Positions 1 through 64,000 of a DNA stretch of 64,000 nucleotides are shown one piece after another. The notes under the pieces are model-generated. The model searched no databases and was not told where the DNA came from. It saw only the letters and a program-made list of their open reading frames with translations. Source of the stretch: Enchytraeus crypticus (taxonomy: Eukaryota > Annelida > Clitellata > Enchytraeida > Enchytraeidae); assembly GCA_905160935.1 (NCBI GenBank), contig CAJHZI010000547.1:420501-484500 (forward strand), given 5' to 3'. The position numbers and the translations under genes were made by a program. How positions within the stretch are numbered: position 1 is the stretch's first letter; each line of letters begins with the position of its first letter.

Positions 1-372
1 GGATATTATAAAATTGGAAGCTCTGGAAATGTGGCTATGGAGTAGAACACATGGACTAACAAAACTACTCACGGAAAAGCCCAAAACAGAGTTAGCACAA
101 ATATACATGTATATGTGATAAAAGTGATATGGAATAGACGGGAGAGTTGAATAGGTCATGTTGTGAGTGGGGATATTTAACTAAAAAGGTAACTGAAAGA
201 AGAGTGGAAGGAAAGAAAGTTTGATAAAAACGGGACTTGGGAAGCAGGATGTTGATTTGAAAACTTACACGCATGTTGATATGAAGAAGAAAACAGAGGA
301 CAGACATATATAAAGGAGTCACATGCTGTATGGACCTGCACAAATAGGCAGTACATTAAGAGATACATGCTT
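1..372 (+). mobile_element. RTE-like LINE, C-terminal/3' end fragment
   Basis: Position 1 onward reads as a decayed version of the post-RT region seen intact at 62.0-62.4 kb ([11 protein letters not shown] motif, then a lysine/arginine-rich segment), and it ends with the family's 3' signature, a CTGC..TAGGCAGTGCACTAAGAGA-like tail at about 325-372. Many stops. It lies in the tropomyosin intron before the first exon seen here. Confidence 0.6.
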
Positions 373-472
373 AGAGAGAGAGAAAGAAAAATGAGAGATA
401 GATAGAGAGAGAGAGAGAGACAGAGAGAGAGAGAGAGACAGAGAAAGAGAGAGAGAGACAGAGAGAGAGAGA
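373..472. repeat. (GA)n microsatellite
   Basis: Imperfect GA dinucleotide tract directly after the 3' tail of the LINE fragment. The same family runs into GA repeats at 16095 and 62380, so this tract probably grew from the LINE's AGAGAG tail. Confidence 0.85.
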
Positions 473-516
473 TGATATGGTTGATATGATGTCCATGTGA
501 TGCCTGTGTTCTGTAG

Positions 517-642
517 CACTCTGAAGAGATCCAGGCTCTACAGAAGCGCATTCAACAGCTCGAGGCCGAGGTCGAGTCCACGAAAGGTCAACTGACGGAG
601 ACGACGACAAAACTAGAGACCACCGAGAAAAATCTTTCAAAC
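517..642 (+). CDS. Tropomyosin exon 2 (residues ~39-80)
   Basis: Acceptor TTCTGTAG before HSEEIQAL, donor AAC|GTAAGA, 126 nt, phase 0 at both ends. Heptad pattern clear ([15 protein letters not shown]). Confidence 0.92.
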
Positions 643-1790
643 GTAAGATTAAGTGATTAATCACTGTTATCTATTATATGATTAAGTTATTAACTACTTT
701 AATCTGTAATATGATTAAGTGAACTACTACTTTAAGCTGTTATATGATTAAGCGAACAACTACATTAATAACTAACCACTGTAATCTGTTCTATGATTAA
801 GTGACTAACCACTGTAATCTGTTCTATGACTAAGTGACTAATCACTGTAATGTGCTACATGATTAAGTGACTATCCACTTTAATCTGTTATTTATTGGCG
901 AAGGCGTACATCAATGTTATTTATCTGTGAAGGCGTACATCAATACATGTCAAAATGTTATCCTTATTTTTATTTATCTTATAGGTTTTAAGCTGAATGG
1001 CAACGAAAAAAGCGAAAGTTTTATGTCAATTTCCTGTCTCAATGCCTGTCAGTGACGGTGACAGTACTGATTTGAACTCTGCACCTAACGTTAAGCGATC
1101 AGCAACGTACAGAGTTACCATTGGCTCATCCCGCTGCTCATTTTTTCAACAATCACTTGCTTCAAGTGAATCAAACTTAAAATTAGTATTTAATCCTACG
1201 CATCTTGTCTTGTTATCCCCTACCTTGTTATTGAGCTGACGAGTGTTCATAACACGCCCATTCCAAAAGCTTGGAGCTATTCTGATTAGCAGCACTCATT
1301 TTCTGTAACTCATTGCTTCAATTAAGGTTTAAACTACTGCTCCCAGAGTACCGTTTATAGTTTGATAACTGGGTCAGCTCTTTTAGAATCCCATTATTCT
1401 TCACTCAGCATCCCTTTGTATGTTTCTGTTAATTTGGCTTACAGTCCTACAGGAAAGTGCTTCTTCATTGAGTGAGATCGCGGGCAATAAACATGTATAA
1501 TATTAGTTAGTTTAATAAATTTTATGATAACACTTATGGGTAATAAATTTATCGTTCATCATAAAATTCGTTATTATTAGTGCTCCATATTCTTGTGTGA
1601 CTTAATCTATTCCGTTTGCTTGTTAGGCTGTCAACTAGATATGGTATATATATAATAAAAACTAATTAAATAAAATGAATAAATATATCCCCACCTTATG
1701 TGTTTATTTTTGCCTGACTCTACGAGGACGTATGGTAAACTATACGATGTTTCTTAAATTAAATATAGTTATCTCTCTCGCTCTCTTTCG

Positions 1791-1821
<31 letters not shown>

Positions 1822-3092
1822 GCTCTATCTCTCTGAAATTTTGAATCATAGCTAAAATATTATAGTAGGTTGAAGAAGTTATGTTCGGAAGTAGAATTAT
1901 CACTAAAATAAACCATTTCTGTTTTTCAATTTATTAAATGATCAATATAGGCTCGCATTCTCATAAATTAATTATATATATTTCTTATTGCACAATCATA
2001 GTCAGTCTACGAAGTGCCTGTAAAGTCTGAGCAAAAGATAACTTGATGAAAGTATTTCAATTTTATAAGTAAAACTTTTATAGGCATTTGAGCATAAGCC
2101 ACGGGATGAGATTTTCAAGAAATTCAGTAAAATTCCTGTAAGACTTAGTAGAACAGTGGAAAACTTTAACAATTTTCTCCACCATGAACTGCCAGCAGAT
2201 ATCATAACAGCCTGATCTGATAGTTGATACGGAGCAGAAGTTTGCTGAGCGAGATTATAGACAAGTAAATTCAAGGCTAACGTTAGTTAGAAATTCTAAT
2301 AGATGGAGATATGATGTTATGCTATTAATCCTCATATTCATAAAATTGTTCTTCAGGATTTCTGTAAAATTTATCAGGATTACCGAACCAACACTATAAA
2401 TATTTAACTAAAATAAAAATTACTTTCCTGTTAAAACTTGCTTGTAGACGTTCCTAGCCTAAGGTAGCCTTGAGTTTTGATCGACTATAAATAACGTATC
2501 GACAGATCGCTCGACTCTTTCAAGCGAAGCCGCGCTGCTCATCGAGTGTGCAGCAGTCTGCATGTCTGCTTGTGCAATATTATCTGGTTCAGTCGACTTA
2601 AAGATAACAATATTGTACGTATTTCTTCCTCGCTCTTTGAAGCTCCTCCGACGGGCGGGTCCAGGACTCACTCTACTGTATGCAGTAACAAATAGTCTGA
2701 TTTCATCATTGGTTCCGAGCATTAAAATAATAATAATAATAATAATAATAATAGCAATCATAATAGTAATAATAAAATAATAATAGTAATAATTCAGCAC
2801 GTGTTGCTCGAATCGTTTTTATCAACCTCGGGTTCTTTACACCGGGGTAAAATTTGTTTTATTATTAATAATATTGTAATTAATATTATAATAATATTAT
2901 TATTATTATTAACATTATTATTGTTGTTATTTTTATGTTTATTACTATCATTATTATTAGTTATGTGCTAATTGCATTGGACTACGAGTCGAAATGCAAT
3001 GTATTGTCTTCTTTGTATTTTTCTTTGCCTCCTTTGTTGAGCATTTGCGTTTTTTGTTTTGTTCTGTATGTGCTTTGGTTGCCCAAGTGGCG

Positions 3093-3140
<48 letters not shown>

Positions 3141-5337
3141 TATATATTATATATAAATTTTATATTCATTTTTATTACTATTTACCCCTGGAGTAAGGAA
3201 CCCGAGGTTTGATAAAAACGATTAGACTAATACGTGCTGAATCACCGCCCGGCTACTCGAGGACTTCAAGCGGCTTAAAAGAATTGCTGAAACAGACTGC
3301 ATAGAATCTTTGCAAAGTCATGGAAATCTTTGTCAAAGAAAAGATGTCTCTCGCTTATCGCCGGTTAGCTATGTAATAAGTTTGCCTATGCCATTAATGA
3401 ATTCCACTCCATCGGGATTCATGGGGCCCATGGTTTCAATGGCTACCGAAACAACTTCATACCCTAAGGTCAGATCTCGGTACTTATCCATTTTCTTAGA
3501 GGCGGCAAGTTCAGCAGATCCACCGGCAGTGACTGAAGTTGTATTCAGATAAGAGTTTGCCAAAGTGTCAATGATCGTGACGTCCCATACGGCACATTTA
3601 CCATTGCACAAGGGCACCAGAGTTATGCCGTACGGGTTCTTGCCATCTGACCTGGACAAATAGCTTGGTTGGTTTTATTATTATTATTTTATTATTATTA
3701 TTTTTTTATATTTAATAATGTTTTGTACTAATAAAAGTTTTTTACTAATACTACTGCTAGATAGGACGGCGAAGAATAGTTTTAACGTATTCAACGATCC
3801 GACTGGACTCACTCGAGTGACTAGAGCAACAACATTTAAAAATGGTTCGTACTGTTTGTACCACCATTGTTACGGTCGATCGTACTGTGTGTAACACCAT
3901 TGTTACGGTAGATGGTGCGTGCGAGGCGTTCGTGATAAAATCCCGTGTGTAAGTGGAGTAGCATCCAGCTGATATCAGATACTGGTTTATCTCCACCCCG
4001 CTGTGATACAACCAGCCTGCAGCAATTCACTGCACCGCCATATTATCTGTCTTGACTTTACCAATAAAAGTTGTTCTCAACAGTGGAACAGTATATGGAT
4101 ACATAAAGAGAACAATAAATGCACAATCATCTAAACAGTTCGAATAGAATTCCTTAAAAGTGAACATATATATGTACATGTACAAAATTGTACATACATG
4201 TAGTTGTGTATGCAATATTAATGCTCTATCTAAAACGACAATGGTGATATTTAAATTCTTAAGCGATTAGCTAATCTAATACATATTTTTCCGATTTATA
4301 CATGTATGTTTTGTTTATTTTTTACTTTTTATTTTCACTGTGCATTTGCATTTTTTTCTTTGTTTTTATAGTGCAATGAAAGTGTGTTTAAACAGGAGAT
4401 AGTGAGGAAGATAAAATCTTTAGATAATTTCTTTGACAAAGAAACTTAACGAAGGCTTTTGGAACGGTTTTGAGTCTCTTTATATTAAGTAATATTTGCT
4501 AAAATCAATAGATCACCAATGTCTATCACCGGGCCACCGCTACCTACAATGTACTTCTTATATGCTCAGGTACAAAACGAGGTGCAGACAGTAACGAAGA
4601 AGGTTCGAGAACTCGAGGAGAACTTTGAGGGCACGGAGAACAAGCTTCAGGCGTGCAGTGAGAAGCTAGAGCAGGCTACCAAAGCTGCTGATGACAGTGA
4701 GAGGTAAATGTGCTTGCCTCATGTCGCTGCATGTTGAGCTACTTCTAACCCGGTCACTAAACATCATCATCCTCATCTTCTTCTTCCCTCGAATCAGAGT
4801 TTAACTAGCGTCGGGATGAAATAAAGAGTAGTGATTAGAAAAGCATTATTCTAAATGATCACAGAAAATTCTCTCTCATAGAGTACTGCCCACTGGCTAG
4901 TCCATGCTATGGAACCGCTACTCTTCTATCTTCCGTTCTCCTCTTCATGTCCACAAAGAGTTGATCGTTATATCATTTAACACTCCTAACATTTGGTCTG
5001 CTTCTGCTTCTCGAAATATAATTTGTGTCTATGAATTGGGCAGCAATTTAGGTCAAATTTATATATAAGGCACGAATTATACTCATTAAAAATTGTGACA
5101 ACATTCGTATTTGTGATGACTATAGTAAAATCATTTTCGCAATTGTATTACTTATCTATATTAACTCGAGTAAAATCCGATTGGAATACAACTGAATAGT
5201 ATACATGTAGATTACAGATGACGTTCTTTAAAACTACAATTCAAAGGAATAGTAGTTAAATCGTATCGTCTCCGATATCTCTTCACTAACCCTTGTCCTT
5301 CTGTCCCATAATTAGTTGATTAGTCGTTATTCCATTA

Positions 5338-5377
<40 letters not shown>

Positions 5378-8300
5378 TCCAAGTTTGAATGTTCACCTTT
5401 GTTCTATCTTGCTTCCTTATTATTGATTAATAGTTTCCTATAGCTCGTATATCTGTTTCTTTATTTCTATGTGTATCTCTTCTTGTTCTATCTCCTTATC
5501 TCTCTCTTAGTATCTCTCTCTCTCCTTCTTTTGACTATTTAAGGACCTGCTTCCTTGTTCTTCAGTCAGATCGTCGTCGTGTTAGTCAGTCAGATAGTCG
5601 TCAGTCTCTCAGTCTCAGTCTCAGACTTAGTTCTTAGTGGTTCGTCTCTTCGATTTGGTCTTGGCTCTTGTTCCGACTTATGAAGGTAACTTAAGGTATT
5701 AGTTGTATTTGTAGTTGGTATGTTTTATGGAGTTTCTTATTAGGTACATTTCATATAACTGAATACGACGCTTATTCTTATTTGTATTTGAACTGTTTTC
5801 TGTAATATACTTTCATTTATTAATTGGTCTCGTCTTATATATATGATAGTATATACATTAGTGGGCTCCTCGCTCCATCTCCTCCTGGTTCTTAGACGGG
5901 TTCGAATTCCCAGCCTATGCCTCTGCCATTCTCTATCACTGACTACGGGGAAATCCTTTATTTCTTTCTGGTTTAGGCTAGTCCTAATCCGGTGGTGGCT
6001 CGTTAAAACCTTCTTTCTTTTCCTCTTCTTTCTTTCCCCGAAGCCGGAGATATTCCTCCTTCCTTTCCCCAATTGAATTTTTTATTTTTTGCAGCCTTAA
6101 CTCTATTGAATCTAAGCATATAAATCAAATAAATTCATCCCAAATTCTTTAAATCTCAGACTAGCTGATGCTTAGGTTAGCTAATCAAAATTTAGTTACA
6201 AATCAACAATTTGTAAACATTTACTTTGAATGCAAACAAATTTGATTTTAATTGGACTGCCTAGGGGTCGTAAAGTGCTTGAGAACAGAAACGTGACTGA
6301 GGAGGAGAGAATCGTTCAGCTGGAGAAGGAGCTAGAGGAAACGATAATGCAGGGAGAGGAGGCAGACAGAAAGTTCGAAGAGGTAAATATAAATACTGGC
6401 TTTCAACATTTATATTGAGGGATCAACTAAACTTAAATTTACAAACGGTCAATTGTAATGTTTAAATTATTATAAACTACATTTACACCATCACTACATT
6501 ACATCATCACAAAGACCATATACACCAATTGTATTTGTTTTTACACAGACAAAACTGCAAATAGTGAAAATGTATTTGATACCTTTTCCAGGCATCCCGT
6601 AAGTTAGCAACAACGGAAGTGGATTTGTCACGTGCTGAGGCTGGATTGGAAGCCGCTGAAGCGTATGTACTTTTTGCATATTGCACACATGACATACTGC
6701 ACGTGCCACAGCGTTTATTTCCTTAGTTTCTTTAATAAAACATGTACACATCTTTTATATATAATAACTCATCTATTACATCTTTATAGAGAGATAAAGA
6801 GAGGCCACAACTGACGTGGGTTGCGGTAGTTTAGAAGGACGTGGACAATAGGGGACTGACTGATGATATTGTGTAGGACAGAGAGGATTGGATAAGGTCT
6901 ACTCGTATCCCTACCCTAGTTAAATTGGGATTTAAGGGAAGAAGATGATTATGATGATGTATATTGCATCTTTAATTCAATTTTAGAGGGGAATGATATG
7001 AGACTGCACAAATGGCGATTTGATCAAAAATAGAAATGGATTGAATATTAGCCATGTGTTTGAGATGACGTTTGGAGTACTCAAACAACTAAACAATCAA
7101 CTTATTTTGTTACTTAAATGGAGATTGAGTATGCCATAGCTCCAGTTTTTAACCTGGCTGGAGCCAGTGGCGAAGTCGGTAAGACACTTGACCGCGGATC
7201 GGTATGTGCGGGGTTCAAATCTTGGGCTCGCACGTCACTGACATCGCTTTCGAGTGAGGAAACTAACGTTAACCATAGCTTTACCAGCTTTTTTAGTTTT
7301 GCCACCTAATTTAACGCAGACTTTAGGAAGAACTGTAACTATATTAACTTAACTATTGTATTGTAACTTTTAGGAAGATCGTTGAACTGGAGGAGGAGCT
7401 GAAGATCGTAGGAAACAACATGAAATCTCTGGAGATCTTTGAAGAGGAGGTAAGTTCTATAATAATTAACTAATATATGCCTAAACCTCCAGTCGACACG
7501 AATCTGACTATTATTATTATCATTATTTTACTAATAATGGCTCTGAGGAAATTTGCGATTGGTTAGTAGTTTAGAAACATTCTAGTGTTATAATTTATGA
7601 TAAATAAACACGACTGGGTATTTATGTCGTGAAGGGAAAGAATTTCTTAAGTTTTAGCTGTAGGTTTTATAGAATGTTGTTGAATGTAGATCCACGCTTC
7701 TGAAGGTTAATGAATAGAGAGCCTTCGCTATCTTTGACGAAAAAAATTTGGTCGATTGGACGTTTCGACTGCACTTAATTTGATCGCAAGTTCAATTTTG
7801 CAATATATAAAGTACAACCAGGAGATGTAAATTGCAAAGCTTAATTGCTAGTATAGGCTTATTTGTAATTCGAAAATTTTGACAAAAATAATTCGACGAT
7901 AAAATTTTATACTGAAATTTGAACAAGCCTACATTTAATGTGATCTAAATCGGGAGATGCAATATTTACACATTTAAACGACGCTATACTAGCCGGCATC
8001 AGCATATGAATTAATTATCTAATAATATAATCCATCATCTAGAGTTTCGGTCTTCCTTTTACAATTTCCTTCCATTCTTCCATCAATTACGTCTTTGTAA
8101 ACATTTCCCTCTCAGGAATGGTTTACATACATGTCTACCATGTATACATGCCTACCCATCCATGTTCTTTTTTCTATTCATCATAAATTTCAATTGCCTG
8201 TCAACCCCATTTAACATTTCTTCGTTCGCAATGTTGTCAGTCCATTTGATCTTCTCGGTTTTTCTCCATAGCCACGTTTCAAATTTTCCTTGTTTCCTGA

Positions 8301-11300
8301 CATCCTCCTTTCTTAACTTCCATGTTTCACAACCTACTGAAACGTGGTCTTTTAATCTTTATCTTCGTGGTTTTCTTCAAACTCTTTGTTGGTAGTTCAT
8401 TCCACTTAATGAAGGCCTGAGCAATTTTCTATTTTATTTCTGTTCCACTTTTCCCATCTTCCGTCATCGTGTGTCTTAAATACCAGAAACGCTATATCTG
8501 TTCTAACTTCGTACTCTCTATTTCCACATTGACACCTCCTCCTTTCCTTAACACTCTCATCAGTAAGGTTTTACAAAACATAACTGATGTATGTCTGCTG
8601 ACTATTTTATTCGTTTAAGTGCTAAAGTTTATGACGCATAATTCGCCATTAGTTACTAGGGATAAAAAATTCGTTGCTCAATTTGTGATGCAGGCTGCAC
8701 AAAGAGCTGAAGAGTATGAAGAGAAGATAGAAGATCTGACAGATAAACTCAAAGAGGTTTGCTAAATCAATACAAATCTCAAGCCTTTTCTGTTGAGAAC
8801 AGGCTTAATGAAACTGATCTGTGCAAATTTCTGAGAAACTGCTACGCGCTTTGACATAATTAATATTTTAACCTCTTATTATTCTCGGTTCGATTTTGGA
8901 TAAGTGAATTATTCTGGTGTTGTTATATCTACATCTTCTTCTTTACATAATATCTACATCTTCTTTACATCTACTTTTTCTTTTTTACATTCGCTACATC
9001 TTCTAAAGTGAATTCGAGTGATATCATATCGTGGTATCTAAGAACATGTGATTTTAACTTCACATATAATTCACAGTAATTGTTAATTTTTTACTAAACT
9101 CTCAACTGTTTTGTGGAACTCATTGGTATAAGCGTATATTTTTGAATTCATCTGATGTCTTGTGTGTGCACAATTTGGTTCATACGATTGATCTTCTCGG
9201 AATATTTAAGTGCCTCAACAAGGCATTTATTTCCATTCATACTCTTTTCCCTTCTATTGTTGAACATTTGTTTTGTAGTTCATACGAAATGCGTGTGACA
9301 AATGAATAATAATAACATTTGTATCATCCCAGAGTATAACTCCATTGTTAGGATATCAGCAGCTACTGCTAATTCTAATGTATACTACTATAATACTAGT
9401 AGGCATTATACACGCCGAACTTTTACGGCCATTTTCGTCATGCTCACTAGTTGAAACTATTGAAAGTATTAGCACAACCTAAGTAACTAAATGGAGTTAT
9501 CCATGGACCCAGCGAGTTTTCATATGCGTTCAGCACATGCATAACTTATGGTACTCTTCATTTATGTTACTCTTTATATATTATGGTATTTCCTACGATA
9601 AGTATAACTCTTCGGTAGGCTACTTGTGCTACTAATATACAAAAAAATTCTTTTTGATTCTAGAGACATTTGCAATTACACATACCCTGAGATGACATTG
9701 TCAAATACTAGTGGCTGTAATATCAATGTATTGACAAAGGATCCGTAATATATCTACTTAGCTTTAGGAAAAGGGGACAGATTCAAAGTAAATATTCTTG
9801 CTCACAGGTTGTTTTTAATTTCTCAAAAGAGAACTCCATTGGCAAACAAGTTAATCTCATCACAGACAAAAAAGATTTGTCTAACAAAAATGCACAGGGT
9901 AAAAATGCCCTTTGCAGTAGTGCTTGATGTTGTCATTAACGATAGGATCACCCTAATTATTTTTGTTCAGTTAATAAAAGTAAGAATAGACTTCATAGAC
10001 AACTGCATCTATTTATCTGTAACAGCCGTTATGCATAATGTACATGCAAAGAAATTCTGAAAAGAATATACCTTATACTATTTATCTACTTCTAGGCTAC
10101 TTGTGGAAAACTTAGTTGTGATGAATTTGGTTGCAAGATAGCGAGCTACGTGTACTGCATAAAACAGATTTGTATGCGATTAAGACTGAAAATAAATACA
10201 AGCATAGTTGGGTTTGCTAAATTTTTTAAAGGGGGTCGAAGGTTTGTCAGGGGAGGTCAGAAGGGAGTGCTTTATCATATAGGGGGAATTAAAACTTTAG
10301 AGAGGAAGTTATACAACTTTCAAGAGGGGGCGAGGATCGAACCCCGACCCATAACCAAATGCAACCTTGTGTAAAAGTTTGTATCTTTCGTTCAGAATTC
10401 CAACAATCTAATATTAACCACTTGGACTAATCTTTTGTTGTTCCCATACAGGCCGAGAATCGACTGTCGGATGCAGAGAAGCTCGTGGTTACTCTGCAGA
10501 AGGAAGTCGACAAACTTGAAGGTAATTCTTTAATCTTTCAAGCATCTACTGTACTGTCTTTCAACGTCTCTGTTCATTCACGTCACCTGTCACCTCACTG
10601 GTTTTATTTAATAATGTAGGCCTACATTTATTTAAATAGGCCTACATGCATATTGTCAAATATTTTAACAATCATAAATAAAAATTGTATTTTATTTCTT
10701 GAATTGTCACGACCGTATACATTTCTGTTGATCAGGTAATTCCTATTGTTGACAACTTTGCAGTAATAGAAACCCCTTTAAGTTGCTACCGTTTGCAAAT
10801 GTAATCTTTATCCTATTATATGCATTAATACATTTTTCGAATTTTTGACCTAACATAAAAATCTCGCGAACATTCTTCTATCAATTTCTCGCCTAGAGTT
10901 TGAAGCGGCTTACCATCAAGTTAACTGTTTCATCTTCACGAATTTACTCATTGACATTTTTACTCCTTAGCTTAGACACTGCTGATTTTCTCTCGAGCTT
11001 CCGCTTTATTTAGCATCAACGTATACACAATTCCTGAAATTGTTCTATATTTCTACTTACTGTATTAAATTCTAATCTGTCGAGTCCTTTCTGCCTGTTG
11101 TCATGTTGGTCGACAGCGAATCAGTAAATGCAGGGTTCAAATCCAGGGTTCTTCCCGTCACTGACATCCTATTCGAGAAGAAAACTGACGTTAAATATGG
11201 CTTTAGCCTTTAGCTTTCTCTCCAAAGTAACATGCATATTTTGTCTTGCAAATAAAGTTACATCTAGCAAATTCCTGATATCGTTTTAAACAATAAACAT

Positions 11301-11899
11301 GGCTCAAAGTTCATTTCTATTTTTTTTACGTAAAATATTTTCGTCTAGCTTTAACTGCATCCTTGTTAGCTAAATGATTATACGAGAAAATGGAATTAAT
11401 TATTTGAAATCATAGAACTTATAAACAAACTAGAGTGTTTAGCTAGCAATGAATTAACTTCCAGCCAAGACTCTTGCAGTCCTTCTAAAGATCGGATTTC
11501 AGATTCATTTGCCTAGCTAATGTCTTAACTCTCTCTCAGATAGTTATCAAACAAACTGCTTGTATTGTCTTAGCCCACATTAGATGTTCCCAAAAACAAG
11601 TATTATAGTACGCGAAATGATCAACTTGGTTGATATCCATCACTTTTAATACCACATGTTTAAACCGTTAGGCAATTTAACCCATATTCCGTATAACAAA
11701 TCCAGTGTATGTCCGAGATTTCACTCTCAGATCAGCGCGGCTTGAATTCGAACCCAGTTCAATTCGCCTCGCATTTACAAACTGGACGTTAAATCTTCAT
11801 TGATTGTGTTTTGCAGATGAATTGTCAGCCGAGAGAGACAAGTACAAGACGATCAACAACGAGCTTGATGTTACGTTCGCTGAGCTCGCCGGGTTCTAA
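517..11899 (+). CDS. Tropomyosin (3' eight coding exons; 5' end outside window)
   Basis: Actin-filament-binding parallel coiled coil that gates myosin and other actin partners. CDS join: 517-642, 4570-4703, 6265-6382, 6592-6662, 7374-7449, 8694-8756, 10452-10521, 11817-11899, all GT-AG with compatible phases. The 246 encoded residues are continuous heptads rich in E, K and L with no proline. Family landmarks include [10 protein letters not shown], the block [13 protein letters not shown], and the C-terminus TFAELAGF. Exon sizes 126/134/118/71/76/63/70 equal the classic vertebrate TPM exons 2-8, so this is residues about 39-284 of 284. Exon 1 (residues 1-38), the start codon and promoter are upstream of the window. 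No duplicated alternative exons were seen in the introns, unlike vertebrate TPM genes. The final Y-to-F (AELAGF rather than AELAGY) is minor. Assignment to tropomyosin is secure; orthology to a numbered TPM paralogue is not attempted. Confidence 0.95.
647..893 (+). repeat. 33-bp tandem array starting at intron position +5
   Basis: About seven units of roughly 33 bp, each beginning GATTAAGTGA and containing CACTGTAATCTG, with one unit longer than the rest. The first unit begins four bases inside the tropomyosin intron, directly after the GTAA of the exon 2 donor. Confidence 0.8.
894..2430. other. Tropomyosin intron sequence, no gene seen
   Basis: AT-rich intron. It holds a CT/TCTCTC microsatellite at about 1773-1836 and a short direct repeat GGCGTACATCAAT at about 903-945. 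An open frame at 997-1239 (+) has no recognisable domain and no coding support. Confidence 0.6.
2725..2920. repeat. (AAT)n/(ATT)n microsatellites
   Basis: AAT trinucleotide tract at about 2725-2795 and ATT/ATA tract at about 2862-2935, on either side of the retroelement 3' end at 2793-2852. Confidence 0.8.
2793..2852 (+). repeat. Retroelement 3' end, left arm of inverted pair
   Basis: About 60 bp (TCAGCACG...ATCGTTTTTATCAA.CCTCGGGTTC..ACACCGGGGTA) that reappears in reverse complement at 3184-3240. The right copy follows a retroelement coding fragment, so this is read as the 3' end of a second, opposite copy of the same element. Confidence 0.65.
3095..3157. repeat. (TA)n microsatellite
   Basis: TA dinucleotide tract with small interruptions between the two inverted retroelement ends. 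Confidence 0.85.
3184..3240 (-). repeat. Retroelement 3' end, right arm of inverted pair
   Basis: Inverse complement of 2793-2852, about 85-90% alike by eye. It is downstream (on the - strand) of the coding fragment at 3260-3659, as a 3' UTR would be. Confidence 0.65.
3260..3659 (-). mobile_element. Retroelement polyprotein C-terminal fragment
   Basis: The - strand frame 3659-3369 contains [19 protein letters not shown] and then [10 protein letters not shown], a domain I recognise from C-termini of abundant invertebrate retroelement proteins (usual form: RPDG..PW..GK...WDVTV.DT). In other copies RPDG..WDVT looks like a PD-(D/E)XK nuclease core; here PD has become PY. Downstream, in another frame, NSFKPL-like residues can be read, so there are frameshifts. 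Family assignment is by memory, not by search. Confidence 0.5.
3840..3915. repeat. Two-copy ~35-bp direct repeat
   Basis: CCATTGTTACGGTCGATCGT and CCATTGTTACGGTAGATGGT follow similar TCGTACTGTxTGTA segments, giving two imperfect adjacent copies. Confidence 0.6.
4570..4703 (+). CDS. Tropomyosin exon 3 (residues ~81-125)
   Basis: Acceptor TATGCTCAG, starts VQNEVQTV, ends ATKAADDSE plus AG before GTAAAT. 134 nt, phase 0 to 2. The preceding frame 4519-4569 is intron read-through. Confidence 0.93.
4757..4815 (-). mobile_element. RTE-like (family B) 3' tail
   Basis: (ATC)n followed by CTTCTTCTTCCCTCGAATCA and GTTTAACTAG, the inverse of the KLGFKGR-stop plus (ATG)n end seen best at 6790-6960. Confidence 0.5.
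4871..5018 (-). mobile_element. RTE-like (family A) 3' tail
   Basis: Inverse of the family's EVKRRAEDR..W region and its GGAC-TGCC-agtgGGCAGT tail; matches the end of the copy at 47943-48345. Confidence 0.55.
5341..5640. repeat. CT microsatellite and CAGT-rich simple sequence
   Basis: (CT)n at 5341-5375, pyrimidine-rich sequence to about 5535, then repeated TCAGTC/TCGTC motifs at 5568-5632. No coding signal. Confidence 0.7.
6265..6382 (+). CDS. Tropomyosin exon 4 (residues ~126-164)
   Basis: Acceptor ACTGCCTAG, begins GRKVLENR, contains [12 protein letters not shown], ends DRKFEE before GTAAAT. 118 nt. Confidence 0.93.
6592..6662 (+). CDS. Tropomyosin exon 5 (residues ~165-188)
   Basis: Acceptor [30 protein letters not shown], donor GC|GTATGT. 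71 nt, phase 0 to 2. Confidence 0.93.
6790..6960 (+). mobile_element. RTE-like (family B) 3' end
   Basis: Reads [10 protein letters not shown], then [30 protein letters not shown] and a stop, followed by ATGATGATG. This is the post-RT C-terminus and 3' tail of a second RTE-like family; stops show it is dead. Reverse copies: 27480-27750, 29485-29700, 56415-56550. Confidence 0.65.
7155..7310 (+). mobile_element. tRNA-derived SINE, family T
   Basis: A-box-like AGTGGCGAAGTCGGTAAG, B-box GGGTTCAAATC, then a core CGTCACTGACATCGCTTTCG and GAAACTAACGTTAACC, ending in a T-rich stretch. Sister copies at 11095, 29955 and 46308. Confidence 0.75.
7374..7449 (+). CDS. Tropomyosin exon 6 (residues ~189-213)
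   Basis: Acceptor [29 protein letters not shown], then IFEEE before GTAAGT. 76 nt. Contains the family's most invariant block. Confidence 0.94.
7450..8037. other. Tropomyosin intron, nothing recognised
   Basis: AT-rich intron with an ATT-rich patch near 7510. No repeat family member or coding segment recognised. Confidence 0.5.
8038..8585 (-). mobile_element. RTE-like (family A relative) fragment
   Basis: On the - strand it reads the post-RT region in order: [20 protein letters not shown], a [12 protein letters not shown]-like segment, and further on a W..NIANEE..VDRQLK-like stretch. Diverged and full of stops, clearly older than the 60 kb copy. Confidence 0.6.
8694..8756 (+). CDS. Tropomyosin exon 7 (residues ~214-234)
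   Basis: Acceptor [29 protein letters not shown], then E before GTTTGC. 63 nt, phase 0. Confidence 0.93.
9200..9310 (+). mobile_element. LINE 3' tail fragment
   Basis: Similar in layout and wording to the ends at 21990-22075 and 23768-23892: TTTCCATTCATAC..., GTTGAACA..TGTTTTGTAG, ATGCGTGTGA, then AAT/AATAA repeats. Confidence 0.4.
10318..10450 (-). mobile_element. tRNA-like SINE fragment
   Basis: On the - strand: A-box-like TTAGTCCAAGTGGTTA and, about 70 bp on, B-box GGGTTCGATCCTCGCCCC. It sits against the acceptor of tropomyosin exon 8. No tRNA cloverleaf of normal spacing is formed. Confidence 0.5.
10452..10521 (+). CDS. Tropomyosin exon 8 (residues ~235-257)
   Basis: Acceptor [29 protein letters not shown], then KLE, G|GTAATT. 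70 nt, phase 0 to 1. Confidence 0.93.
10522..11094. other. Tropomyosin intron, nothing recognised
   Basis: AT-rich. Apart from a short direct repeat of TAGGCCTACAT near 10617-10653, no recognised element. Confidence 0.5.
11095..11220 (+). mobile_element. tRNA-derived SINE, family T (degraded)
   Basis: B-box GGGTTCAAATCC, core CCCGTCACTGACATCCTATT and GAAAACTGACGTTAAATATG align with the copies at 7155 and 46308; the A-box half is poor. Confidence 0.6.
11595..11805. repeat. Interspersed repeat, copy 1 of 2
   Basis: CCGTTAGGCAATTTA, TTCCGTATAAC, TGTCCGAGATTTCACTCTCA, GATCAGCGCGGCTTGAATTC and GAACCCAG recur in the same order at 40440-40605. The end carries a tRNA B-box-like GGGTTCGAATTC on the - strand. 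Confidence 0.7.
11817..11899 (+). CDS. Tropomyosin last coding exon (residues ~258-284, stop)
   Basis: Acceptor [39 protein letters not shown]. The overlap region with the next tropomyosin dimer is therefore of the AELAG type. A single version of this exon is visible. Confidence 0.94.
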
Positions 11900-12193
11900 C
11901 CTCTACATTACGATCTTTTCTGCGTTGGATAAATGTTATACTTCCTGAACATTGTGGTAGTTTTGCAGAAAGTTAAATTTTAAGAACAGTCTTTAGATTC
12001 GCTATTCTAGTCCAATATTTGATACTTATCGACACGGCATTGCTATTAATGAGTTTGTTAACATTATTAACAAAACTTCTTACGTGTACGGAGTTTCTTG
12101 AAAGCGTATATACTAGTAACAGAACACGATAGAGACCATACATCTTCATTAACAAATTTATCTAGACTCAATATTAAAAATTTATGCCAGAAA

Positions 12194-12199
12194 AATAAA
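12194..12199 (+). terminator. Possible tropomyosin poly(A) signal
   Basis: AATAAA about 295 nt after the stop codon. First clear hexamer on this strand; not proven. Confidence 0.4.
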
Positions 12200-12399
12200 A
12201 CAGTTTTATTAATCAGAGGCGTGGTGACTTATCAAGTACAGTTAATGTGTAGTCTTAATCTGCAATATTGTAAGCGCTCGAGCAAACATCTTATGTGTAT
12301 TCATAATCTGCAAAGACGTTAACAGCCTCACATTTCTCATCATCTGTTATAGTATGACCTAAATATTTATCTTATACAATTTATTGTAATACTACCTTA

Positions 12400-12651
12400 A
12401 CCTCTATCCTGAGACACTCTCATCATCACTTTCGTCTTTTTGATGTTAATCTTCATGCCATATTTCAATGTCGTATCATTCAGACTACTCATTATCTTCT
12501 GCAGTTCAGTCTCACTTCCCGCTATCATTCCTTGATCATCTGCAAATCTTACATCTTGTAACAATTTTCCTCCTACTTATATTCCTTCGTCCATGTCTTC
12601 CACGGCTTCCTCCATCATTGCCTCGGTGTACATGTTAAACAGCAGCAGCCT

Positions 12652-12655
<4 letters not shown>
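12400..12655 (-). mobile_element. RTE-like (family A) RT fragment
   Basis: On the - strand reads [56 protein letters not shown]: end of the RT domain including the ADD box. Lies between the two genes' 3' ends. Confidence 0.75.

Positions 12656-12715
<60 letters not shown>
12652..12715. repeat. (TA)n microsatellite
   Basis: Almost pure TA tract at the truncated 5' side of the LINE fragment. Confidence 0.9.
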
Positions 12716-12718
<3 letters not shown>

Positions 12719-12922
12719 CATATATATGCATATTATAGATATACTACAATATTTTCCTAAGCGTTCTAAAACATAAAAATTTTAATAATATATACTTAAA
12801 TGAATTATTTAGCGATAAAATACCATGCTAATAAGGCATTCACCAAAGAATATAATCAAATAATGTTCATTCTATAAAAACATACTCAAAGGATTTCATA
12901 AAAGAATGTTTATAAGTGACAT

Positions 12923-12928
12923 TTTAAT
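12923..12928 (-). terminator. Possible SKIC3 poly(A) signal
   Basis: ATTAAA on the - strand about 60 nt after the SKIC3 stop. Variant hexamer only, weak. Confidence 0.25.
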
Positions 12929-12989
12929 GAAATCTCTCAAGAGACAAAGCAACGCTTTTTATACATCTCTACTAATTCATATGTTGTCG

Positions 12990-13064
12990 CTAACTGTTCT
13001 GATGCTTTTCATAAAGCTCGATCAACCTTTGATCGTCTTCTTTCTTCGCCAACTTTAGCATCTC
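12990..13064 (-). CDS. SKIC3: SKIC3 exon 43 (last, with stop)
   Basis: Acceptor [30 protein letters not shown] then HQNS and TAG. Matches the human C-terminal YAKDDYELIDVL region. Confidence 0.88.
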   Translation of the reverse strand, partial: EMLKLAKKEDDQRLIELYEKHQNS

Positions 13065-16000
13065 CTGTTTTTAAGGAAAACAAAAAGATAGCACTAAAAC
13101 ACTGAACAAATCAAAATAATATGAACAATGATAAAGAGTGCAGTCAGAATATTTTAAACAAAGCACTAACGTAAAGGACTCAAAAAGATCCGCTGCAAAT
13201 ATAACTTCCATCAAATGCGGCAGATACTGAGTCCCAGTATGAGGAAAGAATCCTTGTTCACTGGCCTGACCTCGCGTTCACTCTCCACAACAAAACGACA
13301 CTTGCTAACTCTCACAGCACAGTTCTCTAGATTTATCGTACATTAGCAACTGCCAATATAGATATCATTCACGTGGAGGCATACTCGTCACTGTTCCACC
13401 GATGATGCTGGATTCTTCGTCATCATATTTTACACATTCACGCCACTGATCCTACTTTATTATTAGTATTTGTTAGAGATGGGAATCGAACCGAACCAGA
13501 ACCGAACCCTAAAATCTAGAATTTTGACCGAACCGAACTCGAACCCAGACTCTGACCGTACCCGAACCGCACCCGAACCTCGTTAAGTTATTTTATTTTC
13601 AAATGTCAAAAGCCAGAAAAATTTCTATGATAATAAATCAAATATGGATTAGAATACAATCAGCTTATAAACTAAAATCTTTCGGAAAAATTGACTTAAC
13701 CACAAAAGTGTCACCCTCATTCCACTGCTTGCATCAAGAGGTAAACGTCTAGTGATAAGAAAAAATAAAAAATTGTAAATAATATAATCGACAGTAACGG
13801 TAAAGTCACAAGAAACCTTTATCTCCGCTGAATTATTCTCATTCAGATGTTGAGTCATCAACTGATAAGCGAGAGTTCTCTGCACTTTCTCATTTCTGTT
13901 CAATCTAGAGCAAACAACCGAAGTTTAATAAAAATCAGTTAGGTTCAATATATCTAGAAACTCGTAGACTTAATAAATTGCTGAAAGGTTTAGTGAGCTA
14001 GGTTAAACAGTTGACATTTAATTCCTCAAATAGGCTACAGATTGAGCAAGCAAATTGAAGCATAACAAGTAGGGATAAACATGCCCTTAATCTATATTCG
14101 GGGTCGACATGGAGGCGTCTAGATCGGAAATAAACATTAAGGTCGGATATCCATCGGCCTGACATCACCAAGTGTACATGCCTAGGTTTTTATTCGCGCC
14201 ACCGAAGAGAAAACCCTTATTCGCTTTGCAGTCTCGAATCCGCGACCTTTCATTTGAGAGCTGAGCTCTCTAGCACTGCGCCACGAGGCGTTCCTGTAAT
14301 TCTTTCGTATATAACTTCAATAAAAATCGTATTATGACATTTGTATCCTGACCCTCCTTAAACTGGAATTCTAGGAAAGAACATGATGATAATGATATAA
14401 ATACAATAAATAAGAGCTATCTAATATCTTCGTTCTGTAATTAGTAATCATAAGTTAAAAAAATATTATAGAGTGCAGACTAAAAAGAAGTCGCCAAACT
14501 GTGTGAATAGCTAGAAGGCATGGGAATTAATAATAATACAGTTCACAGCACAAAGTGTTTACATGAAGAATTTAAAAATATATAATTGGCACACTGCCAG
14601 ACGAAAAATTAGTGACAAAATTTCTTCATAAATTAAGAGACATCATTTCAAAATCAAATCACCACGAATGCATCTAATTTATAGGTACCTTTTACAACGT
14701 CAACTAACTGACGCCATTCTTAAGGAAAAATTAATGAATTTTAAATTGTTCACTTGTAGTAGCATAACTTAAATACATAACAGTATCTGAGGCGATTTTT
14801 CCTTTCCTTTCAAAGATAGGCCTACAGCTAGAATAGGATGTCAAGAAATTTGTGCACTTTTTTGATTAAACAATTCTCAAATTTCTCAAATCCTACACCA
14901 AAAACACTGCGGTTAAATCGTCAGTTTAAGATGCAAGAAAGTAACATAAAAATGAAGACATTAGTCACCGGGTCAGCTTCAGCCAGTCAGTATAATAACC
15001 GTGAGCCTCAATAGTTTTCCCTTCCGTGAGGTAGATTTGAGCCATCATCTGAAATCATAGTACAACTATTATGCGACGGAATAAGTTTAACTCACCTGAA
15101 AACTATTTTATTCCAAAGCAAATTAAACAGATTAATGTAAGGGTCAAGACTTTTGCTAACAGAAAATTACTGATATTGATAAATATGCACTATCTGGAAA
15201 AAATAAAAATCACTATGCAGATTATTAGAAATATAGGATTGCATTAAAAGCCTAATTTGCATTTATATAATTAACACTAAGCAGTTGCCAATTTCTAAAA
15301 TTTTTAATTTAACATTTATGTAAAAGAAAGGAAATGAAGAAACTGCAGGAGCAAACATTTAAATGACCAAGGAATGGTAGCGGGCAGCGAGACTGGACTG
15401 CAAACGATAAAGGATAGGCTGAATGATACGGCATTAAGATATACCATGAAAATTAATATAAAAAAGACCAAAGTAATGAGAGTGTCAAAAAATAAAGGTG
15501 ACGTTAATATCACAATAATTGGTACGAAATTGGAACAGGTAAGGAGTTTCAAATATTAGGGTCATACTATAACCGATGACGGGAAATGTAAGACTGAAAT
15601 ATGCAGTAGGATTGCACAAGCAAAAGCGGCCTATGGTAATAGGAATGAACTTTTAACAAAAAATCTGACGAAAGACACAAAGATAAAGATAGTGAAAACT
15701 TTGGTTTGGATCACGCGTTTGTATGGATGTGAAACATGGGCCTTAAGGAAGGAAGATATTAGGAAACTGGAGGCATTGGAAATGTGGATTTGGAGAAGAA
15801 AGGAGAGAATTAGCTGGACTAAAAATGTTACAAATGAGGAAGCTCTGGAGAGAGTTGGCACAGATAGACAGTTGATAAATGTATTCAGAAATAGGAAGAA
15901 GAGTTGGATAGGACACATTCAAAGGGGGACGGTCTATTAAGAGAGGTCATAGAAGGTAGAATGGAAGGAAAAAGAGGCAGGCCGAGATTAGGCATGTTAG

Positions 16001-16121
16001 ATGATGTAAAGATCACTCATATTTGGACATAAAGAGAAAAGTGGAAGACAGAGAAGAATGGAGGCGTTACGGATCTACCAGTAGGCAGTGCACTGAGAGA
16101 GAGAGAAAGAGAGAGAGATAG

Positions 16122-16191
<70 letters not shown>

Positions 16192-19100
16192 TTAAATTAA
16201 ATGTAGAAAAACCCTAAATTTAAAGACGGATTGACAGAAAAGCAAATATCGTTATACGACCTTCCTAGTCACACAGTGATGTGTTTAGGAATTGAGGAAT
16301 TCACTGAGTTTACGATTTTCTTATCGTTGAGCAGCTATTTTTATTTAGAATATCATAAAACACAAGATCTGTACCAGACAAATGCTAGGATCGTCTCTCT
16401 GCTGCGCGAGACCATTCAGTAGACTAGAGTCGTTGTTGAGATGAGCGAGTAGAGCCGTGAACAACGTGTCTGAACTGTACACCCAGGTGGCCTGTACAAT
16501 CAACAGACGTGTACAACAAGGTCGTCTGTACAAACAACAGAACTGTACAACAAGATCGCCTGTACAAACAACAGAAGTGTACAACAAGGTCGCCTGTACA
16601 AACAACAGAACTGTACAACGAGGTCGTCTGTACAAACAACAGAACTGTACAACCAGGTCGCCTGTACAAACAACAGAACTGTACAAACATGTCTCCTGTA
16701 CAAACAACAGAACTGTACAACCAGGTTGTCTGTACAAACAACAGAACTTTACAACAAGGTCGCCTGTACAAACAACAGAACTGTACAACCAGGTCGCCTA
16801 ACAACAGAACTGTACAACCAGGTCGCCTGTACAAACAACAGAACTGTATAAACAGGTCGTCTAAACAATCAACAAAATTATATAATCTGGTGATCTACAA
16901 ACAAAATCCAAAACTCATTACTTCTGAAAACTGTTCCACAATGTGAAAAAATGAAGGTTGGTATAATTCAAGAACATTAATGTAACAGCAAAATAAATAT
17001 GAGTCAAATATCTTTAATCTAATAAATTGATGACTGACTAGAGATCATTAAATTCGCACTATAAAAACCAAATAATTAATAATTATAACAATAATTATAA
17101 AAATACAAAATAAGAATTATAATAATAAAAAAAGTAGCAATATTACTAGTACCAGTAGTAATGATAAAATAATAGTGAAATACTACAATTATACTAACAA
17201 TATTAATAAGAAATATAACCAACAATAATAACAATGATTAGTAGTATTTATAGTTTAAATACCTTTATTTTTCAGGACTGATACAAGGGACGTCCTTTAT
17301 AGCTGCTGTTACTACAATCAATTCACCTAAACTGAATTGCAGAACAAGCCTTAAAGATAAAAAAGATGAAGAATTGTTTCAACCAGTCTAATAAATTTAT
17401 TTTAAACTTTGGAAAATATACTCACTGAGGAGTCTCTCTCTTCAGTGCACTGCCAAGTGGCAGGTTCAAGGTACGTATTCATACTCAAAGTCTGCTTTCT
17501 CGCTCCATAAGAGCACTCCTTAGATCAACAAGTTAATCCCTTCACAAAGTCTAAGCCTTATCCAAATCTTGTAGCCTATAGCTTGGGGAAATATGGCTTC
17601 TGAGGTGGTTTCCCGTTGCCTTCTTCAGTTAGCCGGATTAACTACCGTTTAGTCTCGGGGAAAAATATTTCATGGTGAGGTGGGTCCCCTCTTGCCATCC
17701 TCAGCTCCTGCCTTAGTCGCCTCTTACGTACACGCAGCAGATTGTTTGCGGTTGCCCTATTCTGCAGTGGTCCAACCACACCCGAGCACAACACGGAGGA
17801 GTTTCAACAGAGATTTCTGTAGTGGTATAGAGTAATGTATCTAAGAATGGTTCGAACAGACCTGCTCCAGAAAGGCTTTGGCTGAGTCGAGACGCTGAGC
17901 TACAAACTGAGCGAGCACATACTGCCCAGCACACCAGTGATGAAGCTGTTTGAGCAAGTTCTTGTTTCCTGTGCTAAGAGTCATTTCTGATTCAACTATT
18001 AATCAATCAATCAGTCAATCAATCGATCAATAAATAAATGAATCATTCAAGAATTAAATCATTTTAACAGAGAGAGCAATATAAAATCGTAAAACTGCCA
18101 AACAATCACATAGATAACAATATTTTGAAAGAGAGTGTCAAGTCGATTTCCATATGATCTTTTAGATAAAAAATTGACCCAAAATGATACTAGTGTCCTG
18201 AGCTATTTGAGCGTATTGTATAGAAATGCATAACAGAATAAAAATATTTTCATTGGAAATATTCAAAAGTCACATGAGAGTCAATTCAGAGTTAGCAGAG
18301 TCAAAGAAGCATTTTAACAGTGGGAATACAGTAGAAAGCGTCATTTAAAAATGCTGTAAAAGAAACTGAACTGATCGACTGGTCTAGTCCAAAGCATGTT
18401 TGCTGGTTAAGCAAGTCACGACAATCAGCTCCAGCACGATACTGGCCCTGACAGTGTCCTTGTGAGGAAGACACAGACGTTAAAAGCTACGCTATATCTT
18501 TAAACAAACCTCTAGACATGAGATGCATGGACTGAGTTAGAAAGTAAGCAAACCTCTAGACATGAGATGCATGGACTGAGTTAGAACGTAAACAAACCTC
18601 TAGACATGAGATGCATGGACTGAGATAGAACGTAAGCAAACCTCTAGACATGAGATGCATGGACTGAGTTAGAATGTAAGCCTGTAGATCCAGATGTGAC
18701 ACGTCATCAACAATCCGCTCAATGTTCTCACAGTGAGACGTTGCTAACAGCAAACACCAGTTCGACAGTTTGTCTGCAATAGAGTACACCAATCATACAT
18801 TATGCCAGAAATATTACTTACAGCACAGTTTTAACAACATACAATCTAATGAAAATCCGTTTAAATTTTTATTAGAGCAGTATTGTTAGTCCGAGATTTT
18901 AGGACCTTGATCTTGAAGAAGGATTGTCATATATGATCGTATACATGACAGAAGTAGTTATTCACTTCCAGTAAACGTAGAGGTTTAATAATAAAAACTT
19001 TATAACTCGTACTATATTAAATGATGCTAGAAATGCTTAACTTTTGTTTTCTCAGCCGAATTTTCGACCTATGACGCGTTGTAGTATACTAACATTATTA

Positions 19101-22100
19101 ATACATATTAAGGAATTTTAGAAATGACTCGCTTATCTACACTGTGTTTTTTATAACTGATACCCCAAATTGTTTTAACAATAAAGTCGTAAGAAGTTTA
19201 CCGATGTTCTTGAAATTTACAGCAGCAAATTCTACAAAATATACAGAAATTTCGTTTGAGTATCTTTAATAACGTGAATGTCATAGTTTCGCGAATATGA
19301 ATGGGGTCAGATAAGAAATTTCCAATACAGGATTAAGGGCGTGTTACATTTAGCATAGATTATCTCTATAAAAATACTAGCTAAACTTTTTATTCATGCA
19401 TTGCATGGAGAGAATAAACGAAGAAGAGGACGCCGCTGCAGTGGCTGCGGTGATAGCAAGTGTACATAACATAATAACAATTAGAGTGCTACTGTCATCA
19501 ATGACAACATCGAGCACTATTGAGACAAAATCATGCCGGCGAGCAAAAAGAAGGTCCAAAACGGCGCAAATTCGAAAATCCAGATAATCAGTCCATAGTG
19601 AAGGAAATTAAAGAAAAGGAGGTTTAGGTGCAGGTCGCTGCCCATGGACACTGGATGGAAAAGAGAGATGGAAGAGATAGGTCTTCAACTGCCTATGGAA
19701 CTGATCATAGGAAAGCAAAGGCCGATGTGCTTCAAATGAAGATTTCCGAAGATTAGATGGAAGAGAATTCCAGAGCTGCGGTGCAGCATGCTGGAAAGAA
19801 CGATTAGATAGCTTAGAGCGTGAAGGTAAGCTAGGTCTCACAAGAGTAATTAATTTAGAAGACCGATTTAGAAAACAGCAGGCTGCATCACTTTAATCAA
19901 GTGAGACATACAAGTTTGTCCGGGGATGGTGATGGACTTATAGGTCAACGAAGCTGTTTTGTAAATGATTTGCTCTTTAATCTTTAGCCAGTGCAAAGAC
20001 TTTAAAATGAGCGTAACATGTGAGTACTTGGAACTACAAAAAATTGCTCACGCAAGAGAATTCTGAACAAACTGCAATCGATCAATCTCACTGCCAGGGA
20101 GATTTAAAAACAGGGAATTGCAGTAGTCCAATTTCGATTAGATGTCATGATTTCTATGGCAGCACCAATTGTAGCAGCTGTCTCACGTGACAAATATGGA
20201 CGTATTCGACGAAGATCTCAGATATGAAAGAAACATGCTTGTGAAGTTTTAGTTATGTGTTCGTGGAAGGTTAGGTGTTTATCAAGGATAGCACCGAGAT
20301 TTCTCACAGAAGAAACAGGTGTTCTTGTAATATCCGACGAAAACAAAAGAGTTTTCCCATTCAGCTTCAGAAGCTGTTGAGGCGTCCCAAACAACAAGAA
20401 TTCAGTCTTAGATGGATTAAGTGCCAAAAAATTAGCAGACATCCAAGAGGATATAGGAAGTCTGCTAATTTTTTGGCACTTAATCCATCTACGACATGCA
20501 ATGCATGCTTTAAAAGTTTAATAACTTTGTCAATTAAGAACATACTAGCACGTATTTTACGTCATTTTGGAAAGAAGTGATTGCTCTTCAAAATAGCATT
20601 AGCTGAAATTTTGTGACGTATTCGCTATTATTTTTATAGACATAATTTTACGCAGCGTGTGACCCGCCCGTAATCCTATACTGGAAATTTCTTATCTGAC
20701 CCCAGTCCTATTCACAAAACTATAACTTTCACGTTATTAAAGATATTCACACGAAATTTATCTAAGTTTTGTAGAATTGGATGCTGGTCATGTGCTGTCA
20801 ATTTCAAGAACATCGGTCAACTTCTTACAACTTTATTGTTAAAACAGTTTGGGGTTTCAGTTATAAAAAAACACAGCGTATAAATGAAATGTACTTTTGT
20901 CTTCAAGTTAACTTAAAAGCATGTAACACCAATGATATGATAATTTAACTTTTGGGAAAAACACTTGAACTTAATTTGTAGCCTAAATAATTTTATTACC
21001 CATTTCCGCCGTTATCTTTACCTGTCATATTACTGCTAGTAACTGTTAGACTATTTGCTGTATTACTATTTTTATACTATTTGCAGTATTTCTATTTTTA
21101 TTAACTATCAGATCGTGAAATATCATATTGCAATGAAATAAGGGAAGAGATTATACATTCAATGACACTGCTAAGTTTTGAAGTCTGAGGCCACAGACTT
21201 GAGAGGAATTGCATTTCTCTCAAAAAAGACTGTCATAATTAATTCAGAATTCCAATAATTAAAATAAAAATTACAGAATTAAGTTAATGATACTGCAACA
21301 TATACACGTATTTTAGTGCATTTAAAAATACACTAATAAGACTCTAATCATGTAACAAGATTCCTACAGTACTCCGTGAAGAAATAATATTTGAAACTCT
21401 GCCCTATTTTCATTGGAAGAGGAATCAATAGGAATCTGTTTAGTCAGTACCTGGCGCCAAGTAGACAGCTTTCTGAGCAGTTCTAAACGCATCTCTAGCC
21501 GACCGATGTTTACCCGCTAGCAGAGCCCGGCACAAGTACTCGTAGCCTTCCTGTAGCAAAACAAGAAAAACCACATCAAATAAGGCAAATATGCAAGACT
21601 TCTAACTGCCAAAATGCCTTGGAGAAATTAACATTTTATTAAAACATACAGTTTAAGGAGATGCGCGGCTACTAAGTACATAAAACAGGCAAAGCATTTC
21701 TGGCGACGGTGCGATCACAAAATATGAATCCAGGCATTTAAAATTGTCACTGGATTGGTCGATCTACCTATAGAGGAGTTTTTTGCTTTCAAAAATGGGG
21801 TAACAAGAAATAATGGTTCAAGTTTGTACATGAATAAATTTTATTTTAATGCTGAAAGATATCAATTCAAAAACCGATGCATTTCTTGTTGGAATTCTCT
21901 ACCCTCTAATGTTGTAAATGCGCCTTCCCTAAACTCTTTTAAAAGATGTCTGGAGGGTATTAATGTAAGCAAATACCTAAAGAGTTAAAGTGATTGCTTT
22001 ACTTCATTCTTTTATCTTCTTGTCTGCAAATTGTGATATCATGTGCGTATGATAAATAAAATAAATAAATAAATTTGAACTCGGCGCCTACTGATCCACA

Positions 22101-25100
22101 GTCAGATAACTTACCGAATTTGCTACCGTCTCAACACAGAATTTAACAACACAGCCGAAGGAACATTAACGGTGTACAGTTATACGTTATTACATTGACT
22201 TTGATACATATAGCATGGTACGATCAACTGTATCAACGACTTCTAGAAAATCTGAAGTTGAAAAAGTTTAGTTTTCTGTATATTAATACCAGAACTGATA
22301 TAGTAACTTCTGTTCACTGACAGTCTAATTGGGATTTAAACCGATGGCCTCCAGATCATCGTGCAAAAGTGCTATCTACGCGTCTACATACCCGAAGCTA
22401 GTAGAAACTTAATAAACTCAATGTATTTAAAGGCAATTCTAAAAAATTATAAACAGTGGCAGAGACTAAGTTCCAACTGAATATGCGTACAACTAAAATG
22501 TAATGCTTAGATCAAAATCATAATAAAAAAGTTCCATAACGATTAAATAGCTTAGAAGTGATTTGCCTCTATTTTCTTCTAAATTAGCTAAATATTGCAG
22601 ACAGATTGGCTTACGCTGAGATTACAATCGTGATCTCTGAGAGCAACGAGACAGCAGTCTCTGATTGGAGCAGAAAGTTCTGCCGTGTGACGTAATGCAA
22701 ACTGAGAGAAGAGCAGCCAATGGGAGGCAGCGGCGGGGTAGTGATGAATCAGCTTCTGATACTCCGTGATAGCTGTCTTCTTCAGACCCTGTCGTACCAT
22801 TCAAGTTAACAAATATAGATTCAAATATTAATGGATTCAGTTATTTTTATTATCTACCAATTGTATCGTTATTAGAAAAATCAGATAAATTATTTCAAAA
22901 GAGCATAATTGCGTTGCGTCCGGGTTACCCGTGCCGCGCCCGAGTTGTTGAAGAATGGACCAACCGTGGTCTGCGGGTGTCGTAAAAGGCTACAGAGCAC
23001 TAAGATCTAAGCTAATATCAGAAAGGGCATTCAGTTGGTGAGCGCCTAGGCTCCAGAAATTGCTAGAAAATTTTCTAAAACGAATGGATAGTTTAAAGAG
23101 CTGATGCTCTGGCGTAGGACAGAGAGGAGTGAAGAGGATCTATTCATATCCCGACAAAAGTTAAACTGGGATTCAAGGGAAGATGATGACGATATTTTCA
23201 AAAAACAACAAATACAGACTCCTAAATAGATTTTCAGTAAATAAAAATTGATGGAATTCGTTTCATGGTATGATTACAGTGCCGTACAAACGAACACTGT
23301 AGAAGTGACAAAAGTATTAACTTGTAAGGATTTTAGCTACATTAACAAAACTTTCTTTATAAATGATGGATACACAATGAAGGTTTATGGCAAACATGAC
23401 AAATTGACACGTCAACAGTACAACGTTATTTAACCTGAGCGAACTTGACGATTGATTTCAGCAGTACAATGTGCGTAGAGGCACGATGATTCAGTTGATG
23501 TTTTTGCATTTCCTTCATGACGGCTGCGACGAGCTTAACGTCTTTCTGAAGAACTGCTAGACTGAGCAGAGCACAGAGTCCCAGCTCTGGAGGGTTTGCG
23601 CACTTTACACTGAATGAATACATGACTATTAACGATAAGATCTCTTTCGATATCACAGGTTAAAAGCTTTGCAGACAGTTGTAAAGCTGATGTTCCGCTA
23701 AATTTATCTTGGCACATAATTATGGCCTATACTAAGGATTTTATTAAACATAATTAATAATTAATGCAAATCTTATTTGGAATATGTAAGTGCCACTTGT
23801 GGGCCATTATTTCCGTTCATGCGCTCTAACTGTTTATTGTGTACGCCAATTGTGATATGCGTAGGTAAGCGAAATAAATAAATAAGTTCAACACATTATC
23901 TATGCTGTTAATGATTGAGATTTTAAATTTTATTCACTGATCAGCTTAAACAGAAATTGAACCGCGATATTTTAAGATAAGCATAACGTATCACAACAGC
24001 TTTGGGTTGTAGAAGTTATAAGAGAACTCAATATAACTGATTAGCATATGTTATGATAGAGTTCAATTCAACAGAAAAACTGGTTATCGCTAATTTAACA
24101 TTTCATTACGATATCTGCTGCTCTCTTGGAAGCTTTTGGAAATAGAAAAATATATGTTACAGTGAATGTGTCAAATCAGGTAATTTGTAAATTCCCTGAA
24201 AATTTCAGGGGATTTGTAAATTACCTGATTCACTTAGTGAATTTATAAATTCACTAAAAAAGCCAAGCAATTTACAAATTCCCTAAATTTTTCAATGATT
24301 TTTTGATAAATTCCCTGAGTCAATTATTGAATAAAGAAATCTGTTTACGACGCTCGAGAGTCGTACACAAATTCAGCCAGTAGGCGAACACTCAATATTT
24401 TCACAACCAATTATCAGAATAATTGGTTGTGATTGGTCGCGACCAATCAGAATAATTGGTAATGATATGTAATATTATGTATCATGGTGTGCCAAGGCCA
24501 TTTGACGAAATTCTGCATTCTACGTCCGCTGCATACTAAACGTGCCACAAAAGTTAGCAATTGTGGATAGAAGGCGAGGTGATCCTCAATATATAAATTT
24601 AATAGGTGTAATTATAGACAGGGATAGGAATGGAATGTATCGCATATCCGTGCGCGCAAGAGTGTTAAAGGGTAAATACTCTAGAAATCAATTCGATCTT
24701 TGTGCTCATAGGCTTCTGACTGAGAGCGATGTTGGTTAGAAAGAGGAGGTGGCTCTGAGAACAGCAGTCCAAATGAAATCGAACCGTTGTAAATGTTATA
24801 AAGCGAATATAAAATGTAATAGCCGTTGTCATGCTACCCTAACTTGTAACACAAGTGTCAAGCAACCGTTACAAAACCTCTTCTATGTGTTTAAGATCTA
24901 TGTTTAAACGAAACCTCTTCTATTTGTGTTTTTGTTATAAAACTCGTAGATATTCACAATTACAAGTATAAATAATGTTATACAAGTTAAAAACTTGGTT
25001 AGCAAACCATTTTCAAGTGTTAACTGAACGATTCACGAACGCCGTAACAGACTGCTTTATTCATTATTTGCGTCAGGGAATTTGTCAAAAAAGCAATGAA

Positions 25101-28100
25101 AATTTCAGGGAATTTGTAAATTCCCTGGCTTTTTTAGTGAATTAATAAATTCACTGAGTGAATCAGGTAATTTACAAATTACCTGAAATTTTCAGGGAAT
25201 TTACAAATAACCTGATTTGATACATTTACTGTAACATATATGTCACTACCAATATACTATTAAAACTACTATTCCATTATCCATAATATTGTCCTATTAT
25301 GTACGAAACAGAGATAAGAAGAAACAAATTTGAGATACGGAACAAAAATAGAGAAAAAACATTAGAAATGGAGTTGGAATATTTTAGAAATATTACACTC
25401 AATTACGCAATACTGCTGCAATTCGTTTTTACATTCTGCAATACTTTTGTACTTTGCAATATGAAATTTAAAATACCCATTTAAGTGCCAAGTAACTAGG
25501 CTGAATTTCTTCTACCCCAAAATTGCTTAGTTTCATAAATGCAAATATTAAACATATTGATACTATTCTTCTAAATACTTAAAGGAAACAAACAGCAGAA
25601 TTTCACTTTTTAAAAATAGAAAGAAAACACACAGAGAAAATCGAGAGAGAAAATGTACCTAGAAAACAGACAGTTCAAGGCTTCGGTGTTATTGCCCAAC
25701 TTATAGGCAGTTAATCCTAGAGCAACGTGAATTTTCGCTTTAAAATCTTCGTCAATTGTAGCCGCCAGTGCTTTCTGGTATACTACAAAATGAAAAATAT
25801 CGATAGAGATAAATCATTATATCCTTAATAAATTTTTTTCATATTTTATTTTTATAGCTTGAACATGGTGCAATATTAAGCAACTAGGAGTAGATACGTA
25901 CAAGAGCTATCAGAGTTTCAATAAACTTAGAATGTTAAGACATGCACTACACAAAAACGCCAGGCAAACAAACTCAATTTATTTCAAAGCATTGTAATTA
26001 GAATTATTAGAGACGGCGAGAGAAAACATAATGACATTTAACTTCTAGCATAATATTTATATATTAGTTTAATCCAAGCGTAATATCCCGTAATTTACTG
26101 TTTTATGTCGGGCCACGGAAAAATACATCAACAGTAACTTGCAGTAACAGGAAGAGACGACTCAGCAAGAATTAATAAAAATAACGGAAAAATACCTTTG
26201 AAGCCCTTATTCTTTAAGTTATGGGCTACATTAATCATATGTGGATAAGGCATACACTTTAGTGAAGGGATTAACTTGCTGATCGATGGAGTGCGCCGTA
26301 TGGGGCGTGACAGCAGACTTTGAATAGGAATATGTATCTGGGGCCTCCACGGCAGAACTATAGACTGAGATTCCATACATTACACATATACACACACGCA
26401 CACTAAAACACACGCACACACAAATAAACACTGGTGCAATAATTGATATGGAGAATGATGATAGAAGATGATACGAGATTTATAAAGAAATATACAAATT
26501 ATAATTGATGCCTACCTTTAGAGCTGGCATCAAATTGCTCTAACTGATTGAGAGCCAGTGCGTAACAACAAAGAGGATCAGAAGCATTGTCGATGAGAGC
26601 AGGAAGAGAATCATAGATAGCGACTGCCTCACTGTAGCGCCCCGTCTTACTGCAAGCGTATACAAAGACAATAGTATAAAATAAAAGCACTGGGCAAATA
26701 AATATCAATCAATCAATAAGAATTTAACGTCCGGTTCCTCGCCATAAGGCAATGTCAGGGAGATTTAATAGGTCATTATTAAATCTGCCCATGGCAGATT
26801 TAATAATGACCTAGACTTTTAAAAATAATATTAATTAATTTACAAAAGAGATTTTTTCCAATAAATTTTTATTAATATAACTTTTGCAAATGCTTACAAG
26901 AATAAAATTTAAGTTAAGCATTTAAACGGTTGCCAAATCGATCTAAACTAAATTTTAACATTATTGAAAGATATAACAGAGTTGCAGCAGTAATCATAGC
27001 TTTTTAATCATACATACGCAACCCTTGTAACAGAGAGATCATTTTAGATAAAAATATAAAGTTAAAATCTTTTTAGTTACGAAATATCCAATAGTTTTAG
27101 AACAGAACTAAAGAACTAGCTGTAAGGCTTCGCCATAGGAAGAACCATACGCAACTGGCAGGACAATTCAAGCTGACGGCATTCAAAAATCATCGATCAA
27201 TCAATCAATAAATTATTCAATCAATTAACCAGTCAACCACTCAATCAATCAAGAAATATCAATCAGTTTATATATCCATTTGTTCACATTTATAAAAGAG
27301 ACAAAATAGGACAGTCGTCAACGTACACTAGCAGCCGTGCACAGTTCTCGTAGACTGCAAGTTTTAACGAATCATCTTCAGATCTCTTTTTTGTCAACTC
27401 ACAAGCTCTACAAATAGCAATCAAAGATACGAATATTCATAGCAGTAATCATATATGTGAATATTCAAATCAGCAATCACATTATCATCATCTTCCCTTA
27501 AATCCTAGTTTAACTACAGTGGGGATACAAATAGACCTTCTCCAATCCTCTCTGTCTCACACCATATCTATAAACAGTAAATCTCTAATATTTCTTGTCC
27601 TTCTTAATCACCGCATCCCACGTCAGTTGTGGTCTACCTATCTCTAGCTTAACATCCAGCTCTTCCCTCCAAACTCTCTTTATTACATCCTCATCTGCCT
27701 TTTTCACAATATTTCCATACCATCTTAATCTCGACTGAGAATCATTGCAACAATCACAGATCTGAATATTCACAGCAGCAATCTCAGATATGATTTCATA
27801 GCAGCAAATCTCGGAATTTTGTCACGGATATGATTTAGAAGCCGAATCCTCCAAGAATAATGGTATATCATGTCATATGTTTTAAAGATCCACTCGTACG
27901 GGGACACGAATTGGGAAACGGCAGATAGAGATCAGTGGAGACGTTACATACCATGTCAATAGCTAGTGGCATGTCAAACTGCCAGTAGGCAATGCACTAA
28001 GGGAGGTGGATAAATTAATTTAATAATTATCAGAAAAATAAAGCCGAGTAGATACTTGAACAATAATATAACTTTTACATTTTATACACATTATTATTTT

Positions 28101-28391
28101 ACACGTAAATTACACGTAAATATCATTAATGACTTAATTGGTACGATAGTGTTACAATAACCCTTCAATTATGCACCATATATTTTGCACTTATTTTGAA
28201 GGATTATTGCCCTAAATTGATTATTAGCCCTTATAGTTAATCATTGGGTATCTGTTTATATTTCAATTTAGTTTATTCAATGTTTAATCCGTATTATCTG
28301 TTGTTCTTCTCGTTATAATTTATCAGGTCTTGTTCAGTTCTTACTAGAATGTATTTTGGTTAATATAGTTTATATATATATATACTGTATG

Positions 28392-28459
<68 letters not shown>

Positions 28460-30880
28460 CATACAATAAACCATTTGCTTAATTTTACATGAATTCATTA
28501 CAGGAGCATATTAATTATTGACTAAATCCAACAAAAATCACTATACTGAATTAGACTTCAACATGTTAAAAATGCAAGATCATAATAAAATTATCATGTA
28601 AATAATAATAATTATTATTATTTTCTCATTATCATCGAATAAAATTCATCTAAGACAAGCTAATAGACTACGATTAACATCGGTTACGGCATCAACAGAT
28701 CACATTTGTCCATCACTATTGTACGTCAAAAATAACACAATTTAACCTAAAATTAACCAACAGAATGTTATAATGTAATATAAACTCATTTATTATAGAA
28801 TACCTCGCCAGACATTTTGATGCAAGATTATTGAGATTTTGTCTCTCAAGTAACAGAGCATACGTGTTCCATGCAGTAGCGTCGTTCGGTATACAATCTG
28901 AATCACGAAGAATTCAAATTTAACGCAACAAAATAAATTAATGCCACAAAGTATGCATTGAGACGATAATATTAAGGCACAATTTCCAGGGACATACAGA
29001 GTTACTGGACAAAGATTTCCATTAATAATAACAACTATCTACTACCACTACAGGATACTCTGATCGAGAATCATACTGGGCCGCCAATTTAATACGTTAA
29101 ATTGTATGTGATATAAATATATTTGATAGAAATGAAACACTACTGAAATTAATATTAAATATATTTTCTTCTTCAAAGAATTATCTCAGAAACAGATTTT
29201 ATCACGTAGATTGTAATGTATAAACAGAGAGACTGAGGTCTTAATGGTTTAAAGCCGTAGCTAGATACATGGGAATGATATTGAAAATTAAAGAAAAGAA
29301 ATGAAAGTAGAGAGCTTCAAGGTCATACCAGTGTACTTGGACATAGCATCAGAAGCCGTGGTAACAGCGTTCAGGTTCTGGACAGCATAACGATACCAGT
29401 CCTGAGACATCTTAGCGTCGTCCAGCAGGGTGAGGCAGACGTGGTGTGGATACCCGAGCAGAGCTTCCATCTGTACACCAGCCATATAACATCATCATCA
29501 TCATCATCTTCCCTTGAATTCCAGTTTAACTAGGATCGCGATACGAATAGACTGTTTCAAATCATCTCTGTCATACATCATATCATCAATCAGCCAATCC
29601 TCTATTTGAGACTTATCCATTCATTGAAATTTTTGTAGCAATTTCTGGAGCCACGGCGCTCACCAACCGAATGCCCTTTCTGACGTTTGTCACCAGCCAT
29701 ATAAATAACAACACTGGTTAACTATTCACTCACAAAAACTACATGGCTTAGTTTTAAGAATGTTTTCAATATTGCATGGGATTTTAAGAGATGGACTAGT
29801 TGGGATTTGAACCTCCTACTTTTGTCAAGTGTGTCATCAACTTGAAGTCTTGAACATCCATCTGATACAAAAATTTAGTCAAAATTAAATACCTTAGTAA
29901 GTTTCTATCATAATCAGGTTACAAATAAATTTTCTTTTACGGAATCCTTTTACCGACATGTCGGTAAGATATTCGACCGCGGATCAGTATGTGCGAGGTT
30001 CAAATCCCGGGCTCTCCCGTCACTGACATCGCTTTCCAGTGACGAAACTGACCTTTTTCGAGCTTTTTTACCAGATTCAATAGCTAACTTGCCAGTACAG
30101 TAAACTCTAAAAGTTGATTCTATTAAAATAAAACTGTTTTCTATTAAAATAAAACTGTTTTCCATTAAAATAAAACTGTTTTCTATTAGGATAAAATTCT
30201 TGACTGACTGAATTCGTTACCTTAGATATGAATGTTAAACAGAAACATTGCGAATGATTCATGTAACGAATCATAGAATTAATACATCAAAACCATTTAG
30301 ACACATCCGTCTATGCTGCTTTCTGTTTGAAAATACGTTAAGCTTTAAATCAATTAATGCCTCGTATATTTAAAACTCAAGATAGTGAATCGAAAATATT
30401 GTGAAAATATCGTGCAACTCTCATTTGAAAACCATCTATCGACTCCGTAATTAGCGTATCGATTGAGACAAAGCTTTTGAAATAAATAATCCACTTAAAT
30501 GATGAAGACTGAAGTCTCTATAAAAATATATATTTACTAGATATACTAATAAATAGCTATTTACGAAGTAACCTCACTCACATGATGGACGGGGAATTCA
30601 GTGATAGCATGTCTGAAGAGATCCATTGCATCATTGTCTCCTACCTGCTCAGCTATGAAAGCCTGCGAACAAGCAACAAGTCGTGACTCAATGACTTATT
30701 TGTTATTTATATAAAATTTCGATTTTGCATAGCAAATATATAATGTAATATAAATAATTTAAATAATTTTAAACCACATAATTGCAACATCAGGGTTAAC
30801 CTAAGGCACTGGGCACTTATAAGTATCCATTGAAGGTTATATATATATATATATATATATATATCTTTTTTTTACTCACC

Positions 30881-30925
<45 letters not shown>

Positions 30926-31654
30926 GGGTGAGTAAAAAAAAAAGATCACACCTGCAAAAAGTTTGAATATCTATGGCTATTGTTAATATTTTCCAATAAA
31001 ACTTTTACCAGTTACTAAAGGACTAATTTCTGATGGGGTGGCCAATTTTCATCCATTATGGTACATAGATTGGCCAGGTATGCAAGTTTCAGCAGAGCAA
31101 CCCCCCATATTTACCTAAAAATGGCGTAAAGCACTTCCTGCAGTTCTGTCTTGTTTTTAGGCTTCGGCTGGTGCTTCTGATAGAGATGTAGCATGGTTCC
31201 CTAGACATAATAATCCAAAGGCTTTAGATCGGGAGAGTTTGGCGGTCATTCATTCTTCTTGATGAAATCCGGGTTTCTCTCGCAGATCAATTCCTGTGCA
31301 TGACGATATGCATGAGCCGGAGCACCATTCTGCTGAAAGATGAAACCATTTGGTAGAAGAGCATAGAAATCATCAAACAGCTCCGGAAGCAAATTATCGA
31401 CGTAATACCTTTATATTCTCGTCTATGAAGTGCAATCCGCCCTTACCGTTGTAGCAAACGACATTTTTAGGCAAAAATGGGGGTTGCTCTGCTGAAACTT
31501 GTATAACTGGCCAATCTATATGTTTAAATGGACGAAAATTGGCCACCCCATCAACAATTAGTCCTTTATTAATTGGTAAAAGTTTCATTAGAAAATTTTA
31601 ACAATAGCCTGAGATATTCAAACTCTTTGCAGGTGTAATCTTTTTTTACTCACC

Positions 31655-31698
<44 letters not shown>

Positions 31699-31882
31699 TC
31701 AGTGCACTGCCAAGTGGCAGGTTCAAGGTACATATTCATACTCACAGTCTGCTTTCTCGCTCCATAACAGCGCTCCTTACATCAACAAGTTAATCCCCTT
31801 CACAAAGTCTATGCCTTATCCACACTTTATGTAACCTATAGCTTGGGAAAAATAAGGCTTCTGCCTTATATATATAATATTG

Positions 31883-31941
<59 letters not shown>

Positions 31942-34900
31942 CATATACAGAATACATGTCAACAATATCGTTATTACTTTTTACTACATTTTACAATAAT
32001 ATAACACAGAAAAATTAGATACTTTTCACAGCCAAAAGGGAGATAGAAAGAAAATTTATAAGTGCGGCCATTTCTTTACGTTTAAACAGGCTAGCAATTA
32101 ATTAATCAGTTAACATATCCTGTGAATACCACAAGTTAATGTCATGTGATGATTATGATCATCCTAGTACTGCTTCCAGAGAAAGATTTCTCTGTGATGT
32201 TCTTCCATAAGACTCTATTCTTGGCCATTTCGTCGATGTTGATTCTTTTTCTTCCTTCTCTTCTTTCATAACTGCAAATTCCAGCGGTCCTCACGTCTTC
32301 CCTGAAGAAGTCTTTCATTTTCTTTTAGCTTTTTCCACTATTCTTTTGCCATATGTTTTTTAGTTAAATATCTTTTAGGGATTTCTGTTTTCGTCTATCA
32401 ACAGTACATGGCCGGTCCATTTCATTCTTCTCATCTTGATAGTTTCACTGACCATCAAGAAAAGAAGAATGAATTGAATTGTTTATTTCAATTCATTCTT
32501 CTAATATCCTCATTTGACGCATGCACTTTGTAACTGATTCATGTATTCTTTTAGCTAATTGTTTTCGATGGCGTTCAATTTCTTCTCCATTACCTATGTT
32601 AATTCCCACGAATCACAGCCGTAGAATAGTACTTAAATCACACTGGAGTTGAGAATTACTAGCTTCATCTAAAGTCTGACTTCGTGCCATCTCATAATTT
32701 TTTGGTAACTTGCTAAATGTAGCTCCAGCTAGAGCAATTCCTAATTTCTAATTCTGAGACTCCTGCTTTCATTTTGCTTCTTAGATATAAAGAACTCTGC
32801 TTATAATTTCATTCTCTTTTTCCTGAAGCTTAAAAGTTTTGTAGAACTTTTTCATTCTTTGTTAGTGGCATTAATTCAGTTTTATTTTTAATAATTCTCA
32901 ATGTCACAAGTTAATACTGATATAAAATCTACTAACCTGTCCTAACCAGCAGTTTACGTATGACGGGTCAAGAGATTGAGCGACTTTGAATGCTTCGTGC
33001 GCCAACTACAACAAAAGAGGGCTTTTTATATAACAATAGCTTCAACGAAATAAAGTTCCTATATTCCTCAACATATTTTAGCAACATACAATAATTTCAT
33101 AGAAGAAATCTACGATCGTATCAACCTTTTAGACTACATGTAAGTTCTGGCAGTGGTTAGTTTAGGAAAAAGCAGCAGCTCAATATTCATTAAATTTCAG
33201 GGCATCAATTGTGAGTCTTAAGTGAAGTTAAGAAAAGTTGTACATAGAAATAACAGTTTACACTTTACATACACTATTTTCTTTCTATCTCTAGTGTTCT
33301 GCCAAGTAGCAGGTCTAAGGTACAAATTCATATTCAGAATCTGCTTTGAAGCTCCATATAAGCACTAAATAGATCAACAAGTTAATCCCTTAATAAAATG
33401 CTATGCCTTAGACACTTCTTTATGTGGCCTACAGTCTTGGAAAAATTTTGGCTTCTGAGGTGGTTTCTTGCTGACTTCCTCAGCTTCTGCTTTATCGCTC
33501 CTTACGACACGTGCAATTAACTGTTAATGTTGATTAACAGAAAGCCTCTTATTCTCCTGATGTAAAAATCCTACAGGGTTTTACGTATTCATTACTACGC
33601 AACACCATGAAAATGCAGCAATATGGCTATAATTTATTTAAATTTCTGTAAAATTTCAACGATAAATTGCAATAATAGTAGGTGATACCATTAAACGATA
33701 TATTTTACGACATTTATGACATGGTTAAGGCTTACAGAAAATAATATATCACAATATTTTAACTAAAAATATAGCAAAAGTTATCGTTACCTTTGTTTTA
33801 TCATTCAACAAGTATAACGTGCCTAGATTTGTCCAAGCAACAACATTCTGCAACAGACAACAATTTTAAATAATTATAGAGATACCATGTGTAAATCTCA
33901 CGCAAATCGGATGATCGAAAATTTTAAGTAAAAGAATGTGAAGACTACGATGTTTAGATAGTTAAGAAGTATACAGTATTTTAAATTATATTATATTGGG
34001 TTGTGATCCACAATATTGGTAAAACTACTCCACACAGTTCAAAGTTCGAGTCGAACTTAAGATGAAAATATTTATCTATAACGTCAGTTGGTCTATGATT
34101 GACTAATCCCTGGTGGAAATTTCAGTTCTTAAGATTGATATTAAGATTATATAAATTCTTCAATTCTATAAACTCATCCTTCTGCTATAATTGACACCAA
34201 TATTAATTGGTGTCAAACAATTAATCAATAAGTATTTAACTCCCCGTTTCTCGCCATAAGACAATATCAGGGACGTCTCAAGCAGACTCTGTATTAACAG
34301 ACACAAATGCACCACACGAAAACGATTGGGTATACAAAGACCGCAAGAGAAAGCGAGATCAAAATAATATAAGTTCAACATCTGAAGCAAGAGGGTTAGA
34401 ATATTGGCCTCTAGCCAACATTTTTTCTTCTTCAGAAACTACAGTGGCCTCTAATCGTAAATTCGATAAGTTAGAAATAAGATCTACTAAAGGGCGCATA
34501 TCCAGAATTTGAAAATGCAGAATTCAAATCAAGAGTTGTATTGTAAAAGGAAGGGACGCTTAAGCTTTGGTCACAACAGGTGGATTGCTAACAACGTAAA
34601 TACAGTATGAAAAATAATTAATCTGAGAAGACATTTCATTTTTTATGACTTTGCATGAATAACCTTGGGTACATCCACTAAATAAAAATGTTAAGCACCT
34701 AAGATTATAGCGCAACTCACAAAAGTTAACTCATTTGAACATCCGTGCACAAAGATCTTTCTGTTCATTTGTGCACAAATATATGCAAAACCCATGTATG
34801 CGTCATACACAGATCACATGAGTGTGTCAAAATAATATTTCGTACAGGTGTCAATAGAATAAAGGTCGCAATGAGTTATAACAACCACTTGGGTTGATAT

Positions 34901-37900
34901 AACGATTCAACAATATGTAAATGTGGCAATGACGAGGAAGACATTGAGCATACGACGCAGTCTGGTGAAGCAATTACACGACAAGATCTAAGGGAATTTA
35001 ATGATTCGGCGAATAAAAAGAGTTCAAGATGGCTTATAGCTGTGTATGGACACGATAGGAAGAAGAATAAGCAGAGTTAACAAGAAAGTACAGAAATGCC
35101 ATTAAAATGTAAAATATTATTCATTTCTAAGGGCAAGGTAACACTTGAAATCCACAAATCTTATCATCATTTAAGCCAACAAAAGAGCCAATAATGCTTA
35201 TAGTAAGAAGAGATTTACTTACGTTAGCTTCAACTTCGATTGACTTGATAAAGCAGTGTTGTGCCAGTGCATAGTCCATTACATCTGTTACAAATTGTGC
35301 ACAATAAAACAAGAATATGTAAGCAAAGATTAGGCCAATAAGTTTACAAAGACTGTGTTACAATTAAATGATTGACTTCCACTTGTGAGATTCTCACTCA
35401 AGACTTCTCTAATATGCAGGAAAGTGAAAGCTTAAAGCCCAAATTCGATGTAGGACATTACAGAATAGCACCTTCTTGATAGACTTATATAAATTGACGG
35501 TTTAAAGTAAGTATTTTGCTTTAATAAATTTAAACCATAATACTACTACTACTATATAAAATTTAATATTAACTATTTTGTAACTAAATAAATATAATCC
35601 TCTCTTTCTCTATGTATTTAACTTATATAACTTTTTACAGAAGTAAAAATTGTGTAGTTTCATATTGTCATTTTAACTGCATGTATCAGATTTAATAGTA
35701 TGTACTATTTCCCGTGTTCTGTCCGGGACACTGAAGAATAGATCAGCCATTAACTGCAGTGTCGTAAGAAGAGACTAAGCAAGAATTGAGGAAGGCAATG
35801 GGAAACCATCTCAGAAGCCATATTTTTTCCAAGCTATAGGCTATATAAGGTATGTAAAGAATTGCGTTTTTGTGAAGTGATTAACTTGTTGATCAATGGA
35901 GTGTTTTTAGTTGGGCGTGAAGATAGACTCTGAGTATGAATATGTACATTGGATCTGCCACTTGGCAGAACACTAGAGAGAGAGAGCGAGAGGGAGAGGG
36001 AGAGAGAATGAGAGAGAACAAGATTACAGACAGCCTTTCTCAAAAACAATTCTTTAAATGCTAATAATTAAATACGCAGACAAATGTCAAACCTTTAGAA
36101 GCTGCCACGATCCCTAATGCAGACCAATGGGAGTGATTAGATGGGCTGAGTGAAACAGCTTGTTTAAGAGTCTGCACACTTTTGCTAACAATAACTTTGG
36201 CCATTACACTATCTTCAAGACAACTCTGACGATAGTAGTTGACACCTAGGTCATGCCACAGTGGAGCAAACTCCGGCATTAGCTTTAAGGCCATTCCATA
36301 GCATCTAAAATATCAGAATAGTTTGTTACAGAGCAACTAAATTTATAAGGATTACTTAAATTCATATGCTGGCATTTAAAAATAACTAATGAGTACATAG
36401 GCGTGACGTCATATGTTGACAGGACTGTTAATTTATTTATTTATAATAAATAAATAGATTTTTGATGAAATTTAGCGTCTTGAGGGAATAGTTTTAGATT
36501 TGATTAAGTACATTGGCGTACTATTAACTTAGTTCATAGTTCTACGTTATATTGTTAATCTGTTATAGTTATTTTTTTGAAAAATCAATTTACAGTTTTG
36601 ACCGTTATTTTACCGTTATAGTTTATTCCGTTGCAGTTACTTTATACTGCTTTTACTGTTTAAATTGTTAAAGTTCTAGTGTTTATATTTTGATTGTTAG
36701 TTAATTATTGCGAATTTGTATCATTTTATGTAATTTGTGTATTACTATATTGTAATTTATATTGTACTTTCTGTGTTGTTTACAATTACTGATTAGTCAG
36801 TTTTGTAAGCATGTTTTGATCGAGAATTCTTGTTAATTCTCTTCGAAGCAATATTTCTCTTTGCTCTCTTAACATGGGATCCCTCTCCAACTCAGATCAT
36901 ATCATTGCTTTGCATGATTTAGCTGAGACTCACAAGTTTGACTGTTTTGCTATCAGTGAAACTTGGCTATCCTCTATAACCACTCCATCTGAACTGATGT
37001 CTATTCTTCCTCCCGGTTATGGAGGAAGAATAAACATCATTTGGTTGTGTTTATTGCAAATCGTGACTCTAGGATATCTGGTGCAAAGGGTGGTGGAGTT
37101 GCTCTCCTACTAAGGAAGCCCTTTACCCTTCTTAGCAATGACTGTCATAAATTTTCTTCATTAGAAGCAATTTCTGTCACTGGTTAATTTGGCACGTGTA
37201 CTCTTCAAGTTGTTGCAGTGTATCGACCACCATCTTCCTCTGCCAAACCTTTCTGTGTCTTTTTATCGGAGTTTTCTGCCCTACTCTCCTTCTTTACTAC
37301 TTCTTAATCAGACTTTGTAATTACAGGTGACCTCAATATTCACCTTGATAATCCTCTTGATCCCTTAACTCAGCAGTTTAATACTTTGCTGTCCTCTTGT
37401 AATGCTGTTCAACATGTGAATGTTGCTACTCATATTGACCATCATACACTTGATGTTGTTATTGCACCAAGTCTCTCTGCTATTGATCCTTTAAGTGTTA
37501 ATATTTTATCTCACTCGCCGTCTGACCATTTTCCTGTTGTATTCACTTATATTCATGTTAAGCCAGATACTATTCAAAATTCAGCTACTGTTTCATTTAG
37601 GTGTATTAATAATATTGATCTTGAGCTCTTTTGTTCTGATCTTGAAAACTCGACTTTGATCAAGTCTCCTTCTAATGATCTTGATGAATTAGTAAAACAG
37701 TATAACACTACTCTTTCATCTCTACTTGAAAAGTATGCACCTCTAACTACCAAGAAGCTTAAGAAATCTAACCCTTGGTACACCTCTGTACCAAGGGTTA
37801 GATTTCTAATTTTCAAAGCTAAAGGCTGCATGCTGTAGAGCTGAAAGAAGGTGGCGTCATACCCATTCCGATTTTTGGAAAACTGTTTCTAATTAGCAAC

Positions 37901-40900
37901 ACAAGATTTATTGTACTGCTATTGCTAATGCTAAGAGTAGTACTCCTCTTTGGTCAGTAAGGCTGTGAATGTTAAGAGATTATGGAAAACTGTTAATGAT
38001 GTTTTACATAGATCTATTTCTCCTTCTCTTCCTTCTACTCCTGTTGAGTCACTTCCTGAACAATTTTCCAGTTACTTTAGTGATAAGATAAGCAATCTTA
38101 GAGTATCTATCTCTCCAGCTCCTAACTCTACTCCTCATACTCCAGTAGAGACTCATTCCACGGATGAGCTTTCTAATTTCACTCCAGTTACAATTGAAGA
38201 GATTACTAAATTAGTTTTAGACTCTCCAGTCAAACATAGTGACTTGGACCCTATCCCAACCTCTCTTTTAAAGAAATGTATTCACATACTTGCTCCTGTA
38301 TTAACATTGATTGTTAATCTCTCTCTACAGGCATATTTCCTTGCGCTTTTAAGCATGCAGTTATTGGATAAGGAATCATTAGATAAGGAATCATTGTCGA
38401 ATTACAGGCCTATATCTAATCTGTCATACATATCTAAACTCACTGAAAGAATTGTTCTCCAGAGGCTTTCTACTCATCTCTCTTATAATGATCTATTTAA
38501 TAAGCATCAAGCTGCTTATACTAAGCATCGTTCAACTGAAACAGTGCTTCTATCTGTGTGCAATTCTATTGTTAATGCCATGTGCACACAACGCTTAACT
38601 GGATTATGTATGCTTGATCTTCCGGCCGCTTTTGATACCATTGATCACAATATTCTTCTGAAACGTCTTTCTTCCTGGTTCGGTATTCGTGGAATTGTTC
38701 TTGATTGGTTCTCCTCCAATCTGACGGATCGTTCTTTTAGTGTGAAAGTGATGGAGTACATCTCTTCACCTTCCCACTTAAAGTATGGTGTGCCTCAAGG
38801 CTCCGTTCTTGGTCCTATCCTCTTCAACCCATATGCAACACCCTTGAGCTCACTGATCTCTTCTCATTCTATTAATCATGAACTACATGCTGATGACACT
38901 CAAATGTACACTTGTTTCACCCCTAACTCCTACTCTGATGCTGAAACCCTCCTGCAACAAAGTTTTCAGTCTATATCCTCTTGGATGTCTGTTCATTTTT
39001 TGGCACTTAATCCATCTAAGACTGAATTCTTGTTGGTTGGGACACCTCAACAGCTTTTGAAGCTGAATGGGAAAACTCTTTCGTTATCGTCGGATATTAC
39101 AATAACACCTGTTTCTTCTGTGAGAAATCTCGGTGTTATCCTTGATAAACACCTAACCTTCAACGAACACATAACTAAAACTTCACAAGCATGTTTCTTT
39201 CATATCTGAGATCTTCGTCGAATACGTCCATATTTGTCACGTGAGACAGCTGCTACAATTGGTGCTGCCATAGAAATCATGACATCTAATCGAAATTGGA
39301 CTACTGCAATTCCCTGTTTTTAAATCTCCCTGGCTGTGAGATTGATCGATTGCAGTTTGTTCAGAATTCTCTTGCGCGAGCAATTTTTTGTAGTTTCAAG
39401 TACTCACATGTTACGCTCATTTTAAAGTCTTTGCACTGGCTAAAGATTAAAGAGCGAATCATTTACAAAACAGCTTCGTTGACCTATAAGTCCATCACCA
39501 TCCCTGGACAAACTTGTATGTCTCACTTGGTTAAAGTGATGCAGCCTGCTGTTACTCGGTCTTCTAAATTAATTACTCTTGTGAGACCTAGCTTACCTTC
39601 GCGCTCTAAGCTATCTAATCGTTCGTTCCAGCATGCTGCACCGCAGATCTGGAATTCTCTTCCATCTAATCTTCGAAAATCTTCATTTGAAGCACATCGG
39701 CCTTTGCTTTCCTATGATCAGTTCCATAGGCAGTTGAAGACCTATCTTTTCCATCTCTCTTTTCCATCCAGTGTCCATTAGCAGCGACCTGCACCCAAAC
39801 CTCCTTTTCTTTAATTCCCTTAACTATGGACTGATTATCTGGATTTTGGAATTTGCATCGTTTTGGACCTTCTTTTTGCTCGCCGGCTTGATTTTGTCTC
39901 AATGGTGCTCGATGCTGTCATTGATGACAGTAGCACTCTAATTGTTGTTGTTATTACCGTAGCAGCCAAAATACCATGGACAGAATAGTACGTTTAAAAA
40001 GTAACAAATATGACCATAACATTACATTCGCTAAACGATGCAATCACAATAAAAGTTTAAATACTAAATCTATTGATAATTTAGTAGGTTAGGCTACATA
40101 CGAAAATAATTCAATGTTTGCTTGAATTGTATTTAAAAGTATAAAAATAATAAAAATTAATATTTAACGTTTATGGCCTTGTCTAAAGATTACATCAGGG
40201 AAAATAGAACCCAGTGATACAAGGCAGTCAATGCATTAGTCTTTCAGTAGAGGATGTAAACCTTGAGCCTAGAGAGAGAACTTCTTTCTTATTCAACGTG
40301 ATCACTGAATCAGATGACGGGGCAGAATCAGCATCAGACTTCTGACTCAATAACTGATAGGGAACTTGAATTCTAGAACATTCCAAAACAATCTACCTTT
40401 AGCGCTTCAAAAAGTAAAACATAAAAGTACACCCGCATTAAAGTGAATGATCAACTACATTGATATCTATCACTTTTTGTTACCAGATGTTTAAGAAGTT
40501 TGCCGTTAGGCAATTTAGACCATTTTCCGTATAACCAGTCCAAAAAATGTCCGAGATTTTACTCTCAGATCAGCGCGGCTGGAATTCGAACCCAACCAGA
40601 TAATCGTGTTAAGTGAAACAGAGTACAACAAACGTTTTCATAGTTGAATACACGAGTAGCACTGCAGCATTTCTGTTACAGAAACTACTCCAACTCACTA
40701 CTCTTTTTAAAGCAGACATGAGCTAAGTGCACTCAGGTTATAACAAAAAACAATAATAAAGGTTAAAATTTATAATTTATCTTCGTCTAAGGATGAAGTC
40801 GGAGGTTTACACTGAATAGTGTAAAGCTAGAAGAGAATAATAATATTTGATCATAATATATAATTGAAACATACTTATATATTAACAATAACATAATCAT

Positions 40901-41088
40901 TACATTATTATTATTATGCTATGGTAAAGATAATAATAATAACATTATTATAACAGCATAATGTATAATATTTATTTAAGGTTATATAACCATAAAGAAA
41001 CAGACATAAAAAGAGTGCATTAAAACTACATATTTTGCAAAATAGTATTTCAATTTACGAACACACAGTCGTGTTAAATATTAAACAT

Positions 41089-41133
<45 letters not shown>

Positions 41134-44100
41134 CAATTAATCAACAATAATTATAATCATTTAATTAATCAATTTTTTTACCTTTCTTAGGTAAAAAGAG
41201 GCACAAACACACTTTAGCAAGAAAATAAACAAATGAAGAAGCTGAAGGTTGCTATAAATGGGTCTAAGCTCTGTGAGATAATAGCACCAATCGTAAACCA
41301 CACGTGTCATAAGAGGTGACTGAGCGACAAAAACTGAGGAAGGCAACCAGAAACCCCCTCAGACGCTATATTATTCCCAAGCTATATAGGCTAATGAGGC
41401 AATTTTTTTGTGAAGGGATTAATTCATTACTAACTGGAATGCTCTTAATTAGGCATGATAGCAGCATGTGGGTATGAAAATGTACTTTGAATCTGCCGCT
41501 TGGCAAAACACTAGACAGCGATACAAGAAGTAATCAACAGGAAGATCTCAAACAAGAATAGCTCACTTCAACAAGTCAGCAGACAATGGATGTAATATCG
41601 TACACGCATCACCCAGTAGCTTCCAAACGCAGACTAAATCCGGTCTTCTTCTCGCAGCCCTACCACACACAACATAACTGAAAATATTATGCTAGGCAAG
41701 TTACTGTAAAATCTTGCATTTATCTTAAGTGAAAAGATTCACTTACACTGAGTATTTGATGATTTGATAATTAATTCATTTGTTGCTATGAAGAGAATGA
41801 CAGAGGATTGAAATATGTGGAAGACTTAATGTCATGGACTTGCCACTGGGCAGTTCACTAAGAGAGAAAGAAAGATTTATTTACAGAATATAAATATTTT
41901 GTAAATAAATGAACTGAAACATTCAAAATGATATGCCGTATCATAGTACGGCATATCACAATTCCACTAAGATATAAAGATCTCTGATAATTATTTACAG
42001 TCAGTTTTTATTTATCAACCATACTGTACTAAATTTATAATCCGACATGATTACATCACTTCCATCAAGTCCACTAAAATACAGTCGCAATCAATCATCA
42101 TAAAGGTTAATCTAACTGAAACTTTTAATTCTTTAACTATTTCACTTTAGAAACATCAATAACACCATGACTACGTTTAGCTCTTCAATAACATTGATCC
42201 TGCAATTCCACACAATCATAGCAATTTCTACTCTGGACTTAACAGCACGCTTTAATAGATACATCTATTTGCTATCTTGAACATGTATATAGAAACAGTA
42301 CCTAGTGAGGAGGTCAATGGCAGTTTCACAGCCTTCCTGAGCCAATGCATGCAGTGACCGCGACACTTGTGATCTGGCTAAATGAATCAAAGTCTCCGCA
42401 CAACCTGTTGATAAAAATAAATATCCATTCAATGATTCGAATGACAGGTTGAGAAAACTAAATTTTCTACTTTACAATTGAATCCTTGAAGACATATGGT
42501 CAATTCTGCAAGGTGTTCTCAACACAAAAGGTATTATTTTCTTCTCAATGGCAACTCTACTGACCGAAAACCATATTATTTGAGAGGCAGGATTGATGAT
42601 AGGAATACAAGGATTTAATTGTAATGCAGAATATTTATTTTAGAGCACGCAATTCATCATTCAGAGCCTTCAGTAGTTTTTAAATTTAATTTTTCATAAA
42701 TGGGCTTTTAAAAAGGTAGGGTTCCTAGAAGACTCTCAACTTTTCCACACTCTAAAGAGGCAGCATAGAAGAAAAACCCTAAGCTGTGAACCAAAAATAA
42801 AACAATATGATGCAGAATTTTGATATTCAACAAATTTTTATAGCAAACGAATGTGACGGCACTATTGTTAATAAAGAAAATGCTGGTACAAATATTTCAA
42901 CAACATCCATAAAGTTACTAAAGGTACATTATAAATTACAAAGAATAGAGTACAAGACCTTTCAACGCAGGCACATAATCCTCCTCTATTTGTAGTATTG
43001 CATTGAATTGTCCGATAGCTTCAGTGTAAAGAGTTAACTTCAACTTTATAACAGCCAATCTAAACAAGGGAATGTTTCGATCGTTTAAAAATCACATACA
43101 CATTTCTTCATAAATATCTTCCATCTGCAGTTAATGCGTCTTTCTATAATCACAAGGAAAACGGTGTTTGTAACAACAACAACAACAACAATACGATTAG
43201 AGTGCTACTGTTGTCCATGACAACATTGAGCACTGTGATATCAAATCAAAGCCGATGAGCAGAGTGAGGGGTCCATAAACGGTGCAAGCCAAAATACGGG
43301 TGGTCAGTCCAAGGAAAGGTACTAGCGGAATGGAGGTTTACGTGTTGGTCTCAGTTCGTGGACGTTTGGTGGATATGAAAAGTCGAAGAGAAAAGATTTC
43401 AATCGCCTATGAAACTGTTCGTGGAGTAGGAAAGGCTGATCAGGAACAGATGATTGGTGCGCAGAATGGAAGGAAGATAATTCCATATCTGCGGGGCAGC
43501 ATGCTGGAAGGAGCGCCTAGACAGCTTGCTACGTGAAGGAAGGCTTGGTCTCTAAAGAGTAACTAACTTAGAGGACCTGGTGGGCCTGGAGGTAGGTTGT
43601 CCCACTTGTAGTAAGTGGGACATGTAACTATTACCAGGAGTGGTAATAGACTTATAAGTTAGAGAAACTGTCTTGTAGAAAATGCGTTCTCTAACTTTGA
43701 GCCAGTGTAAGGACTTGAGGATTGGAGTAACATGAGAATATTTGGAGCTACGAAAGACTGCACGTGCAAGGGAATTCTGTATGAACTGCAACCTATCAAT
43801 CTCGCAACTGGGAAGATTTAGAAATAGGGAGTTACAGTAATCCAGTTTCGATTGCACGAGAGCAGCGCCAATTGTAGTGGCAGTCTCGAGAGAAAGAAAT
43901 GGTCTTATTCGACGAAGATCGCGAATATGAAAGAAACATGCCTGTGACGTTTTAGTGATATGTTCGTGGAATGAGAGGTGGCGGTCAAGGATAACACCAA
44001 GATTCGTCACAGAAGAAACCGGTGTTACTGAAACATCAGAAGAGAGAGCCAGGGACACCTCGTTCAGTTTTGAAAGTTGCTGAAATTGGCAGACATCCAG

Positions 44101-47100
44101 GAAGATATCTCCTGAAAGGATTGCTGTAGACAAGCCTTAGCATCAGGATAGGAGTGGGGGGTGAAGCATGTGTACAGCTGAGTGTCATCAGCGAAAAGTT
44201 GATGGTCTAATGAATGTGAAGAGATCAAGGAGCTTAGTGGAGTAGTGCATAAATTAAAGAGGATAGGACCAAGTACAGAGCCCTGAGGCACACCGTACTT
44301 GAGGATGGAAGGTGGAGAGGAATACTCTTGAACTTTGACGCTAAGAGTACGGTCGGTGAGATATGAAGCAAACCAAGTAAGTGCATTGCCGTGGATACCA
44401 AACCATGAGGAAAGATGTTGTAGGAGGATTTGGTGATCAATGGTGTCGAAAGCAGCAGACAGATCGAGAGTACAAAGTCCAAACTCACAGAGAGACTAGT
44501 CTTTCAAAGACTCTCCACCTATCTTAAGTCCAAAGACCTCTTCAACAATCACCAATCTGCAATCACCATATGACACGTTGAGTGCACATGGCGTTAGTAA
44601 TGGTGTTACAGACAGAAAGAAGAACAGTTTCAGTAGAGCGATGTTGGGTGTAAGCAGATTGGTGATTGTTGAAGAGGTCGTTGGACTTAAGATAGGTGGA
44701 GAGTCTTTGAAAGACTAGTCTCTCTGTGAGTTTGGAAATGAATGGTAAATTGGATATGGGCCTGTAGTTGGAGAGTGATTCCTTGTCCAGTGAGGGTTTC
44801 TTTAGGAGTGGAGTGACAATAGCATTTTAAATGACTGTGGAAAGTGCCAGAGGACAAGGATATATGTAATGTAATTTATTTACCCAGTGGAAAGGCAACT
44901 ACATAGAAAGCTACACAGATCTGAGTGAAATTATAATTATTTCAGAGACGTGAATGACTGGTTAGAGATCGTAATTTAAGAAAATAATGACAATAGCATT
45001 CATCATAGCCACAGGTCAAATGTATATTTTCTTACTCAGTTAGTTGTCACGCTATATAAAGAGCAGTCCATCCATCAACCAGTTAAACCCTTCACCAAAG
45101 CCTTATCCACATTTTAATGTAGCTTATAACTTCGGAAATAATTGCTTTCTGGGGTGGTTTCTCTTTGCGTCATCAATTCTAGCTTAGTCACGAACAGATA
45201 CGGTTACGGATACGGTTGGTCTATTCTTCAGTGATGCGCACACAACATAGAAGTTCAGAGGTTTAATAGTAATGCTTTTATGTCGTTTCTTGATTCAATT
45301 ATAATGAATAAAATGAATCAATATTTGGTAAATTATATTCGAAGTAATCTATAAATTTTGTCTTTAGAAAACTTATTTTAAAAATCAATATATTAAATTA
45401 TAAATACTATCTACTATAATAGCGTAGTCAGTGACTTCCAAATCAAAGATTGCATTAGAGAGAAAGAGAACTATGTTTATTGAAGTACACATACAAGTAT
45501 ACATACAATCACAAGGTCATCAAAGAGGGTATATATACCCTATCTAGTTGACAGGCAGCAAACACGCAAGATACAGCCAAACATACATGTACAATTTAAA
45601 ATTAGCAAAATTTACTAGCGAACAGCAGTACCAACTAACCGGCGTGCAAGTTTGAAAAACTGTTGTACAACAATTGACGGCATAATAATAGAACCACAAT
45701 TAATGAAGCAAGCAACCTAAGTAAAGTCAGTAATAGCACGATAATTGTCAACAATGAGATATATTTATCATTACAAAATACTAAGTAAATAGCTTTTGTA
45801 TCTCTTGTTGAATAAGTTCAAAGATTTAATAGGCCTACTACGAATTTCTAAGGGAACATTATTCCAAATCATCACACAATTAAAAATATAAGATTTGAAG
45901 ATAAGCTTGCTAGTATTAGAAAATATATAATTAGTGTTTGACAGTCTAGTATTGTAATAACGATTTTGATGTAGAGAATTAATGATGTCACGAATTGCCG
46001 TAGACATAATACCGTCAAAACTAATGCACTTATAAATTAATTTACTTATAGAAAGTATATAGAGTTGAGATACAGGTAAAGTATTGAAATTAGCATATAA
46101 TTCTTTGACGTTACAAAACCTGGATTATTTTGTAGAGTTCGTAAAATTCTATTACAGAATGTTGAATGTTCGTATTACTGACGTATTACTTCATATGTTG
46201 TAATAATTTCTTGAGTTTTATGATGCTCAATCCGCACGTTCAAGACAGCCAGGTCTAGAATCCAACCTTAAAACCACATTCAAAGATTTATAATTCATTC
46301 TTGTACAGGCCGGAGCCAGGGGCGGAGTCGGTAAGGTACTCGACCGCGGATCAGTAGGTGCGGGTTCAAATTCTGGGCTCGCCCGTGTCTGACATCGCTT
46401 TCGAGTGAAGAAACTGACGTTATCCTTAGCTTTTTTGCTTTTTACTAAAGAGATAATCTCAAATATAGATTCTTACGTACAATATTTGAAGAAATGAATA
46501 GAACAAAGAGTATACTGAGACAGGTTACTAACTGATATAAGCTGTGCACGGCAGTGGGGTCCAGTTCTATGGCTCTGCTGAAGGCCTTGACCGCAGCGTT
46601 GTAACTTCCTCTGTTCATGTACGCCTCCCCCAAACATTCCCAGCATCGACTACAACAGATTAATATTCATTTCAACGTCTGCATAGTCTGATAATCATTA
46701 ATTAATCACTTAATTATCTAATTAGTCTGATCATTTACTAAGTATTTAATTCCATTTAGTACGGTCTTGCCATAAAACAATCTAACCACACCTTATAATG
46801 AAACTATTACCAATGATGATAAGTATTAAGTATCACTTTAATCCTATATGTCAAAATAGATATCAGTTTTATTCTAGATTTACGATAAAATTATAATAAA
46901 ACTATTCCAATTTTAATACGATGACTACCTAATTTTTGAAGCAATAAAACGGCTACCTATCTCTAGAATCAATAACACGACTACCTATCTTTAGAATCAA
47001 TAAACGACTACCTATCTCTAGAATCAATAAAACGACTACCTATCTTTAGAATCAATAACACGACTACCTATCTTTAGAATCAATAACACGACTACCTATC

Positions 47101-50100
47101 TTTAGAATCAATAAGACAACCACCTATTTTAGAATCAATAACACGATTACCTATCTTTAGAATCAATAAAACGACTACCTATCTTTAAAATTAATAAAAC
47201 GACTACCTATCTTTAGAATCAATAAGACAACCACCTATTTTAGAATCAATAAAACGACTACCTATCTTTAGGATCAATAACACGACTACCTATCTTTAGA
47301 ATCAATAAGACAACTACCTATCTTTAGAATCAATAAAACGACTACCTATCTTTAGAATCAATAACACGACTACCTATCTTTAGAATCAATAAACGACTAC
47401 CTATCTTTAGAATCAATAAGACAACTACCTATCTTTAGAATCAATAACACGACTACCTATCTTTAGAATCAATAAACGACTACCTATCTTTAGAATCAAT
47501 AAGACAACTACCTATCTTTAGAATCAATAAAACGACTACCTATCTTTAGAATCAATAACACGACTGCCTATCTTTAGAATCAATAAGACAACTACCTATC
47601 TTTAGAATCAATATGACTACTACCTATCTTTAGAATCAATAAGACAACTACCTATCTCTAGAATCAATAAGACAACTACCTATCTCTAGAATCAATCAGA
47701 CGACTACCTATCTTTAGAATCCTGTCTCAGGGCAGACTGTAGAGCGGCTATTGCAGAATTAGCGTCGCCATGCTTCAGGTGAGTCAGCCCAAGTCGTAGC
47801 CACGCCCACTTACCTCTACAACCAACAGCATTGCATGCAGTTTAACTTCCAATATCAGAAGCTGCAGTGTTTAGTATCAGACGTTATCGCTCAATAGCTA
47901 GTACTCCGTCGTTGCCAGAATCTCTCAATATCCAATTCATGATCTCTTTCTTAGTGCACAGCCTACCGGCAGGTCCATGGTACATTACGCCTCCATTCTT
48001 CTCTGTCTTCCGCCTTCCTCTTCATTTCCACATATAAGTGGGTCTTTAAATCATCTAACATACCTAATCTCGGCCTGCCCCTGCCTCTTTTTCCTTCCAT
48101 TCTACCTTCTATGACCTCTTTTAATAGACCTTCCCCCCCTTAGAATGTGTCCTATCCATCTCTTCTTCCTATTTCTTAATACATTTGTCAACTGTCTAAC
48201 TGTGCCAACTCTCTCCAGGACTTCCTCATTTGTAACCTATTGAGTCCAGCTAATCTACTCCACTCTTCTCCAAATCCACATTTCCAATGCCTCCAGTTTC
48301 CTAATATCTTCCTTCCTTAAGGTCCATGTTTCACATCCATACAATTCATGATACGAAACACTTATAGCAAAACAACCTCAAACTTCCTATCAAAGAAATT
48401 ATAAACATGTTGACTCATCTTAACAACAACACAGTAGCATTGACACAGTCAAGGTTAGAATTTTAACCAGGCCAATCACTAAAAAATTTCACAGATATAA
48501 ATTCAAACTAAATCTCGTCATTTAATTTTTTTTTGGAAGAATTCTAGACATATGCATTGACAAGCTCTGATACACTTATCTGCATGGATCTCCAAAAAAT
48601 ATTTACCCTGAAACTCCACACCGCTTTGTAATAGATTCAAGATATGACAATGCCTTGTCCTAAAAATATAAAAACATAAAAAGTTTTAGCATGACTAAGA
48701 AAATTTTAAGAGAACAGTAGAAAATTTATGATTATAATTTAATAATAATTTTTATAATGGAAAACAGAACAGTCAACATAAGCCAAACAAATTATATTTG
48801 TAAAACGTTCAAAATAAATACACAAAATAATTTGGAAAAAAATTTAAATAAAGTAATACCCTATATTCAGCTACGGTTGATCAAATCTCAACTATACATA
48901 AAATTCACAGTATCATTGGCTCGATTATTTTAAGCCAAACAAAAAGCTTCACTAAAACTATTTCACGCACATGTGTTGGTATCAATTTGAGAAAAATGAG
49001 ACAAATTCATTACAAGTAGTAAAACATTCATGAATCTATGTTTTACTGCCTAATTGAAAACAGTATTTAGCAAAATGTCAGATTTCAAACTCTATTCTAG
49101 TCGAATTGGAAATAGATTTAGAAATGCAATATTGAAAACACTAAATACAGGTATCTACATAACGTGATATTCTATCTCTACCGTGAATCATAATCCAAAA
49201 GACAGCAACATATAGGCCTACTTAACTATGCCAAAAATTTCTACTTAAATGTAATTTAAATTGCTATACTGTAAAATTAATACATACATTATCAATTTAA
49301 ATGGCTATACTGTATCATTAATAAATGGGTCAAGTTTCATAGCGTTCAATTGTTCATAATGGCAATGATATTAATGAATGTAGCGATAGACCATAGAAAT
49401 CATCATTTAATGATCAAAATTTAAATCTGACAGGTTTTTGTAAAAATATATGCAAGAACCAGATTTGAAAAAAACTTTGAAATCCAGTAAAACCGAAAAC
49501 TTAATCCAGTGCATCCCAGAATTTGATAATGCATATTGAATAAAGTGTACAAATTTTGACATGAGGAGCAAATAACCTCGAACTTAAGAGTAAGGAGACA
49601 ATCTATCAGATGAGAGCCCGCCTCCTCAGAGTCAGAGTTCAAACCAAACGCTTTCTCATAACATCTTCTCGCCTTTCTGCAGGAAAACCAAACATTTCAA
49701 AATGCTAATATTAAGCAGTAGGATTGCACAAGCAAAAGCGGCCTTTGGTAGTAGAAAAGAACTATTAACAAAAAGTCTAAAGAAAGACACAAAGATAAAG
49801 ACAGTGAAAACTTTGGTTTGGACCACGCTATTGTATGGATGTGAAACATGGACCTTAAGGAAGGAAGATATTAGGAAACTGGAGGCATTGGAAATATGGA
49901 TTTGGAGAAAAATGGAGAGGATTAGCTGGACTCAAAAGGTTACAAATGAGTAAGTCATGGAGAGAGTTGGCACAGATAGACAGTTGATAAATGTATTAAG
50001 AAATAGCAAGAAGAGATGGATAGGACACATTGTAAGGGGGAAGGTCTATTAAAAGAGGTCATAGAAGGTAGAATGGAAGGATAAAGAGGTAGGGGCAGGC

Positions 50101-53100
50101 CGAGATTAGGTATGTTAGATGATTTAAAGACCCACTTATATGTGGAAATGAAGAGGAAGGCGGAAGACAGAGAAGAGTGGAAGCGTTATGTACCGTGGAC
50201 CTGCCAGTAGGAAGTGCACTAAGAGAATATTAAGCAGATTGAATCATATTTGTTTCAGAAAAAAAATCGTATTAGGCTATCTGGTAGGTATTACTTTTGG
50301 CTATCACGCAGATATTGCATTAGGCTATCAGGTAGATATTGCATTAGGCTATCTGGAAGATATTGTATTAAACTATCAGATAGATAATGAGATATTGCAT
50401 TATCCTCTCCGGGAAGATACCGTATTAGACTCGGGTAGATATTGCATTAGGCTATCTGGTAGGTAATGCATTAGGCTATTTTGGGTACTTGATATAATGA
50501 CCTCTTTCTTATACGACAAGTACGCTAGTGACTAGCTAAACCATCTGTATAATGTTTTACAACAAATTAAATAGTAGAACTTAAAGATAGAACCAGATTT
50601 AAAGCCAGGTTCCTGCTCGAATTATATTCTTAAAATATTAATAATGCATGAAAGCTAATGAAGCTGTTGCTAGTCTCACCATACAATAAAACATTTAGGA
50701 TTATTTAGCAACTAAATACAGTTCATTCGCTCTTTGCAAGTTAGACACTAACTGCCAAATTGACTCAACTACAAACTGAATTTTAAAAAGTAAATACTGA
50801 ACTCTACACTAATATCTACATGTTATTTTAAAGTTACTCTCAAAATTAAAAAGTGACGAGATAAGGGGTTTGTCTACGAGCACAATCAGTTCATCCTAAA
50901 TAACACTTCAACAGATTATCCGATGCTCCTTCAGAAGGCAAGCAAAATATAGGGTCCACGTCAAATATTCATACACACCATCAGGAATCTTATACTGTGA
51001 AAATTTTTGAAGGTGTTATCATGACAAGGATGTGCTATTTCTACTTCTGGACTTATGATTATACGTTCAAGCAAAACATTTTAAAATCTGAGATGATGTT
51101 ATAGGAACCACAAATAAGTCAAATACATACTCAAAATCATTACTTAGCAGGCGATAGCAGTGGCCTAAGTAGATGAAAGTATCACAGAAATAAGGATCCA
51201 TCTTGGCTGCCTGAATAAAAAAAACCACAGAATATAGTTAGTAGATTATGATCATCTAGAGATCTACCTTCTAATAAAGAGGTCATGGCATCGAGCAAGG
51301 ATTTTAATAAGAATATTAATAATGCTTTCATGCATTATTAATATTTTAAGAAACAAATCTAGAGATGCTAAGCAAATATACTATTCAATTCGTTATAAAA
51401 TAATACAGTTTACTTTAACAGCGTTCAGATCATGGATACAACAGTTTACTTTAACAGCGTTCAGATCATGGTTACAGAGTTTTAACTAGCGTCCCACAAC
51501 AGGTTCCTCATGCAGCAGAATCTACTAATTATAGTATCAATCAGCCATGGTACAGTCCACTTTTTAAAAATTTATGATAGAAATGTTCTTTTGCAGAACT
51601 AGCCATAGTCGATAGCTGTTATGAATAACTTCTATATTTTAATATTAGTCTTATTGCATTTCAAATACAAATTGTCCTTTTAGTAGAAAAATTACATTGA
51701 TTATACTATCGCCCTTAAACGATGTAAAATCTTGTACTTTTACTTCTTTTTCTTTTTTAAGAATGTGACTGTGGACCAATTATGCATGATTCAAGGCATG
51801 GTTCATAAAATACACAGACGCTACATATAAATTTAGTCTTAAAACATTGATTAATCTGCATTGATTTATCTACATCATTGCCAATAAATCTGAATTTTTT
51901 TATATTAGAGACCTGAATGAAATATTTGAAACAAGATTCTCTTAGTGCTGAGTCATCGTTGTTCTCATTTGCCTGCAGCTGCTTCCACGTCAACAAACCC
52001 AAATGAAACATGGCCGCCGAGTGATCGCCCATTGCGATGACCTTAAGAAATCTGTAATAGAGTGAATGCATAATGGTCTATACTACATAAAAATTTCCAC
52101 TCCGCATTATAGCTTTCATATATGCAGCATTTAACAAAGAACAACCACCGTAAAAAAAATTAAAACAACATATAGTTTCTGCTTTTAAATGATATGACAT
52201 ACATACTAATTAAAAAACATTTGTGACTTTTAATAATATTACAATTTTAGTGCTATAAGACTATTAGCCATATTATTATTAGTAAATACTTACTAGTTAT
52301 CACCATAGTAGATATTAATGAAATACATCTCTGACGCCATTCTTATATATCGAAATGAATAATAAACCTTTAGTGTCGAGCTATTATGCATATTGTGTCA
52401 TCGTCATTTATATTTGCAACATTACATTCGTAACATTTTGGTAGAAATATTTCACCTGCTAAAAACGCATCAAACAATTCCTTCATAAGAAACGAAAAAT
52501 CAAGTTGTTGGCATGACTTAACGAGAAAGTAAAAGAAGACGAGAAGCGACCTATCACGAGCGTTGTTGATCTCCTCAGCCGCTAGGAACCACAATCCTCT
52601 TACATATACAGACTCAGAGGATTCTGTCAATAGCTCCAAGCTCTCCAAAACCTGTAGAATAATTACAGAATCTGGAATTAGCTAACAGCTAGATGGGTTT
52701 TGATTTACTATCTTTATATGCCGTTTTCTTAAAACACAAGGAACATAGCATTCACAGCAACATTTGTAGGAACATAGCAAGGAACATTCACTAAAACTCA
52801 GAATGAAGATTAGACATATAATAAACAATTACATATTAGTAATGAACAATAATACAAATATTACAATAAATTAAATCTAATTTTAACGAAATCATAACCT
52901 TTGATGACTAAGCTATACAAGATCAATAACTTTCTTTTAGAGAAAATTCACAACGATAATATTGAAAAATGATTGAATTATGTAATAATATTGATAAACT
53001 TCTACAGTATAAAGAAAGGTTAATTATTATCAGAAAAAGGGTCATACGACAAATTCGAAAATGATTGCCTTCCTAAGAATGTTTGCTTCATAAATAGTCA

Positions 53101-56100
53101 TAGCATGCACTTACTACAAAGTCTGAACAGAAAATACAACTCTAAAAAAAACCTGAAATGTAAGCACTGCACAGATTTTACTAACAATATTTAGACCCAA
53201 CTCTTGAGACTTTGTAAGTCTATAATAAATTAATAATGCTATGATTAAGATATTAGAAATTTATAAAACAAATAATATATAGCCCTTTTACAAAAGGTGT
53301 TTACTTTGAAAAATCACCTTATGTATTGTTTCATTCGTTGGAGCGGCGCCACTGTGCACCATAAAATTAATTGTTTTGTGGTCTGCAACTGCAATGTAAT
53401 ATAGCCTTAAAATGTAATATATCCTCTCTAGATATTCTATCTAGAGATATATTAACCGTAAATTAAGACAAATGTTTATCATCATTTGACAAGAAATTGA
53501 AATATAATTTTTTGTAATTATTTAAAATACCACTCTGTTTATAAATGAAGAAATACATAATAAATATATACGAATATATAGAATATTGCCAGCCGTCAAT
53601 AGAAGTACACACCCCTCCCCACTCTCCCACTAGGCTTTGTTTATTATGTGAACAGAGTTACCACTACATATTATAAAAGGTCTATACTGTATGAGTGACT
53701 AACGTCCAAAGATTCCTTCAGTTGGCTCAGTTTGATCAAAGCTTTGGCGAGCAGTATACTTGCCTCTGCCGTTTTTGCCGAGTCCTTTTCAAACTATTAA
53801 ACAAAAAATATCACATAGATGCAATAAAATATCAACTAAATATATTAGCTCTATAAAAATATAGAATAGAAACACCTCAATTTCCCTCTGGATAATTCTT
53901 TGTCAGCTCATAAAATTAGAATAGCACGCTAAAAGAAGTTTATAACATAAAACAATTCAGTAGAATTAAAAAGAATTGAAACTTAACTAAAAAGAAGTTT
54001 ATAACATAAAACAATAAGTAGAATTAAAGAGAGTTGAAACCCTAACTTTTTATCACAAATCTTAAAATCACACACAGTATGAATAATTTTATAAAATTTC
54101 AACTTAAATCTCACCACAGAAGCACATCATGCGCATTGAATGAGAATAATAAATTCCTTATGATTGTAAGACATATAAAAGTAAATGTAATAAAAAAGCC
54201 TTAGGCGACAAACAAGATCTCTAACAGTTAGATCTGAGAGAACTACTATACACTACTTTACGCAGCACAGGACATTGTGCAATTCATTGCTTCTCTTCAG
54301 AGAATTCTTAATTTAAACATTCACAATTTCGAAAAACCTAAAACTATATTTCGTTCTACATATTCAGTCATCGAGTCCAAAACTTTGGTAAAAAAATTGC
54401 ATAAATAAGCACAATATCTCCCTCTCCATATTTTGGCCAATAATTATAAGCAGAACAGGTGCATATTCCTACTCAGTGTCTGTTTCAAGATCTTTAAAGA
54501 GAATGCTATAGACCAAGAAGTTAATCGTATTACAAAGGCCCTGCTTTTTCCAAAACCTAGTGTAGCCCTTAACTTCAAATAAATAAGGACAGTTATCTCC
54601 AAAATGTCACAATAAACACGAAAAACTGCAGCCTGTAAATATGTACTAACAAAAGAAACTCTGTAAATACCTGCCGACAGATTTCAATCGCCTTCTCCCA
54701 GTCATTTCTAGATCTTCCATTAACGAAAGCTTCAGCTCTGCATATATTCAGTTCATCGCGGAGTAGTGCTCTATCTGTAAAACTTCGCTTACCGGCTTCT
54801 AATGATGTGACACCTGTGAAAAATAAAAATTTTATTGTAAATAGAATTATTGTCTGTCAATAATACAAACATAAATATTATTTAATATCAAATTTACAGC
54901 AAATGATTATAGAAACCTGAGGTGTAGATCTCCATATTAAAAATAAATGAATAAGGGTATTACAAATACATACAAATGAAAATTCATTTTCTATGGACAC
55001 ACAAATTTAAGGAAGCTACAAATAACTACAAACATATTTTTAAGAACTTAAAAGGCTAAATTGAGAAGGCTTTGCACTTTTTTATAAACATAGATTTATA
55101 TCTCAGCAGAAAAATGAAGTGATTTCCCCATCATTTATAATTAATAGAAATATATATTGACTAAAACTTCAAAAATTTACATGAACTAGATGAAAGTTAA
55201 AGTTGCATATTTGGTAATAACAGCCACAAAAATGCTCAATAAACCTATATCTAAAGCTAGTACAACAAGTTTTAAAAGAAAATGCTGCATTAAATACAAT
55301 ATTACATGTAAATTAAATGGACGTAAAGATTAAAATAAAATTTCTATAAAAATCTACCTTTTTCAGCCATGCTGGCAGCTTCCTCGTGCAAGTGCAGCAT
55401 GTTCATACACCGAGAATAGTGCAGATACACTCCAATGCAGCCTTTTTCTTCCCCTAATCCTAAACATATCATTGAGCAATCGTACGAAATCGCATGCAAA
55501 AGGAAATAAGCATGCAAAAGGAAATATGCATGCAAATTAGACAAAAATGCAACAAAAACAAATATACATGTATTATGCACTGTACAAATGTAAATGTTTT
55601 ATATGCCTTGCTGCTACATTTTGAAATGATAGATTGTTACGCTTGGCATCCTTGATCACATTTATTTTAAATCAGCAAATCCAGTAGATTTCTTAATATA
55701 AGAATTAATAACAATAAACTCTAATGGATCCAAAAAATTGTGATCGATTTGCTAAACAAGTCCACATAAATGTAGGTATAAGATCTGATTCAGTCCTTAA
55801 GACTTTTACCTTTCACCTGTTACACTACTACTGAAAGAGGTATCATCTAAATTTACATATAATGATATACGTTTGTTATACCTTTCTCAAAGAGTGCTTT
55901 GGCATCCATTGGTTTGTGTTCCAGAAGAAATCTGTAACCTCTGACAAAACTCCCCCATGGATTATGTGAGTCAATAGATCCCAGAAGAGTTGTTACTGGC
56001 TCAATCTTAGCCATATCCCATTTCTTATCTTCTGAGTCAACAGTTTTAGAGACAGAATATCATCTAATTAGTGAATTGTGGATAAATGCGTTAATATTAT

Positions 56101-59100
56101 AGCTATCCGCAAATAACAACACAATTTTTCAACAGTTAGGTACACGTATTTTTAATGAATAAGCAAAATATATGAAAACGGTTAACATGTGTATATTCAT
56201 GTGAAATGCTATAGCCATATACCGCTCATAATGATATCTATCGTTTGAAGACAGAAAATAGGGATGTTGCATACTGAACACTGTTTATCAGATGTTACAG
56301 TAATTATACTCTACGTGAACTAATGATTTTACCATTAACTGTGCACAATTCCAATTCAATGGAGTAAGGGCATAAAAGTTTAAACAGATAATGTTTTACA
56401 GAAAATATCCACTATAATCATCATCATCATCAACTTCCCTTAAATCCCAGTTTAACCAGGGTTGGGATTCGAATAGACTTTCTCCAGTCCTCTCTGTCCC
56501 ACACCATATCATCAGTCAATCCCCCATTTTTCGTATTTCTCACATTCAATAAAATATCCACTATAATCATTGTACTATTTAAAATCAATATGAGCACTGC
56601 TGAACTCACCTAAGACACAGTCGAGATAGATGTGCACCATTAGTTGAAGCTGGTAGCGAGCATCAGACGTCTCAGCAGAAGACTTTTCACATGCACTCCA
56701 TATCACATTCACCTCAACTCCTCTCTGTTACAATGGAAACAAGAATGCATTAAAAGTGAATGAAGTAAATGAATAGAAACTGAACGAAAATATTAAGAAA
56801 AAAAAGAAAAACGAAAGGCCACATGCAAGGTAGAAAAAATGTAAAAGAAAAAGTATTAAACAAATGAAATTTGACAGGTTAGATGCAAAAGCAGAGGTCA
56901 ACAAAATGAATCATAATGAAACAACTTTGATTCTTGACTGAAAACTAAAATAAGAATTTCAGATTATATATTTAGATGCTTGCTTTTCACTATGGCGACA
57001 TTACAACTAATGCAGTCATGGCAGAATGCAGTATTCAGTCAGTTGACAGTTAAAAGCTAGTACAACGAAATTTAGAGAGAGAGAGAATTATATTAATAAG
57101 ATTTTTATGACTATATTAATACCTTAGAGGCCTAGGTTGTTATTCAGTTATTATAATTGGTATTCAGTTATTATAATTGTTATTCAAAGTTAATATTATA
57201 GTCAAGAAATATTCAAGCATACCAAAATATCAACATTTATATACTGCAAATTACAGCAAAAGATTCATTTTTAACTACATAAAACAAATCAAAATAAAAT
57301 ATTTTAATTTTTTCAAAGGCATTAACAAAACAAATATTATACTACCTGCACTATTTCACTAAACTCTCTTAAGGAAAACCAAAGTTCAAAACTATCTTTA
57401 AAGTGCCGTTTCAAATTGAAGGATGAATACAATTTTAAATATTGAAGACTACCCATTCTTAGTAAAACCCATCGAAGACTTCTTTAACAGCTTTTTAAAC
57501 TTACTAAAATATAGAGTAATGTTTCAGAATGCGGGTAAGGAAGAGAACGGGAAATGTTGATGTTATTGTATCGCATTTATAATGCCTATGCAAGCAATAA
57601 CTTACACTTAAAACTCATTTAAAATACAATTTTGTTTAAAAAAGTTAGCGCTCAACAGTCTTAGTACATACTTGCACAAGATTATTGATGTAGTTCTTCC
57701 AACAAGAGGCTTTCTTATTGCTCAGGTCTTCATTTGATGAATTAATCACAGCTAAACAAGCTTTCTCAAGCTGAAACAAGATAATTGTAAATAAATGATA
57801 AATTTTACTTCAGCAGTAAGCACATATTGCTTCTGCATTAAATCCCTCATGCTTTATTTTCAATCATGGCTGAGATATCAACTCAGACAAGCTTATTATA
57901 TGTACATATAAGTTTCAGTATAACACTGAAATAAAATCATGAATAAATATATCATAATCAGAGTATGACTATCAGCTTTAAGCTGATCTATATGTTATAT
58001 AAATTACTATGCTATAGCACTCTACAATAAATAGTATCTAGCAAATTAGTCATGTTGCACTAAATATGTAACCCTCGCATAGCAAATAACTTAGCGGGGT
58101 CAAAAGTAAATAAGTAAATACTTAAAATATATTTAATAAATTATCAATAACAGAAATAATTTTGATAGCAGCATTTGAAATGAATTAGAAAAATAAATAA
58201 ATATGAATGACACTGATATTATTCATTTAATTTGTAAAATTTTAAGGCTCTAATGATGAAATAAGACATAACTATGCTAAATAAAACATTCAAATTAATA
58301 CAATATTTTACACATATTAATGCCGAAATATTTAATTCTCAATTTCCTAAACGCACCTTATATAAAAGAAAGACTCCATGTCAAAATTTCTACTAATACA
58401 AAATACCAATAAGTCATACTAAAAAGTAATATGCATAGCATAAATCATATAAAATATTTTTATACTAATATTAATACTATTTCATACATGCAGATGCATA
58501 AATATTTAATTCCCAAAATTTTTTTCTTTAAAAATCTAAAAAGGGAAAGTCTCAAAAAATAATACTCTTACTAATTTGATTACAAAACTTTATCAATATT
58601 TTACAAGAACCTAATTTACCAAATCCTGCTGTGCAGCGGTTAACTCATTCAACTGCGGCAGTACATCAGACAGAGTAGAGTAAATCAAAATGGACTTTTC
58701 TTCGTCAAGATCATTCCACGCTTCGGAACTCATAACTGTCTCACAAACGGCAAGACTTTTATCCAGCTGTCTCATATCAGAGTGCAGTTGTGCTAGCTTC
58801 ACCCCAATCTCCACGCTTTTCTTCTTATCACTACTGTAAATATACAGTATATAACACAGGCTCTATAAATATAGGTCATTCCAATATGTAATATGGCCAC
58901 GTAAAATACTTGATCACTAAACATGGTTAAGTTTAAGGCTGACCATTCTAAACTGAATTTAATTAAAAGCCTATCACCAAAGTATTTAATACAATTTAGA
59001 AGCATTGCGCTAAAATTATAGGAATCTCATTTTTTAGACATTACTAATACTTGTACAAAATGCTTGAAACACATTATAGGACTAACAGACCAAATTGTGC

Positions 59101-62100
59101 AATTTGCAATAGCTAGTTAATATCTAAAATGGTATCTATTTTAGCAGAGTGTGCCAATTTTAAAGCACATAGATCTATACCTAAGTGCATTTTAGAATTA
59201 CAAGTGACATAAACCCATTAAAAATTCTGATAATAACCTTTTGCTCAAGCAGAAAAATTACTGGAATCTATTTTGTTACGATTAGCAAATTATGCACTTG
59301 GTTGAGTGACATTTCAATAGAATAAAACAAAATAGATCTGAAGCTAAGTGGTCAATTAAATGATGTGCAAAATAATCCTAGAATTACGCCTAAGACAGGA
59401 CAATAGAATGAAACCTCATGATAAAGATTAATAACAGATTTTTCTCAAATTATTAATAGAATGTTCAAAAATTCTAACACATCCCAGTATCTCTACATGT
59501 TAAAAATTATAAATAAGAAACCAACTGCAATTCCGCTTAATTATCTAAATTTCAATAAAATCACTTGTTAATAACAATAATTTCAAATAAGATAAAAACA
59601 TCATTATATACCTCTGAAAGAATTCTACAAGCTGTTCATATGCCTCGATCAGTTCTCTCTTATCAGCCTTCAAATTTTCTCCACACTTCTCAAATACACT
59701 ACAGATGCCCTGCAAGCAAATATAGAACAAAATTAATAAAGGGCAATTTATAGAGCTAGAGCCAAAACTATAAAAGTCAAGTTTAAAGTCAGAACTCTAC
59801 ACCTATTGCTTCACAGTGCAACTGGTTCAGCCCATGATGTTGCATTTAAAATTTAATGTAGAAAATATTACGAAATTACCTTATAAGTAATTTTTTGGTT
59901 GTATGGTTACACATACATATATGACAACCACATGTGTGTAGAGTTTTCTATTTCTTATTTTTTGTGTAAACACACAGTCTTGAAAGACTGAGTGTTGAAA
60001 AGCATTGAATGAAAAAATGATGAGGAAAGTTATTCATAAATCCGTTAAATCAATGACCTATCAAAAGAGAGGAGGAAATAATGAAAACAACATAACAATA
60101 ACAATGTTGTTATTGTTATGTTGTTTTTGTTGTATTCATGGTTTCCATGGGTATCAAGTTCTCTAAGCACTCCAAAACTGTTGACGAATTTATTACCCAA
60201 AGATCTTAAAATTCGTAGGTTAATTATCATAACTTACACGCGAGCTTAAAACTCATATCTCATTGCCACAGGTCCATCTATTAACACCCTTTGACCTGAA
60301 TAATGGATCTGCACCATTTTGGAACTACCTCTCTCTTCAGTATTTGCATAAGCATACATGTCTTCAGGTGCAAAAGAAAGTATTTGCATAAGCATACATG
60401 TCTTCAGGTGCAAAAGAAGTTTATGGCTTTCTTAAAGTAAATACAGCTAAAAAACCTTGGATCACAAGCGAGATGCTTGACAAAATGGATGAAAGGAGGA
60501 AATGGAAAAGTATTGACACCACTCATAGCCAAAGGAAATATAGAAGCTTAAACAGTGAACTTAGAAGAATTACAGACAAAGCAAAAGATCATTGGTGGAG
60601 TGAAAAGTGTGATGATTTAGCAGAATATGATAGAAGAGGGAGGCCGGATCTATTATACCAAGAAGTCAGGATATTAACAAGAACCGATAAGAAAAAGAAA
60701 GGAGATGCAAAGAACATTAGTATAATGGGTAAAGATGGGGAATTGAATACAGAGCTGGAAGAAGTAAAAGAAAGATGGAGAGAATATGTAGAGGAATTGT
60801 ATGATAAGGCTGGGAAACCAGTTCAAGAGGATTTTAAAATACAAGAAGAAAATATCATAGAAGACGATAAAAGGGGCCCAGATTTAATGAAGGAGGAAAT
60901 TTATTCTGCAATTAACAGTATGAAGAAAGGGAAGGCAAACCGGAATAGACGAAATCCCAGAAAACGTTGTAAGGAGAAACACTCAAAAAGTTAATGGAGG
61001 TATGTATGGAAGTGTACAATACAGGTATTTGGCCAGATTCCAATTCCCAAAAAAGCCAATGCTGTGGAGTGTTCGGAATACAGAACAATCAGCTTAATAC
61101 CTCATGCATTGAAGATCTTATTAAAGACAGTAAATAATCGCATTCAGTCGAAAGCAGAGACAATACATAGCAAGACACAATTTGGTTTTAGGAAAGGATG
61201 CGGCACAAGAGAAGCAATAGGAGTCATGCGGGTTCTTTGCGAAAGAAGCTTAGAATATGGAAATGACGTTTTTGTATGCTTTGTAGACTTCGAGAAGGCC
61301 TTTGACAGGATTGATTGGATAACGATGATGAATATCTTACAAGGAATAGGAATTGACTGGAGAGATAGAAGACAAATTTTGAACTTGTACATGAATCAAA
61401 GAGCAGTAATCAAAATCCAACCAGAATACTCAAAAGAAAGTGAAATAGGATGTGGAGTAAGACAAGGTTGTAGCATTTCGCCGCTACTGTTTAACATTTA
61501 TGCTGAGGCAATGAGGAATTCCCTCCTACTTTTATTCCTTCTTCCAAGTCTTCCATGGAGGAAGCCATGGAAGACTTGGACGAAGGAATAAAAGTTGGAG
61601 GGAATTTGTTACAAGATGTACGATTTGCAGATGACCAGGGAATGGTAGCAGACAGCGAGATTGGATTGCAGAAGATAATAGATAGGCTGAATGATAAGGC
61701 CCTAAGATATGGCATGAAGATTAATATAAAAAAGACCACGGTTATGAGAGTGTCCAATAATAAAGGTGAAGTTAATATCTCAATAAAGGGTACGAAATTG
61801 GAACAGTTAAGGAGTTTCAAATATTTGGGTCATACTATAACTGATGATGGGAAATGTGAGACGGAAATATGCAGTAGGATTGCACAAGCAAAAGCGGCCT
61901 TTGGTAGTAGAAAAGAACTATTAACAAAAAGTCTAAAGAAAGACACAAAGATAAAGATAGTGAAAACTTTGGTTTGGACCACACTATTGTATGGATGTGA
62001 AACAAGGACCTTAAGGAAGGAAGATATTAGGAAACTGGAGGCATTGGAAATATGGATTTGGAGAAAAATGGAGAGGATTAGCTGGACTCAAAAGGTTACA

Positions 62101-63118
62101 AATGAGAAAATCATGGAGAGAGTTGGCACAGATAGACAGTTGATAAATGTATTAAGAAATAGCAAGAAGAGATGGATAGGACACATTGTAAGGGGGGAAG
62201 GTCTATTAAAAGAGGTCACAGAAGGTAGAATGGAAGGAAAAAGAGGCAGGGGCAGGCCGAGATTAGGTAAGTTAGATGATTTAAAGACCCACTTATATGT
62301 GGAAATGAAGAGGAAGGCGGAAGACAGAGAAGAGTGGAGGCGTAATGTACCATGGACCTGCCAGTAGGCAGTGCACTAAGAGAGACATGTCTTCAGAAAA
62401 GGTGATGATGGATGTAGACCAAAGTTTGCTCAGCACATCTCTAACATCATATTCAGATAACAATCTGGACATTAAATTCTTATTACTGATATGATTGATT
62501 GACATTTCAATAAGGAAACAACTGCCTACCTGCCATGCTAAACTCTGTTTGGCATCCACTTTAGAAGCTCTCTTATAAGATTCAAAAGCCTCATTGGCTT
62601 TCTGCAGGCCTTCCAAAGCCGCTCCACAGTAAACCAAAGCTACATAGTTATCAGTCGATGACTCCAGCACTTCCTGCAACAGGAAACGTGTACTTATAAG
62701 AATTAATAAAGAGACAAAATATCACTCAATGTCAGTTTCCTCATGTCACTAACCCCGTTACTCGTGAATCCCTGATTAATAAAAAATAATAATAAATAGT
62801 ACTAATGTATAAAAATACATTTAAGAAATTTAAATCTAAAATTTAAACAAATTTAAAATTAAATGCAATTGCAAACAAAATATGATTGTTAATATAATTA
62901 CTAGTTTCACTTAATTTTGCACTTTATACTATTCTCTTGAGAGTAGCAAAACTAAAAAAAGATAGAAACTTTGAATGTACAAAATCTGCAAAAAGGCTAA
63001 AGTATAAATTAATAAAGTTACCTGACACAATTTCAAAGTTTCGTCAAACTGCTTCGCTTTAATAAGATCCCTTGCGGACTTTAATTTTTCTTTTATTTCT
63101 TTGACACTCATTTTCAGT
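12990..63118 (-). CDS. SKIC3: SKI complex subunit SKIC3 (TTC37), tetratricopeptide protein
   Basis: Scaffold of the cytosolic SKI complex (with the SKIC2 helicase and SKIC8), which feeds mRNA 3' to 5' into the RNA exosome. The N-terminus [20 protein letters not shown] and internal blocks [30 protein letters not shown] and the end [12 protein letters not shown] track human TTC37 in order across 50 kb. I joined 41 exons with canonical borders and matching phase, plus two tentative ones (41, 42), giving about 1,568 codons against 1,564 aa in human. The protein is almost wholly TPR-like helix pairs (for example [40 protein letters not shown]). Introns are short in the 5' third and swollen by transposons in the 3' two thirds. 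An acceptor lies 7 nt before the ATG, so an upstream noncoding exon or a spliced leader is expected. No frame-breaking lesion was found, so the gene looks functional. Confidence 0.93.
13167..13265 (-). CDS. SKIC3: SKIC3 exon 42 (tentative)
   Basis: Open in the needed phase, ending ADLFESFTL before a weak donor GTGCTT; joins in phase to exon 43. The acceptor (GAGGTCAG) is poor and borders could differ. Confidence 0.45.
13392..13451 (-). CDS. SKIC3: SKIC3 exon 41 (tentative)
   Basis: [20 protein letters not shown] could match human NDHWPSLVQEATTEA. Phase fits on both sides, but the acceptor lacks a pyrimidine tract and the donor GTGACG is weak. Confidence 0.35.
13487..13582. repeat. GAACC-rich degenerate repeat
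   Basis: Repeated CCGAACC/GAACCGAACC motifs, interrupted once. Such tracts are known near the ends of some DNA transposons, but no terminal inverted repeat was found here. Confidence 0.5.
13817..13904 (-). CDS. SKIC3: SKIC3 exon 40
   Basis: Acceptor [28 protein letters not shown] then [11 protein letters not shown]; donor AAG|GTTTCT. Phase 2 to 0. Confidence 0.85.
14200..14310 (-). mobile_element. tRNA-like SINE fragment
   Basis: On the - strand GCCTCGTGGCGCAGTGCTAG (A-box) and GCGGATTCGAGACTGC (B-box) about 45 bp apart, as in a tRNA; flanking decay and no clean acceptor stem argue for a SINE or tRNA pseudogene. Confidence 0.5.
14311..14968. other. SKIC3: SKIC3 intron, nothing recognised
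   Basis: AT-rich intron between exons 39 and 40. No repeat family member recognised. Confidence 0.5.
14969..15048 (-). CDS. SKIC3: SKIC3 exon 39
   Basis: [20 protein letters not shown] then DWLKLT; aligns with human [20 protein letters not shown]. Acceptor GATTTCAG, donor CG|GTGACT, phase 0 to 2. Confidence 0.87.
15361..16110 (+). mobile_element. RTE-like (family A) LINE, 5'-truncated
   Basis: From the RT end ([19 protein letters not shown]) through [39 protein letters not shown] and [12 protein letters not shown], to the 3' tail CCAGTAGGCAGTGCACTGAG. A stop within SFKY*GH and a frameshift near 15932 make it dead. Runs into GA then TA repeats. Confidence 0.85.
16092..16190. repeat. (GA)n then (TA)n microsatellite
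   Basis: GA tract to about 16120, then near-pure TA tract to 16188. Grown on the 3' tail of the LINE. Confidence 0.9.
16375..16491 (-). CDS. SKIC3: SKIC3 exon 38
   Basis: Begins [20 protein letters not shown], ends RDDPSICL before GTACAG; 117 nt, phase 0 at both ends. The chosen acceptor is TTGTACAG|GCC at 16491: an acceptor 20 nt further in (GTGTACAG|TTC) would put the exon out of phase. The first 20 nt belong to the 34-bp array upstream. Confidence 0.82.
16472..16875 (-). repeat. 34-bp minisatellite on the exon 38 acceptor
   Basis: About eleven 34-bp units plus degenerate ends. On the - strand each unit carries TTTGTACAG|GCGACC and TTGTACAGTTCTG, i.e. the last bases of the intron with the acceptor AG and about 20 bases of exon 38. 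34 is not a multiple of 3, and a single frame stays open through most of the array. Confidence 0.92.
16876..17424. other. SKIC3: SKIC3 intron, AT-rich
   Basis: Low-complexity AAT/ATAATA-rich sequence at about 17065-17240. No element or exon could be supported. Confidence 0.5.
17425..17745 (-). mobile_element. SINE, family S (LINE-tailed)
   Basis: On the - strand: head CTGCGTGTACGTAAGAGGCG, body GGAAACCACCTCAGAAGCC, GGGATTAACTTGTTGATC, GAGTATGAAT, then TGCCACTTGGCAGTGCACTG and GAGAGAG. The tail resembles that of RTE-like family A. Best-preserved copy in the window. Confidence 0.75.
17862..17986 (-). CDS. SKIC3: SKIC3 exon 37
   Basis: [21 protein letters not shown] then [21 protein letters not shown]; acceptor GAATCAG, donor CAG|GTCTGT; phase 1 to 0. 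Confidence 0.87.
18507..18684 (-). repeat. 44-bp tandem array carrying the exon 36 donor
   Basis: Four 43-44 bp units starting at 18507, 18550, 18594 and 18638 (+). Each holds, on the - strand, CATCTCATGTCTAGAG|GTTT, which at 18642 is the end of exon 36 and its donor. The exon-proximal unit is partly coding. Confidence 0.93.
18642..18773 (-). CDS. SKIC3: SKIC3 exon 36
   Basis: [44 protein letters not shown]; acceptor CTATTGCAG. Donor AGAG|GTTTGC is the only one of four repeated donors that joins in phase to exon 37. Confidence 0.85.
19135..19408 (+). repeat. Left arm of long inverted repeat
   Basis: From TTATCTACACTGTG to CATGCATTGCATG, matched in inverse by 20496-20885. Shared blocks include ATAACTGATACCCCAAATTG, CCGATGTTCTTGAAATT, TATCTTTAATAACGTGAA and GGGGTCAGATAAGAAATTTC. 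The left arm lacks about 110 bp present in the right. Confidence 0.85.
19460..20495 (-). mobile_element. CR1/L2-like LINE fragment (copy A) with 5' inversion
   Basis: Reads [40 protein letters not shown], and after a frameshift [20 protein letters not shown] and [20 protein letters not shown]: last third of the RT ORF and 3' UTR, nearly the same as copy B at 36.8-40 kb. The 5' end folds back as a 32-bp inverse copy (20409-20440 with 20460-20491). Confidence 0.88.
20496..20885 (-). repeat. Right arm of long inverted repeat
   Basis: Inverse counterpart of 19135-19408 with about 110 extra bases near 20530-20640. Together the arms form a palindromic element enclosing LINE copy A. Nature unknown: no transposase frame and no clear target-site duplication seen. 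Confidence 0.85.
20886..21450. other. SKIC3: SKIC3 intron, nothing recognised
   Basis: AT-rich intron sequence before exon 35, no recognised element. Confidence 0.5.
21451..21550 (-). CDS. SKIC3: SKIC3 exon 35
   Basis: [20 protein letters not shown] then [13 protein letters not shown]; aligns with human ALKTIQKAALLSPGDPAIW. Acceptor TTGCTACAG, donor CAG|GTACTG, phase 0 to 1. Confidence 0.88.
21735..22075 (+). mobile_element. LINE C-terminus and 3' tail
   Basis: Frame 21755-21988 has [20 protein letters not shown] and [27 protein letters not shown], the WNSLP box found at the end of many CR1/I-type LINE ORFs, then a stop and AAATAAATAAATAAAT tail. A different family from copies A-C. Confidence 0.75.
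22615..22788 (-). CDS. SKIC3: SKIC3 exon 34
   Basis: [20 protein letters not shown] then [13 protein letters not shown], a TPR helix pair like human HSNPGDPALWSLLSRVV. Acceptor TACGACAG, donor AGC|GTAAGC, 58 codons, phase 0. Confidence 0.88.
22920..23190 (+). mobile_element. SINE with family-B LINE tail
   Basis: Head GTCTGCGGGTGTCGTAAAAG, body CAGAAAGGGCATTCAGTTGG TGAGCGCC, TCCAGAAATTGCTAG, then GACAGAGAGGAGTGAAGAGG and TTAAACTGGGATTCAAGGGA AGATGATGA, the end of RTE-like family B. Reverse copy at 29485-29700. Confidence 0.65.
23435..23609 (-). CDS. SKIC3: SKIC3 exon 33
   Basis: [55 protein letters not shown]; acceptor CATTCAG, donor CAG|GTTAAA; phase 2 to 0. Confidence 0.88.
23768..23892 (+). 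mobile_element. LINE 3' tail
   Basis: TTCCGTTCATGCGCTCTAAC, TGTTTATTGTGTACGCCAAT, TGTGATATGCGTA then GAAATAAATAAATAAG: same ending as 21990-22075. Confidence 0.5.
24155..24320 (+). repeat. Left terminal inverted repeat
   Basis: About 165 bp, over 90% matched by the inverse of 25071-25236 as judged by eye. Confidence 0.88.
24542..24907 (+). pseudogene. Transposase C-terminal remnant inside the TIR element
   Basis: Single frame with one internal TAG at 24737-24739. Basic, with a terminal C-x-C-x6-C-x3-CH-x4-C cluster typical of a zinc-binding tail. No DDE residues remain. Confidence 0.5.
25071..25236 (-). repeat. Right terminal inverted repeat
   Basis: Inverse of 24155-24320; ends ATTTACTGTAACA before TATA. 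Confidence 0.88.
25659..25782 (-). CDS. SKIC3: SKIC3 exon 32
   Basis: [41 protein letters not shown]; matches human [36 protein letters not shown]. Acceptor TTTTGTAG, donor AG|GTACAT, phase 1 to 2. Confidence 0.9.
26090..26385 (+). mobile_element. SINE, family S (diverged)
   Basis: GTGAAGGGATTAACTTGCTG ATCGATGGAGTG, GGCGTGACAGCAGACTTTGA and a degraded CC.CGGCAGAACTATAGACTG tail in family order. Confidence 0.6.
26516..26649 (-). CDS. SKIC3: SKIC3 exon 31
   Basis: [20 protein letters not shown] then [20 protein letters not shown]; acceptor CGCTTGCAG, donor AAG|GTAGGC; phase 2 to 1. Confidence 0.9.
26703..26815 (-). mobile_element. (TTGA)n-tailed repeat end with foldback
   Basis: Inverse of GGCGAGGAACCGGACGTTAA ATTCTTATTGATTGATTG, also at 34203, 46735 and 63770. 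Its upstream side carries a perfect 20-bp inverted repeat with a 3-nt loop (26770-26789 / 26793-26812). Confidence 0.65.
27327..27407 (-). CDS. SKIC3: SKIC3 exon 30
   Basis: [21 protein letters not shown] then NCARLL; human counterpart TYNVAIRNYGRLLCSTG. Acceptor ATTTGTAG, donor GT|GTACGT, phase 2 to 2. Confidence 0.86.
27480..27750 (-). mobile_element. RTE-like (family B) 3' end
   Basis: On the - strand [50 protein letters not shown], then the KLGFKG-(ATG)n ending. Post-RT region with the usual RWYGH-type box. Confidence 0.75.
27885..28008 (+). mobile_element. RTE-like (family A) 3' tail
   Basis: GATCCACTCGTACGGGGACA, GAGATCAGTGGAGACGTTAC, CTGCCAGTAGGCAATGCACT AAG: end of ORF and signature 3' tail. 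Confidence 0.6.
28370..28452. repeat. (TA)n microsatellite
   Basis: TA tract with one TGTATG interruption. Confidence 0.9.
28804..28897 (-). CDS. SKIC3: SKIC3 exon 29
   Basis: [21 protein letters not shown] then [10 protein letters not shown]; acceptor GTGATTCAG, donor CGAG|GTATTC; phase 1 to 2. TPR motif. Confidence 0.88.
29329..29470 (-). CDS. SKIC3: SKIC3 exon 28
   Basis: [43 protein letters not shown]; acceptor GTGTACAG, donor CTG|GTATGA; phase 0 to 1. Confidence 0.88.
29485..29700 (-). mobile_element. SINE with family-B LINE tail
   Basis: Inverse of the copy at 22920-23190: (ATG)n end, GTTAAACTGGAATTCAAGGG, and the body GAAAGGGCATTCGGTTGGTG AGCGCC. Confidence 0.65.
29955..30080 (+). 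mobile_element. tRNA-derived SINE, family T
   Basis: CGGTAAGATATTCGACCGCG, B-box GAGGTTCAAATCC, core CCGTCACTGACATCGCTTTC, GACGAAACTGACC, T-rich end. Followed at 30110-30200 by three imperfect ~27-bp units with AAAATAAAACTGTTTT. Confidence 0.75.
30582..30662 (-). CDS. SKIC3: SKIC3 exon 27
   Basis: [20 protein letters not shown] then TEFPVHH; human [20 protein letters not shown]. Acceptor TTCGCAG, donor CAT|GTGAGT, phase 0. Confidence 0.93.
30838..30922. repeat. (TA)n with an embedded transposon end
   Basis: Two TA tracts separated by TCTTTTTTTTACTCACCCTG (30864-30883), a solo copy of the right end of the adjacent mariner-like element. Confidence 0.75.
30924..31658 (-). mobile_element. Mariner-like element with ~200-bp inverted ends
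   Basis: Ends CCGGGTGAGTAAAAAAA and the inverse CATGGTGAGTAAAAAAA, both in (TA)n as expected for TA target duplication. Inverted arms 30924-31127 and 31459-31658 are about 85-90% alike. The - strand middle reads [20 protein letters not shown] then [14 protein letters not shown] and [20 protein letters not shown], the transposase C-terminus, with two premature stops (one before PPNSPD, one after DYYV). The second catalytic Asp (QQD) is Asn here. Non-functional. Confidence 0.85.
31657..31696. repeat. (TA)n microsatellite
   Basis: TA tract at the right flank of the mariner-like element. Confidence 0.85.
31697..31866 (-). mobile_element. SINE, family S (truncated)
   Basis: Inverse of CCTTGAACCTGCCACTTGGC AGTGCACTG plus TTAACTTGTTGATG and TAGGTTAC; near the 17425 copy in wording. 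Cut off at a TA tract. Confidence 0.75.
31868..31945. repeat. (TA)n microsatellite
   Basis: TA tract with small interruptions at the truncated 5' side of the SINE. Confidence 0.85.
32160..32860 (-). mobile_element. RTE-like LINE fragment (third family)
   Basis: On the - strand an [20 protein letters not shown] box and, upstream, VLFYGCDSW; typical post-RT segment. Interrupted by inverted duplications near 32430-32502 (15-bp arms 32465-32479 / 32488-32502). Confidence 0.6.
32937..33005 (-). CDS. SKIC3: SKIC3 exon 26
   Basis: [23 protein letters not shown]; human [23 protein letters not shown]. Acceptor TTGTTGTAG, donor CAG|GTTAGT, phase 0. Confidence 0.94.
33284..33545 (-). mobile_element. 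SINE, family S
   Basis: Inverse of head CACGTGTCGTAAGGAGCGAT, GAAACCACCTCAGAAGCC, GGGATTAACTTGTTGATCTA, CTTAGACCTGCTACTTGGCA GAACACTAGAG. Confidence 0.75.
33791..33847 (-). CDS. SKIC3: SKIC3 exon 25
   Basis: [19 protein letters not shown]; human NAVAWTNLGVLYLTNENIE. Acceptor GTTGCAG, donor AAG|GTAACG, 57 nt, phase 0. Confidence 0.94.
33848..35222. other. SKIC3: SKIC3 intron between exons 24 and 25
   Basis: AT-rich. Contains a (TTGA)n-tailed repeat end at 34203-34300 (- strand, with CTCGCCATAAGACAATATCA GGGACG). Remainder not recognised. Confidence 0.5.
34203..34300 (-). mobile_element. (TTGA)n-tailed repeat end
   Basis: Inverse of CGTCCCTGATATTGTCTTAT GGCGAGAAACGGGGAGTTAA ending in TTGATTAATTG. 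Family also at 26703, 46735, 63770. Confidence 0.6.
35223..35284 (-). CDS. SKIC3: SKIC3 exon 24
   Basis: [21 protein letters not shown]; human [20 protein letters not shown]. Acceptor TTGTAACAG, donor AAC|GTAAGT, phase 1 to 0. Confidence 0.95.
35700..36022 (+). mobile_element. SINE, family S, with (GA)n end
   Basis: Head CTGCAGTGTCGTAAGAAGAG, GGCAATGGGAAACCATCTCA, GTGATTAACTTGTTGATCAA, GAGTATGAATATGTACATTG, TCTGCCACTTGGCAGAACAC TAGAGAGAG. Ends about 70 bp from exon 23. Confidence 0.78.
36093..36304 (-). CDS. SKIC3: SKIC3 exon 23
   Basis: [55 protein letters not shown]; human [20 protein letters not shown]. Acceptor ATTTTAG, donor AAAG|GTTTGA, phase 2 to 1. Two TPR units. Confidence 0.94.
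37002..37032. repeat. 12-bp inverted repeat, 7-nt loop, inside LINE copy B
   Basis: TATTCTTCCTCC and GGAGGAAGAATA around CGGTTAT, at the point where the endonuclease frame is lost. Confidence 0.8.
37762..37807. repeat. 20-bp perfect inverted repeat, 6-nt loop, inside LINE copy B
   Basis: Arms 37762-37781 and 37788-37807 around ACCTCT. The left arm codes KSNPWYT-like LINE protein; the right arm is its inverse copy and ends the frame. Confidence 0.9.
40262..40372 (-). CDS. SKIC3: SKIC3 exon 22
   Basis: [21 protein letters not shown] then [17 protein letters not shown]; human LKKNELLHLGGR. Acceptor ATGTTCTAG, donor CAAG|GTTTAC, phase 2 to 2. Acidic-serine linker before KKEVLSLG. Confidence 0.88.
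40440..40605. repeat. Interspersed repeat, copy 2 of 2
   Basis: Same order of blocks as 11595-11805: GCCGTTAGGCAATTTAGACC, CCGTATAACCAG, TGTCCGAGATTTTACTCTCA, GATCAGCGCGGCTGGAATTC. Confidence 0.7.
40606..41280. other. SKIC3: SKIC3 intron, AT-rich
   Basis: ATTATT-rich sequence near 40820-40970 and a (TA)n tract at 41091-41130. No element recognised otherwise. Confidence 0.55.
41285..41530 (+). mobile_element. SINE, family S
   Basis: Head CACACGTGTCATAAGAGGTG, GAGGAAGGCAACCAGAAACC, GTGAAGGGATTAATTCATTA, TACTTTGAATCTGCCGCTTG GCAAAACACTAGACAG. Ends about 40 bp from exon 21. Confidence 0.72.
41567..41659 (-). CDS. SKIC3: SKIC3 exon 21
   Basis: [21 protein letters not shown] then [11 protein letters not shown]; human [20 protein letters not shown]. 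Acceptor TGTGGTAG, donor GAA|GTGAGC (phase 2). Confidence 0.93.
41770..41875 (+). mobile_element. RTE-like (family A) 3' tail
   Basis: ATGAAGAGAATGACAGAGGA, TGGACTTGCCACTGGGCAGT TCACTAAGAGAG: ORF end and signature tail. Confidence 0.6.
41929..41958. repeat. 12-bp perfect inverted repeat, 6-nt loop
   Basis: TGATATGCCGTA and TACGGCATATCA around TCATAG, in intron sequence. Confidence 0.85.
42302..42404 (-). CDS. SKIC3: SKIC3 exon 20
   Basis: [21 protein letters not shown] then [13 protein letters not shown]; human [20 protein letters not shown]. Acceptor TCAACAG, donor TAG|GTACTG, phase 1 to 2. Confidence 0.9.
42405..42958. other. SKIC3: SKIC3 intron, nothing recognised
   Basis: AT-rich intron, no element recognised. 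Confidence 0.5.
42959..43059 (-). CDS. SKIC3: SKIC3 exon 19
   Basis: [20 protein letters not shown] then [13 protein letters not shown]; human [11 protein letters not shown]. Acceptor TTGTTTAG, donor AAAG|GTCTTG, phase 2 to 1. Confidence 0.93.
43165..44875 (-). mobile_element. CR1/L2-like LINE (copy C)
   Basis: On the - strand: [109 protein letters not shown]. Has the FADD box. Frameshifts near 44060-44130 and an inverted duplication at 44482-44732 break it. 3' tail (TTG)n. A diverged subfamily of copies A and B. Confidence 0.9.
44482..44732. repeat. 79-bp inverted duplication inside LINE copy C
   Basis: Arms 44482-44560 and 44654-44732, one mismatch, 93-bp spacer. The left arm is an out-of-place inverse copy of the RT segment in the right arm. 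Confidence 0.92.
45020..45245 (-). mobile_element. SINE, family S (diverged, tail lost)
   Basis: Inverse of GAAACCACCCCAGAAAGC, GTGAAGGGTTTAACTGGTTG ATGGATGGA and TTCTTCAGTG-type head surroundings. Confidence 0.5.
45246..45765. other. SKIC3: SKIC3 intron, nothing recognised
   Basis: AT-rich intron, no element recognised. Confidence 0.5.
45770..46025 (-). mobile_element. LINE C-terminus fragment (fourth LINE family)
   Basis: The frame 46007-45771 reads [50 protein letters not shown]: the W-N-x-[LV]-P-x-E-[IV]-R end of an RT ORF. Confidence 0.6.
46308..46440 (+). mobile_element. tRNA-derived SINE, family T
   Basis: GGAGCCAGGGGCGGAGTCGG TAAGG (A-box), GCGGGTTCAAATTC (B-box), core GTCTGACATCGCTTTCGAGT, GAAGAAACTGACGTTATCC, T-rich end. 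Best copy with 7155. Confidence 0.8.
46533..46649 (-). CDS. SKIC3: SKIC3 exon 18
   Basis: [39 protein letters not shown]; human [20 protein letters not shown]. Acceptor CTGTTGTAG, donor CA|GTTAGT, phase 2 to 2. Canonical TPR. Confidence 0.95.
46735..46795 (-). mobile_element. (TTGA)n-tailed repeat end (decayed)
   Basis: AAGTATTTAATTCCATTTAG and TCTTGCCATAAAACAATCT parallel the copies at 26703 and 34203. Confidence 0.4.
46921..47719 (-). repeat. 28-bp minisatellite carrying the exon 17 donor
   Basis: About 28 units of 27-28 bp. On the - strand each reads ATTCTAAAGATAG|GTAGTC or close variants then TTATTG. The exon-proximal unit contains the last codons (DSKD) and donor of SKIC3 exon 17 at 47708. 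Confidence 0.95.
47708..47815 (-). CDS. SKIC3: SKIC3 exon 17
   Basis: [36 protein letters not shown]; human [20 protein letters not shown]. Acceptor TTGTAG|AGG chosen for phase; donor GATAG|GTAGTC. Its last 13 nt are part of the minisatellite unit. Confidence 0.93.
47943..48345 (-). mobile_element. RTE-like (family A) 3' end
   Basis: Inverse of the ORF end and tail of the 60 kb copy: signature tail at 47943-47985, then [12 protein letters not shown]-, [13 protein letters not shown]-, RKKRWIGHI-, and [10 protein letters not shown]-like segments. A few stops. Confidence 0.85.
48607..48659 (-). CDS. SKIC3: SKIC3 exon 16
   Basis: [17 protein letters not shown] plus GG; human MALAILTTVTQKASAG. 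Acceptor TTTTTAG, donor AGG|GTAAAT, 53 nt, phase 0 to 2. Confidence 0.88.
48660..49576. other. SKIC3: SKIC3 intron, nothing recognised
   Basis: AT-rich intron; a short local direct repeat of TTTAAATxGCTATACTGTA near 49255-49320. No element recognised. Confidence 0.5.
49577..49676 (-). CDS. SKIC3: SKIC3 exon 15
   Basis: [34 protein letters not shown]; human [20 protein letters not shown]. Acceptor TTTTCCTGCAG, donor GAG|GTTATT, phase 2 to 0. Confidence 0.94.
49716..50225 (+). mobile_element. RTE-like (family A) LINE, young 5'-truncated copy
   Basis: From [20 protein letters not shown] through [20 protein letters not shown] to the tail CCTGCCAGTAGGAAGTGCAC TAAGAGA. Very similar to 61870-62383. 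Flanked by AATATTAAGCAG at 49707-49718 and 50226-50237, a target-site duplication (its last GCAG may belong to the element). One stop (GAG TAA) and an indel near 50040. Confidence 0.92.
50268..50482. repeat. ~24-bp degenerate tandem repeat
   Basis: About eight imperfect units of GATATTGCATTAGGCTATC(A/T)GGTA just beyond the 3' target duplication of the LINE. Confidence 0.85.
51131..51210 (-). CDS. SKIC3: SKIC3 exon 14
   Basis: [26 protein letters not shown]; human [20 protein letters not shown]. Acceptor TTATTCAG, donor GA|GTATGT, phase 0 to 2. Confidence 0.95.
51312..51345. repeat. 14-bp perfect inverted repeat, 6-nt loop
   Basis: AATATTAATAATGC and GCATTATTAATATT around TTTCAT. Confidence 0.85.
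51913..52051 (-). CDS. SKIC3: SKIC3 exon 13
   Basis: [47 protein letters not shown]; aligns gap-free with human [20 protein letters not shown]. Acceptor CTATTACAG, donor CAG|GTCTCT, phase 2 to 0. Confidence 0.92.
52551..52651 (-). CDS. SKIC3: SKIC3 exon 12
   Basis: [33 protein letters not shown]; acceptor TTCTACAG. Donor GATAG|GTCGCT was preferred over a later CAG|GTGAAA because it gives a gap-free match to the human protein across exons 12-13. Confidence 0.85.
53318..53388 (-). CDS. SKIC3: SKIC3 exon 11
   Basis: [23 protein letters not shown]; acceptor ATTACATTGCAG, donor AAG|GTGATT, ends phase 0 to suit exon 12, so it needs one base from exon 10. Confidence 0.7.
53700..53793 (-). CDS. SKIC3: SKIC3 exon 10 (3' border uncertain)
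   Basis: [30 protein letters not shown]; acceptor GTTTAATAG. The obvious donor GAC|GTTAGT (end 53704) leaves exon 11 out of phase; the weaker TTA|GTCACT (end 53700) restores it. Confidence 0.75.
54445..54600 (-). mobile_element. SINE, family S (diverged)
   Basis: Inverse order of ATTAACTTCTTGGTCTATAG, GACACTGAGTAGGAATATGC ACCTG; tail degraded. Confidence 0.45.
54671..54813 (-). CDS. SKIC3: SKIC3 exon 9
   Basis: [48 protein letters not shown]; acceptor TTTTCACAG, donor CAG|GTATTT; phase 1 to 0. Confidence 0.9.
55358..55459 (-). CDS. SKIC3: SKIC3 exon 8
   Basis: [20 protein letters not shown] then [13 protein letters not shown]; acceptor ATGTTTAG, donor AAAG|GTAGAT; phase 1 to 1. TPR-like. 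Confidence 0.88.
55882..56031 (-). CDS. SKIC3: SKIC3 exon 7
   Basis: [50 protein letters not shown]; acceptor TTGACTCAG, donor AAAG|GTATAA; phase 1 to 1. Confidence 0.88.
56415..56550 (-). mobile_element. RTE-like (family B) 3' end
   Basis: (ATC)n, AACTTCCCTTAAATCCCAGT, GGGATTCGAATAGACTTTCT, CCTCTCTGTCCCACACCATA TCATCAGTC: inverse of [19 protein letters not shown] and tail. Confidence 0.7.
56610..56724 (-). CDS. SKIC3: SKIC3 exon 6
   Basis: [38 protein letters not shown]; acceptor ATTGTAACAG, donor TTAG|GTGAGT; phase 0 to 1. Confidence 0.87.
57672..57770 (-). CDS. SKIC3: SKIC3 exon 5
   Basis: [33 protein letters not shown]; acceptor TTGTTTCAG, donor CAA|GTATGT; 33 codons, phase 0. Confidence 0.85.
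58620..58833 (-). CDS. SKIC3: SKIC3 exon 4
   Basis: [65 protein letters not shown]; acceptor TATTTACAG, donor TTG|GTAAAT; phase 2 to 0. Longest exon. Confidence 0.9.
59612..59709 (-). CDS. SKIC3: SKIC3 exon 3
   Basis: [32 protein letters not shown]; human [20 protein letters not shown]. Acceptor TTGCTTGCAG, donor GAG|GTATAT, phase 0 to 2. Confidence 0.93.
60084..60127. repeat. 21-bp perfect palindrome, 2-nt loop
   Basis: Arms 60084-60104 and 60107-60127 of AAC/ATAACA simple sequence around TG. Confidence 0.9.
60339..60418. repeat. 40-bp direct duplication at the LINE 5' junction
   Basis: Two exact copies, 60339-60378 and 60379-60418: 29 bp of target sequence plus the first 11 bp of the LINE. 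Confidence 0.93.
60408..62383 (+). mobile_element. RTE-like (family A) LINE, 5'-truncated, reference copy
   Basis: 60408-60994: region between endonuclease and RT ([20 protein letters not shown]). 61064-61510: RT with [65 protein letters not shown]. 61555-62367: [11 protein letters not shown] then [20 protein letters not shown] and [19 protein letters not shown]. Ends with tail CCAGTAGGCAGTGCACTAAG AGAG. ACATGTCTTCAG at 60396-60407 and 62384-62395 is its target duplication. Inactive: no endonuclease, a deletion near 60945-61060, and an inverted duplication at 61517-61606. Clade assignment from motif style only. Confidence 0.92.
61517..61606. repeat. 42-bp inverted duplication, 6-nt loop, inside the RT
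   Basis: Arms 61517-61558 and 61565-61606 (40 of 42 match) around AGGAAG. The right arm is the normal [15 protein letters not shown] coding sequence; the left arm is its inverse copy, which breaks the frame between two RT motifs. Confidence 0.95.
62530..62673 (-). CDS. SKIC3: SKIC3 exon 2
   Basis: [48 protein letters not shown]; human [31 protein letters not shown]. Acceptor TTCCTGTTGCAG, donor CAG|GTAGGC, phase 0. First TPR. Confidence 0.96.
63022..63118 (-). CDS. SKIC3: SKIC3 exon 1 (start codon at 63111-63109)
   Basis: Seven nt of 5' UTR then [23 protein letters not shown] then [10 protein letters not shown]; human [20 protein letters not shown]. An upstream in-frame ATG lies before the acceptor ATTATTTTAG, so this ATG is the likely start. 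Donor CAG|GTAACT. Confidence 0.95.
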
Positions 63119-63760
63119 CTAAAATAATTTGACAATGCATAAGATAATGTAAAAATATATTTTTCACACTACATAGAAAATGCAAAATTTTAATACCAAT
63201 ACAGGTTTTTGCTACTCATAAGTACTGCAATATATATAGTACAGTCAATACTATTAAAAGCTATCATACCTATTAAAACACTATCACCATTATCTAATAT
63301 TTTTATTTTCCTAATTACTAATGCACACTGAAATATTAATTGAGAATTAATATTAATATTATTAATTCTGCATCTTGATTGTTCTGAAAACCAAAATGCA
63401 AAATTTTTGTAACACGTTTATCGCCTGAACCAAGTGAATGTATTTAGATTAACAAAATGGTCACTATTATTCATATATTTGTAGTCTCATGTAGTCATCG
63501 CTCCTCCAGTAAAAACCTTCATATTGTACCAGTATACTGGACATTAGATCTGCTATTGGCAGACGCTCCTTCATGTATTCTGCTCCGACAATATGCAACT
63601 CACTTCCACACGATCTTCTATCTTCTAACTGTATTAGTACTTTCATGGGCAAGCTAAAAGTCCGTTTCTTTCCGCAATAGATCTAAACTTTGATCCTCTT
63701 GCCTTCGAAATTGGACTTGCAATGTTCTCGCTTTCTCTTCTGGTCTCTGTTTACTCAGTC
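63119..63760. other. Upstream of SKIC3 coding start
   Basis: AT-rich to 63440. A 61-codon - strand frame at 63652-63467 (contains DRRSCGSELHIVGAEYMKER) is of a kind I associate with repeat-derived sequence; not recognised further. A noncoding first exon and promoter should lie here or beyond 64000, but none can be defined. Confidence 0.45.
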
Positions 63761-63764
63761 GTCA

Positions 63765-63860
63765 TCGTGTGGTGTTTTGGCATCTGTTTGCATGGAGTCA
63801 GAGATGTCCCTGACATTGCATTATGGCGAGGAACCGGACGTCAAATTCTTATTGATTGAT
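63765..63860 (+). mobile_element. (TTGA)n-tailed repeat end
   Basis: GTCCCTGACATTGCATTATG GCGAGGAACCGGACGTCAAA TTCTTATTGATTGATTG. Cleanest copy of the family seen at 26703, 34203 and 46735. Confidence 0.7.
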
Positions 63861-63881
63861 TGACGAAAAACTGTTTAATGC

Positions 63882-63916
<35 letters not shown>

Positions 63917-64000
63917 TATACTTATATATATATCAGATAATATATATATTATATATATAGATATCTAATATATACTATATATATATAGATATATGTAGTT
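63882..64000. repeat. (TA)n microsatellite
   Basis: TA-rich tract with interruptions, running to the window's end. Confidence 0.85.

Follow-up and report, generated by a model that had tools for sequence, protein, structure and literature searches.

A single human locus, the 6-16 gene (IFI6), contains a minisatellite with multiple splice donors, the extra donors being reported as used; its unit carries the donor, as in the annelid SKIC3 gene described below. In lancelets, tandem duplications of intron/exon borders, termed mirages, were described in Adh3 and in the globin genes BflGb6 and BflGb9 (PMC3087553, PMC3902484), with PGBD5 and troponin C as further cases (PMC3902484). According to the available portions of these reports, mirages have been reported from a handful of lancelet genes and their origin is called unclear (PMC3087553). 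The accessible part of a study on the potato RdRp gene describes intron gain by tandem duplication, following the Rogers model (PMC4974935). In an earthworm metallothionein gene, minisatellites are found in an intron together with copies of exon 4, and the exon copies are absent from the transcript, as far as the available text describes them (PMC12783039). Here, a window of 64,000 nucleotides from the annelid Enchytraeus crypticus (the whole stretch of DNA analysed, with positions numbered from its first letter) was examined, along with segments of other genes of the same genome.

Three minisatellites at SKIC3 splice borders

Tandem Repeats Finder (TRF) and reading of the borders bore out the claim of the first-pass annotation that three unrelated arrays, of 28, 44 and 34 bp, each hold a splice site of one gene. 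The arrays and the exons and intron next to them are as follows.

46923..47721, minus strand: 28-bp minisatellite, 28.7 copies, over a donor; unit of 14 exon and 14 intron bases (TRF)
18501..18681, minus strand: 44-bp minisatellite, 4.1 copies, over a donor; unit of 40 exon and 4 intron bases (TRF)
16472..16874, minus strand: 34-bp minisatellite, 12.0 copies, over an acceptor; unit of 14 intron and 20 exon bases (TRF)
47708..47815, minus strand: SKIC3 exon ending in the first 28-bp unit (homology across the junction and gene model)
46533..46649, minus strand: next SKIC3 exon (homology and gene model)
18642..18773, minus strand: exon ending in the 44-bp array at donor 18642|18641 (frame and splice consensus; weak SKIC3 match)
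18459..18641, minus strand: 183-base intron, of which the array is 141 bases (TRF, sequence reading and model)
17862..17968, minus strand: exon upstream of the 34-bp array, with a phase 0 end (sequence reading and model)
16375..16491, minus strand: probable exon after the 34-bp array, from acceptor 16492|16491, with 16593 as in-frame alternative (phase and scores; no homology match)

The identification of the gene as SKIC3 was also upheld. The joined exons flanking the 28-bp array match human SKIC3 (9g8o_B 565-640, E 1.3e-32), and the alignment is ungapped across their junction. A concatenation of exons, 919 residues in length, matches 9g8o_B in pieces that are mainly collinear. The numbers given earlier to the exons at the arrays (17, 36 and 38) could not be confirmed, as the models give from 30 to 50 exons depending on the model penalty, and 46 in another model, some of them surely false. 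A model with strict splice cut-offs, which had 11 exons, was superseded.

On the minus strand, the donor of the 28-bp array lies at 47708|47707 (GATTCTAAAGATAG|GTAGTC), and it is the one border of the three that is fixed by homology. For the other two arrays, the borders were set from the reading frame together with phase and splice consensus. The donor of the 44-bp array is at 18642|18641 (CATGTCTAGAG|GTTTGC), and its exon has a weak SKIC3 match of 12.3 bits; the exons flanking the 34-bp array have no match. At the 34-bp array, the sequence makes gattgtacag|GCCACCTGG at 16492|16491 the likeliest acceptor. The preceding exon closes in phase 0 (GAGCAG|gtctg), and the most exon-proximal acceptor, gtgtacag|TTCAGAC at 16475|16474, was rejected since it is out of phase with that exon. 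The site 17 bases upstream of it, 16492|16491, keeps the phase and has the higher score (2.4, as against -0.3), which places 20 exon bases inside the array. The gene models favour the in-frame acceptor 16593, three units upstream.

The three arrays are unrelated to one another, and each sits on an exon border and extends into the intron. The core of the 28-bp unit has 13 exact matches in the genome (524.19 Mb in 802 contigs), and with up to 2 mismatches the 34-bp and 44-bp cores have 9 and 4 matches genome-wide. All of these lie inside the array of origin; each array was therefore born locally. Introners, in which similar copies are spread over many introns, were rejected on the same ground, for the SKIC3 arrays, whose cores alone were searched.

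Arrays and splice borders in dynein, myosin and CCT genes

The first-pass annotation had considered chance placement of the three arrays unlikely, and the question was followed in other genes. Exons were located by Pfam profiles (83 matches for myosin heads, 100 for dynein AAA_6 and 64 for CCT chaperonins), and splice borders were called beside the profile matches in 47 segments totalling 206.7 kb (142.7 + 63.9 kb; GC 36.6%). The myosin sample comprises the loci of the best 30 of the 83 matches (25 segments once merged), and the dynein sample 12 of the 19 contigs with matches. From the CCT family 9 of 13 contigs with matches were taken, five of them almost complete and the other four in 3-kb pieces; those left out were C373, C259 and C400, which have long intronless open frames, and C314, which has one weak match. 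SNF2, a third family searched by profile, is outside the sequence sample. Four duplicate pseudo-exons were removed, as were borders with poor splice scores, borders more than 30 bases off the end of the match and those at domain ends. This left 198 + 82 borders, positioned from homology together with a splice matrix in conserved genes of one genome; a few are surely misplaced (e.g. C775 156-228 and C410 237-297).

In the placement test, each array counted as a single birth, of a unit as long as its period, that could fall anywhere in non-exon DNA or over a border. Arrays were scored as crossing when they reached 5 or more bases beyond a known border in both directions. In the dynein and myosin genes 17 of 134 arrays cross a border against 6.0 expected (P 5e-5). 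The CCT sequence, unseen before and analysed with unchanged settings, gave 10 of 60 against 2.5 (P 1e-4). Pooled, with placement within segments, 27 of 194 arrays cross against 8.84 expected (P 4.5e-8), and a crossing array is present in 19 of the 46 segments that have non-microsatellite arrays (7.1 expected). Without C795, the richest gene, 22 of 153 non-microsatellite arrays cross against 7.7 expected. Duplicate HMM hits in C775, C199 and C336 were known before the dynein and myosin sequence was inspected; with C775 and C199 removed and C336 kept, the first set still gave 13 of 120 against 4.75 (P 6e-4). Microsatellite-like arrays had no excess at borders in the dynein and myosin genes (0 of 28, 0.5 expected). 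Arrays thus overlap splice borders beyond chance in genes besides SKIC3, so that the check proposed in the first-pass annotation did not overturn its reading.

Examples include a dynein acceptor on C294, where TTTGTTGTTTTGTAG|GTCCACTATGAC occurs about 5 times, TTTTGCATACAG|GACATACC repeated six times on C199, a 160-bp unit over CTGCTACAG|GTAATCT present about three times on C775, and CCT acceptor arrays with units of 86, 83 and 46 bp in 7.2, 4.8 and 3.9 copies, respectively. Some arrays scored as non-crossing also contain exon-edge sequence (e.g. AGCAGCTCTC..AAACAG|GTTC on C294), and the 27 are therefore probably an undercount.

Copies of the borders were also sought directly, using the 36 bases around each border within 1 kb. 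After low-complexity borders were set aside, 31 of 266 borders (about one in nine) have copies on their own intron side. On the wrong side, and in reverse complement, no copies were found at any of the 266, and the expectation from other loci is 0.1. One-sided scans at random intron points gave copies at 144 of 2871 (P 6e-5 against the borders, the points not being independent). With 24-mers and copies allowed on either side, borders (24 of 198) did not differ from intron points (1697 of 14052); when complex points only were considered, coverage was 20 of 177 at borders and 617 of 10062 in introns. Borders are hence not more covered than introns overall, and the excess is one of births, of complex points and of one-sided scans. 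In SKIC3, 3 of the 73 borders screened have copies, against the 31 of 266 in the other genes; SKIC3 by itself is not exceptional in this respect.

Comparison with lancelet mirages and other systems

The first-pass annotation knew of no described system of this kind; the lancelet mirages, as portrayed in the available text, have the same structure (PMC3087553, PMC3902484). In both, the unit spans an exon/intron border with the array on the intron side, and both 5' and 3' borders are affected (19 acceptors and 8 donors among the 27 annelid crossing arrays). Units measure 10-160 bp in the lancelet mirages and 17-160 bp in the annelid crossing arrays. Many, not all, of the lancelet copies keep AG or GT; in the annelid, with SKIC3 included, GT is kept in 39 of 41 copies (the SKIC3 28-bp array supplying 21 of the 39) and AG in 55 of 64. 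Normal splicing despite the copies is a trait of mirages; for the annelid arrays, the observation bearing on it is continuity of frame and homology. Length instability between haplotypes is another; the annelid arrays are known from one assembly. Unlike the lancelet mirages, the annelid arrays were counted over 280 borders and found enriched. A search for the lancelet GFP family gave no match in the annelid genome, the search controls being likewise without a match.

The potato RdRp case, in the part of the report available, shares with the annelid arrays a duplication over an intron-exon border; there a new intron was made, whereas in the annelid existing introns seem to lengthen (PMC4974935). 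The earthworm metallothionein gene, like SKIC3, is an annelid gene with intronic minisatellites, but in the accessible text its repeats are not described as spanning splice borders, and one exon copy is inverted (PMC12783039). Border arrays are not mentioned in the available text of the E. crypticus genome paper (PMC8460440). Repeats spanning splice borders were found in the open-access literature in the lancelet papers and as single cases (potato RdRp and the 6-16 minisatellite), and no genome-wide count or border-enrichment test of such arrays was found in print there. The testable features of mirages are present in the annelid; its arrays are therefore probably mirages of the lancelet type, here with a count. 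The known kind thus extends to a second phylum, at about 1 in 9 of the sampled borders. It offers a countable system for how introns lengthen, and allows one to ask if DNA duplication takes its direction from transcription or splicing, and how the spliceosome can pass over as many as some 28 copies of one splice site.

Origin of the border arrays

The analyses of age, side and intron length were added once the main test was done. Among young arrays (at least 93% match) 12 of 40 cross a border against 1.8 expected, and among old arrays (below 88% match) 12 of 90 against 5.05. Births at borders are about threefold what the density of intron arrays predicts, and about sevenfold in the youngest arrays. 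The excess in young arrays points to the rate of birth, with duplication biased to borders or to exon DNA. It is probable that the arrays are mirages, that is, local tandem duplications over one exon border, produced by such biased duplication and not by better survival.

A short segment over a single exon border would be tandemly duplicated in place. When the duplication spans a donor the first donor would stay, and when it spans an acceptor the last one would stay, with an intact border adjoining the exon. If splicing used this exon-adjacent copy the mRNA would be the same, and the event could be nearly neutral and drift. Duplications internal to exons would be purged by selection. The array may then be enlarged by slippage or unequal exchange, the intron being extended at that end. 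The first-pass annotation had suggested such lengthening, and the data fit it: among 93 introns measured, the 17 that bear border arrays exceed the other 76 in length (medians 921 and 610 bp; P 0.009). Neutrality accounts for the tolerance of border arrays, not for a frequency above that of intronic ones. Copies are also found at more acceptors (23 of 134) than donors (8 of 132; P 0.007), which plain neutrality does not predict.

A broader proposal is quite possible, though we advance it tentatively. A duplication process still active throughout the annelid genome may hit borders, acceptors more than donors, at several times the rate of intron DNA, and introns would thereby extend from their ends through the copying of exon edges; with its counterpart in lancelets, the process may recur unnoticed across animals.

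The difference between acceptors and donors also bears on the rival that retains some plausibility, though it is not the one preferred: exon DNA in general may be prone to duplication, and border arrays may be the survivors after exon-internal ones are purged. Only two arrays lie within the 29.3 kb of exon, as purging predicts, and the excess in young arrays fits as well; an effect blind to side fails to give more acceptors than donors unless donors are filtered harder.

Longer persistence is an unlikely explanation of the excess. Coding constraint acts on the exon half of one copy, and selection there could keep anchored arrays recognisable longer than intronic ones; the trend with age is the opposite, although homogenisation could blur age. 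As the border excess is greatest in young arrays, better survival alone is insufficient.

It is very unlikely that surplus splice sites are maintained by selection as a protective reserve. The copies do mostly retain GT or AG, but the mismatch rate of the acceptor AG (0.12) equals that of the exon side (0.12) and is not much lower than the 0.17 over the remaining intron side, and the donor counts come mostly from SKIC3.

Intron gain, in which the arrays would mark new introns that arose when AG|GT segments were duplicated in tandem, as in the Rogers model, had been raised in the first-pass annotation as one route and is highly improbable. The 44-bp array does make up most of its intron (141 of 183 bases); the dynein intron at HMM position 25 bears a border array on C775 but lacks it on C360, which leaves gain unsupported. 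Chance overlap or an assembly artefact can hardly be the cause: arrays do abound in the introns of the sampled genes (194 over 206.7 kb), but the placement and copy tests speak against chance, and in most arrays the copies diverge by several percent, unlike a stuttering assembly.

Simple repeats were also considered as the seed of the arrays. They lie near 11 of 23 acceptors with copies and 27 of 111 without (P 0.04, a weak post hoc signal), and near 0 of 8 donors with copies and 15 of 124 without.

Mitochondrial DNA was recognised on contig C802, with nd3, nd2, cox1, cox2, atp8 and cox3 in a row in the invertebrate code (genes besides cox1 recognised by eye), an order which we take to be that of Lumbricus. 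A lancelet as source of the genome was rejected on this gene order and on the GFP-family result. For E. crypticus (assembly GCA_905160935), the available part of the genome paper gives 525.19 Mb, 35.41% GC and a Lumbricus-like mitochondrial order (PMC8460440).

Repeats at a splice border in SKIC3 and at a probable one in myosin

Several frames without stops were observed on both strands of the 34-bp SKIC3 minisatellite (window 16472-16874, reverse strand), giving ORFs of 82-161 aa. With these frames open, splicing to upstream acceptors within the array could add in-frame residues. Two arrays that adjoin each other are present at locus L032:

L032 643-1365, 21 bp x 17.9 and 26 bp x 11.2

The sequence repeated in both, GGGCTCATCTATGTAAGT, looks like the end of a myosin exon together with its donor. 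These arrays were left out of the count of border-crossing arrays because no exon was called at L032 643-1365.

Simple repeats before acceptors

Simple repeats of the TTGATTGA type are frequently found directly upstream of acceptors (loci L038, L039, L043, L068), where a pyrimidine tract is the expected sequence. Their link to border copies, the tandem copies of exon-edge and splice-site sequence on the intron side, is weak.

Duplicated or redundant contigs and putative mobile or transferred sequences

In the chaperonin profile search of the genome, contigs C259 and C400 (L066, L067) gave identical matches, E-values and spacing in an 894-residue open frame; these look like duplicated or redundant contigs. 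Partial COX1 matches with stops were found outside the mtDNA contig, on C361, C424, C796, C373, C166 and C435; they look like nuclear copies of mtDNA. In the window, long ORFs in three intervals resemble, by eye, pieces of LINE reverse transcriptase and endonuclease:

36820-39781, LINE-like by eye
43552-44826, LINE-like by eye
60392-62367, LINE-like by eye
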